Translations under genes and position numbers: made by a program
Source: Prosthecobacter sp.
GTDB lineage: Bacteria > Verrucomicrobiota > Verrucomicrobiia > Verrucomicrobiales > Verrucomicrobiaceae
NCBI RefSeq assembly: GCF_014879935.1
Contig: NZ_JACSRD010000090.1
Span: forward strand, 1 to 42,197
Direction: 5' to 3'
Length of the DNA stretch: 42,197 bases
The notes under the pieces: generated by a model
Database searches by the model: none
Told to the model about the DNA's origin: nothing
Seen by the model: the letters and a program-made list of their open reading frames with translations, nothing else
In this document: one piece after another, positions 1 to 42,197 of the stretch
Numbering within the stretch: the first letter of the stretch is position 1
How the letters are laid out: every line of letters begins with the position of its first letter

Positions 1-27
1 GAATTCCGAGCTACATGAAGTGCAGCT

Positions 28-120
28 TCAGGCTGTGACCGTTTGCCGAGAGAGTGTGAGAAATGCGGGATAGCCTTCCCGCCAGAAGCGTCCGAGGTCG
101 CCCGTTGTCTGAATCGGCCG
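28..120 (-). pseudogene. Remnant of an hrpB helicase 3' end
   Basis: Read on the minus strand from 120 to 64, 19 codons give RPIQTTGDLGRFWREGYPA. This matches the C-terminal region of the intact HrpB in this window (RPIQTTGDIGRFWREGYPA) with one I/L difference. The matching 59-bp DNA blocks differ at 12 positions by hand count, several at third codon positions, so this is an old copy and not a fresh duplication. After GYPA the frame runs into unrelated sequence and stops at 28-30. Upstream of RPIQ (positions above 120) no helicase sequence can be read. I infer a residue of a second hrpB gene that was lost or cut by rearrangement; the rest could lie outside the window only if the order were inverted. 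Confidence 0.6.
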
Positions 121-202
121 TTGATGGCGGCTTCCTTGCTGATGGCGGGGATATTGAGCTCGGGTGGTTGAGGCTTTGCCTGTGAGGGCGCAGATCGGTC
201 TT

Positions 203-901
203 TCACGGCCCCACCGTCACCGTGACCACGTCTGTCCAGTCGCCATGGGCCTTTTCATCCCAGAAACAAAAGCGGTAGCGGCGGATTTCCGGCCGGCCGG
301 GCACGCGGAGGGGACGCGTGTCCTCAAAGACACTGCCCGTGGCGATGGTGCCCTTGTCCCACTCTCCGTCATCCTGCTGGCATTGGATGAAGATGCCCGT
401 GTGGCCATGCTTCGAGTAGCGGATGATCACCCGCTGGTGTGGCATCCCGGAGGCCACGCGCAGCTTGAAGGTCGGCACCGCGTGCTCGCGGGTGTCCTTG
501 CGCGGGAGGATGCCCAATTGGAGGCCGATGCCCTCGTCATAGTTTCTCACCGCCTTGATGGTGCGGATCAGTTTGAAGAGCCGTTTCAGTGCTCCTGGAG
601 GCCGCGGAACCACCCTCTCCGGCAGCGGTGGCTCCACGTAGGCCACGTGGCCCATCGGATCGCTCCCCGTGCCTGTTTGCGCGTGCTCGATGGACTGGGT
701 GGCCGCCAGGGTAAAGCGGCGCTGCTCCGTGCGCCAGGGACCCAGCAGGTAGGCCAGCCACAGCGCATCCGCGATCGCGTCCCGCATGCGCGGCTCATCG
801 ATGGCCAGCCTCCCGATGTATTGGCTGAGCATGTTCGCGAAATGGTGCAGCCACAGCACCTGAGCGGGGATGGCCACCGGGTAATAGTCTTGACGAGTCA
901 T
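203..901 (-). CDS. Uncharacterised protein with a C-terminal fn3-like region
   Basis: This 232-residue protein starts with MTRQDYYPV and has no signal peptide or membrane segment. It resembles, from memory, a family of uncharacterised proteins in environmental bacteria. Their N-terminal half is helical and starts with a DYYP/DYIP motif and a 'W.H.F' stretch. Their C-terminal half is beta-rich and ends in a '(T/D)RPL.VPG.PE.R.YR...' block followed by 'DVVTVTVGP'. Here the C-terminal block lies at about residues 190-232 and looks like one fibronectin-III-like strand set. No catalytic motif is visible. It stands alone: the 63-bp repeat array lies upstream of its start and an hrpB remnant lies beyond its stop. 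Coding is supported by a full-length frame and the family-like C-terminus. The function is unknown. Confidence 0.75.
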   Translation of the reverse strand: MTRQDYYPVAIPAQVLWLHHFANMLSQYIGRLAIDEPRMRDAIADALWLAYLLGPWRTEQRRFTLAATQSIEHAQTGTGSDPMGHVAYVEPPLPERVVPRPPGALKRLFKLIRTIKAVRNYDEGIGLQLGILPRKDTREHAVPTFKLRVASGMPHQRVIIRYSKHGHTGIFIQCQQDDGEWDKGTIATGSVFEDTRPLRVPGRPEIRRYRFCFWDEKAHGDWTDVVTVTVGP

Positions 902-1037
902 GGCATTTCAGAGGGGAAAAAGGGCATCCAGGGCAGGAAGGGGAAGAAAAGCAGGGTCGCAGGCCTCGGTAGCCGAAGCGCCAGGCCTGCCAGCCTCTCC
1001 ATCGCAGGAGTTCACCCTGCACCGGCGTGAAAAACGG

Positions 1038-1440
1038 CTTCCCCCTGCTGGCCAGGGGGCTTCGCCAAAGGAGCCAGCCATCTCCCCGGCCGAGAAAACG
1101 AAGCCCCCTGATGAGCGGGGGGCTTCGCCAAAGGAGCCAGCGAACTCCCCGCCCGAGAAAACCAAGCCCCCTGACCAGCGGGGGGCTTCGCCGGAGCAGC
1201 CAGCGAACTCCCCGCCCGAGACAGCAAAGCCCCCTGACGAGCGGGGGGCTTCGCCGGAGCAGCCAGCGAACTCCCCGGCCGAGACAGCGAAGCCCCCTGA
1301 CGAGCGGGGGGCTTCGCCGAAGCAGCCAGCGAACTCCCCGGCCGAGACAGCGAATCCCCCTGACGAGTGGAAGACTTCGCCAAAGGAGCCAGCCATCTCC
1401 ACGCCCGAGAAAACAATGCTCCCTGACGAGCCGGGGACAT
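1038..1440. repeat. Tandem array of a 63-bp palindrome-bearing unit, about 6.4 copies
   Basis: Units repeat every 63 bp. The copies of AAGCCCCCTG that mark each unit begin at 1101, 1164, 1227 and 1290, with degraded marks at 1353 and 1416 and a partial first unit near 1038. Each good unit holds an inverted repeat, AAGCCCCC-N8-GGGGGGCTT, followed by TCGCC and a spacer of GAGCCAGCGAACTCCCCGCC type. Because 63 is divisible by 3, several frames stay open on both strands, which produces long spurious proline- or glycine-rich reading frames. The central units are nearly identical and the distal ones are decayed, as expected of a tandem array growing from the middle. I see no coding signal that favours one frame. 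Confidence 0.85.
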
Positions 1441-1857
1441 GGAAACCCCACGTCATCCGATGGTGGGCTGGCTTGGTCATCTCGCCGGACGCCTCCGGCA
1501 TCCCTTCCTCTGCCAGCATCTTCTCACTGCCATCAAAGCCCGCCCTCCGCCGCCCTCCGGTGGCAGACCAAGATCTCCGAGCTGACACTCCGAGGGCCAT
1601 GACGCGAGGATGAAATCACAACGTCGTCCGCCTTGGCAAGCCTGAAAATGCGGCTCCGTGCGGCTGGAAAAGCGGCGTCTGGTAAGGTAGGGAGTGTTTT
1701 AGGTCGTGATCGAGTCCAGCCAACCCAAATGCGCCCGCTGCGGGTAGCACCTCCCGGATGTGGGAACGCATGTCGAGCACTCGACACTCTGTGGACGCTG
1801 CGTAGAAGCGGTGGCGTAGAGCCTAAACGCATTATTGTTCCAAGCGTTAGCCGATAT
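1441..1857. other. Intergenic stretch with no supported gene
   Basis: Short open frames exist on both strands here but none resembles a known protein or has a credible start. The only structure seen is an imperfect palindrome near 1820-1848 (GCCTAAACGC ... GCGTTAGC) just beyond the stop of the GYF_2 gene, which is discussed with the low-GC island. Confidence 0.5.
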
Positions 1858-2592
1858 TCATCTGATTGAGTTGCAGGGGATCGGCGACAAGCCTTCAACA
1901 AAAACAACCCATTCGTCAAAATTGTCTTTTGCGTAATAGACGGTCATCGGTTGATCGCCTTGTTTCAGTCGTATTGGGTAAACTAAGGTTCCTGTAGGAA
2001 GCCCTTTAACTCCATTCGAGACAAGCACTTTGCCGCGTCGATAGTTTGTGGTATCGAGCAATTCATTGAGAATTTTGGCCCCCGCCACAATGATTTCGTC
2101 CGGTGGAATAGGTGCAGGCTCAACGAACTTGGACTCCTCCGGTTCATCCTTCTCCGGCTCATCAAAAACCATTTTTGCCTCTGATGGATTGGCTTCACTG
2201 AAACTCTTTTGTATTGGCGCAGTCGGATTTTCAATCGCCGTGGCCGCTTGCGGAGAATGTTCCCCACGCATTTGCCAGCCTGACAGGCCACCCAAAACCA
2301 GTCCAGCTAAAAGACTCGCCCAATTCAATTTGCTTTGTTTGTAGTTCTTCTGTTGGTCCGATTCGACAGGTGTTCGGCTCCCTTGAGAATTAATTGTCTG
2401 AGGGATTTCCGGGGGCTTTAAGGCAAAAATTGCTGCAATCTCCGGAATCGATGAAAGTGGAGTCCACCCAGCTAGCCGTTCTGTCCAGCAAAGGTCATCT
2501 CTACCGAGCTGTCCAAGCTCGCAGAATTTGATGACCTCTGCCAGTTCATACGGGCCATGCTTTTGGCCTTCGATTAAAAGGAGAGCCTGCAT
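1858..2592 (-). CDS. GYF_2-domain single-pass membrane protein
   Basis: The 244-residue product begins with a GYF_2-type domain (about residues 1-58: an EGQKHGPYEL start, then a tryptophan-rich WTERLAGWTPL segment). This domain is common in Verrucomicrobiota and Planctomycetota, usually at the cytoplasmic end of membrane proteins. One hydrophobic helix follows (about 91-107, NWASLLAGLVLGGLSGW). A Pro/Glu-rich linker (about 120-165) leads to a C-terminal region of about 75 residues with no recognised fold. The gene lies 12 bp after the small gene 2605-2823, so the two are probably one transcript. Its base composition is visibly lower in GC than the flanks. The function is unknown; the GYF_2 call is fairly sure. 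Confidence 0.8.
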   Translation of the reverse strand: MQALLLIEGQKHGPYELAEVIKFCELGQLGRDDLCWTERLAGWTPLSSIPEIAAIFALKPPEIPQTINSQGSRTPVESDQQKNYKQSKLNWASLLAGLVLGGLSGWQMRGEHSPQAATAIENPTAPIQKSFSEANPSEAKMVFDEPEKDEPEESKFVEPAPIPPDEIIVAGAKILNELLDTTNYRRGKVLVSNGVKGLPTGTLVYPIRLKQGDQPMTVYYAKDNFDEWVVFVEGLSPIPCNSIR

Positions 2593-2604
2593 AAACTCAT
2601 GGGG

Positions 2605-2823
2605 CTATAAGTTGCCAAGCAGGGCTTCCCTCACTGCCTGAGCCAAGTCGCTGTCATTATTGAGTGGAACGAATTTTTCTCGGTGCTCGTCAATAACGTA
2701 TTTGGCCGCTTTGCCGCGAGAAACGGTCTGTTTGATTAACACCTCGGAGTCAGAGACTGCGTAGATACGAGCGCCGAACTTTGATGCGTTTATAGGGAGT
2801 TGGTTCATCTTTATAATTTCCAC
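2605..2823 (-). CDS. Small uncharacterised protein
   Basis: A 67-72-residue soluble protein with no recognised family. The longest frame starts at a GTG (2823). An in-frame ATG at 2808 (MNQLPINASKFGARIYAV) is the more natural start, with a weak GTGGA purine patch upstream. It has a basic centre (KQTVSRGKAAKYV) and an acidic/leucine C-terminus (SDLAQAVREALLGNL). The distance of 12 bp to the downstream GYF_2 gene and the shared low-GC composition suggest the pair moves and is expressed together. Confidence 0.6.
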   Translation of the reverse strand: MEIIKMNQLPINASKFGARIYAVSDSEVLIKQTVSRGKAAKYVIDEHREKFVPLNNDSDLAQAVREALLGNL

Positions 2824-3312
2824 AATTCTGGAGGTTTGTCAATCCACCCCTACTGCCGGTGAATGACACCAAGGACACGTAGGCCAAAGCGTCTGTCCCT
2901 CTATAGAGAAATTCCAGCTCCTCCGAACCCGCATCACATCCTGATTTTACCCTGGAAACGGGATTTACAGCGTTGAGTTTGGTCCAGCCTCAGCACGACC
3001 TACAACCGTTAGCTTGGCCGATAACGGTGGTAAAAAACGTTTGTCTCAAGACTCTACGATCAGTAGTAAAACCGGAGATTGAAGGAGAACAACGTCAGGC
3101 AACCCAGTGACCATAATCCGTCCGCGTGCCAATCGCGTCCCAAGCGCCTCCGAAGCCCGTGACCCGCGAAGGCAGGCACCCGGCCCAGGCAGGTGAAACA
3201 CCGCAGCTCTGGAGCGCCGCGGAACCAGCCAAAGGCTCTTGGAATCACCGCTGAGTGCCTGAACTCCAGGCGACTCGATGATGGAATCAGGAGTCACTTG
3301 CCCAAGGATGTG
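2824..3312. other. Intergenic stretch with no supported gene
   Basis: No credible coding frame. It contains the palindrome CCGTTA-N10-TAACGG near 3006-3027, within AACCGTTAGCTTGGCC. This resembles the palindrome at the other end of the low-GC island. From about 3190 the sequence returns to high GC. Confidence 0.45.
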
Positions 3313-3386
3313 GGTAGAAAGATGACGGGCAGAAAAATTTTCCCAGAAGCCTTTGCTGAAATTTTTCTACCCCCAATGTTTCTACC
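3313..3386. repeat. Nested inverted-repeat element, diverged type
   Basis: The left arm carries GGTAGAAA then GGCAGAAAAATTT. The right arm carries AAATTTTTCTACC then GTTTCTACC. Outer pairs with outer and inner with inner, so the element folds into one long imperfect hairpin made from two tandem half-sites on each side. The layout is the same as at 3590-3668 and 3824-3902, where the half-site is GGTAGGATGATT, so I group all three as one family of small palindromic repeats. Confidence 0.7.
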
Positions 3387-3490
3387 AAAGCCAAACCAAG
3401 GTCTTCGGGAGATGAGCTTTAAACGGTCTTTCTCGGCGGTGATCCCACCCCTCGCCACCATCGCTGAGCGAAGCACTGCGGGCAGCGCTC

Positions 3491-3676
3491 CCGACGTGCG
3501 GCGTGAACGGACGGATTCGGAACCGCTGATGAGACGCTGGCCCGACGCTCATCCCCAGCCGCTGGCTCAACTGTTCCGAAGAGTTTTTGGGTAGGATGAT
3601 TGAGGGTAGGATGATTTGAAGAGGTTCCGAACCCCAAAGCCAATGATCCTACCGACAATTATCCTACCAAACCTCT
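3491..3676. repeat. Direct repeat copy 1 (~185 bp) with hairpins
   Basis: This copy matches 3726-3910 over its whole length, with few substitutions and one single-base indel. It holds three nested structures: GAACGG (3505-3510) against CTGTTC (3571-3576), GATGAGACG (3528-3536) against CGCTCATC (3546-3553), and the tandem half-site hairpin 3590-3668 (GGTAGGATGATT twice on the left, AATGATCCTACC and AATTATCCTACC on the right). No open frame is shared by both copies. It is probably a non-autonomous repeat and not a gene. Confidence 0.85.
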
Positions 3677-3725
3677 CGCGGTGGTGCCGGTTGGGAAGCG
3701 GGAGAAGCCGCAAGTTCAGACCTCC

Positions 3726-3910
3726 CCGACGTGCTGCGTGAACGGACGGATTCGAACCGCTGATGAGACGCTGACATGACGCTCATCCCCAGCCGTTGTC
3801 TCAACCGTTCCGAAGCGTTTTTGGGTAGGATCATTGAGGGTAGGATGATTTGAAGAGGTTCCGAACCCGAAAGCCAATGATCCTACCCATAATCATCCTA
3901 CCAATCCTCT
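3726..3910. repeat. Direct repeat copy 2 (~185 bp) with hairpins
   Basis: Second copy of the 3491-3676 element, offset by 234-235 bp. The same pairings occur: GAACGG (3740-3745) with CCGTTC (3805-3810), GATGAGACG (3762-3770) with CGCTCATC (3780-3787), and the tandem half-site hairpin 3824-3902. The outer pair is fully Watson-Crick here, while copy 1 has a G-U pair in the same place. The hairpin loop sequence differs between copies (CTGACATGA against CTGGCCCGA) while the stem is kept, which suggests the structure matters. Confidence 0.85.
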
Positions 3911-4034
3911 GGCATGTCCGAAGGGGAGATGACGTCAGTGTGCACCAAATGAACAAACGACAGGCCATCTCTTCGCAGCCACACCCCCATCGCTCCGCCT
4001 TTGAGTGCCACCCGGTCTTCCGGCGTGCGTGCTG

Positions 4035-6575
4035 CTACCTCCACTCATGCTTCGGATACCTTCCGCGAAGCTGCACTTTGACTGCCGGATAACCTTCCCG
4101 CCAAAACCTGCCGATGTCTCCCGTCGTCTGAATGGGACGCTGGGCGGGTGAGAGGAGATGAACGGTGACGCTGATGCGGCCGGCGGCGACTTTGGGGTTC
4201 TCGTTCACGTCGTACATCTGCTGCAGGATGACGCTGACGGCCGGTGGCTGCTTTTCGTCATAGACGATGCGTGCGGTCTTGCCGTTCTTCAGCGCGTAAC
4301 GTTCAGGCACGTATTTCTCCAGCATCTCACGCTGCGAGTGGCTGAGCCAAGCGTGCAGGGCGGGGAAGACCTCGCGATCTTTGAGCGCACGGTAGGTCGT
4401 GCAGCCGTGGCAGAGCTGCTCGATGATGAGATGGCGGTCTTCCTCACCGATGGTAGGGATTTCGAGCTCGGGCATCCATTTGGCGAGGCAGTTCACGCGC
4501 GTGATCCATTGCTCGACTTTTTCGTTCCACAACGGCAGTTCGAGACGTCCGGCGATGACTTCGGCGGCAAGCAAACTCGCGGCCTGCGTTTCATCCGGCT
4601 CGCCGCGTTCCTTGCTGGCGAGCACAAGCGTGCGGAAGCGCGTCTCCTCCATGTTCATGACACGGCGGTTCACGCTGTCGTAGCGGGCGCTGCGCCCGCT
4701 GGTGCAGTCCTCGGGGAACATCTCGCGCAGCCATTCCTCCTCGATGCGCGTGACGTTGTTGAGCTTCACGGTGAGCGCCTTGCCCTGCACCTCGACAATT
4801 TCCGACGCGACGAGCAGACGCGGGGCCTTGATGTGCGCGTCTTTGTCGAGATGACCGGTGTAACCGCCCGCGAGACGGTAAATGCGGCTGCCGGGACTCG
4901 TTTCGACGCCGAGGTGATCGCTGAACGCGGCGAGCAGTGTCTTCGCGAGCGATTCGGGTGAGGCGACCTCGTCATTGATGGTCAAACCGGCGCGTTTGGC
5001 GAGTTGGAGGAACTGATCCTCGCTGCGCGCGGCTTCCCGCGATGCCATCGCATGCACGCCGTAACGGGCGCAGGCATCTGGATCGAAGTTCATCGCCTCC
5101 GCACGCGTGAAGGCCCGCAGCAGCGCTTGAAACTCACTCACGTCGTCCTTCTCCCAGAACTCCTCGCTCTTGTGCGACGCGTTCTTTTGTCCGACGAGCA
5201 GAATCTCTCGTCCCTGCGCCACCGCAGCGCACAACGCAGCCTCGCGCAAACACCCGAACTCCGCCGCGGCGAGCAGCATGCGGGAGAAACGCGGATGCAG
5301 CGGAAACTTGCTCATTTGGCGGCCGATGTTCGTGATCTGGCCGTTCAAATCGATCGCGCCGAGATCGTGCAGCAGATTTTCCGCACGTGACAACGAGGCA
5401 GGTGTCGGCGCTTCAAACCAGTCGAAGGGTTCCTTCGACAAGACGCGCAGCGCGAGCAGCGCCTCGCTCAGATCGAGCCGCTGCACTTCAGGCAGTTCGC
5501 ATTCGGCGCGTTGCAGTTGATCACGCTCCGGCCACAGACGAACCGCGATGCCGGGCCCGAGACGACCTGCGCGCCCGGCACGCTGCTCGGCCGAGGCGCG
5601 GCTGATCTTCTGCACGGTCAGCGTGTTGATGCCGCGACGCGCGTCGTAGTTCGCAATGCGGGCCGTTCCGCCATCGATCACGGCTTTGACGCCTTCAATC
5701 GTGAGGGAGGTTTCGGCGACGTTGGTGCTGACGATGATCTTCGGCTGCTCGCCGGGCGTGACGGCGGCGTCTTGATCCTGCGGCGTCAGTTCACCATGCA
5801 GCGGCACCACCCTGCGGCCGCGTGCAAAACTGCGGCCCTGGATCGCGGCGATGGTTTTGCGGATTTCGTGACCGCCGGGCATGAAGACGAGCATGTCGCC
5901 ACTGAAGCCGGGTGAATTCGCCAGATCTTCGCACGCACGTGCCGCCTGATCCCATATCGCCTCGGGATAGCCGGTCTTGAGTTGCAGCGGCGCTTGATAA
6001 CGGACCTCGACCGGAAAGGTGCGGCCCTGCGATTCGAGCAGCTTGCAGGGCTGCATGAAATCGACCAGCGGACCCGGCACGAGGGTGGCGGACATGACGA
6101 TGATCTTCAGATCCGGCCGCTTGCGCTGCAAACGCCGTGCAAAGGCCAGCACGAGATCGCCATCGAGATGGCGTTCGTGGAATTCATCGATCACGACGCA
6201 GCCGACGCGATCCAGCATCGGATCTTCGAGCATCATGCGCAGCATGACACCCTCGGTGACGTAGGTCAGCCGCGTCTCGCGGCTGGTGATGTTTTCAAAG
6301 CGCACCTGATAGCCGACTTCGCCACCGAGACGCGCGTTGCGCTCCCGTGCGACCCGCTGCGCGAGCATGCGAGCGGCGATCCGGCGCGGCTGCAGCACGA
6401 TGCAGCGTTTGCCCTCCGGCAGCAGGCCGGAATCGAGCACGAACTGCGGAATCTGCGTCGATTTGCCCGAACCCGTGGGCGCTTTGATCAGCAAGTTCGG
6501 CAGCGCCGGGTCGAGCAGGGCTGCGGTGAAGGTCTGGCGGAGTTCGAAGATGGGCAGTAAATCAGGCGCTGGCAT
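4035..6575 (-). CDS. hrpB: ATP-dependent RNA helicase HrpB
   Basis: DEAH/RHA-type superfamily-2 helicase of 846 residues, the usual HrpB size. Residues are counted from the ATG at 6575. They show the Walker A motif APTGSGKST (32-40), the HrpB-type Walker B variant DEFH (130-133, not DEAH), SAT (162-164), a helicase C domain with 'ETSLTIEGV' and 'QRAGRAGRLGPG', a winged-helix/HA2 region, and the HrpB C-terminal domain ending RGRYPKHEW. HrpB proteins are presumed to act in RNA metabolism; in most bacteria the substrate is undefined. Starts at 6586 and 6611 are possible. I chose 6575 (MPAPDLLPIF) because it fits the family start. The start overlaps the end of the antitoxin-like gene upstream, so translation may be coupled. 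Confidence 0.93.
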   Translation of the reverse strand: MPAPDLLPIFELRQTFTAALLDPALPNLLIKAPTGSGKSTQIPQFVLDSGLLPEGKRCIVLQPRRIAARMLAQRVARERNARLGGEVGYQVRFENITSRETRLTYVTEGVMLRMMLEDPMLDRVGCVVIDEFHERHLDGDLVLAFARRLQRKRPDLKIIVMSATLVPGPLVDFMQPCKLLESQGRTFPVEVRYQAPLQLKTGYPEAIWDQAARACEDLANSPGFSGDMLVFMPGGHEIRKTIAAIQGRSFARGRRVVPLHGELTPQDQDAAVTPGEQPKIIVSTNVAETSLTIEGVKAVIDGGTARIANYDARRGINTLTVQKISRASAEQRAGRAGRLGPGIAVRLWPERDQLQRAECELPEVQRLDLSEALLALRVLSKEPFDWFEAPTPASLSRAENLLHDLGAIDLNGQITNIGRQMSKFPLHPRFSRMLLAAAEFGCLREAALCAAVAQGREILLVGQKNASHKSEEFWEKDDVSEFQALLRAFTRAEAMNFDPDACARYGVHAMASREAARSEDQFLQLAKRAGLTINDEVASPESLAKTLLAAFSDHLGVETSPGSRIYRLAGGYTGHLDKDAHIKAPRLLVASEIVEVQGKALTVKLNNVTRIEEEWLREMFPEDCTSGRSARYDSVNRRVMNMEETRFRTLVLASKERGEPDETQAASLLAAEVIAGRLELPLWNEKVEQWITRVNCLAKWMPELEIPTIGEEDRHLIIEQLCHGCTTYRALKDREVFPALHAWLSHSQREMLEKYVPERYALKNGKTARIVYDEKQPPAVSVILQQMYDVNENPKVAAGRISVTVHLLSPAQRPIQTTGDIGRFWREGYPAVKVQLRGRYPKHEWR

Positions 6576-6813
6576 CGGGCAGTTCATCACCCGGCATGGC
6601 CGGCACATCACGCACTTTCTCCATCACGCTGTCGAACTTCCTCCAGTCTCCGCGTTGAGCCCGCTGCTTGATGTTGTCACGGTTCTTCCAGCCAGAAACT
6701 TGTGAGGCCAGGGCAATGCTGAACAGCATGTCCATCGACACATGCTCGCGCTGGGCAAACTCACGCACCTGGCGGGCGAGAGAGTCTGGGATGTTGGCCT
6801 GGATGGTGGTCAT
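6562..6813 (-). CDS. Antitoxin-like ribbon-helix-helix protein
   Basis: An 83-residue protein. The N-terminal half (TTIQANIPDSLARQVREFAQ, then EHVSMDMLFSIALAS) looks like a ribbon-helix-helix DNA-binding and dimerisation unit of HicB/CopG-like antitoxins. The C-terminal half (SGWKNRDNIKQRAQRGDW...) would be the toxin-binding tail. Its start overlaps the PIN gene stop by 4 bp (ATGA), and its 3' end overlaps the start of hrpB. The pairing with an upstream PIN-domain gene is typical of a type II toxin-antitoxin module, where the antitoxin binds the toxin and represses the operon. The toxin-first order is the less usual one. Confidence 0.75.
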   Translation of the reverse strand: MTTIQANIPDSLARQVREFAQREHVSMDMLFSIALASQVSGWKNRDNIKQRAQRGDWRKFDSVMEKVRDVPAMPGDELPDASA

Positions 6814-7238
6814 GGCTTGGAGCGGAGGCGGGCGAGGAACTCGGCCGGTGTGAGGACATTGATACCAAATGAGGCGGCCGGTTTCAAATGGCGAATGTTA
6901 TGCGTGACGATCCTTGGAACAGAGGCTTCGACAGCAAGCTGCACGATGGGTTCGTCATCAGGATCTCTCAACACAGGAACCCATCCTGGAAGCAAGCCAT
7001 GTTCTTCCGCGACGGCGCAGATAGCGTCGAGTACATCGTCAATGTCTTGGATGGACAGCCCAATGTCGCCCGCGTGACGTTTGCAAACCTCCTCATACTC
7101 GGTCAGCAGGTGATTGCTGAGCACAGGCACCCATTCACCGCGACGCAGCGCCTGGAGAATCTGGAATGCAGCTCCCTGGCGTGACCAGAGGGCGCTCAGA
7201 AGGACATTGGTGTCCATGATGGCTCGGAAGGCTGGCAT
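6810..7238 (-). CDS. PIN-domain toxin-like ribonuclease
   Basis: A 142-residue PIN-fold protein of the 'putative toxin-antitoxin toxin component, PIN family' type (COG1569-like). The acidic residues expected to bind Mg2+ are D9 (in IMDTNVLLSALW), E47 (LLTEYEEV) and D92/D94-D95 (LRDPDDEP). The usual late 'T.D..L' motif reads VTHNIRHL here, with N for D, as in many COG1569 members. Such proteins cut single-stranded RNA or tRNA when freed from the antitoxin. The gene is followed with a 4-bp overlap by the antitoxin-like gene. Activity is inferred from family and not shown. Confidence 0.82.
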   Translation of the reverse strand: MPAFRAIMDTNVLLSALWSRQGAAFQILQALRRGEWVPVLSNHLLTEYEEVCKRHAGDIGLSIQDIDDVLDAICAVAEEHGLLPGWVPVLRDPDDEPIVQLAVEASVPRIVTHNIRHLKPAASFGINVLTPAEFLARLRSKP

Positions 7239-7276
7239 TGCGGTCCCAGCATGGCGAATTCAGCCTTCCGGTCGAG

Positions 7277-8317
7277 TTATTCGTCTGCTTTTGCCAGCTT
7301 CAGCGCGGCGAGCTGCTCTTTGCGTTCGCCGACGAGCACCGCACCCCAGGCGCGGAGTTTTTCAAAGCCGAGGAGGAACACGCCGACGGCGGCCACGGAG
7401 GCGAGGAGGCCGCCAAACCCGAGGGCGGTGCGCTCGGTGTAGCAGGTCCACACGAACTGGCCTACGCAGAGCACGGCGACGAAGAGGAGCGTGGGCTTGC
7501 GTCCAATGAGGTCCACCATGAAGGCACCGAGCGGGGCTCCAAGCGCGACAATGGGCGCGGCGGCCAGCCAGTTCTCATAGACGCCCGGCTGCATGCCGGT
7601 GGTGGCGTTTTTGATGACGATGCCCAGGACGGAGGTGAAGGCCATGATGATGACCGAAGTCGGGATGGCGATCTTCAGATCCGCGCGGCACAGCAGCACG
7701 AGGGTGGCATACAACACCATGTCGATGCCCACGCCGGTCACCGCAGCGACGGAGGCTGCGGAAAAAACGCCCGTCACCACTCCGACGCGGAAGTCCCAGC
7801 GCTCATCAAACTCGGTCATGCCGTGATGCGAGGCGATCTCGCCGATGCGATACAGGTGCAACACACCGAAGCTGGCCCACACGACGGCAAAGGCGAGCTT
7901 GATCCACAGTTCGGGCACGTAAGGGGCGATCCAGAAGATGCCTGCGGGAAGTCCGATGACGCAGCCGAGCATCGAGCCCTTCAACATCGACCACGCCAGC
8001 GGCTGGCGGCGGGCCAGGATGAAGATGCTGGCGCTGGTCATGCCGATGGATTGCACCGCGAAGCTGAAGTCCCGGCCCAGAGTCGCCGGCAGGCCGAACA
8101 GCAGCACGAGAATCGGAAAGCCCACCGTTCCGCCGCCCATTGGCGTCGATCCAGCCACATAGCTGCCCAAAGCCATCGCCAGCGCGATCGGCCAATGCGA
8201 GGTCACATCACTCCATCGGTCGTGTCCGAACACCAGCCAGGCCCACACGCTGTAGAAGCCTGCGAGCCAGAGGAACCAGATCCAGAGATGTTGTTGGCGG
8301 GGAGCTTGGATGGACAT
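7277..8317 (-). CDS. TauE/SafE-family sulfite/anion exporter
   Basis: A 346-residue polytopic membrane protein with about eight hydrophobic segments. It has the TauE/SafE signature: an N-terminal GSYVAGSTPMGGGTVGFPIL motif, and a second homologous half with GVFSAASVAAVTGVGIDM. Members export sulfite, sulfoacetate or other small organosulfur anions across the inner membrane. Substrate cannot be told from sequence. It lies downstream of the cation/proton antiporter on the same strand with a 91-bp gap that contains a copy of a 39-bp element also found before the antiporter, so the two may be co-regulated. Confidence 0.85.
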   Translation of the reverse strand: MSIQAPRQQHLWIWFLWLAGFYSVWAWLVFGHDRWSDVTSHWPIALAMALGSYVAGSTPMGGGTVGFPILVLLFGLPATLGRDFSFAVQSIGMTSASIFILARRQPLAWSMLKGSMLGCVIGLPAGIFWIAPYVPELWIKLAFAVVWASFGVLHLYRIGEIASHHGMTEFDERWDFRVGVVTGVFSAASVAAVTGVGIDMVLYATLVLLCRADLKIAIPTSVIIMAFTSVLGIVIKNATTGMQPGVYENWLAAAPIVALGAPLGAFMVDLIGRKPTLLFVAVLCVGQFVWTCYTERTALGFGGLLASVAAVGVFLLGFEKLRAWGAVLVGERKEQLAALKLAKADE

Positions 8318-8360
8318 AAGCGCGTGAGGGCGGTCTTACGTCATGAGTTTCTGTGGCGAC

Positions 8361-8399
8361 AATAGCCTTTCAGCATCGCTTTCATGCCTGCCAGGCATG
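8361..8399 (-). promoter_or_regulatory. 39-bp upstream element, copy A (exporter gene)
   Basis: This element matches 9714-9752 at 30 of 39 positions by hand count. It includes the palindrome CATGCCTG-C-CAGGCATG (8383-8399) followed, on the minus strand, by an AAAG...GAAAGGCTATTG stretch that could hold promoter boxes. It ends 44 bp before the exporter start. Since no T-run follows the palindrome on the minus strand, an operator is more likely than a terminator. Confidence 0.5.
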
Positions 8400-8408
8400 C
8401 GAAACTCA

Positions 8409-9689
8409 TCACGGCACCAGCTTCTTCAAGTCGGCTGGCAGCCAGGCGCGGAGCATCGGCCCCGTGGTGGCGGTGGTGAGCAGGCACATGATGATGAACA
8501 TGGTGAAGAGCTTGTCGTTCAGCAGGCCCAGGTCCTTGCCCACGTTGATCGCGATGAGGCCCATGAGGGCGCGTGTGTTCATCAGGGCGCCGATGGACAG
8601 GCCCTCACGCCAGTGTGCCCCGGCCCAGCGTGCCCCAAGCGTGCAGCCACCGAGCTTGCCAGCGATGGCGACGAACGACACCAAGGCGCAGGCGAACCAG
8701 GCGGTGGCATTGTCAAAGGAGCCGATCCGGGTATTAAGGCCGGTGTTGGTGAAGAAGATCGGCACCAGGGTGACGATGACGAAGTCGGCGAAACGTTCAC
8801 GCCAGGCCTTCACCAGCGAGGGCTCCGAGTGCAGCGCCACGCCGAGGGCGAAGGCACCAAAAATGGCGAAGATGCCGAGCTTGTTGGTGATCAGTGAGGA
8901 AACAAACAGTGTGCAGAACAGGAGAGCGAGGAATCCCGGTGTGAAGGTCTCCGTGTGGTGATCGTTGCACTGCTTTCGCCACGCCTTGATGATCAACGGG
9001 CCAACCACCTTCATCAAAACGGCGAAGTAGAGGACAATCAACGCCACCTGGCCGAGAAACGGCAGCCAGGAGAAGTTCTCCCCCTGCTTGATGATGGCCG
9101 TGGCCACGCCGAGGAACACCCAGCCCACCGCATCGTCAATCGCAGCAGCACTGATCGCAGTCGCGCCCAAGGCGGTGCGTTCCAGCTTCATCTCCAGCAG
9201 GATGCGCCCCATGATCGGGAGCGCGGAGATGGCCAGCGCGATGCAGACGAAGAGCTTGAAGCCGAACTCAGGCAGGTCCGGCGCGAAGGTTCGGTGCAAC
9301 CACGGCGCGATGGCGAGTCCGCCGGCGAGCGGGGCGAGGATGCCCATCAGGGAAGAAGCGATGACCACCTTCGACTTGTCCCGCAGGTGTGAGAAATCGA
9401 ATTCCATGCCCACCTGGAAGAGCATCAGCAGCAGGCCGAGCTTGGCGAGCAACGCCAGGGGGCCCTTGATCTCGTCGGGAAAGATGAAGCCCACGAAGTC
9501 AGGCGCGAACAGGCCGATGAACGACGGCCCGAGCAGCAATCCTGCCGCGATTTCGCCCACGGCGGGCGGCTGGCCGATTTTGCGGCAGAGCCGCCCCATC
9601 AGCCATGCGGCGGCGATGATGACGATCCAGCCGACCAGGACGAGTTTGAGCGTGTCTTCGATCTTCGCGGGGTTCATGCGGCGAGCCAT
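8409..9689 (-). CDS. CPA2-family cation/proton antiporter, membrane domain only
   Basis: A 426-residue membrane protein with about 12 hydrophobic helices. The typical CPA2/Kef start is seen: GQPPAVGEIAAGLLLGPS, then KLGLLLMLFQVGMEFD and a later AIDDAVGW motif whose paired aspartates fit the ion-binding site of CPA2 exchangers. It would exchange Na+ or K+ for H+. No cytoplasmic RCK/TrkA-N domain follows, unlike KefB/KefC, so nucleotide gating is not expected. An internal start at 9677 (MNPAKIEDTLK) is an alternative to 9689. It has the same 39-bp upstream element as the exporter downstream. Confidence 0.88.
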   Translation of the reverse strand: MARRMNPAKIEDTLKLVLVGWIVIIAAAWLMGRLCRKIGQPPAVGEIAAGLLLGPSFIGLFAPDFVGFIFPDEIKGPLALLAKLGLLLMLFQVGMEFDFSHLRDKSKVVIASSLMGILAPLAGGLAIAPWLHRTFAPDLPEFGFKLFVCIALAISALPIMGRILLEMKLERTALGATAISAAAIDDAVGWVFLGVATAIIKQGENFSWLPFLGQVALIVLYFAVLMKVVGPLIIKAWRKQCNDHHTETFTPGFLALLFCTLFVSSLITNKLGIFAIFGAFALGVALHSEPSLVKAWRERFADFVIVTLVPIFFTNTGLNTRIGSFDNATAWFACALVSFVAIAGKLGGCTLGARWAGAHWREGLSIGALMNTRALMGLIAINVGKDLGLLNDKLFTMFIIMCLLTTATTGPMLRAWLPADLKKLVP

Positions 9690-9713
9690 TGGCTCAGACG
9701 CGATGATGACGAA

Positions 9714-9752
9714 AATAGACTTTCGCTATCACTTTGATGCCTGGGAAGCATG
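9714..9752 (-). promoter_or_regulatory. 39-bp upstream element, copy B (antiporter gene)
   Basis: Diverged second copy of the 8361-8399 element, with ATGCCTGGGAAGCAT as its decayed palindrome, then (minus strand) AAAGTGATAGCGAAAGTCTATTTT. It lies 25-37 bp upstream of the antiporter start, depending on which start is used, and directly after the stop of the large secreted protein gene. Confidence 0.45.
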
Positions 9753-9754
9753 GA

Positions 9755-12700
9755 TCAAAGATCCACACTCAGGCGGAAAAACGCACAGGTGTCGTCGGCC
9801 GGAACATCGACTTGCACCTTGACGCGCCCGTCGGGCTGGGGCTGCTCATTCACCGTGACGGTGGAGATCCAAGGCGTGTTTTCAGTTTTCGTGGCGACAG
9901 TCGTCCAAGACAGCGCTGACAGATCGGGCGAGCACTGAACCCTCAGCACGATGCCTTCGGTCAAAACGGCCGCGCGGGTGAAGGTAAAGCGGCGGACAGG
10001 CGGGCCGCCCTCTTCGGGCGGGGCAAACGAAGGCGACCAGCCGGGAGTGGTGTCTGGCGATTTCGGGTGACGGGCGAAGATAAATTCAAACGCATTCGGA
10101 ATGCCGTTGCCATTGGCGTCTGCTGCAGGGCCGCTGATGCTTGGGTCCGCGATTTCCTCGGGGGTGAAGTGCGCCGCGCTCCAGAGATCATGGGGTGTTT
10201 TGACGTCCACAAAGATCGGTTCCCAAGCATCCGGCAGCCAGTCGTCCGTGATACTGAGACTGCCGATATGACGCTGTCCCGACATGCCTGGAGGCGGCGT
10301 CCACTCGAATTGGTCGCCGGGGAGTATGGGAGATGCGATGGAAACCTCGACGCCATTGAGTTTCAGAGTTCCTTCTCCCGTGTAGAACGACAAAGGAGAA
10401 AGGGAATCGCCGTCGGGATCTGTTGGCGGACCTCCGACGATTTGCTCATAGGTGAAGTGAAACGTTTGGTTGCGAACGCCGCTGGTCAGGAGCGGATGGG
10501 TGGGGATGACCGGCCTGTGATTTAGTATTGCTGGCTCCATGCCCGCATTGGAGGAGACCGATGCCGCGAGCATCAAGTGGTTCCGGAAGGTTCCCATGGG
10601 GACGTTCGAGAGGTTGCGAGAAACAAGGTTGCTCTGGATGAGTTCGGTTCCTGCGTTGGTGCCGTCGGTGCGCCACAAGGCCGTCACTCCGTTGGAGGAG
10701 TCCAATGCGGACGAAGTGAAATACATCTTCCCGCCTGCACGGACCATGGGGCAGGGCAGGCTGCCTGCGGTGGTGGACCATAGTTGCTGGATGCCATCTG
10801 CGACCGAGTAGGCAAACAGCAGGCAGTCGTTGTTGGCGGCAGTCGCCATGAAAAGCAGCTTGCCAGACAGTGAACTGAGCGATTCCGGCCGCACCAGGAG
10901 GCTTGAGTCATTGAAGACCACCTGAAGTCCGGCACCATCGGTTTCCATGACCTTTCCGGACTGCGTGGTGAAGTAGAAACGGCCATCGACCTCGATGCCC
11001 GCAGGCTTGCCACTGAGGCGATGTTCCTGCGGCCTGTCGTAAATCGGGCCGGTGTAAAACCTCCAAGGGATGCCGTTATCTCCATCCGAATCCACGTCCC
11101 AATCCCAAACGTCGTAGGTGGCGTTGTTGCCCGTGCCATTCCAAAAGATGCAGACATCCCCCAACGCACCAAGCAGTTGTGGTGAGTTGATTAGAAAGGG
11201 CGGCTCAGAAGGAGCGCCGGTTCCATCCGTGCCCCATACGACACGCTTGTTCGTGGGCTGGGCACCTTGAAGTGCGGTGAAATACAGATGGCCGCTGCTG
11301 GCGGTGAGCTGGGTGATTCCGATGCCTGCCGTGTCTTTGTAATATGCCTTGAGGGTCGTTACCGTAAATCCGGAATCGAGGCAGTTCAGCCGCTCGATGG
11401 TGCCGTCGTGCTGTTCGACAAAGAACAACTTTCCCGCGGCGGTCTTGAGTGCCGTAGTGTTGTAACCCGGGTTCACCGGGGAGGCGCTGGCGCTGCCGTT
11501 GTCGATCTGGAAAAGCTGCTTGCCCCCCGTGCCGCCCGCTGCGGCCCGGGCGAGGAGAAACAGCCGGTTCTCGAACGCCACCAACTGCTCAGGATCGAAG
11601 ACGTTTCCGATCACGCTCGCGCTGTGCGATTGCCCCGTGGCGGTCATGAACAAACGGCGGTTCTGGCCGTCGTGGGCGGTGAAGTAGAGAACGCCGTTCA
11701 CCTCCGTGAAATCGTCGGGCAGGCTGGAGGAGTTGTTCGAGATGTCCTGGGGCCGAGTTTGGGGGATGGCGGGAAGCAGGCTTCCGCTCCGGAGATAATA
11801 CAACCGTCCTTTTTCGGTGGAGGTGTCGGCGATGAACAACTGGTCCCGTTTGTCAGTGACTGGAGCGAACGAAAAGAAATTTCGTGGGGTAGCCGAGTCG
11901 GAATGGGGCGAGGTCGCGAGATGGAGCGGCTGCAAGCTGCTGCCGCTGCGCTGGTAAAGTTCTTCACCGTATGTGCTGGTTGAGCCGACGACCCAAAGGG
12001 AACTCTCCATCGGAGAGGCGATGCTGCTGTTCCACAAGCGGCTCACGGAATTGAACAAACCGCCGAGATTGGATGAGGAGCCGCTGATGCCATCGGCGAG
12101 CTTCACCTGCCAGAACGACGCTTCAGGCTTCACGTAGGCGATCTCTGTCGCGCTGACGATCGTGGCCTGCTGGGTGCCCTCCACCCATGAGTCATACTTT
12201 TTGAAGACTGGCGTGGCGGCGGGGTCGGCGAAGTAGAGATCGCGATGTCCTCCGGCGCTTTCCACCTGGAAAAACACTCCTGGATTGCCCAGGCTCATCA
12301 TGAGGGCGCTCGGGTTGCTGCTTGCCGCGCCGGGTGTCACGTCGGCGAGCAGCGCGGTGGATGCAGATGTGCCATTCGTCTTCCAGACCTCCCGTCCCGC
12401 CGCTGCCGAGGTGGCGGCAAAACAAACTGTGTCAGAGCCGTTGGAAACGAAGTGGGTCGCCGGACTTGATGATCCAACGGCGTCCAGAGTGCTCCGCCCT
12501 GCTGAAAAGCTATACACTTCGGGCGGGCCGCCGTCGAGTGGCTGATAACATACGAAATTGGTCGTGACAGCAAACACCGGGGTGGCGGGAAGCGGGTTAG
12601 ATGGATTCGAACCCAGGTTGTCGATTTGGATCACGCCACCACCGCCTATTGCCGACCAAAGATACGCATAACCGGCCGGAGCTCCGAAGGGCCGTGCGAT

Positions 12701-13345
12701 GAACACGATGCCTGAACGAGTGAGGCCACTGGCCGTGGGCAGTAGAGTCACATGGGAGATCGAGTTCTCGGCGAAGTAATCACGTTTCACCGGTGGCGAG
12801 GTTCCATTGGTCACCCACAGCTCCGTCGCGGGGCGCTGGGAGGAGCTTGTGCTGGTCGATGGCGTGGTGAACCACAGATAGCCATTGCTCGCGCCCAAAA
12901 TGGTCGGCGCTGCATGCGTGGCACCGGGTTGGACATCGCCGAGCAGTCCTGAAGGACTGAAGTTGGCCGTGGTGTAGAGTTCCGGGCCGTGGACACCGTC
13001 ATCCGCCACATAGACGACATAGTTGCCCACCGCGGTGAATTGAGCCGGGTTGCTGGATTCGGGACCGGGGCGTCCATCCCGAAACAAAGTCGCGGAGGAG
13101 CCATTGTACTGCCACACCTCGGCACCATGTTCGGAATCGACTGCGGTGAAGTAAGAGGTGCCTTGTGCGGAAGCTCCCGGCCCGACAATCTGCATGGGAA
13201 CCGACGCATGGTTTAGATCCCCAAGCGAATACACGGTCGGGTGGTCAAGATTTGCATGCGCGGTCTCTGGCAGCAGGCTGATGCCGACGATGGTGAGAAT
13301 GGGAAACCAGCATCTGAGTGTGGTAGAAACCATGGTGCGAATCAT
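9755..13345 (-). CDS. Large secreted beta-propeller protein with ELW-type repeats
   Basis: A 1196-residue exported protein. The signal peptide is residues 1-31, ending AHA. Residues about 50-950 hold many propeller-like repeats with an 'LW.T(N/D)GT' signature (for example ATELWVTNGTS, EVWKTNGTSAST, ALWRTDGTNAGTELI), spaced by 'YF.A....G.E' strands. Then comes an Ig/cadherin-like segment, a calcium-loop-like stretch (DANGNGIPNAFEFIF), and a C-terminal strand set ending AFFRLSVDL. This tail is frequent on secreted verrucomicrobial proteins and may be a surface or sorting signal (inference). Function is unknown; binding of a surface ligand is plausible. The gene is divergent from the LysR gene, with 89 bp between their starts. 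Confidence 0.85.
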   Translation of the reverse strand: MIRTMVSTTLRCWFPILTIVGISLLPETAHANLDHPTVYSLGDLNHASVPMQIVGPGASAQGTSYFTAVDSEHGAEVWQYNGSSATLFRDGRPGPESSNPAQFTAVGNYVVYVADDGVHGPELYTTANFSPSGLLGDVQPGATHAAPTILGASNGYLWFTTPSTSTSSSQRPATELWVTNGTSPPVKRDYFAENSISHVTLLPTASGLTRSGIVFIARPFGAPAGYAYLWSAIGGGGVIQIDNLGSNPSNPLPATPVFAVTTNFVCYQPLDGGPPEVYSFSAGRSTLDAVGSSSPATHFVSNGSDTVCFAATSAAAGREVWKTNGTSASTALLADVTPGAASSNPSALMMSLGNPGVFFQVESAGGHRDLYFADPAATPVFKKYDSWVEGTQQATIVSATEIAYVKPEASFWQVKLADGISGSSSNLGGLFNSVSRLWNSSIASPMESSLWVVGSTSTYGEELYQRSGSSLQPLHLATSPHSDSATPRNFFSFAPVTDKRDQLFIADTSTEKGRLYYLRSGSLLPAIPQTRPQDISNNSSSLPDDFTEVNGVLYFTAHDGQNRRLFMTATGQSHSASVIGNVFDPEQLVAFENRLFLLARAAAGGTGGKQLFQIDNGSASASPVNPGYNTTALKTAAGKLFFVEQHDGTIERLNCLDSGFTVTTLKAYYKDTAGIGITQLTASSGHLYFTALQGAQPTNKRVVWGTDGTGAPSEPPFLINSPQLLGALGDVCIFWNGTGNNATYDVWDWDVDSDGDNGIPWRFYTGPIYDRPQEHRLSGKPAGIEVDGRFYFTTQSGKVMETDGAGLQVVFNDSSLLVRPESLSSLSGKLLFMATAANNDCLLFAYSVADGIQQLWSTTAGSLPCPMVRAGGKMYFTSSALDSSNGVTALWRTDGTNAGTELIQSNLVSRNLSNVPMGTFRNHLMLAASVSSNAGMEPAILNHRPVIPTHPLLTSGVRNQTFHFTYEQIVGGPPTDPDGDSLSPLSFYTGEGTLKLNGVEVSIASPILPGDQFEWTPPPGMSGQRHIGSLSITDDWLPDAWEPIFVDVKTPHDLWSAAHFTPEEIADPSISGPAADANGNGIPNAFEFIFARHPKSPDTTPGWSPSFAPPEEGGPPVRRFTFTRAAVLTEGIVLRVQCSPDLSALSWTTVATKTENTPWISTVTVNEQPQPDGRVKVQVDVPADDTCAFFRLSVDL

Positions 13346-13434
13346 CAGTCGAGCGCTTGCGGATGGTCAATATAATTGTCCGGGTCGTTAAGAAAATTGC
13401 ATGAAGCGACTGCCCTGACACATTGCCTTTCATC

Positions 13435-14328
13435 ATGGAACTGCGTCATCTTCGTTATTTTCAGGCCGTTGCTGAGGAACTGAGCTTCTCGAAAGCGGCG
13501 CGACGCCTTCGCATCGCGCAACCGGCCTTGAGCCGGGCGGTGCAGGAGATGGAGCGTGAGCTTGGGACGCAATTGATCGAGCGCGAACGGAAAGCCCCGC
13601 GTCTCACCCCGGCAGGTGCGGTGTTGCTGCGTGAGACTGGCTTGATCCTGGAGCGGCTTGAGGAGTCGATGCGGCGCGTGCGGCGCACGGCGAAGGGCGA
13701 GGAAGGGGAGTTGAAGCTCGGCTACATCGGGCCACCGACGCGGACCTTCCTTGCACGCCTGCTCAAAGAGTATGCGCGGCGTTTTCCTCGCGTGACGGTG
13801 ATCCTGGAAGAGAGAACACCGGAGCGCGTGTGGGAGATGGTGTCGAAAGGGCGGCTCTCGGTCGGTTTGACGCGTCCGGTGCTCGCACACGAGGCGCTTG
13901 GTTTGCAGACGCTGCTGTTGCGTGAGGAGAAATTCTGCGCCGCCGTGCCGAAGGATCATCCGTGGACCAAACTGACCTCGCTGCCGTGGAAAAAGCTCGC
14001 AGGCGAGCCGCTGATCATCCTCGCCCGTCGTGAGGGAGCCGGATCCCACGACACCATCCGCGCTGCGTGTGACGAAGCCGGCTTTGAGCCGCGCATCAAG
14101 CACACGCCCAGCCTCATCGGCACGATCATGCAATACGTCGAGGCTGGTGCAGGCATCGGCGTGGTGCCGGAGAGCACGATGAGCCGCAATCTCGCCCTCA
14201 TTCCGCTCAAACCGCAACACACCATCCCGCTGGTCATGGTGTGGGCGAAGGAAGGTAACGACCCGGCGGTTTCCGCGTTTCGGGAGCTGGTGAAGGAGTG
14301 GTCGCGGGATGGGAAGCTGTGGTCCTGA
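13435..14328 (+). CDS. LysR-family transcriptional regulator
   Basis: A 297-residue LysR-type regulator. The winged helix-turn-helix is at residues 1-60 (MELRHLRYFQAVAEELSFSKAARRL, shown in part, then QPALSRAVQEMERELG), and the effector-binding periplasmic-binding-protein-like domain is at about 90-295. I chose the ATG at 13435 over 13423 because LysR proteins begin directly with this helix. Its 89-bp divergent intergenic region with the large secreted gene could hold the operator, but I see no clear T-N11-A site that stands out. The regulated genes and inducer are unknown. Confidence 0.92.
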   Translation: MELRHLRYFQAVAEELSFSKAARRLRIAQPALSRAVQEMERELGTQLIERERKAPRLTPAGAVLLRETGLILERLEESMRRVRRTAKGEEGELKLGYIGPPTRTFLARLLKEYARRFPRVTVILEERTPERVWEMVSKGRLSVGLTRPVLAHEALGLQTLLLREEKFCAAVPKDHPWTKLTSLPWKKLAGEPLIILARREGAGSHDTIRAACDEAGFEPRIKHTPSLIGTIMQYVEAGAGIGVVPESTMSRNLALIPLKPQHTIPLVMVWAKEGNDPAVSAFRELVKEWSRDGKLWS

Positions 14329-14483
14329 AAAGCGTTGCGCGTAGGCTTGGATGATTTTCCGTTGCTGCATCCGCGATCATGAGCGGCGCGGCTAAAGACC
14401 TTGCATAATTGAATCTAGATGGTTTTGATTTGCGGTGGAGTGATTCTTAACTCTGTCGGCCACCAAATAGATTTCACCTCATT

Positions 14484-16469
14484 ATGACGAAGGGATGTTT
14501 TATTTTTCCGCGATGGCAGCATACTTTGTTCTGTTCTGCTTGGCTGTTGATCGCCCTGTGTGCGTCCGTGACTCATGCGGCACCCACGGTGAGCAACCTG
14601 ACAGTTGCGCAGAGAGTGACCACGCGCCTCATCGACATCAATTATGATGTGCAGGCGTCAGGTGTTGGCACTGTGAAAATCAAACTCGAAGTTTCAGCGG
14701 ACGGTGGTGCTTCGTCCTCAGTGCCGGTGCAAACGGTGTCAGGTGACGTCGGCGACAACGTTGCTGTCGGTGCCAATAAGCAGATCACATGGGACGCGGG
14801 AACCGACTGGCCAGGTCACGAAAACTCTCAAATGAGATTTCGGGTGATCGCTGACGATTTGGTGATAGCAGGCTTTTCACGAATTTAAAACGGAACCTTT
14901 TCAATGGGCGATTCGTTGGACGGTTCGAGCAATGCCACTCCACACGACGTTTTGATAAACACCTATTACATTCATGCGACCGAGATCAGCAAGGGACAGT
15001 GGGATCAAGTGCGAACATGGGGCAGTTCGCATGGTTACACAGACCTCGAAGTTGGTGCATCAGCACCTTCTGACCGTCCAGTCGGAAGCGTGAGTTGGTA
15101 TGGAGCTGTCAAATGGTGTAACGCACTCAGTGAAATGAACGGAAAAACACCGTGCTATTACACAGATGATGCCCAGATGACAGTATATCGTATAGGCGAT
15201 GTTGATGTGACCAACAGCATGGTGAATTGGGCTGGAAATGGCTACCGTCTGCCCACAGAAGCAGAATGGGAGAAGGCGGCACGAGGTGGGCTGGTGGGAA
15301 AAAGGTTTCCGTGGGGTGATCTTATTACGCACAGTGATGCAAATTATTGGAGCGACGCGACCTACCCTTACGACATCAGTCCGACTCGTGGAGCTCACCC
15401 CAACTATCCAACGCCTGTGGGTTTTTTTGCAGCCAATGGCTACGGCGTCCATGACTGTTCGGGTGGTGTGTTTGAATGGTGCTGGGATTGGTATGATGTT
15501 GCTTACTATGCAAGCTCACCAGTCTCAAATCCCATAGGACCTGTGGCAGGCACGATCAGATCAAGGCGCGGTGGGTATTATTCGGGCCTCGCTCATCGCG
15601 CAAGATGTTTCCATCGAGACAATAGCAGCGCAACTTTGGTTCACCCTGGCCAAGGCTTCCGCACTGTGCAGACGGGTTCTCAGATCACGGGAACAATTGC
15701 CTCGGCTGATTCACCGAATATCACGGTGATCACCACTATTGTTCCTGAAATCGTGGTAGAGCAGCCGGTAGGAACAGTATTAGCTGATGGCAATGCGACG
15801 ACTAGCTGGAATGCTTTGCCGATCAACGGAAGCTCAGCCTCGGTGACTTACACAGTCCGTAACTTTGGGACGGGGTATCTCACCGGATTGGTGCTTACCA
15901 AGTCCGGGGCGAACAGCGCTGAGTTTTTATTGGGAACGCTTGGTGATGTGACCCTGGCACCGGGTGGCAGCACCAGTTTTACGGTGACCTTTGTTCCTTC
16001 GGCTGGGTCTGCCAGCGGCCCTCGGTCGGCTGCATTCCAACTTGCCAGCAACGACGCTGACGAGAACCCGTTCGCTGTCAGCATTGGCGGGAGTGCATAC
16101 TCGACTACGCTGGATGCCGACAATGACGGTATGAATGATTGGGGGGAATATAAGCTGGCTGCTTTTGGGTTTGATTGGCAGGTGTCGAATGCGGCTCTGG
16201 TGTCTGCTCTTTACAATAACGCCAGTGCTGCTGGCCTCTACACAAACACCCAGTTGCAGGATTTGAACGTTGGCAGACCACTTCTGCAGCGAAATCCAGG
16301 CACTGGCAGGTTCATGATTCGCTTTGGATTGCAAAAATCGACCGATCTTGGTTCTTGGAGCCTGGTGCCAATGAATGCGACGGATGCGTTGATAAACGGG
16401 CAAGGGGAGCTGGAGTTTAATTTCGCAGTTCCTGATAACGCTGCCTTTTTCCGTCTTCGGGCCGAATGA
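14484..16469 (+). pseudogene. SUMF1/FGE-type secreted protein gene broken by one in-frame TAA
   Basis: One continuous frame of 662 codons is interrupted only by TAA at 14886-14888. The first part holds a signal peptide (ending THA) and an N-terminal beta domain. The stop falls inside a motif readable as FSRI-*-NGTFSMGDSLDG, which is the conserved first strand of SUMF1/formylglycine-generating-enzyme-like domains. That domain continues to about residue 395 (GYRLPTEAEWEKAARGG, GVFEWCWDWY). Then come an anchor-D/ASPM-like beta domain, a calcium-loop segment (DADNDGMNDWGEYK) and a tail ending AAFFRLRAE. The two halves share the same frame, so a point mutation (for example from CAA, AAA or GAA), a sequencing error, or readthrough explains it. 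Codons after the stop show no decay. Confidence 0.8.
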
Positions 16470-16501
16470 TCACAACGGTGAAGCAGTGAGGAAGGCCTGA
16501 A

Positions 16502-16568
16502 ATGGAGGAACTGCAAATGGTCCAGATGAGGCGTTTCAGTGCCATTCGACCATTTTCCATTCCTCCAT
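16502..16568. repeat. Imperfect inverted repeat between SUMF1-type gene and glyQS
   Basis: The left arm (16502-16522) ATGGAGGAACTGCAAATGGTC, shown here whole at 21 bases minus its first base, pairs with 16548-16568 at 18 of 21 positions by hand count, leaving a 25-base loop. There is no T-run after it. It could be a weak terminator, an RNA structure in the glyQS leader, or a small repeated element. Confidence 0.55.
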
Positions 16569-16674
16569 GCTCTGAATCCTCGCTTGCCCCCACGCGTGGC
16601 CGGTGCTCCCTTCGCGCCCCTCTCGCCGGGAGCACTCCAGCCCTTCGGCAAACCTTCACCCACATCTACCTACC

Positions 16675-18453
16675 ATGTCCGACGCCAAGTCCTCCCTCGC
16701 TCAAATGGAGAAAATCGTCTCCCTCTGCAAGCGCCGCGGCTTCATCTATCAAAGCAGCGAAATCTACGGCGGCTGCGGCGGCGTGTGGGACTACGGCCCG
16801 CTCGGCGCGGAGCTGAAGCGCAACCTGCGCACCGTCTGGTGGAACACCATGACCCGCGAACGCGAGGATGTGCTCGGCCTCGATGCCAGCATCCTCATGA
16901 ATCCCGCCATCTGGAAGGCCAGCGGCCACGTCGATACCTTCGCCGACCTCATGCGCGAGTGCTCGCTGACGAACAAACGCGTCCGCGCCGACCACGTCGA
17001 GCCGCAGGACGGCGTCGTCATGAAATACAGCGGCGCGAAGGCCCCGAACGGCTGGCGTTGGGACCGTGCGATCTCCGCCTTGCTGAAAAATGGCGAGCAC
17101 ATCGAGAGCTTCCGCAAACGCATCCGGGCCCTCATCGCGCAAAACGCCGGTGAAGCCGCCGGCAAGCCCGAGGAGATCGAATTGCTCGGTGAAGAGAAAA
17201 TCGATGCCGTGAATGGCAGCGTCGATTTCCATCCCGAAACCGGCGGCATGCTCGGCGAGGCCCGTCCCTTCAATCTCATGCTCAAGACCTACCTCGGCCC
17301 CACCGCGACCGAGGACGACGTGACCTACCTGCGCCCGGAAACCGCGCAGGCCATCTTTGCGCAGTTCAAGAACGTCTTCGACTCCAGCCGCGTGAAGGTG
17401 CCCTTTGGCATCGGCCAGATCGGCAAGGCCTTCCGCAACGAGGTCACCCCGAAGAATTTCACCTTCCGCAGCCGCGAGTTCGAGCAGATGGAACTCGAGT
17501 TCTTCATCAAGCCCGACGAAGCCGTCGAAATCATCAGCGGCGAAGTCGCGAAGTGGCATGAAGGCGCCGATTTGAGCGAACCGCAGCCAAACTGGGGCTG
17601 GGAGCTGTGGCACCGTTACTGGGTCGATCAGCGCACGAAATTCTACCAAGGCATCGGCCTCGGCGACGTGCTCGAATACTACTGGCAGACGCCCGCCGAC
17701 CTCGCCCATTACGCCCGCGCCTGCGTGGACATCCTGTGCGAGTTCCCCTTCGGCACCGAGGAGCTGGAAGGCATCGCCGCGCGTGGCGACTTCGATTTGT
17801 CGCAGCACCAGAAGCACAGCACGAAGTCGCAGGAGATCTTCGACGAAGAACTCAAAACCGCCGCCGCCAAGCTCACCGACGAGCAGAAGGAGGCCCTCAT
17901 CCAAAAACGCCTCGCCGCCGAAGCCGCGAAGACCAAGGGCGAGCCGATGCCCGAGGCCGATGTCCGTGCGTGGTTCGAGCGTCTCTTCAAAGGCAACTAC
18001 GTCCCGCACGTCATCGAACCCTCCGCCGGTCTCGACCGCATGGCGCTCGCTGTCATCGCCAAGGCCTTCAGCGAGACCGAAAAGGTCGATGAAAAGGGCA
18101 AGAAGGAAGTCATCACCGTCCTGCGCCTGCATCCGCGTGTCGCCCCGATCAAAGTCGGCGTCTTCCCCCTGCTCAAAAACAAGCCCGAGCTCGTCGCCAA
18201 GGCTCGCGAGGTCTATGCGCTGCTCAAGAAGCACATGAACTGCTTCTACGACGAAACCGCCAGCATCGGCCGCCGCTACGCCCGCCAGGACGAAGTCGGC
18301 ACGCCCTTCGGCGTCACCATCGACTTCGAAACCTGCGGCGAAAAAGGCCCCGAGCTCCAAGACACCGTCACCCTCCGCCACCGCGACAGCGGCGAGCAGG
18401 AGCGCGTGAAGATCTGCGAGCTGCTCGGGAAGCTGCTGCCGTTGGTTTCTTGA
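16675..18453 (+). CDS. glyQS: Glycyl-tRNA synthetase, single-chain (alpha2) type
   Basis: A 592-residue class II synthetase that charges tRNA-Gly with glycine. The start ATG is at 16675 (MSDAKSSLAQMEKIVSLCKR), since residues before it have no counterpart in the family. Motifs seen are GVWDYGPLGAELKRN near the N-terminus, YLRPETAQAIF, class II motif 2 (FRNEVTPKNFTFRSREFEQM), motif 3 (EPSAGLDRMALAV), and the C-terminal anticodon-binding domain (VGVFPLLKNKPELVAKA). The product is longer than Gram-positive GlyRS through an insert around residues 160-200 and a Lys/Glu-rich insert around 395-440. It is a housekeeping gene that anchors the window as chromosomal. Confidence 0.96.
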   Translation: MSDAKSSLAQMEKIVSLCKRRGFIYQSSEIYGGCGGVWDYGPLGAELKRNLRTVWWNTMTREREDVLGLDASILMNPAIWKASGHVDTFADLMRECSLTNKRVRADHVEPQDGVVMKYSGAKAPNGWRWDRAISALLKNGEHIESFRKRIRALIAQNAGEAAGKPEEIELLGEEKIDAVNGSVDFHPETGGMLGEARPFNLMLKTYLGPTATEDDVTYLRPETAQAIFAQFKNVFDSSRVKVPFGIGQIGKAFRNEVTPKNFTFRSREFEQMELEFFIKPDEAVEIISGEVAKWHEGADLSEPQPNWGWELWHRYWVDQRTKFYQGIGLGDVLEYYWQTPADLAHYARACVDILCEFPFGTEELEGIAARGDFDLSQHQKHSTKSQEIFDEELKTAAAKLTDEQKEALIQKRLAAEAAKTKGEPMPEADVRAWFERLFKGNYVPHVIEPSAGLDRMALAVIAKAFSETEKVDEKGKKEVITVLRLHPRVAPIKVGVFPLLKNKPELVAKAREVYALLKKHMNCFYDETASIGRRYARQDEVGTPFGVTIDFETCGEKGPELQDTVTLRHRDSGEQERVKICELLGKLLPLVS

Positions 18454-18465
18454 TCAAGGCTCCCT

Positions 18466-18522
18466 CGTAGCGGAACGCGTCAGCGTTCCGAGCACGGCGG
18501 AAGACTCACGTCTTCCGCTACG
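18466..18522. repeat. Double-hairpin (cloverleaf-like) palindromic element
   Basis: Two perfect 8-bp hairpins with 4-base loops stand side by side: CGGAACGC-GTCA-GCGTTCCG (18471-18490) and CGGAAGAC-TCAC-GTCTTCCG (18498-18517). An outer arm pair CGTAGCGGAA (18466-18475) and TTCCGCTACG (18513-18522) can close the whole as an alternative fold. The start is 12 bp after the glyQS stop, so it could terminate transcription, but no T-run follows. From memory, GTAGCGGAA-type palindromes recur between genes in this phylum, so I class it as a REP-like element. Confidence 0.75.
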
Positions 18523-18546
18523 CTGTTCACTTCACCTCCGAGCCGG

Positions 18547-18837
18547 ATGCGTTTGTTGGCTTTTCATCAGCGGCGTTTGTTGGTCAATCGAGAGCGATAT
18601 ACCCGTCGCTGGTGGCTTAAATCAGATAGGCATTTGAAGCCGTCTTGTCTGGCGGATCATGTGCGGGTAAAGAGGTTGCAGGAAAACCTCACCATGAAGG
18701 AATTGGCTCTGCGATTGGGCGTTTCGCATGGCGCTCTGAAATATTGGGAAATGCACAAAAGTCGGCCAATTGGACGCAATCGTCAGGTGCTTGTAGCCTA
18801 CCTTGGATTTGATCCGGAAGTGGTTTCCCAACAATAG
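18547..18837 (+). CDS. Small XRE-type helix-turn-helix protein
   Basis: A 96-residue basic protein. The C-terminal two thirds hold a lambda-repressor-like helix-turn-helix: an N-terminal LADHVRVKRLQE helix, then LTMKELALRLGVSHGALKYWE as the HTH, then RPIGRNRQVLVAYLGFDP. The last block is the usual end of a group of stand-alone XRE proteins often found near mobile DNA. The first 35 residues (MRLLAFHQRRLLVNRERYTRR) are unlike that family, so the true start may be internal or the upstream part may be a relic. No partner gene is next to it. Confidence 0.6.
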   Translation: MRLLAFHQRRLLVNRERYTRRWWLKSDRHLKPSCLADHVRVKRLQENLTMKELALRLGVSHGALKYWEMHKSRPIGRNRQVLVAYLGFDPEVVSQQ

Positions 18838-19315
18838 GCAACTTACTCGAAAAAAGTTGGTTTGTTTATAGAGGCGCAAATGAATGATTCTATGGGGAAA
18901 GCCTTCCCCTCGCGGCTACTGCATGCGCCGCTACCCCATCGTGCGGGGAGGTTTCCCCGCAACGCCCCTCGCTGTTCGACCCGCCTCTGCTCGCTCGATC
19001 TTCGATCCAGCTCACGCCACCGCTTTCCGAGGTGCATCAGTGATCGCTGCCAGCCCACCACAGGCTCCGCCTTTCGTGCAGCTCTGGCAGCGTTCACCCA
19101 TGCACGCGTGGCCTCCCCCGCAGCCAGCGGCCCGTCTGGCATCGGCTCCTACGTCGTCCGAATGGCAGACCAGCCGTTGCCCCGGCCTCCCTTGGCCGCG
19201 TCACCAGTGCCGGATGCAGGGCCAGTTCCTCCCCGCCTTTCCACGAGGACTTGCCCAGTATCCGCCACCGGCCACGCAGGGGCACGGGTTCGGAGAAGAA
19301 CCTGTTGGACTTTAA
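18838..19315. other. Gene-poor stretch with two GC hairpins
   Basis: Long frames are open on both strands, a GC effect, and none resembles a protein I know. Two hairpins stand near the left end: GGGGAA-AGCC-TTCCCC (18894-18909) and GCGGGGA-GGTT-TCCCCGC (18943-18960). It separates the XRE gene from the ECF sigma locus and may be a remnant of mobile DNA. Confidence 0.5.
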
Positions 19316-20047
19316 CTAGCTGAACGCCGCTGCGAGCATGGCGATCTCCTGTTTCACCTCGTCCGGGGTGGTCACGGTGTCTGAGACGGTTTGTTCAAGA
19401 AGGGCACGGTAGCGTTTGCGCAGGCGGTGGACGCTGACTTTGATGTCGCCGACGGTTTTGCCGAGCTTCGCGGCCACGTCTGCATAGCTCTCATCTCCGG
19501 CGTTCCAGGCGATGAATTGCTGCAAAGCATCAAAGACGGCCGTCTGCCCCCGAGTGGCAAATTCATGGCGCAGTGCGTCTTGGACGCTTTGCAGCAGAGT
19601 GGCGGCCCAGGCACGATCAAAGAGCTGCTCGGGCGTGTTGGAGTCCAGCGGTTCCACGCCATAGCGCTGCTCGGCGAGCGCTTGGTCGTAGGACTCGATG
19701 ATTCTGCCACCGCCGCGCTTGGCGGCTGTTTGCCGGGTGCGTTCGTTGGAGAGGTAGAGTTTCACATCCGTCAGGAGGAAGGCGCGCAGCTTTCCGCGAC
19801 TTTTGTCCGCCTGATCGAGGTATTGACGCTCCAACAAACCGGCAAAGTAGCCCTGGGTGAGGTCCTCGGCGTCCTGCGGACGGTCACAGGTGCGGCGGAT
19901 GTAGGCGTAGATGGGATACCAGTAGGCCGAGCAGAGGTCATTCAGAGCACGACGTGCCTCAGCAGCCTGGCCGGAGCGGGCTTTGAGCACGATGCTCCAG
20001 CGGGTGGTGAGGAAGGGATCGGGAGCGTGGCGGGCGGTTTCGCTCAT
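19316..20047 (-). CDS. ECF-family RNA polymerase sigma factor
   Basis: A 243-residue sigma-70-type factor. It has an N-terminal 'FLTTRWSIV' segment typical of Planctomycetota/Verrucomicrobiota ECF factors, sigma region 2 at about 35-106 (YWYPIYAYIRR, DAEDLTQGYFAGLL, NERTRQTAAKR), and sigma region 4 at about 186-218 (ESYADVAAKLGKTVGDIKVSVHRLRKRYR). A tail of about 25 residues follows region 4. There is no anti-sigma gene beside it. ECF factors of this kind are often coded near Ser/Thr kinases of the type found at 23190, and control through phosphorylation has been suggested for such pairs. It diverges from the secreted-protein gene at 20186, and the 138-bp gap holds a TGTAACC-N17-TTGAGCG site shared with two other genes here. 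Confidence 0.92.
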   Translation of the reverse strand: MSETARHAPDPFLTTRWSIVLKARSGQAAEARRALNDLCSAYWYPIYAYIRRTCDRPQDAEDLTQGYFAGLLERQYLDQADKSRGKLRAFLLTDVKLYLSNERTRQTAAKRGGGRIIESYDQALAEQRYGVEPLDSNTPEQLFDRAWAATLLQSVQDALRHEFATRGQTAVFDALQQFIAWNAGDESYADVAAKLGKTVGDIKVSVHRLRKRYRALLEQTVSDTVTTPDEVKQEIAMLAAAFS

Positions 20048-20107
20048 GGCGGCTGGTTTTGTCAGGATACCGGTTCGAGAGCAACCCCAAAGAATTTTTC
20101 ACCTGTC

Positions 20108-20138
20108 TGTAACCTTCGGCGCGGTGGTCACTTGAGCG
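20108..20138 (+). promoter_or_regulatory. Candidate ECF-type promoter, site 1
   Basis: TGTAACC (20108-20114), a 17-base spacer, then TTGAGCG (20132-20138). The same pair of boxes with exactly 17 bases between them stands at 22202 and 34117. The AAC-bearing upstream box fits the usual -35 of ECF promoters. It lies 47 bp before the ATG at 20186. Confidence 0.65.
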
Positions 20139-20185
20139 GGGCAGGCCGGCATGATGCCGAGTCCCATTACCCAACGAATCCATTC

Positions 20186-21004
20186 ATGAAAACCACACGC
20201 TCTTTTCTTCGTTCTCTGGCAGTGCTGGCGCTGCTTTCCTCCTCCGTCATGGCGGCCCAGGATTTCTTTCCTGCTGACACCACGGTTTTGATCCAACACG
20301 ACCGCCTGCGCGTGCCCGCCCGTGCGCCACGGGGGCGTCCGCTGAACTACAACACGAAGTTTTACCCTTTCACGGTCACCACCCCGGGACTTTACCAGGT
20401 GGCGATGGCCTCACAGGCACGCGAGGAGAATCCAGGTCATCTTGAGGGCGGTGTCCTGACCGCTTCCCAACGGAGCGCCTTTGAACGCGGCGTGCATGTG
20501 GCCCAATGCACACTGGTTCATTTTGACGTCGCGCCCTTGTGGAAAAAGCAGCTCAACCCGGGCACCTACTGGTTTGCCGTGCGCACCCGCTGGACGCATG
20601 AGGGCGATGGAAAGACAGCCACCTACACGCTGCGAGCGGACCGTATCGACCCTGCGCCGGGGCTGGGCCGCCTTTGGTTCTGGGATGAGTCTGCTGACGT
20701 CACACGCTTTGTTGCCGCCAAACCCGAGCTTCGCAGCCTGGCCATCCGCGTGAGGTCTGACCAGCGGCTGATGATGAACGTGATCAAGGAACTGGATCAT
20801 GTGAGTTCCTTTCTGATCCGAGAGGATCAACTCACGGCCTGGCGTGAGGGCCGGAATCTACAGCCGGTGCATGAGTTCCGTGGCTTCTCCTCCCAGTTCA
20901 ACATGGGCGGTCTGCCGCTTGGAAACTATTACTTCGTGAGCAGCCGCGGAGGCCGTGCCTACAGTGCGGGCGTGATGTGGGTGAACACCTACCGCAGCCG
21001 CTGA
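20186..21004 (+). CDS. Secreted protein of unknown function, first gene after the sigma factor
   Basis: A 272-residue exported protein with a clear signal peptide (MKTTRSFLRSLAVLALLSSS, cleavage near VMA-A). The start ATG at 20186 was chosen because the longer frame upstream of it would run through the candidate promoter and has no similarity to anything. The mature part is mostly beta strands with many tyrosines and paired 'YTLRADRIDPAPG' and 'LPLGNYYFVSSRGG' type strands. That would fit a jelly-roll or PPC-like fold, but I do not recognise a family. No catalytic motif is seen. It is the first gene of the plus-strand locus under candidate promoter site 1. Confidence 0.8.
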   Translation: MKTTRSFLRSLAVLALLSSSVMAAQDFFPADTTVLIQHDRLRVPARAPRGRPLNYNTKFYPFTVTTPGLYQVAMASQAREENPGHLEGGVLTASQRSAFERGVHVAQCTLVHFDVAPLWKKQLNPGTYWFAVRTRWTHEGDGKTATYTLRADRIDPAPGLGRLWFWDESADVTRFVAAKPELRSLAIRVRSDQRLMMNVIKELDHVSSFLIREDQLTAWREGRNLQPVHEFRGFSSQFNMGGLPLGNYYFVSSRGGRAYSAGVMWVNTYRSR

Positions 21005-21051
21005 ATCGAGCCTGTCCCGCTGCCCTCTTCACCTTTTGCGCCCGCACTTTT

Positions 21052-22170
21052 ATGCAAACCATGCATCTGCTGCTGCTTGTCCCTGGTGTGATGTTCTTTG
21101 GGTTCGTCCTCGCGCCGGGGGGTGGAAAAAAACAGGAGTCCGCCGCATCTCACGTTGCTACGGTGGCGCACCGGACGAGGCCGACACAGCTCCACTCTCG
21201 TGTAAAGACGAGCAGGCAGGCTGGCGTGAGTCTGGCGGATTATCTGGCCGCGCTGGAGAGGGCCCTGCGGGATGGTGGGCAGCCTGCGGTGGTGTTGTGC
21301 AGCCACTTGCACATGGCATCTCCAGAGCTGCTGGGCGGGCTGCTGGAGCATGCTTTTCTGCGCTGGGGAGACCAGCCCTGGCTCCACGAGGTTTGTGCGC
21401 CCTTCTTGCGGCGTTGGATGAAGGGTGACGTGCGTTTGCTGGACGCCTGGCTTGCTGGCATCCCGCGCCATGACGCGCATCTCAATGCCCTGCGCACGGT
21501 CGCCGCCATCTGGGTCGCCGATGACCCGGTGGCCGCGCTGGCATGGACAGGGCGTCTGGCGGAGGAGAAGCAGGGCATGGTGCTTTCATCCATGGGGGAA
21601 ATGCTGCTGCTGAGCCACGGTGAGGCCGCCTTGTGGCAGATCGCCCGCAGTGACTCGGCGGCGCGGGAGCCCTTGCTGAACGCGATGCTGGAGGTGCTTG
21701 CGGACGAGCAGCCCGCTCGTGCCTGGCAGATCGCGCTTTCTCCACAGATGAGTTTGTCAAAGGAGGGCATGCAGGCCGTGGCTGCCCGTGCAGTGCGGGT
21801 GAAGGGCAGCCGTGCTTTTGCCGAGTTGGAAGCCGCCCAAGGCTGGCAGGATAACGAAAAACGAGCCGTGGCGGCGGTGATGATGTCTGCATGGGCCGAG
21901 AGCGATCCTGCAAGCGCAGCGGCATGGCTGGTGGAGACTCCCGGACAATGGGAAAATGCCACGCTGGTCTCCGGTCTTGCCTTCAACCTGCTGGAGGCAG
22001 ATCCCTCCGCCGCGATGGCCTGGATGGAGATTATTCCAGAGGAAGAAGTCCGGCTGGCGGGGCTACAATCGGTGTGGAGCAGGTGGGCGCAGGCCGACCT
22101 CGCTGCCGCGCAGCAATGGAGGCTGGAGCATCCCGCGCATGAAGCACTGCTGGCGGAAGGCGGCCTGTGA
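21052..22170 (+). CDS. Secreted/anchored helical-repeat protein
   Basis: A 372-residue protein from the ATG at 21052 (MQTMHLLLLVPGVMFFGFVL), which gives a signal peptide or anchor followed by a basic Gly-Lys-Lys segment. The rest is alpha-helical and built from repeats of about 30-35 residues with a 'W...DP.AA.AW' core: WVADDPVAALAWTGRL, AWAESDPASAAAWLVETPG, LLEADPSAAMAWMEIIP, RWAQADLAAAQQWRLEHP. Similar repeat proteins are common and unstudied in Verrucomicrobiota; they look like HEAT/TPR-type scaffolds. It begins 47 bp after the preceding gene. Confidence 0.78.
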   Translation: MQTMHLLLLVPGVMFFGFVLAPGGGKKQESAASHVATVAHRTRPTQLHSRVKTSRQAGVSLADYLAALERALRDGGQPAVVLCSHLHMASPELLGGLLEHAFLRWGDQPWLHEVCAPFLRRWMKGDVRLLDAWLAGIPRHDAHLNALRTVAAIWVADDPVAALAWTGRLAEEKQGMVLSSMGEMLLLSHGEAALWQIARSDSAAREPLLNAMLEVLADEQPARAWQIALSPQMSLSKEGMQAVAARAVRVKGSRAFAELEAAQGWQDNEKRAVAAVMMSAWAESDPASAAAWLVETPGQWENATLVSGLAFNLLEADPSAAMAWMEIIPEEEVRLAGLQSVWSRWAQADLAAAQQWRLEHPAHEALLAEGGL

Positions 22171-22201
22171 ATCAGGCGCACCACAAAAAACATCCGCAGC
22201 C

Positions 22202-22232
22202 TGTAACCCTTTTTGGCGGCTTCCTTTGAGCG
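22202..22232 (+). promoter_or_regulatory. Candidate ECF-type promoter, site 2
   Basis: TGTAACC (22202-22208), 17 bases (starting CTTTTTGGCGG), then TTGAGCG (22226-22232). Compared with site 3, similarity continues through the spacer and into the signal-peptide codons. The -10-like box ends only 12 bp before the ATG at 22245, so the transcript would be nearly leaderless. Confidence 0.68.
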
Positions 22233-22244
22233 TGGATGAATCCC

Positions 22245-23078
22245 ATGAAAACATGCCTCTCCATCCTCCTCGCCTCCGTCGTCCTCCAGTCTGCCGCCTC
22301 GGCCCAGTCCTGCCTGCTGCATGAGTGGATCTCGAACGACCAGCGCCGCATCCACGCGCGGTTCGTCGGCGTGGGAGCCAGCTCCGTGCTGATCGAAAAG
22401 GACGGCAGCGTTTTTCATGTGCCGTTTGCCCGCCTGGCTCCGGAAAGCATCGCTCAAGCGCGGAGTCTCGGCAGGCTGGATGACACGAAAAAGGCCTTGG
22501 CGACGAAGGCGGTCAGACAAACGCCACCAGATGCACCGAAAGCCCCTGCCATGCCTGTGACGAGGGTTGTCTCGAAAATGCCCGCACCTGCTGCGTTGGC
22601 GAAACCGGTGTTGCATCGCCCGCCGAGCCTGCCCCCGGTGAAACCGGCGGCCTCCGCCATGCCCTGCCTGCTGTCTTTGAATGGCAAAACAGCCACAGCC
22701 ACCACCGAGGTGCCTTACACCATTCAACGGGCCATCGAGGCGGGGAACTACCTCCAGACGAAGCCCTATGTATGGGGTGGCGGCCATGGATCGGTGATGG
22801 ACCGGGGCTATGACTGCTCAGGCAGCGTGTCCTATGTGCTGATTCAGGCCGGGCTGTTGAACCGTCCGCTGACTTCCAGCAGCTTTGCTCGTTACGGCTT
22901 GCCGGGGCCGGGCAAATACATCTCCATCCATGCTGGGCCGGGGCATGTCTTCATGACCCTTTGCGGTCTGCGCCTCGACACGGGAGGCCGCGGCGGTCGT
23001 GGGGAAAGCGGCCCGCGCTGGAGCAGCACGGCACGTTATGGCAGCCAGTGGACCGTGCGGCATCCGCCGGGCTGGTGA
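22245..23078 (+). CDS. SHD1 plus NlpC/P60-like cell-wall hydrolase
   Basis: A 277-residue exported protein. It has a signal peptide (1-20, ending ASA), an SHD1 domain (27-77: ISNDQRRIHARFVGVGASSV, with the typical VFHVPFARL end), a Pro/Ala/Lys linker (80-140), and a C-terminal domain with the NlpC/P60 pattern. C191 is in YDCSGSVSYVL and H234 in GPGHVFMTL. These would be the catalytic Cys and His of a peptidase cutting stem peptides of peptidoglycan. A KPYVWGGGHG strand precedes the Cys, as in the family. The ATG at 22245 is preferred to 22236, because it aligns with the paralogue at 34159 residue for residue. Activity is inferred. Confidence 0.85.
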   Translation: MKTCLSILLASVVLQSAASAQSCLLHEWISNDQRRIHARFVGVGASSVLIEKDGSVFHVPFARLAPESIAQARSLGRLDDTKKALATKAVRQTPPDAPKAPAMPVTRVVSKMPAPAALAKPVLHRPPSLPPVKPAASAMPCLLSLNGKTATATTEVPYTIQRAIEAGNYLQTKPYVWGGGHGSVMDRGYDCSGSVSYVLIQAGLLNRPLTSSSFARYGLPGPGKYISIHAGPGHVFMTLCGLRLDTGGRGGRGESGPRWSSTARYGSQWTVRHPPGW

Positions 23079-23189
23079 GGCTCCTCGGAATCTCACGCCG
23101 CTTGTTTGAAAATGCTCCGCGTTTGTTTTTAACATGCCGACTTAAGCCCAACGACTTATTCATTGGTGGAACTCACCTCCCGGAAGCTC

Positions 23190-25262
23190 ATGAAACTGCC
23201 CTGCCCGCATTGTTCGCACCTCTTGACGCTGGATGACACTCGACTGGAGGCCTACGCACCCGGTTTTGACTGCCCGCAATGCGGCGACCGAGTGGAGCCG
23301 GAACTCGCCACGGAGCCAGAAGACTCCGCGCCCACGCTCCATTCGCCCACCGGCCAGTGCCCGCAGTGTGGAGCCACGCTGCCGCCGGGCATGGCCCCCA
23401 GCCAGTGCCCGCGCTGCCTGCTCGGCGCAGGCATGGCGGAGAGTGAGGGCTCCGTGCTCCAGCCGGGAGGGGAGTTTGACTCCCGCTACCGCATCGAGCG
23501 GCTCATCGGCAAAGGTGGCATGGGCGCGGTGTATTCGGCGCTGGATGCGCGGCTCGGGCGGAAGGTCGCCGTGAAAGTGCTGCCGGAGCACATCGCGGAT
23601 CATCCCGAGGCTGCGGCCCGCTTTGAGCGCGAGGCACGCGCCATGGCCGCCCTCCAGCATCCAAACATCGTGCAGGTGCATGACTTCGGCGTCACGCTGG
23701 ATGGCGGGCACTACCTCGTGATGGAGCTGGTGGATGGCATGAATCTCCACCAGCTCCGCCAGAGCCGTCAGCTCACGCTTCATGGCACGCTGCAAATCAT
23801 CTCCCAGGTCTGCCAGGCACTGCATTATGCGCACAGCCGCGGCATCGTGCATCGGGACATCAAGCCCGCGAACATCCTCGTCACCCGCGAGGGCGTGGTG
23901 AAGGTGGCGGACTTTGGCCTGGCCAAGATGCTCGGCACGGAGACACGCACCTCCGCTGCCGCGGAGCGCACGTTGACAAAATCCGGCACCGTCATGGGCA
24001 CGCCCGACTACATGGCCCCCGAGCAGATCGAAGGCCGCCGCGTGGACCACCGCGCGGACATTTATGCCCTCGGCGTCATGCTTTATGACCTGCTCACCGG
24101 CACCCCGCCACGCGGTGCCTGGTCGCCCCCGAGTGATCTGCTGGAGGTCGATCACCGGCTCGATGAAATCATCCTCCGCGCCCTGCGGCTGGACCCGCAG
24201 GACCGCTACCAGAGCGCCCTCGAAGTGCAGCAGGATGTCGACAGCGTGAGCACCAGCACGGGCGGGCAGCCTTTGCCGCCTGGACCCGCCGCGCCGCTGC
24301 CCTCCACCGGCTCACGCCCCGCTGCCGTGGCCCCCGCACGCCGTGCCACCACGGTGAAGGCCGCTGTCGTGCTCGCAGACTCTGCGGCGGAGCAGGAAGA
24401 AGACGACGAGGATGGCTACGATCCCGCTGTGGAGGCCATGCTGCGCACCACCCGCAGCCTGAACAGCACCATGCTCATCCTCGGTCTGCTCGCCATCGGC
24501 CTCATCGGCGGCCTGGCCGTCTTCCTCGCCATGCGAAAGACCGGAGACGTCCACAACATCAGCCAGACCATCACCACCACCGTCACGAACAACAGCTACT
24601 TCACCCAGCTCATCGCCTCCGGCGTCACCTCGCTCGATGACCTCGCCGCGCTGGAAATCCGGCCGCTGGGGGATGCCTTCGTCGGCATCACCCGCAGCTC
24701 GCAGACCTGGACGCAGGCCAGCGAGCTCGCCAAACGCACCGGGTCGGAAGTTTTGACCGTCGATACCGCCCAGACCTCCGAAATGGAGCAGCTCGAAGCC
24801 TGGCTTTCCAGCGACAGCAAAGCTTCCGCAGCCCTCTGGGTGCGCCAGGGCATCGAACCTGCCCTCTACGCCGCCAAGTCGGTGAAACCCTCCGCTTCAC
24901 CAGATGCCCAGCATCCCGCCCTGCTGGTCTGGAAGCCCGAAAAAGTCCTCTCCGCCTCCAAAAACACGGAGACCACCGCTCAGCCACCTCCTCCTGCTCC
25001 ACCTTCTCCCACTCCATCTGCCCCGCCACCAGTCTCCTCCTCTCCAAGTCTCCCCGCCTCCATGTCTCCCAGTCCTCAAGTCTCCCCGACGCCTTCGAGC
25101 TGGACCGATACCACCGGCCGCACCATCCAGGCCACCTTCCTCCGCCTGGAGGGCGAGTCCGTCATCGTGCGCATGGACGGGAAGGAATTCACCATCCCCT
25201 TCACCCGCCTCTCCCCGCCGAGCATTGAGCAGGCCAAGAGGCTCGGTGCTGCCGCAAAATGA
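23190..25262 (+). CDS. Membrane Ser/Thr protein kinase with two zinc ribbons, sensor module and SHD1 domain
   Basis: A 690-residue kinase. In order it has a zinc ribbon (C5, C8, C28, C31), a second ribbon (C57, C60, C73, C76), and a Hanks-type kinase domain (about 100-350). The glycine loop is IGKGGMGAVYSAL, with K129, HRDIKPAN (221-228), DFG (241-243) and GTPDYMAPEQ (270-279), so all catalytic residues are present. One TM helix follows (427-448), then an extracytoplasmic module (470-581) with GITRSSQTWTQASELAKRTG, a Pro/Ser-rich linker (599-637) and a C-terminal SHD1 (638-685). The start at 23190 (MKLPCPHC) aligns with four paralogous membrane proteins; the upstream TTG at 23163 is less likely. 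Kinase inside and SHD1 outside suggests sensing of the envelope. Confidence 0.94.
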   Translation: MKLPCPHCSHLLTLDDTRLEAYAPGFDCPQCGDRVEPELATEPEDSAPTLHSPTGQCPQCGATLPPGMAPSQCPRCLLGAGMAESEGSVLQPGGEFDSRYRIERLIGKGGMGAVYSALDARLGRKVAVKVLPEHIADHPEAAARFEREARAMAALQHPNIVQVHDFGVTLDGGHYLVMELVDGMNLHQLRQSRQLTLHGTLQIISQVCQALHYAHSRGIVHRDIKPANILVTREGVVKVADFGLAKMLGTETRTSAAAERTLTKSGTVMGTPDYMAPEQIEGRRVDHRADIYALGVMLYDLLTGTPPRGAWSPPSDLLEVDHRLDEIILRALRLDPQDRYQSALEVQQDVDSVSTSTGGQPLPPGPAAPLPSTGSRPAAVAPARRATTVKAAVVLADSAAEQEEDDEDGYDPAVEAMLRTTRSLNSTMLILGLLAIGLIGGLAVFLAMRKTGDVHNISQTITTTVTNNSYFTQLIASGVTSLDDLAALEIRPLGDAFVGITRSSQTWTQASELAKRTGSEVLTVDTAQTSEMEQLEAWLSSDSKASAALWVRQGIEPALYAAKSVKPSASPDAQHPALLVWKPEKVLSASKNTETTAQPPPPAPPSPTPSAPPPVSSSPSLPASMSPSPQVSPTPSSWTDTTGRTIQATFLRLEGESVIVRMDGKEFTIPFTRLSPPSIEQAKRLGAAAK

Positions 25263-25288
25263 CTTCCCAACTGACCCACCTCATCCCC

Positions 25289-26143
25289 ATGAACACCCGT
25301 CTCATCCTCCTCGCCTTCGCCATCTCGGTCCCCAGTTGTGACCGAAGCGCTCAACGACAAGAAGAAGCCATCGCCTTCGTCAAAAGCATCGGCGGCGTGG
25401 TGCGGTTAGACGACAAATCTCAAACCAATCCAAAGCCCATCCGTCATGTTAGCTTCGGCGGTTCAAAGGAAAACATGTCAAAGCTCGATGACAGCGCGAT
25501 GTCACGCGTAGCCGATTTGGGACAGATCGAAGAGTTTCACATCAACGGCTACCCGGCTTTCACAGACCAAGGCATCGCCAGTCTGGCGAAGGTCCAGGGC
25601 CTGGAGCGCATCATGCTCTGGGGCGCTCACAAACTCACCGACCAATGCTTTGAGCACCTGTCCCAAATGAAGAGCCTCACGTCCCTGAATGCGGGCTACA
25701 GTGGCATCGACACCATGACTGGTGCAAACCTAGGTTCGCTGGCAGCCCTCCCGAACCTGCGCAGCCTGAACCTCTCCAACCTCTACAAATTAGAGGGCCA
25801 GAATCTGGCTCACCTGTCAGCTTTGAAGCAGCTCGAAACACTCGATCTGATGCACAACCCCAAGGTGGCAGACGCCGATCTCGCCTTCATGTCCGCGTTG
25901 ACGCATCTGAAACAGCTTTATCTGGGCAGCACCCCGTTGACGGATGCCTGCATCCCTCATCTCGCCAGGTTGCAAGCACTTGAAACTCTCAACCTCAGCA
26001 ATAGCAAGATCACCGACACCGGAATCAGGGGATTAAAGGGCTTGAAGCAGCTCAAAAAACTGAACTTGAAACAGACCACGGTCTCCGATGCCGGCGTGGC
26101 AGACCTCCAGTCCGCCCTTCCAGGCATCCAAATCACGCGATGA
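25289..26143 (+). CDS. Leucine-rich-repeat lipoprotein
   Basis: A 284-residue protein. The ATG at 25289 gives a signal sequence with a possible lipobox ending at C17 (MNTRLILLAFAISVPSC); an ATG at 25259 overlapping the kinase stop is the alternative. Residues about 100-284 are at least seven leucine-rich repeats of 22-25 residues (LETLDLMHNPKVADADL, LKQLYLGSTPLTDACI, LETLNLSNSKITDTGI, LKKLNLKQTTVSDAGV). Their spacing fits the cysteine-free RI-like type common in Planctomycetota and Verrucomicrobiota. Such repeats bind other proteins. It sits 26 bp after the kinase gene, so a role as a periplasmic partner is plausible but unproven. Confidence 0.85.
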   Translation: MNTRLILLAFAISVPSCDRSAQRQEEAIAFVKSIGGVVRLDDKSQTNPKPIRHVSFGGSKENMSKLDDSAMSRVADLGQIEEFHINGYPAFTDQGIASLAKVQGLERIMLWGAHKLTDQCFEHLSQMKSLTSLNAGYSGIDTMTGANLGSLAALPNLRSLNLSNLYKLEGQNLAHLSALKQLETLDLMHNPKVADADLAFMSALTHLKQLYLGSTPLTDACIPHLARLQALETLNLSNSKITDTGIRGLKGLKQLKKLNLKQTTVSDAGVADLQSALPGIQITR

Positions 26144-26163
26144 AGCTTTCACATTGTGCCGCC

Positions 26164-27123
26164 ATGAACACATGCCTTTTTTCCATCCTCCTCGCCACCG
26201 CCACCTTCGCGCAGGCGCAACAACCGCCGCCAGCTTTTGACCCGACGGTGCTTGCGCAATTTCCTTCCAACTGGGACATCATGTTTCCAAAGGCTGTCCA
26301 AGTGGAAATCCCAGCTGCTGGCAGCGGAAAGAAGACGGTGAAAACCTATTGTGGCCTAAAATACCTCATTGGAGGCGATGGCTTCAAGGCCGACAAAACC
26401 AGCGCTTATGAATCGAAGATCGACGTTCGTTTGCTGGTCACCTCTGACGAGTCCCTGCTGACACCCGCCTCGGACAGCACGGAGAGCGGTATCGTCACCA
26501 CCTTGATGAAGAGCCTAAGTGAAGTGGGACGTAGGACAGTCATTGAAGCGCTGACTCCCTTATTGCAGTCCCTTGAGCCAAAGAAAATAACTGACCGTGA
26601 TCCTCTCTGGCTCCTTGAAGACGCCCGGGGCCGGGTGCGTGCCTATGTGGCAGAAGTCAACGCCGTGCTCGCCGTCACAGCCGAGCAGACGGTGCGTGAT
26701 TACATCCGCAGAGAGCTTCAGTATGTCGGCTCCGTGGCTGTCAAGGCGGCAGACCGCCCGGCCATCCATGACTTTGCTGCGTTGCCCGATCAGCTCAAAA
26801 AGGCGCGAGCTCAACTCAGCGCCGACATGCAAGTCCTGGCAAACGCTGCCGCCTGGACAAACACGGAGAAATGGTTTGATGGGTTCAATAGGCAAATGCT
26901 CCCAACATTGCGGGCGCGACTCAAATCCCCGGAAGCAATCGCTCTCACCGACGAGGTCATTCAAGGAAAGAAGACTACCGCAGAACTGGGTTCATTCGCC
27001 CAGAAGCAGCGGGACAAGCTGCGGGACGCCACCGTGATCATCCATGCACTCCGCAGCGGCTCAAACCCTGAGATCATGCAGCTCCAGGCGGAAACGATTC
27101 TCAACCACTGGGCCAAGCCATAA
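26164..27123 (+). CDS. Secreted helical protein of unknown function
   Basis: A 319-residue exported protein from the ATG at 26164, with signal peptide MNTCLFSILLATATFAQA; a frame start at 26140 overlaps the preceding stop. A short N-terminal beta part (about 20-110, with AVQVEIPAAGSGKKTV) is followed by long amphipathic helices with many charged residues (about 120-315). I recognise no family and no catalytic motif. It lies between the LRR lipoprotein and the RCC1-like protein, with 20- and 17-bp gaps. Confidence 0.75.
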   Translation: MNTCLFSILLATATFAQAQQPPPAFDPTVLAQFPSNWDIMFPKAVQVEIPAAGSGKKTVKTYCGLKYLIGGDGFKADKTSAYESKIDVRLLVTSDESLLTPASDSTESGIVTTLMKSLSEVGRRTVIEALTPLLQSLEPKKITDRDPLWLLEDARGRVRAYVAEVNAVLAVTAEQTVRDYIRRELQYVGSVAVKAADRPAIHDFAALPDQLKKARAQLSADMQVLANAAAWTNTEKWFDGFNRQMLPTLRARLKSPEAIALTDEVIQGKKTTAELGSFAQKQRDKLRDATVIIHALRSGSNPEIMQLQAETILNHWAKP

Positions 27124-27140
27124 CTCCCTTCTTACACTCC

Positions 27141-28334
27141 ATGAAATTATATCCAATACTCCCCATCCTCCTCACCGCCGCCACCCTAGTGCTGGCGCAA
27201 ACCACCGAAACCCAAACCTGGACCTCCAGCGATGGACGGGGGATCCAGGCCACCTTCAAAGAACTCACTGGCGACAGTGTGACGCTCGTCATCAATGGCG
27301 CACCCACCGCTGTGCCGCTCGCCCGGCTTTCCCCGGAAAGTCAGGCCCAGGCTCGTGCGCTGGCTCAAAAAGCACCCGCGACGGCCAACCCGCAGGCCCA
27401 GAGCCGTCTCGAGATCGTGCCACGCTTCGGGAAAAAGGCTCCGCTCACTCCCAGGGCGCTCGGTACCCTGCCGGAGGCCCTCGCCAGTGCCGCGAATGTC
27501 ATCGATCTCTCCGTCCATGAGCATCATGGCATCGCCCTGCTGTCAGACGGCACCGCCATCCCCTGGGGTTACGAGTTTTCCAACCTCACCCCAGCTCCCG
27601 CCGAGATGCTCGGTGCAGGGAAAAAGCTCCGCCAAGTCATCGCCAAGGGCGGCGAGGACTGGTTCCTCTATGAAGACGGTACCGTCGATGCCTGGGAGGC
27701 ACCGTTTAACCGGAAGCTCCGCATCGAGGCCGCCACCGCCTCCCTTCAGGGCATGAAAGTGGTGAAAATCAGCGCCAGCGGCAGGATCAACGCCCTGGCG
27801 CTCACCGATGGCGGACGCCTCGTCTATCTCGGCCAGGAGCCCGTTTTCAAACTCCCGCCCGCGGTCGAGTCCGCCACCATCACCGATATGGCCGCCGGGA
27901 CGGATGTCAGCCTCGCCATCACCGTCGAAGGTCGCGTCCATGTGTGGGGAAAAGACAACAACGGCTGCCGCGACCTGCCCAAAGCCCTCGCCGCCCTGCT
28001 CGACGCCGGCAAGGACAAGGCCCTCCACGTCGCCACCGAAGGGGACACCTGCGCCGCTGTGCTCGGGTCCGGGCGCGTGTTCTTTTGGGGGAACGGCACG
28101 AAGGACTGGAACAGCCTGGACGACCGCATCCCCGGTGCCGGACGCATCGTGAGCTTTTGCTATCACAGCTACGACGGCGCGGCGATGGCCGTGCAGGACA
28201 AACAGGGCAAATGGCGGCTCTATGGACGCAAGCCCGCCTTCAGCGACGACCTGCAACGCACCATCGGCACCGCCCCCGCCCTCGGCGGCGGTTTTGAGGC
28301 CATCGCCGTCCTGCGGGTCAAGGAAGACCGCTAA
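27141..28334 (+). CDS. Secreted SHD1 plus RCC1-like propeller protein
   Basis: A 397-residue exported protein. It has a signal peptide (1-19, ending VLA), an SHD1 domain (about 25-77: TWTSSDGRGIQATFKELTGD then VPLARLSPES) and a C-terminal half with RCC1-type repeats. These read GIALLSDGTAIPWGYE, WFLYEDGTVDAWEA, LALTDGGRLVYLGQE, SLAITVEGRVHVWGKDNNG and AAVLGSGRVFFWGNG. Each repeat pairs a hydrophobic strand with a 'DG(T/R)...WG' turn, giving about six or seven blades of one propeller. RCC1-like propellers outside eukaryotes are protein-binding platforms; the partner is unknown. The gene is spaced 17-19 bp from its neighbours. Confidence 0.85.
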   Translation: MKLYPILPILLTAATLVLAQTTETQTWTSSDGRGIQATFKELTGDSVTLVINGAPTAVPLARLSPESQAQARALAQKAPATANPQAQSRLEIVPRFGKKAPLTPRALGTLPEALASAANVIDLSVHEHHGIALLSDGTAIPWGYEFSNLTPAPAEMLGAGKKLRQVIAKGGEDWFLYEDGTVDAWEAPFNRKLRIEAATASLQGMKVVKISASGRINALALTDGGRLVYLGQEPVFKLPPAVESATITDMAAGTDVSLAITVEGRVHVWGKDNNGCRDLPKALAALLDAGKDKALHVATEGDTCAAVLGSGRVFFWGNGTKDWNSLDDRIPGAGRIVSFCYHSYDGAAMAVQDKQGKWRLYGRKPAFSDDLQRTIGTAPALGGGFEAIAVLRVKEDR

Positions 28335-28353
28335 ACTCACACTCCCCACGGCC

Positions 28354-30282
28354 ATGAAACTCGCCTGCCCACACTGCTCCCAGACACTCGAACTCACGCC
28401 CGAGGTGCTCGCCTCGCTGCAAGGCCAGCCGCATTTCGAGTGCCCGTCGTGCCAGGGACTCATCGCTTTGCCGGATCAGCGTCCGATGCCTCGCCGCTCG
28501 GCCGCACAAGCTGGCAAAGCCGCCATGCAGACACAGCGCGGCATGAACCGGAACCTGCTTGTGCTCGGCGTTGTGGCCCTGGTCGTGCTCGGAGGCATCG
28601 CCGCCTTCCTCGCCGCCCGGAATATCGGGAGCATCACGAACATCTTCCAGAACACGACCAACAACATCATCCACAACAGCTACTTCACCCAGCTCATCGC
28701 CAGCGGAGCAACGACGATGGAGGACTTGCAGGCCATCGCGGAGATTCGGCCCTATGGAGATGGCTTCATCGGCGTGAGCAAGGAGTCACTGAGCTGGGAG
28801 CATGCGCAGGATTTGGCCCGGCGCACAGGAGCGTCATTGCTGTCCATCGAGTTCGTGTCGAATGGCAAAGTAGATGAGTTCCTTCGCTGGTTCTCGAATG
28901 CCTTGCCTGACCAGACCGGGATTTCAGGTTGGGTCTTCAGTAAGAGCAAGCCAGCCACACTTGAGTCTGGAGCCATCAAGACTGCACTTGGAACGGATCA
29001 AGCCAGACAAGCCGTGCTTCATTGGTTTAATCCCGGGCCGATGGTTTTTGAGGAGTCCTTTGCGGAAACGGAATCTCTGCGGCGGACGCATTTAGTGGAA
29101 GGACAATACAGTAGGCCACCCTCGATCAGCAGGAGGCTGGGCCTCGAGTTTACGCTGGCGCATCACCCTGGCATGGTTTGGCCGCTGGCTGCATTGGGGG
29201 ATTCTTGCCGCGCCCAGTTTGAGGTGAGGATTCCCCCACAAGGCAATGCCGTCTGGGTTTTGCATGGAGCAGGGCTTGGAAACAGCCTCTTGCTTGGGAC
29301 TACCCTCACACTAGGGCAGAAAGAGTTGGTCATCCACTTGGGGGAGCGTGAATTGGGCAGACACCGGCTGCTTGCTCCACTGGCACAGGAAGATTGGACG
29401 GCGGTGCAGACCGATGTGCTCGGAAAGCAGCTCGCCGTGAGAATCCGGGGCACGCTGGTTTGTACCGCAGAGCTACCCACAGAGACGGATGCCATAAAGC
29501 CCGGATGGTTGGGCCTCTCTGGCAGCAAGTCGGTTGTCTATCGAAACGTGAAGCTTTGGTCATCGGAAGCTGATCAGAGCCAGCAGCCCGAACTCCTGCC
29601 AGCTGAGACGCTACGTCCGAGTTCCCAAAGTGAGGAGCTATTCCACTTTTCTGAGCCTGACGGAGCCTTGGGTGGTCGATGGAGCGTCCATCAGCCCGAG
29701 CATGTTCGTGTCGAGGACGGCACGCTGCGCCTGTCTGCCTATCACAGCAATGGTTGGCCTAGTGCATTCCTCACTAACCCCTTTCACGGGCCAGTTGCAG
29801 TGGAGTTCACGCATGTGCTCGATTCCCCAGCGCCCCTCAACCTCACGCTTCTTTTCGCCTTTGCTGATGCGCCGCCATCTCAGGTAACGGACACGAAAGA
29901 AATTTGGCAGGTTGCCCTGCCAGATGGTCAAGGTGCATACCGCATTCGCCATGGGGCGAATCCTGGAAAATCGAGTTTGCCACTGCAACAGCAGGAATAC
30001 TGGAAGAAGCATTTCGGCTATTATGCCTGGGCAACCTCGCTCGCCGCCACTGCGCGATACGCACCGCTTCAAGGCCGCCCCTATCGTGTGCGGGTGGAGT
30101 TTTCGTCGAAACATGTGCGCATCTTTTTGAACGGCAGGTTTCTACTGGAGGCCGAGCGCCCCCCGGCGTCCGGGAGTGATGATCCCAAGGCCCCAGAAGC
30201 CCCGTTCTACCTCGGGTTTCAGCAGTTTTACTCTTCATCGCTTATTGGCGACATTCGGGTCTTCCGCCTCAACAATGAATAA
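28354..30282 (+). CDS. Zinc-ribbon/TM/sensor-module protein with two ConA-like domains
   Basis: A 642-residue single-pass membrane protein and paralogue of the kinase without the kinase domain. It has a zinc ribbon (C5, C8, C30, C33), a TM helix at about 67-87 (LLVLGVVALVVLGGIAAFLA) and the shared extracytoplasmic module (108-224: YFTQLIASGATTMEDL, FIGVSKESLSWEHAQDLARR, ending VLHWF). The C-terminus holds two beta-sandwich domains, about 230-420 and 430-640, of the laminin-G/ConA-like or DUF1080-like kind. Both end in 'R(N)VKLW' or 'GDIRVFRLN'. Such domains usually bind glycans. The start at 28354 (MKLACPHC) fits the other paralogues. It has no catalytic motif that I can see. Confidence 0.85.
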   Translation: MKLACPHCSQTLELTPEVLASLQGQPHFECPSCQGLIALPDQRPMPRRSAAQAGKAAMQTQRGMNRNLLVLGVVALVVLGGIAAFLAARNIGSITNIFQNTTNNIIHNSYFTQLIASGATTMEDLQAIAEIRPYGDGFIGVSKESLSWEHAQDLARRTGASLLSIEFVSNGKVDEFLRWFSNALPDQTGISGWVFSKSKPATLESGAIKTALGTDQARQAVLHWFNPGPMVFEESFAETESLRRTHLVEGQYSRPPSISRRLGLEFTLAHHPGMVWPLAALGDSCRAQFEVRIPPQGNAVWVLHGAGLGNSLLLGTTLTLGQKELVIHLGERELGRHRLLAPLAQEDWTAVQTDVLGKQLAVRIRGTLVCTAELPTETDAIKPGWLGLSGSKSVVYRNVKLWSSEADQSQQPELLPAETLRPSSQSEELFHFSEPDGALGGRWSVHQPEHVRVEDGTLRLSAYHSNGWPSAFLTNPFHGPVAVEFTHVLDSPAPLNLTLLFAFADAPPSQVTDTKEIWQVALPDGQGAYRIRHGANPGKSSLPLQQQEYWKKHFGYYAWATSLAATARYAPLQGRPYRVRVEFSSKHVRIFLNGRFLLEAERPPASGSDDPKAPEAPFYLGFQQFYSSSLIGDIRVFRLNNE

Positions 30283-30302
30283 AGCTCTACCGTTCTCCCC
30301 TC

Positions 30303-31766
30303 ATGAAACTCACCTGCCCGCACTGCTCCCAGCCGCTCGAACTCGATGCGGAGACTCACGCTGCGCTGCAAGGCCAGCCGCATTTTGAGTGCCCTGAATG
30401 CGGCGGGGCCATCGCTGTGCCGGTTTTGGCTCCGGCGCGGCCTGCGACGCCGCAGGCGAGGATGTCGCCCGGCACGAGCCAGGTGGCAGGAGCGGCAGTG
30501 AAGGCTCAGCTCGGCATGCAGCGGAATCTGCGCTGGCTGGGCATCGCGGCGCTGCTGGTGCTCGGCGGTGTGGGGGCCTTTTTGGCGCTGCGAGGTGGGA
30601 ATGTTTTCAACACCACGCAGAACGTCCGCCAGATCATCAACAACCAGTTCTTCCAAAACCTCATCACCACGGGCAAGGCCACGCGGCAGGCTTTGGAGGA
30701 AATGGCGGCGATCCAGGCGGATGGCGAAGACTTTGTCGGTGTGAGCCGTGAGAAGCTGACGTGGACGCAGGCGCAGGATCTTGCCCGCCGGGCAGGGGCC
30801 GAGGTGCTACCCATCGAGCCGCAGGGCAACGACCTCCGCCCGCCGAGGCTGGAGCGGCTGACGCAGCTCTTCCCGGATCTGCACGGCCTCACCTCCTGGG
30901 TCCGTGATGAGGATCTGCCCACGCTGCTCGACAGCCCGGACCTCGCCCGTGCCACCACACCGGAGAGGGCACGCCCCGCGCTTTTTCAATGGCACGCGCT
31001 GCCGGAGGACAAACGAGCCTGGGTCAAGATTGTGTCCACCAACCCGCCTTCGCCGCATGTCTTCAAAACAGGCGAATTTGTGACCGCAAAGGTCGATTAC
31101 AACAATCCGGGGGCGAATGCGGTGAACATCTCCATCGAAGGACGGAAGGGCAACATCATCACCAGCTACTTGTATCGAACCACTCCACCTGCACCGACAG
31201 GACAAGGCAGCCAGGACTTGGGATTCAGCCTGCGCAATGACGACAAAGTGGACGTCATCCGCGTGAAGATGACGGATTCCAGCACGCGAAAGCTGCTCTA
31301 CGTCACCTCGCTGCCCGTGGACTTCGAGTGGAAGCGCGACCTGAGCGCCTACGAGATCGAACTCACCGCCGTGAAGGCTCCTGCCGTGCTCTTGCCGTCG
31401 AAGGACATCCGCATCCAGGCCAAAGCGGGGCAGAAGTTCAAACTGGACCTCACCGTCCGTTACAAGACACCTTCATCCACAAAGCTCGCGGCGAATCTGG
31501 ATGTCGAGAAGGCCAATATCCTGCCGCCAGAACTCCTCGCCGAGCTGAACAAAGACTACAGCATGACTCGACACTTCGACACGGGTTCACGGCCTGGCTA
31601 TCAAGCCGTCGTGGGGGCGGGAGAGATCACTTTTGACCTCACGGGCTATGCGCCGCCGAAACCGGGCACCTACTCCATCCCGATGAACATCGGCCTCTAC
31701 GACTTCATCTCGTGGAGCACCATCCTGAGGCCGGAAAATACCGTCACGCTGGAGGTTGCGCCCTAA
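30303..31766 (+). CDS. Zinc-ribbon/TM/sensor-module protein with Ig-like C-terminus
   Basis: A 487-residue paralogue of the preceding gene. It has a zinc ribbon (C5, C8, C30, C33), a TM helix at about 76-97 (LRWLGIAALLVLGGVGAFLA) and the shared module (115-230: QFFQNLITTGKATRQAL, FVGVSREKLTWTQAQDLARR, ending ALFQW). The remaining 250 residues are beta-rich with an 'HVFKTGEFVTAKVDYNNPG' start, like bacterial Ig/CARDB-type domains that bind surface polymers or mediate assembly. The first 40 residues are nearly the same as in the gene at 28354, so a recent duplication of the N-terminal half followed by exchange of the C-terminal domain is likely. Confidence 0.82.
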   Translation: MKLTCPHCSQPLELDAETHAALQGQPHFECPECGGAIAVPVLAPARPATPQARMSPGTSQVAGAAVKAQLGMQRNLRWLGIAALLVLGGVGAFLALRGGNVFNTTQNVRQIINNQFFQNLITTGKATRQALEEMAAIQADGEDFVGVSREKLTWTQAQDLARRAGAEVLPIEPQGNDLRPPRLERLTQLFPDLHGLTSWVRDEDLPTLLDSPDLARATTPERARPALFQWHALPEDKRAWVKIVSTNPPSPHVFKTGEFVTAKVDYNNPGANAVNISIEGRKGNIITSYLYRTTPPAPTGQGSQDLGFSLRNDDKVDVIRVKMTDSSTRKLLYVTSLPVDFEWKRDLSAYEIELTAVKAPAVLLPSKDIRIQAKAGQKFKLDLTVRYKTPSSTKLAANLDVEKANILPPELLAELNKDYSMTRHFDTGSRPGYQAVVGAGEITFDLTGYAPPKPGTYSIPMNIGLYDFISWSTILRPENTVTLEVAP

Positions 31767-31783
31767 CTCCACCTTGTCACACC

Positions 31784-34069
31784 ATGAACACACCACTCGA
31801 CGCCTCCTCTTGGTTCTACTCTGATCGCCAGCAGACCTTTGGTCCCGTCTCGACAGAGGAACTCGCCATCTTGGTCCAGCAGGGCCAGGTGAGCCGGAAA
31901 TACATGCTCATGCCGGAAGGCGGCGCGGAGTGGATGCCGGTGCATGCCTCGCCCTTCGCAGAGCATTTGCCGCAGGTGGCTGTGACCGTGCAGATGACGC
32001 CGCCCGCGGCGGTGAAGGCACCGCAAATCGCGAAGAAAGGCCGTGCACTTCCTTGGAAGCCCGTGCTCGCCGTGCTCGCCGCAGGTGTCGCGGGGTATTT
32101 CCTGCTCGGGCCAGGGGCTGGACCGCCTCCGCGCCGCACCGTGGAGCGCATCGAGGCAGAGACGCTGCGGGTCGTCCGCTCATCTTCCGGGGTGAAATCG
32201 GCGGCGGAGGTTGTCCCCGCTAAATCAGCCGTGATCAGTGACGGAAAGGTCTTCCTGGCCTCTGACATGAAGGTGGGAGACGAGGTGGTGCTCGCATTAC
32301 CGGTGAAGGAAACGGCCCGCCAGCGTGTGCGGGCCATTTTGGCCACAGGCCGGACTTACCGCAGCGTCTCCATCACGCTCGATGGACGCGAGGTGCCCGG
32401 CTCGCCCTTTGACCTGAATGTGTGGCCGCCGACCACCACGGACATCCTCGACTGGGGCGTTATGGATTTGGCCGCAGGCGATCACGAGCTGGTCATCCAG
32501 CGGGTGAAGGTGGAGGGAGATGCCGCGTCTGCCGCCTCGTTCGGCTTTGATTGCCTGCTGCTGGAGCCGGAGCAGCGCCGGGATGCACCGCAGCCTGCGG
32601 GCGCGGACCTGGCCGCCATCGCAAAAAAGAGCAGTTCTTTCGACTCCGGCATTCTGACCGTCAGCGATGGCAAATGGCCGCGCAGCATGAAGTCGAACGA
32701 CTTCTCCGTGCCCGCGCTGAGCACCTGGCCGAATCGTAGCGCCTTGGAATGGGCGCAGTATGAGTGGGAGACGCCGCAGTTCGTGAATGCAGCGGAGATC
32801 TTCTTCGCGGATGAGACTCAGACCGGCCTGTGGGGATCACTGCCGCACTGGTGGCGGCTGCTTTACCGGCAGGAGTCCGGTGCCTGGGCTCCGGTGGAGG
32901 CTGAATTCCCCGCCGCACGGCTGGACGGGTGGACCACCATCCGCTTTCCCACGGTGCGCACCACGGCGCTGCGACTCATGGTGCAGTGCGCGGCAGTGCG
33001 CAGCGCTGGCATCCACGAGTGGAAAGTCAGCGCCGCCGCGCCCGAAGTAAAACCCACGGCGAAGACGCCACGCGATCTCTTCCTCGGCGAGCTGGCACCG
33101 CTGCGGGCAAAGCTCAGTTATGATCGCTATCACACCATCAATCAGCACTCCAGCGGCCTCGTGCGGCGGGATCTCTGCGTCGGCGGCAAGCTCTGCACCG
33201 GCTACCTGTGGGCACACGCGCCCAGCCGGCTGGATTTTGCCATCCCGGTGGGCTACACCCAGTTCAAAGCCCACGGCATCACCAACTCTTTCCCAGACAG
33301 TCGCAAGCCAGCCGGTCACGGACATTGGAAATACATCGTCCGCGTGGATGAGAAGGTCGTCTTTGAATCCAAGCTGCTGCAAACCTACCCGAACAAGGAA
33401 ATCTCCATCACCCTGCCGCTGCCTGCCGGAGCACGGGTGCTCTCCCTCATCGTCGATCCGGCGGGCTCTGACAACGCAGACCACGCTTACTGGGGAAATC
33501 CGGTGCTCAGCGCCGGTGGTGATACCTTGTCAGAAAGCCTGCCAGGCACCCAACCGGCACCGGGGCAGAAGCCTCTCACTGAAAAAGACGTCTATCGCAC
33601 CTGGACCGATACTCGGGGACGCAAGCTCGAGGCCACCTTTCGCGACATCGAGGGCGAAAACGTCTTCCTTCAGGCGCGCGATGGCTTCGTCCACCGCCTG
33701 CCGCTCACCAACCTCCGTGTGGAGGACCAGGAGATCGTCAAAAACCTCAAACCCGAGGAAATCCTCCCCGGCACCCAGCCCGCGCCGGAGCTAAAGCCGC
33801 TCACTGAAAAAGACCTGCTCGGCCGCTGGACCTGGAAAAGCGCCTCCGGCCTCAAAGGCACCTACGACTTCCAGCCTGGCGGAAAGCTGGTGGCGGAAAC
33901 AGGTGGAAAACTCAATGAAAAGGAAACCACCTGGAAACTCGACCGCGGAGCCGTCATCTGGCCTCACGGAGGCCGTGAAATGAGACTGGTTCTTCAGTCA
34001 GATGGACGCCTTAGAGGCATCACCGGCACGGATAACTCCATCTTCGCCGAGCGGGCCACCGGGCAGTGA
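31784..34069 (+). CDS. GYF_2/TM/NPCBM/SHD1 membrane protein
   Basis: A 761-residue protein. A GYF_2 domain (about 9-61: WFYSDRQQTFGPVSTEELAI, then WMPVHASPF) takes the place of the zinc ribbon. A TM helix follows (91-109). Outside are a beta-sandwich (about 130-260), an F5/8-like discoidin domain (about 270-425), an NPCBM-type carbohydrate-binding domain (about 440-575: RRDLCVGGKLCTGYLWAHAP, with SRLDFAIPVGYTQFKA), an SHD1 (602-655) and a small C-terminal barrel (678-761: LLGRWTWKSASGLKGTYDF). The linkers LPGTQPAP(G/E).KPLTEKD occur twice, before SHD1 and before the barrel, so the last domain arose by adding a linker copy. GYF_2 usually binds proline-rich peptides. A glycan-sensing envelope protein is the likely role. 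Confidence 0.82.
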   Translation: MNTPLDASSWFYSDRQQTFGPVSTEELAILVQQGQVSRKYMLMPEGGAEWMPVHASPFAEHLPQVAVTVQMTPPAAVKAPQIAKKGRALPWKPVLAVLAAGVAGYFLLGPGAGPPPRRTVERIEAETLRVVRSSSGVKSAAEVVPAKSAVISDGKVFLASDMKVGDEVVLALPVKETARQRVRAILATGRTYRSVSITLDGREVPGSPFDLNVWPPTTTDILDWGVMDLAAGDHELVIQRVKVEGDAASAASFGFDCLLLEPEQRRDAPQPAGADLAAIAKKSSSFDSGILTVSDGKWPRSMKSNDFSVPALSTWPNRSALEWAQYEWETPQFVNAAEIFFADETQTGLWGSLPHWWRLLYRQESGAWAPVEAEFPAARLDGWTTIRFPTVRTTALRLMVQCAAVRSAGIHEWKVSAAAPEVKPTAKTPRDLFLGELAPLRAKLSYDRYHTINQHSSGLVRRDLCVGGKLCTGYLWAHAPSRLDFAIPVGYTQFKAHGITNSFPDSRKPAGHGHWKYIVRVDEKVVFESKLLQTYPNKEISITLPLPAGARVLSLIVDPAGSDNADHAYWGNPVLSAGGDTLSESLPGTQPAPGQKPLTEKDVYRTWTDTRGRKLEATFRDIEGENVFLQARDGFVHRLPLTNLRVEDQEIVKNLKPEEILPGTQPAPELKPLTEKDLLGRWTWKSASGLKGTYDFQPGGKLVAETGGKLNEKETTWKLDRGAVIWPHGGREMRLVLQSDGRLRGITGTDNSIFAERATGQ

Positions 34070-34116
34070 GGAGCCGAGCGCGGCCGGACACGGCCTGAAA
34101 AAAGTTCACAAAGGTC

Positions 34117-34147
34117 TGTAACCCTTTTTCGGGACTTCACTTGGCGG
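34117..34147 (+). promoter_or_regulatory. Candidate ECF-type promoter, site 3
   Basis: TGTAACC (34117-34123), a 17-base spacer starting CTTTTTCGGGA, then TTGGCGG (34141-34147). It is 11 bp before the ATG at 34159. It starts a new transcription unit within the long gene run, consistent with the wider 89-bp gap here. Confidence 0.66.
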
Positions 34148-34158
34148 GGGTGAAGACC

Positions 34159-34998
34159 ATGAAAACACGCCTCACCACCCTGCTGCTCACCTTTCTCTCC
34201 CTTACCACCGTGAATGCACACAGCGGTGACCTGCTGAACTGGACCTCCAACGACCAAAAGACCATCCAGGCACGCTTCATCGGCGTGGGAGCCTGCTCAG
34301 TGCTGATCGAAAAAGAAGGCCGTGTCTTCCACGTGCCCTTCACCCGCCTTTCCGCGCAGAGCGTGGCCCAGGCGCGGCAGTTGGGCGGACAGATCGCGGC
34401 GGAGAAAACATGCCCGAAGCCCGAACTCCGAATGCCTAAAGCTCCGCAGATCATGGCAGCGGCTTCGCCTTCGTCATTCGTCACTCGTCATTCATCATTT
34501 TCAGGGCCCCGCCTGCCATGTAGCGCGGAGTGGAACTTCCTTGGTGCCTGTCGCGATGGCATGGACATCGCGGTGCAGCGCACGATGGCGACCGTTTTCG
34601 GCCACGACACCAGTCTCGGCGTCATCGACCCGAATGATAACGGCCGCTGCGCCAGCGGTCGCGGCACCTGGGCGAATCCGGGCATCCTTGGCTGTGCCTT
34701 GCCAGTCAGCCTCGCACGCCGCTCCACCATGGGCTCTCCGTTTGCTCAATTGGCGGGCCTGCCGTGGTTCACCCAGGTGGAGGTCACCTATCGCGGCCGC
34801 ACCATCACCGTGCAGCTCATCGACAATGGCCCCTCCGCCCCCAAGTCGGGAGATCGCATCCCCGCCGGCATCGACCTCACGCCCGCCGCCTGCCTGGCAC
34901 TCGGCATCCCGCTGGAGGACATCCGTGCGAACCGCGTTTCCTTCCCCGTCAGCTTCCGTGTGAAAAATGTCATCCGCCCCATGCTCGCCGCCAACTGA
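34159..34998 (+). CDS. SHD1 plus RlpA/expansin-like DPBB protein
   Basis: A 279-residue exported protein. It has a signal peptide (1-20, ending VNA), an SHD1 domain (27-77) aligned residue for residue with that of the NlpC-like protein at 22245 (NDQ..I.ARF.GVGA.SVLIEK.G.VFHVPF.RL), and a linker (80-115) with an odd SPSSFVTRHSSFS insert. The C-terminal DPBB domain (about 120-270) contains MGSPFAQLAGLPWFTQVEVT, then VQLIDNGPSAPKSGDRIPAG, then IDLTPAACLALGI. RlpA-like DPBB domains cut glycan strands lacking stem peptides, or bind them. Whether the catalytic Asp (D222 or D232) is competent cannot be judged here. The ATG at 34159 is chosen; TTG at 34141 lies in the promoter. Confidence 0.86.
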   Translation: MKTRLTTLLLTFLSLTTVNAHSGDLLNWTSNDQKTIQARFIGVGACSVLIEKEGRVFHVPFTRLSAQSVAQARQLGGQIAAEKTCPKPELRMPKAPQIMAAASPSSFVTRHSSFSGPRLPCSAEWNFLGACRDGMDIAVQRTMATVFGHDTSLGVIDPNDNGRCASGRGTWANPGILGCALPVSLARRSTMGSPFAQLAGLPWFTQVEVTYRGRTITVQLIDNGPSAPKSGDRIPAGIDLTPAACLALGIPLEDIRANRVSFPVSFRVKNVIRPMLAAN

Positions 34999-35036
34999 GC
35001 CCGATCCCTGCTGTTCACCCTCTCGCCTCTCACGCC

Positions 35037-35678
35037 ATGAAACACATCGTCTCCCTTTTGCCGCTGCTTTCCCTTCTTCTGTGGCTGCCTCTCGCCCAGG
35101 GCCAGGAGGCCTCACCCGCCCAAATCAGCTCTCCCTCCGCGGCGTGGACTGCGGAAGACTATGCACGCTTCACGCCGGCCACATTCAGCCAGCATCAAGC
35201 CGCGCAGCAGGTGATGGACCGGGATCAAATCGACCACGCTCTTCTCAACGCCGCGCTTTTCTTTGCCACAAACACCGAGCGTCTCCGGCACCGGCTGCCG
35301 CCTTTTCAGCCCTCGCGGGCGCTCACGCTGAGCGCCTTTGAGCACTCGCGGGACATGGCGCTGAAGGGCTTCTTTTCTCATCAAAACCCGAAGGATGCCG
35401 CGAAACGCACGCCCTGGCAGCGCATGGCCGCCCAAGGTGTCACCGGAGGCCATCGCGCGGAAAACATCGCCATGCGCACGGCCCGTGGCGTGACCTATCT
35501 CGATGCCGCGCAGGCGCTTTTGAAGCAGTGGATGAACTCCCCCGGCCATCGGGCCAACATCCTCAATCCCAAGTTCGCCTTTCTGGGTTGCGGAGCCCAT
35601 TTTTGCCGCAGCGCAAAGCTCCAGCTCTACGCCACGCAAAACTTCGCCTCCACCGTGACGCAAACACCCGCACCTTGA
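35037..35678 (+). CDS. Secreted CAP/SCP-domain protein
   Basis: A 213-residue exported protein (signal peptide 1-21, ending AQG) of the CAP/PR-1 superfamily (COG2340). The conserved tetrad residues are H103 in FEHSRDMAL, H115 in GFFSHQNP, E142 in GHRAENIA and H171 in MNSPGHRANILNPKF. Bacterial CAP proteins are secreted, and some are wall-associated and calcium- or sterol-binding. The exact function is unknown. It follows the SHD1/DPBB gene by 38 bp, so it is likely co-transcribed from candidate promoter site 3. The third secreted wall-active type in this locus. Confidence 0.9.
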   Translation: MKHIVSLLPLLSLLLWLPLAQGQEASPAQISSPSAAWTAEDYARFTPATFSQHQAAQQVMDRDQIDHALLNAALFFATNTERLRHRLPPFQPSRALTLSAFEHSRDMALKGFFSHQNPKDAAKRTPWQRMAAQGVTGGHRAENIAMRTARGVTYLDAAQALLKQWMNSPGHRANILNPKFAFLGCGAHFCRSAKLQLYATQNFASTVTQTPAP

Positions 35679-35720
35679 CCGCACCGAGAAACGCCGAACC
35701 TTTTGTCCCGTTCTTCTGCC

Positions 35721-37181
35721 ATGAACCTCGCCTGCCCTCACTGCACGCAGCCGCTCGAACTCACGCCGGAGGTGCTCGCTGAATTGGCGGGCTGCGTGGA
35801 CTTTCCGTGTCCCGAATGTGGTGGTGCGGTGCCGCTGCCGGTGGATTCGCCACCGGCTGAAGAGACCGCGATGGAAAAGCCGGTCGAGGCACCTGCGGAT
35901 GAGATGATGAAGCCTGCCGCCGCCGTGATTACGCGCCGGAAGGTGGCGCTGGAGCTTTTTCAGCAGGCGAACCGGCGTGTGCTCATCCTCGGCTCGGCGG
36001 CCATGCTGGTGCTGGGCGGTGTGGCGGGCATGCTGGTGCATCACTTCAGCGGGAATCGCGTGGACCTGAACCAGGACATCACGAACGAGATCCTCAAAAA
36101 CAAGTTTTTCACCGACCTCATCGCCTCCGGGGCCACGACGATGGAGCAACTGCGCCGGGTGGAGCGCATCGAGGCGCATGGGCCGGGCTTCATCGGCCTG
36201 AGCCGTGAGGAGCTCACCTGGGAGCAGGCGCAGGAGCTGGCGCGTGCCACCGCCGCCCGGATGCTGGCGGTGGAGACGCCCTCGGAGCACCGCGCTCCCT
36301 GGACTTCTCCCGTGATGCAGCGGCTGGTGAATTTTCTGGAGCAGCGCTTTCCCGCCGCGCAGGGCCGCACCGTCTGGGTCATGCAAAACAGCGATGCGAA
36401 CCTGCCGCAGGTGTTTCACGCCCCGGATGTGAGCCACGTCACGACGCGAGAGCGGCCGCGGCGGGTGTTTCTGCACTGGATGCAGCTCCCGAAAGCGCCG
36501 GACAAAGGAGCCAATGTCTCCGCGCTCCGGTTTGAAGGCCGCCAGGCGGTGGTGGTGCAAGACCACGCGGATTTTCACGAGATCGAGACACGGGACGAGC
36601 TGAGCATCGAGGCATGGATTCGCGTGCATCGGCTGGACCGGAAAATTTTTCCCATCCTGGACAAGTCCGACACGACCGATGGCTTTGGTTGGTACTTTGA
36701 GCTGAATGGGGACACGGTGACTTTTACCACCGGTTGGCGGGGCGGACTCGCCTTCAAATGGCAGGCACCCCTCTGGCAGTGGTGCCATGTGGCATTCAGC
36801 TACCGGAGGACTGAAGGCCGGGCGCACTTGTATGTGAATGGGCGTCCCTCAGGAGAAGTAGCCTTTAATGCCGAAGTGCAGCCCACGACGGAGACTCCTC
36901 TATACATCGGACGCGGCATCTCCGGAGTGAACGAGTTCACGATCGGTGACATCGACGAAGTCCGCCTCTGGAAGCGTGCTCTCAGCGCGGACGAGGTTCT
37001 GGAGCGTTATCAAAGCCAGGTCAAAGGAGATGAGCCGGGGCTGGTCGGCTGCTGGCGCTTTGATGAAGGCAGCGGTGCCACCTCGAAAGACCTCACTGGA
37101 CGCCACCAGACCTCCTTTTCTCCCGAGGATGCACCTCCGCAGTGGGAGTCTGCGGTTCCATTTCTCTCGCCTCACTCCTGA
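35721..37181 (+). CDS. Zinc-ribbon/TM/sensor-module protein with LamG domain
   Basis: A 486-residue paralogue of the gene at 28354. It has a zinc ribbon (C5, C8, C30, C33, plus C25), a basic stretch (TRRKVALELFQQANRR) and a TM helix (86-108). The shared module is at about 129-253: FFTDLIASGATTMEQL, FIGLSREELTWEQAQELARA, then the APDVSHVTTRERPRRVFLHW end. The C-terminal laminin-G-like domain (about 265-450) reads LSIEAWIRV, WCHVAFSYRR, HLYVNGRPSGEVAF, IGDIDEVRLWKRALS and ends LVGCWRFDEGSG. LamG domains of this kind bind glycans or proteins. The start at 35721 was chosen by alignment with MKLxCPHC paralogues. Confidence 0.88.
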   Translation: MNLACPHCTQPLELTPEVLAELAGCVDFPCPECGGAVPLPVDSPPAEETAMEKPVEAPADEMMKPAAAVITRRKVALELFQQANRRVLILGSAAMLVLGGVAGMLVHHFSGNRVDLNQDITNEILKNKFFTDLIASGATTMEQLRRVERIEAHGPGFIGLSREELTWEQAQELARATAARMLAVETPSEHRAPWTSPVMQRLVNFLEQRFPAAQGRTVWVMQNSDANLPQVFHAPDVSHVTTRERPRRVFLHWMQLPKAPDKGANVSALRFEGRQAVVVQDHADFHEIETRDELSIEAWIRVHRLDRKIFPILDKSDTTDGFGWYFELNGDTVTFTTGWRGGLAFKWQAPLWQWCHVAFSYRRTEGRAHLYVNGRPSGEVAFNAEVQPTTETPLYIGRGISGVNEFTIGDIDEVRLWKRALSADEVLERYQSQVKGDEPGLVGCWRFDEGSGATSKDLTGRHQTSFSPEDAPPQWESAVPFLSPHS

Positions 37182-37199
37182 TCCTCACCTCTCACGGCC

Positions 37200-40100
37200 A
37201 TGAAATTCCAATGCCCTCACTGCGCCCAGTTGCTCTCCCTGGCGGATGAGCAGGTCGCCGCGCTACCGCAGCCGGCCATGATCGACTGCCCCACCTGCGG
37301 TGGCCGCTTGATGCTGCCTGTCACCGCACCGAGGCCGCAGCCGAAAAAACCGACCCTGCACTTTTCCGCGGCACCACAGCCTGCGAAGCCAAAAAAAACC
37401 GCACCGTCCCCCAAACCTCGGAAGCCCAAAAAAACACGCGCTCCACTGGATCCAGCCCAAGTGCGCCGAAACATCCTCATCCTCGGCTGCGCCGCGCTGG
37501 TCACCCTCGGCGGCATCGCTGGATTCCTGGCCACGCGGGAAGCTGGAAAGACGGTCAAAATCGAGCAGAAAATCGTCAACAAGCTCATTCAGAACGAATA
37601 CTTCCAGCGCCTCATCCGCGAGGGCAAAACCACCGAGGAGGCACTGGCGAAGGTGGAGGATGCCTACGCCTACGGCCCCGGCTTCATCGGCGTGAGTCGT
37701 GCTGAATACACTTGGAAGGAATCCGAGGAGCTGGCCCGCAGCACCGCCTCCGTGATCCTGGACGTGACCGTGCATGCACGGCAGGGCAGAGAGGAGCTGG
37801 GCGGCTGGATCGCTCAAAACATCCCTGCACTGCGCAACACACCTGTGCGCGTCAAACACCTCTCCAAACTCGCTTTGATGGATGCGCCAGACCTTCTCAG
37901 CCTGTCCGAAGAAAGGCCGCGTCGTGTGCTGCTGGCATGGCCAGCGGTGGAGGACTGGCCGGACAAAGGCTGGACTTGGACGGTGAAACCGGACTTTGAG
38001 GCTGTGGAGCGCTTTGATGCCGCCACGGGCCTGGCCCGCGCCCGTTCCGGTGGTCACTGGGGCCTCATTGACCGCAAGGGCGCGTGGGTTTTAAAGCCCG
38101 AGCACGAAAGCATCGATCGCTTCAGCGCCCGGCAGTCCGCCGTGCTGCATGGCAAAGACGGCATGCAGGGCCTGGTGGACTCCGCCGGTCGCATCGTGGC
38201 ACCTCCGGTCTATGAGGAGGTGCAGGAGCTGATTCATGGCTTCGTGCCGGTGAAAAAAGACGGCAAATGGGGCTACCTCGATGCCACTGGAAAGCAGGTG
38301 GTGCCACCCGAGTGGGAGGATGCCTGGCGTTTCAACGCTCTCGGCTACGCGGTCGTCACGCATGACCGCAAACGCGGCCTCATCGACCGCTCAGGCCGGG
38401 TCGTGCTCCCGCCTCAGTGGGATGGCATGATCAATTTCTCTCCGGAGGGCATCGGTGCCGTTCGGCAGGGCGCGCGGGACTGGGGACTCATCACCCCGCA
38501 CGGGCCGCTTACGCCGGTGAATCACGAGCTGGACTGGCAGGAGCGCACCCTGGACCTCGGCTTCATGCGCTTGCGTGGCAGCGATGGCAAAAGGACCGTC
38601 TTTGACCTCCAGGGCAAGGAACTCGCAAGCCTTACGGGCGCAGATGCCGTGCATGTCGTCGGCTCACCCCGCGGCCCGCTTTTGAAAGTGGAGTGGCCGG
38701 ATGGCTCCCTCAGCCTCCAGGACCCAGATGGCCGCGTGCTTTTCCGCACGCAGGGAAAAGGCCGCCTCACCCACTTTGGCACCGACGGGCTGGCGGTGGT
38801 CGAGGATGACCGCGGAGCCGCTCTCATGGATGCGCTCGGCAGGCTCAGCGCGCCCTTTTCCAAGGAAACCCGGCCTTCGGCGAAGCCGCCGGGCTACGAC
38901 AACGCACCGCCGGCATCTTCTCGATACAGCCAGAGCCGCGGCTATGGCTCCGCTTACGGTCAGTTGCCCCCCGGTTGGACCACCAAGACCGTGAAGTCCG
39001 CCTTCACTCCAGAGTCGCCCTACTGGAACCGCTACATCAAGAGCATGCCCTACCGCCTGCAAAGCGCCCCGGACCTGCTCTCCCCCAGTGGCAGCATCGT
39101 GCTCAGCGGCATGAATCCACGCCACGAGCTGCTGGAGGACCTCGTGCCCTATGCCATGCCGCCGAAATACGGCCTGATTGATGCCTCCGGCCGCGTGCTC
39201 GCCGAGCCTGCCTGGGACGAGGCCCGTGTGCTCTCCAAAGATTGGGTGCTCATCCGTGTCGGGCACCGTTACGGCCTCGCCAACGGCCAGGGGGAGGTCG
39301 TGGTCGAGCCAGTGTGGGATGACATCAAAGTGCCATTTGTCAGCTACGTCTCCCTCGCTGCGGATGGCAAAACCGTGCAGCTCGGCACCGAAGGCACACG
39401 CTTCCGCGCCCCCTGGATCATCGCCTATCAAAAAGACGCCAAAACCGTGCTCCTGCCGGATGGCAAACCCGCCCTGCCTGCGAAGCTCGACCATGCCGAG
39501 ACACAGTATGTGGACTTCTACGGCCCGGACCGGCTCGTCATCCGGCTGAAGGAAAGCACCGGCGTGGTGAATCTAGCCATTTACGAACCACGCAGCGGTG
39601 CCCTCACACGCTTTCCAGAGGCAGGCAGCTTCCTCTGGAACTGGACCAGCGCCGCCGCTGGCATGATCTGGATGAAGGACGCCAAGGCCACCACGGAAAT
39701 CTGGCGGCTCATGACTCGTGAGGGCCGCCCGCTCGGCTACACCCGGGCCGAGGAGCCCTGGGGCTGGGGCTTTGCCGAGGACCGCGCCGCCCTCCCCACG
39801 CCAGACGGCTGGACCTTCATCGACCCATCAGGCCGCCGCATCGGCGATGGCACCTTCTGGCAGGAGGTGCGCGACTTCCGCGAAGGCCGCGCCGCGGTGA
39901 AAAAAGATGGCAAGTGGGGCTTCATCGACCTCGACGGCAAGCTCGTCATCCCCGCCATCTGGCAGGAGGTGCGCGACTTTCATCATGGCCGCGCCGCCGC
40001 GCTGGGGGCGGATACCTCATTCTGGGGCTACCTCGCCCCGGATGGCACACTGGCCCTCGCGGCCCTCTGGACTGAGGCGCGTGATTTCACCGCCTGGACC

Positions 40101-40868
40101 ATCGACGGCACGGGGGAAAGCCTCAGCCGCATGCAGGACACCCATTCCTACTACAACCGTCGCCTCCAAAAATGGATCCACAGCGGCGAAGGTGCTTGGA
40201 AAGGCCAGTCCAGCGATCCACAGCGTCGCGGCACCCCGCGCAGCCGCCCTGTCGCCACCGTCCAGAGCGGCACCACCTGGGTCATCATCGGTGCCGACGG
40301 ACTCCCGCTCATCGATCCCGTCATCACCAGCAGCCCGCCCGCCGAGTTCCTCCTCCGTGAAGCCGCTGACGGTCAAATCAGCCTCGTGAAGCCTGGTTTT
40401 GGCCCCAAAACACGAGGTCTCATCTGGCAGGACGCCACCACCGCCTGGGTGCTGGAGGAAAACGGCATGGGCTGGGCCTTCTGTGACGCCACAGGGCGCA
40501 AACTCAACCCCACCATCTGGAATGATCCTCCCCGCCAGGGAGAGCCGGATGCCTTCTCCCTCGGCGGCACCGTGGCCCGCAGCCAGGAGGGGGCCGAGGC
40601 GCTGCTTGCTCCCTCTGGCCAGCTTTTGCTCCCGCCCGCGCAGGAGCGCATCATCTGGGTCGCTCCCGGAGTCGCCGTCACGTGGGAAAAAACGACCGGT
40701 GGTCTCGTCAATGCCCAAGGCCAGTGGCTCTTCAAAGATGACGCCAAGCGCCGCATCGCCCGATTTGGCAGCCTGAACCGTCGAGGCACCTACGACGAAC
40801 TGCGCCATGGCCTCATCGTCATTGAGGACCAGCCTCGCTGGGGCTTCGCCCGCCTGAACCGCCCCTGA
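37200..40868 (+). CDS. Zinc-ribbon/TM/sensor-module protein with WG repeats, giant
   Basis: A 1222-residue membrane protein. It has a zinc ribbon (C5, C8, C30, C33), a very basic Pro/Lys linker (48-85) that favours a cytoplasmic N-terminus, a TM helix (90-112), the shared module (134-247: FIGVSRAEYTWKESEELARS, ending RPRRVLLAW) and then about 970 residues of WG-type repeats. Examples are HWGLIDRKGAWVLKPEH, KWGYLDATGKQVVPPEW, KYGLIDASGRVLAEPAW, RYGLANGQGEVVVEPVW and KWGFIDLDGKLVIPAIW. WG repeats form beta-rich solenoid or propeller arrays and presumably bind something at the surface; the ligand is unknown. The repeats are partly degenerate in the centre (about 560-640, where a Ser/Pro/Tyr-rich insert interrupts them). 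It is the largest protein in the locus. Confidence 0.9.
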   Translation: MKFQCPHCAQLLSLADEQVAALPQPAMIDCPTCGGRLMLPVTAPRPQPKKPTLHFSAAPQPAKPKKTAPSPKPRKPKKTRAPLDPAQVRRNILILGCAALVTLGGIAGFLATREAGKTVKIEQKIVNKLIQNEYFQRLIREGKTTEEALAKVEDAYAYGPGFIGVSRAEYTWKESEELARSTASVILDVTVHARQGREELGGWIAQNIPALRNTPVRVKHLSKLALMDAPDLLSLSEERPRRVLLAWPAVEDWPDKGWTWTVKPDFEAVERFDAATGLARARSGGHWGLIDRKGAWVLKPEHESIDRFSARQSAVLHGKDGMQGLVDSAGRIVAPPVYEEVQELIHGFVPVKKDGKWGYLDATGKQVVPPEWEDAWRFNALGYAVVTHDRKRGLIDRSGRVVLPPQWDGMINFSPEGIGAVRQGARDWGLITPHGPLTPVNHELDWQERTLDLGFMRLRGSDGKRTVFDLQGKELASLTGADAVHVVGSPRGPLLKVEWPDGSLSLQDPDGRVLFRTQGKGRLTHFGTDGLAVVEDDRGAALMDALGRLSAPFSKETRPSAKPPGYDNAPPASSRYSQSRGYGSAYGQLPPGWTTKTVKSAFTPESPYWNRYIKSMPYRLQSAPDLLSPSGSIVLSGMNPRHELLEDLVPYAMPPKYGLIDASGRVLAEPAWDEARVLSKDWVLIRVGHRYGLANGQGEVVVEPVWDDIKVPFVSYVSLAADGKTVQLGTEGTRFRAPWIIAYQKDAKTVLLPDGKPALPAKLDHAETQYVDFYGPDRLVIRLKESTGVVNLAIYEPRSGALTRFPEAGSFLWNWTSAAAGMIWMKDAKATTEIWRLMTREGRPLGYTRAEEPWGWGFAEDRAALPTPDGWTFIDPSGRRIGDGTFWQEVRDFREGRAAVKKDGKWGFIDLDGKLVIPAIWQEVRDFHHGRAAALGADTSFWGYLAPDGTLALAALWTEARDFTAWTIDGTGESLSRMQDTHSYYNRRLQKWIHSGEGAWKGQSSDPQRRGTPRSRPVATVQSGTTWVIIGADGLPLIDPVITSSPPAEFLLREAADGQISLVKPGFGPKTRGLIWQDATTAWVLEENGMGWAFCDATGRKLNPTIWNDPPRQGEPDAFSLGGTVARSQEGAEALLAPSGQLLLPPAQERIIWVAPGVAVTWEKTTGGLVNAQGQWLFKDDAKRRIARFGSLNRRGTYDELRHGLIVIEDQPRWGFARLNRP

Positions 40869-40895
40869 AAACTCCGCTCATCTGTTTTTCAGACC

Positions 40896-41909
40896 ATGAA
40901 ACGCCATTTTGCTCTCCTTTGCCTCACACCACTCATCCACGCCGCCAGCCTCCAGGAGCAGGCGGATGCCTTTTTTGCGCGTGGTGAAGCGGCGGAAAAA
41001 CGCGGCGACACCCAACTGGCCGAAGTTTGCTACCAGCTCGCACTCCGCGCCCAGCCCGGCCATTTCGGAGCCATGGAGCACCTGCAAAAAATGTCCCCCG
41101 CGGCCTTCAGCGCCTCCACAAACCCCCAAGTGGCCGGAAAGTGGGTGTATCCCCGAGTCCAGTTCCAAAGTGCCACTCTCGACGAAGCTGTCGAGTTCCT
41201 CCGCGTCAGATCACGGGACATTGATCCCCGAGGCATCGGCGTGGACATCATCCAGGCGGCTCCTTCATCACAAGCCTCCATTAGTCTCGATCTCCTGCAA
41301 GTGCCGCTGGAAGACACCGTCCGCTACTGCGTCGAACTCTGCGGTCTCGCCTGGCGCTGGGAAAACGGCCGCATCCTCATCACGCCCAAAGACCAGGCAG
41401 GCAAACCGCTGCCCGAAGTCCCTATCGCCTCTGGAGCACCGGATCTCGCTGCCTGGCGGCTGCCCAAGCTCACCTTCAGCGCCGCCCGCCTGCCGGAGGT
41501 GATGGATTTCTTCACCCGGGCCAGCACCAGCGCCGATCCATTCAGCAAGGGCATCCGCCATGCCTTCCATGATGCTCAAGGAAAGCCGGTTGACGCCAAA
41601 GCCTTCAGTCAGGCCACTCTCAGCCTCGAACTGCACCACATCAGCGCCCACGAGGCTTTGCGCTACATCACACTCCTCTCTGGCGCGGTCATCCGCGTGG
41701 AGAAAGACCAGGTCATCCTCCAGCCTGCCGGAGCAGTTCCCCAGCTCCACCATTGGACCAACACGGCCGGAGCCACCGTCGCGGCCGCCTTTGTCCGCCT
41801 CGACGGCGATTCCGTCGTCATCCAGCGTGACGGCAAAGAATTCACCATCCCCCTCGCCAAGCTCGATCCCGCCAGCCGGGAGCTGGCAAAAAAATTATCG
41901 GCCCCTTAA
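40896..41909 (+). CDS. Secreted protein with two secretin-N-like domains and SHD1
   Basis: A 337-residue exported protein (signal MKRHFALLCLTPLIHA). It has a short TPR-like helical part (18-65), then two copies of the verrucomicrobial STN/secretin-N-like domain. Copy 1 is at about 80-165 (VQFQSATLDEAVEFLRVRSR, then VPLEDTVRYCVELCGLAWRW and GRILITP). Copy 2 is at about 190-280 (LTFSAARLPEVMDFFTRAST, then HISAHEALRYITLLSG and DQVILQP). SHD1 is at the C-terminus (about 285-334: HHWTNTAGATVAAAFVRLDG). This SHD1 shares the string KEFTIP with the kinase SHD1. Such domains occur in surface assembly proteins; here no secretin pore is next to it. Last gene of the locus. Confidence 0.82.
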   Translation: MKRHFALLCLTPLIHAASLQEQADAFFARGEAAEKRGDTQLAEVCYQLALRAQPGHFGAMEHLQKMSPAAFSASTNPQVAGKWVYPRVQFQSATLDEAVEFLRVRSRDIDPRGIGVDIIQAAPSSQASISLDLLQVPLEDTVRYCVELCGLAWRWENGRILITPKDQAGKPLPEVPIASGAPDLAAWRLPKLTFSAARLPEVMDFFTRASTSADPFSKGIRHAFHDAQGKPVDAKAFSQATLSLELHHISAHEALRYITLLSGAVIRVEKDQVILQPAGAVPQLHHWTNTAGATVAAAFVRLDGDSVVIQRDGKEFTIPLAKLDPASRELAKKLSAP

Positions 41910-41910
41910 C

Positions 41911-42069
41911 ACAGACCTTGGTCGGGGCGCGGCGCTCGATTTGCTGACGCGTGGCGGGATTGATCCGGCAAAGCTGAGCGTCTATCAGGTGACGGGTGAT
42001 GACCGTGTATATGTGGAAACCTCTGCCGACAGGTCCTGCACCACGATCTATCTGCCGGAGGAGTATTGA
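41911..42069 (+). pseudogene. Headless 3' end of an unidentified reading frame
   Basis: From 41911, right after the stop of the SHD1 gene, a frame reads TDLGRGAALDLLTRGG...VYVETSADRSCTTIYLPEEY and ends at 42069 (about 52 codons). No start is present except a weak TTG at 41941. It overlaps in frame with the gene downstream only by spacing. Read as a real C-terminus, its upstream part is missing, so it looks like the end of another gene joined to this locus by recombination, or by a cloning or assembly join. It could also be a tiny gene using TTG. I do not recognise the family. Confidence 0.4.
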
Positions 42070-42072
42070 GCC

Positions 42073-42197
42073 ATGAACGATCTCATTTGCTACCAGTTCA
42101 GCCGGGACCGTGTTGAGGCCGGGGATGCCAAGGACTTCCTGTCCCGGTTTGGCAAGTTTCGTGTTCCCGTGGGCAAGCAGCTCCAGGGCATGATGAA
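42073..42197 (+). CDS. 5' part of an unidentified protein, cut by the window end
   Basis: An ATG at 42073 opens MNDLICYQFSRDRVEAGDA... for 41 codons to the window end. A strong Shine-Dalgarno sequence, GGAGGAG (42056-42062), stands 10 bp before it, inside the preceding fragment, whereas the genes of the locus to the left have no clear Shine-Dalgarno. This and the short distance to the fragment (3 bp) suggest these two belong together in a unit of different origin. The function is unknown. Confidence 0.5.
   Translation, partial: MNDLICYQFSRDRVEAGDAKDFLSRFGKFRVPVGKQLQGMM

Follow-up and report, generated by a model that had tools for sequence, protein, structure and literature searches.

The window (the whole 42,197-nucleotide stretch of DNA analysed) contains a locus in which a Ser/Thr kinase (23190–25262) and four kinase-less paralogues (starting at 28354, 30303, 35721 and 37200) have in common a zinc ribbon, a transmembrane (TM) helix, a juxtamembrane stretch and a module of about 120 residues. 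A genome-wide search found five copies of this module in the 7.74 Mb genome, every one in this locus. The locus could represent a self-contained envelope-sensing system, combining mixed kinase/paralogue complexes, a ligand-set kinase, ECF sigma factor activation and private promoters; the chances of this reading are put just short of even.

Organization of the locus

The ECF gene is transcribed away from the remaining genes of the locus, which are listed below with their family matches; signal peptides and the hydrophobic segment of the 31784 protein were recognized by eye.

19316–20047 (−): ECF sigma factor, 243 aa (Sigma70_r2, E 2.8e-5; region 2.2 QDAEDLTQ)
20107–20134 (+): promoter-like site 1, CTGTAACC-N16-CTTG; the ATG at 20186 starts 51 bases on
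20186–21004 (+): 272-aa protein without family match (searched from 20195), signal peptide
20977–22170 (+): 397-aa ORF, no convincing family match
22201–22228 (+): promoter-like site 2, CTGTAACC-N16-TTTG; the ATG at 22245 starts 16 bases on
22245–23078 (+): SHD1-like (SHD1 profile) and NlpC/P60-like protein (NLPC_P60, E 0.00037, below cut-off), signal peptide
23190–25262 (+): Ser/Thr kinase, 690 aa (Pkinase, E 2.1e-51)
24582–24947 (+): the kinase's copy of the module (genome search and alignment A2)
25259–26143 (+): LRR protein (LRR_4, E 1.1e-15)
26140–27123 (+): protein without family match, signal peptide
27141–28334 (+): SHD1-like (SHD1 profile) and RCC1-like repeat protein, signal peptide
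28354–30282 (+): kinase-less paralogue with zinc ribbon, TM and module (28663–29028); C-terminal region weakly ConA-like
30303–31766 (+): kinase-less paralogue with zinc ribbon, TM and module (30621–30998); C-terminal domain without family match
31784–34069 (+): GYF_2 (E 6.1e-9), NPCBM (E 3.1e-10) and SHD1-like protein without the module, hydrophobic segment
34116–34143 (+): promoter-like site 3, CTGTAACC-N16-CTTG; the ATG at 34159 starts 15 bases on
34159–34998 (+): SHD1-like protein (SHD1 profile; searched from 34156), signal peptide
35034–35678 (+): CAP-domain protein (CAP, E 3.4e-18), signal peptide
35721–37181 (+): kinase-less paralogue with zinc ribbon, TM, module (36084–36488) and LamG (Laminin_G_3, E 6.9e-24)
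37200–40868 (+): kinase-less paralogue with zinc ribbon, TM, module (37578–37955) and WG repeats (WG_beta_rep, E 7.4e-59)
40896–41909 (+): TPR/secretin-N-like protein (Amuc_1098_fam, E 3.3e-24, far below the family cut-off) with SHD1-like C-terminus, signal peptide

The C-terminus of the 34159–34998 protein is read here as RlpA-like; Pfam gave no match to it. In the related locus L033, as in the window, the WG paralogue is followed by a TPR/secretin-N-like protein.

The unit common to the kinase and its paralogues

The first-pass annotation placed zinc-ribbon cysteines at residues 5, 8, 30 and 33 of the kinase-less proteins; this is confirmed in all four, and the 35721 protein also has C25. 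The kinase is composed, in order, of two CPxC-pair ribbons (cysteines 5, 8, 28 and 31, then 57, 60, 73 and 76), the kinase domain, the TM helix, the C-type-lectin-like module and an SHD1-like domain. The best Zn_ribbon_4 match in the window is that of the 37200 protein (E 0.00079), and all window matches, where the CPxC pairs are present, fall below the curated cut-off.

One TM helix per protein and a common outer module had also been proposed, and both are borne out, by a hydrophobic TM segment in each of the five proteins and by the five-copy genome search. With the kinase module as query, this search retrieved the four paralogues at E 1.3e-21, 2.5e-12, 1.9e-10 and 2.6e-9; 15 columns are invariant in the module alignment (A2). 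The conserved stretch is longer than described earlier, since it includes the TM helix and the juxtamembrane segment (alignments A4, A5). Mean pairwise identity amounts to 0.48 in the TM part, 0.36 in the juxtamembrane segment and 0.39 in the module, unevenly distributed in the latter (0.52 in the first half, 0.28 in the rest). As judged from the aligned sequences, the TM part is conserved at least as well as the module.

Predicted fold of the module

The fold predicted for the module is that of a C-type-lectin-like domain (CTLD), here lacking cysteines. Fold search with the AlphaFold2 model of one paralogue listed 50 matches, all CTLD by title, the best among those listed reaching E 1.4e-4 and Z 11.1 (rmsd 2.5 over 95 residues). 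For the AlphaFold2 model of the kinase, the 50 matches listed were likewise all CTLD by title (best E 3.3e-3, none listed below 0.001). A wholly new fold was considered for the module and rejected, because fold searches as well as profile searches lead to C-type-lectin-like domains. Pfam Lectin_C matches none of the 16 A5 members at E up to 1, a range in which most matches above 0.1 are removed by the search filters. Across the 16 rows of A5, the module columns contain no cysteines, hence none of the conserved disulphide cysteines of Lectin_C.

The C-type-lectin-like fold pairs in animal receptors. By predicted fold, the window module can be likened to the NK-type receptors NKR-P1, CD94, Ly49 and LOX-1, whose layout (cytoplasmic N-terminus, one TM, outer domain) also resembles that of the window proteins. 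In contrast to these receptors, the module has neither cysteines nor a Pfam Lectin_C match and belongs to a bacterial kinase system.

C-terminal domains and SHD1

Different C-terminal domains had been assigned to the paralogues. Those of LamG and WG repeats stand with the E values listed above; the ConA-like region of the 28354 protein is suggestive only (3keto-disac_hyd, E 0.0022, below cut-off), and an Ig-like domain in the 30303 protein found no support in Pfam or NCBIfam. The SHD1 domain claimed for the kinase received no Pfam match at E up to 0.1. A profile of four kinases of the family (window kinase included) does recover it, matching five other proteins of the locus (22245, 27141, 31784, 34159 and 40896); Pfam's own SHD1 matches the 31784 protein only (E 0.0022, below cut-off). 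At the level of sequence profiles, the SHD1-like domain links the kinase to these five proteins.

ECF sigma factor and its pairing with the kinase

The minus-strand gene 19316–20047, annotated earlier as an ECF gene, is confirmed as a sigma factor by its Sigma70_r2 match. ECF and kinase genes are paired: the ECF gene directly precedes the kinase in loci L014, L032 and L034, and in the window the two are divergent and 3.1 kb apart. The pairing of an ECF factor with a neighbouring kinase is ordinary in this genus (35 similar ECFs in the own genome; a kinase, by motif, in 12 of the 14 ECF stretches fetched), and the receptor array is the new part. A kinase-less zinc-ribbon/TM protein was found in none of the 14 other ECF stretches, all frames being scanned unfiltered and with positive controls.

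DAED is intact in region 2.2 of the window factor; the equivalents in L014 (QARETAH), L032 (KARETAH) and L034 (RARETAH) are partly degraded. The ECF43 hallmark, replacement of DAED by uncharged residues with Thr, is absent from the window factor. According to the relevant portions of the sources (PMC8103513, PMC8999054, PMC13147305), ECF43 factors lack DAED and are activated by phosphorylation at that site or, for EcfK, in the linker as well. ECF43/Hanks kinase pairs (EcfP–PknT, EcfK–PknS) likewise comprise an ECF factor and a transmembrane Ser/Thr kinase with an outer region, but the window factor keeps DAED, and a kinase-less receptor array is not mentioned for ECF43 pairs in these portions. 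Since DAED is kept, ECF43-type phospho-activation does not apply directly. Outside ECF43, the groups retain DAED or have a comparable acidic motif, as stated in part of one source (PMC8999054). Kinase-gene linkage as in the window is described there for ECF59, ECF61, ECF62 and ECF217 (examples mostly from Planctomycetes), for which, unlike the window, that part mentions no co-receptor array.

The paralogues could instead be anti-sigma-like, the cytoplasmic zinc ribbon holding or inhibiting the sigma factor at the membrane and the kinase freeing it; this is improbable. Their layout is that of membrane anti-sigma factors (cytoplasmic metal-binding domain, one TM, outer sensor), and no anti-sigma family match was obtained among the scanned locus proteins, so that the role is otherwise unfilled. 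However, zinc anti-sigma factors are of the HxxxCxxC type and the paralogue ribbon is of the CPxC-pair type; none of the paralogues matches an anti-sigma family, and several of them face a single sigma factor. Reasoning from the same portions of the ECF literature, a factor with intact DAED should be active unless held, which again fits an anti-sigma role.

Promoter-like motifs

The motif CTGTAACC-N16-YTTG has three exact matches in the 7.74 Mb genome, all in this locus and all in gene direction. The relatives' motif, TGCAAC-N14-CTTTCA, which differs from it in spacing, occurs once in the L014 genome, twice in the L032 genome and once in the L034 genome, always within the module locus: before the kinase in each, with one further copy after the kinase. 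It has no match in the other seven genomes searched. Both motifs were derived from sites which they then match, and only absence elsewhere tests them. The window motif gave chance-level matches in L014 and four matches in 12 other genomes, none on module-bearing contigs (reversed control, 13). Neither motif is found at the loci of the module-bearing genomes G764, G834, G1005 and G972, whose contigs are short.

The privacy of the motif to the locus, in the window and three relatives, supports the earlier proposal that the ECF factor is the output. By sequence, the sigma factor probably switches on only this cluster, with the CTGTAACC-N16-YTTG sites as putative promoters.

Occurrence of the module in relatives

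Within the order, the module was found in 8 of 386 genomes (the own genome and seven others), belonging to three families; across the class, it was found in 1 of 384, the own genome only. Three weak matches among 387 genomes of the phylum (E 0.0024–0.0078) were rejected as relatives, being at about chance level; the matching frame of L007 resembles an unrelated hydrolase, and L008 and L009 were judged by E. An array with kinase and kinase-less module proteins is present in L014, L030, L031 and L032/L033; the ECF gene accompanies them in L014 and L032/L033, and elsewhere parts of the set are found. In the module tree, 7 kinase modules are split from 12 paralogue modules by one branch (support 94/93, slightly under the level that the tool marks with a star; the L059 module is not in the tree), the pattern expected of two roles that arose early and were retained.

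The first-pass annotation predicted the module almost exclusively in Verrucomicrobiota zinc-ribbon/TM proteins beside ECF and kinase genes. This largely holds, with two kinds of exception. L059 contains one diverged module (E 1.2e-9) in a secreted-looking protein without ribbon. Zinc-ribbon/TM proteins without the module stand in arrays of L030 (1309–2403 and 5095–6360), L032 (10738–11523) and L058 (3281–4102), in the last case adjoining the kinase, so not every member needs the module. The module system has the look of a rare but conserved case of many-sensors-one-kinase signalling.

The paralogues are probably targets of the sigma factor and may therefore be outputs, which counts against a co-receptor role: surface-anchored binding or repair proteins whose ribbon–TM–module part serves as an anchor, having been copied from the kinase or into it, and has no signalling role. 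Genes including 35721 and 37200 stand downstream of site 3, the C-terminal domains of the paralogues are mostly binding folds, and domains of these kinds (FGE, ConA-like) are also found on module-free ribbon/TM anchors. Nevertheless, both kinases and paralogues have conserved the TM part and the module in different families, the module would be superfluous for a plain anchor, and the L032 paralogue at about 11608–12390 stops right after the module, with no outer cargo domain. This explanation is considered rather unlikely.

An ordinary ECF–kinase pair standing next to a gene family that was duplicated neutrally and has no particular function is disfavoured and the least probable of the alternatives. 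The abundance of such pairs noted above would suit it, but the module recurs in three families, kinase and paralogue modules lie apart in the tree, and such neighbours are absent from the other ECF stretches.

Proposed mechanism

The envelope-sensing system is favoured by the confinement of all five module copies to this locus, the recurrence of kinase and paralogue arrays, the split in the tree, the conserved TM part, the predicted fold (one that pairs in animal receptors), the locus-private motif and the lack of such neighbours in other ECF stretches. The kinase and the kinase-less proteins would join in mixed membrane complexes via the TM helix, the juxtamembrane stretch and the C-type-lectin-like module. 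The paralogues, through their variable outer domains, could recognize differing ligands of the surface or wall and so set the activity of the kinase, which would activate the ECF factor. The latter would then act on three private promoters, leading to synthesis of the kinase, the co-receptors and the secreted proteins encoded in this locus; the receptor array, rather than the sigma gene, would be subject to feedback. Read-through from site 2 may extend beyond 22245–23078, across a 111-base gap, to the kinase and onward to 34069.

A more specific form, in which swappable kinase-less co-receptors join the kinase through the TM helix together with a dimerisation domain of C-type-lectin-like fold, the sigma regulon consists of the array and secreted partners, and SHD1 ties these partners to the kinase, is possible but more doubtful. 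CD94/NKG2 pairs are comparable in principle to such an assembly.

No description of such a set of kinase and kinase-less proteins was found among the literature matches listed, from a coverage that leaves out most subscription journals. The usual description of a bacterial Hanks kinase is that of a single receptor with a sensor of its own. If the proposed system is true, one kinase and one sigma factor could read many signals via kinase-less sisters with differing outer domains, and the large ECF–kinase families of Verrucomicrobiota would gain a locus whose predicted promoters are directly testable.

Kinase and Kinase-Less Paralogues

The locus (19316-41909) was translated and its proteins were scanned against domain families. 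CPxC-type ribbons, a transmembrane (TM) helix and a common outer domain of about 120 residues (the module) were found in a Ser/Thr kinase and in four kinase-less paralogues. The part common to these proteins starts ahead of the TM helix and runs through the juxtamembrane stretch into the module.

Features of the locus
19316-20047, minus strand: ECF sigma factor
23190-25262: Ser/Thr kinase with ribbon, TM helix, module and C-terminal SHD1-like domain
28354, 30303, 35721: kinase-less proteins with ribbon, TM helix and module
37200: the same, with WG repeats (WG paralogue)
22245-23078, 27141-28334, 31784-34069, 34159-34998, 40896-41909: non-kinase proteins with SHD1-like domain

With the kinase module as query, exactly five copies were found in the whole genome (7,737,555 bases, 286 contigs), all in these proteins, which confirms the first-pass observation of a kinase and four kinase-less proteins sharing ribbon, TM helix and one module. 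The window is a whole contig, so the locus may extend past its right end. Outside the locus, 14904-16469 encodes a protein with an FGE-sulfatase domain that also matches a HYDIN-like Ig domain weakly.

The SHD1-like profile was seeded with the kinases of the window and of three loci in other genomes (L014, L031, L032); the kinase of a further locus, L030, matches it too. In a search of 19 proteins the five non-kinase proteins matched with E 2.4e-22 to 9e-9. The kinase thus has one outer domain in common with its membrane-bound paralogues, and a second one links it to neighbours in the locus that mostly look secreted. The 31784-34069 protein is a membrane-protein candidate, with GYF_2 in place of the zinc ribbon and an additional NPCBM domain; NPCBM also ends an L033 protein.

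Predicted Fold of the Module

The module is predicted to be a compact, cysteine-free C-type-lectin-like domain. Scanning 16 modules against Pfam gave 11 stray matches, all below cut-off (lowest E 0.014), and cysteines are absent from all 16 alignment rows. In an AlphaFold2 model of the TM helix and module of 28354 (169 residues, mean pLDDT 77, module blocks 76-95), 50 of the 50 matches listed were C-type-lectin-like domains, as judged from entry titles; NKR-P1A was matched with E 1.4e-4 (Z 11.1, rmsd 2.5, 95 residues). The model of the kinase outer part (271 residues, pLDDT 80) gave the same fold in 50/50 matches listed, the best with E 3.3e-3 and none below 0.001. Among 11 matches of the module sequence profile to PDB chains, the top seven were C-type-lectin-like domains, all weak (E 0.02-0.31).

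Architecture and Distribution in Relatives

Gene order at module loci and contigs of other genomes
L014: ECF, kinase (with module and SHD1), kinase-less protein carrying the module and an FGE-sulfatase domain
L032/L033 (two contigs, one genome), first part: ECF, kinase, ribbon/TM/ConA-like protein without module
L032/L033, second part: bare module protein, module-WG protein, TPR/secretin-N/NPCBM protein
L030, first part: starts within kinase; ribbon/TM/FGE without module
L030, second part: module-LRR; module with 3keto-disac_hyd (E 2e-30); a second ribbon/TM/FGE protein lacking the module
L031 (window's genus): kinase, start of module protein
L034: ECF, kinase, contig end
L057: two module proteins; kinase not seen on contig
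L058: kinase with module, ribbon/TM protein without module, another kinase; kinase-less module protein absent
L059 (genome of L058): diverged module in secreted-looking protein adjoining ribbon/TM protein

The first-pass interpretation, a kinase sensing through paralogues that share its module, with the ECF factor as output, is partly supported: the module recurs with ECF/kinase arrays in relatives, but the L059 module protein looks secreted. The order WG paralogue, then TPR/secretin-N-like protein is common to L032/L033, two contigs that overlap in one stretch of the WG paralogue, and the end of the window. The L031 module protein is 74% identical to 28354 across 80 residues. An ECF gene was not found in the 0.9 kb ahead of the L031 kinase; directly ahead of it (1-900) lie frame-broken remains of an NlpC/P60-like gene, whose intact counterpart is window 22245-23078. 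In L058, 4548-7970 (minus strand) fuses kinase, module and further domains including an SHD1-like stretch, and its C-terminal region resembles, by eye, a C39-type peptidase.

A module-carrying kinase is seen in seven of the eight module genomes; in the eighth (that of L057, 81% complete) only paralogues are seen. In the module tree, seven kinase and 12 paralogue modules are split by one branch (94/93); the rest is weak, because only 1/16 inner branches is starred.

Among near genomes, a single-sequence query found the module in 1/37, its own. The profile of the window's five modules gave 4/387 genomes in the phylum sample at E <=0.01; one of them is the window's own genome, and the remaining three match no better than expected by chance. 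The class sample gave 1/384 (own) and the order sample 8/386 (own counted), of which two belong to the window's genus, four to family f3 and two to family f2 of the same order. The genome collection yielded one locus, L014 in Akkermansiaceae bacterium UBA2381; 5/287 of its relatives, that genome counted, have the module, and these are, judged by contig numbers and lengths, five of the eight order-sample genomes. By the near-genome, phylum, order and class counts, the system is therefore rare, and all its occurrences in these overlapping samples fall in a single order.

Sigma Factor and Promoter-Like Motifs

The window ECF has 35 matches in its own genome (itself counted) and matches in 38/39 genus genomes (own counted). 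Fourteen ECF stretches were sampled, nine from this genome and five from other genus genomes. A kinase was recognized by motif in 12; another stretch has an ORF that resembles a kinase but lacks the motif, and the last has none. A kinase-less zinc-ribbon/TM protein occurs in 0/14, and the identical scan recovers 4/4 in the window. ECF-kinase pairing is thus ordinary; the receptor array is not. The 35 matches belong to one ECF family, with kinases adjoining most fetched stretches.

For ECF43, a known kinase-linked group, the phospho-activation proposed in the literature (PMC8103513, PMC8999054, PMC13147305) depends on loss of the region 2.2 motif DAED. The window ECF keeps DAED and so must be activated in another way, either through phosphosites elsewhere or by being held by a partner. 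In the factors of L014, L032 and L034 DAED is degraded and stands next to a Thr; the L014 factor is 34% identical to that of the window.

The motif CTGTAACC-N16-YTTG was derived from three window gaps, 51, 16 and 15 bases upstream of the ATGs at 20186, 22245 and 34159, and tested on the remaining genome: genome-wide it has three matches, none outside these sites (reversed control, 1). In 12 other genomes it has four matches, 0 on module-bearing contigs (reversed control, 13). TGCAAC-N14-CTTTCA lies upstream of the kinase in L014, L032 and L034, with a second copy downstream of the kinase in L032; across 10 genomes its four matches are only the sites at these loci (reversed control, 7). It is absent from module genomes G764, G834, G1005 and G972, where the contigs carrying the module measure 3.4 to 8 kb. 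By eye the two motifs are alike, both having TGYAAC and then a second part similar to CCTTTGAG or CCTTTCAG, with unequal spacing. The first part resembles an ECF -35 element.

Each locus is read as having one sigma factor with a private putative promoter, driving the kinase and receptors and not its own gene, since no motif site was found ahead of the sigma gene. Each member of the ECF family may have its own private promoter, like that of the window.

Proposed Model

The best model, given just under even chances, combines a co-receptor array around a single kinase with a self-contained sigma regulon. The paralogues would form complexes with the kinase as co-receptors, the array would respond to ligands, and the kinase would act on the sigma factor. 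ECF-kinase signalling is known; the receptor-array form of it is new.
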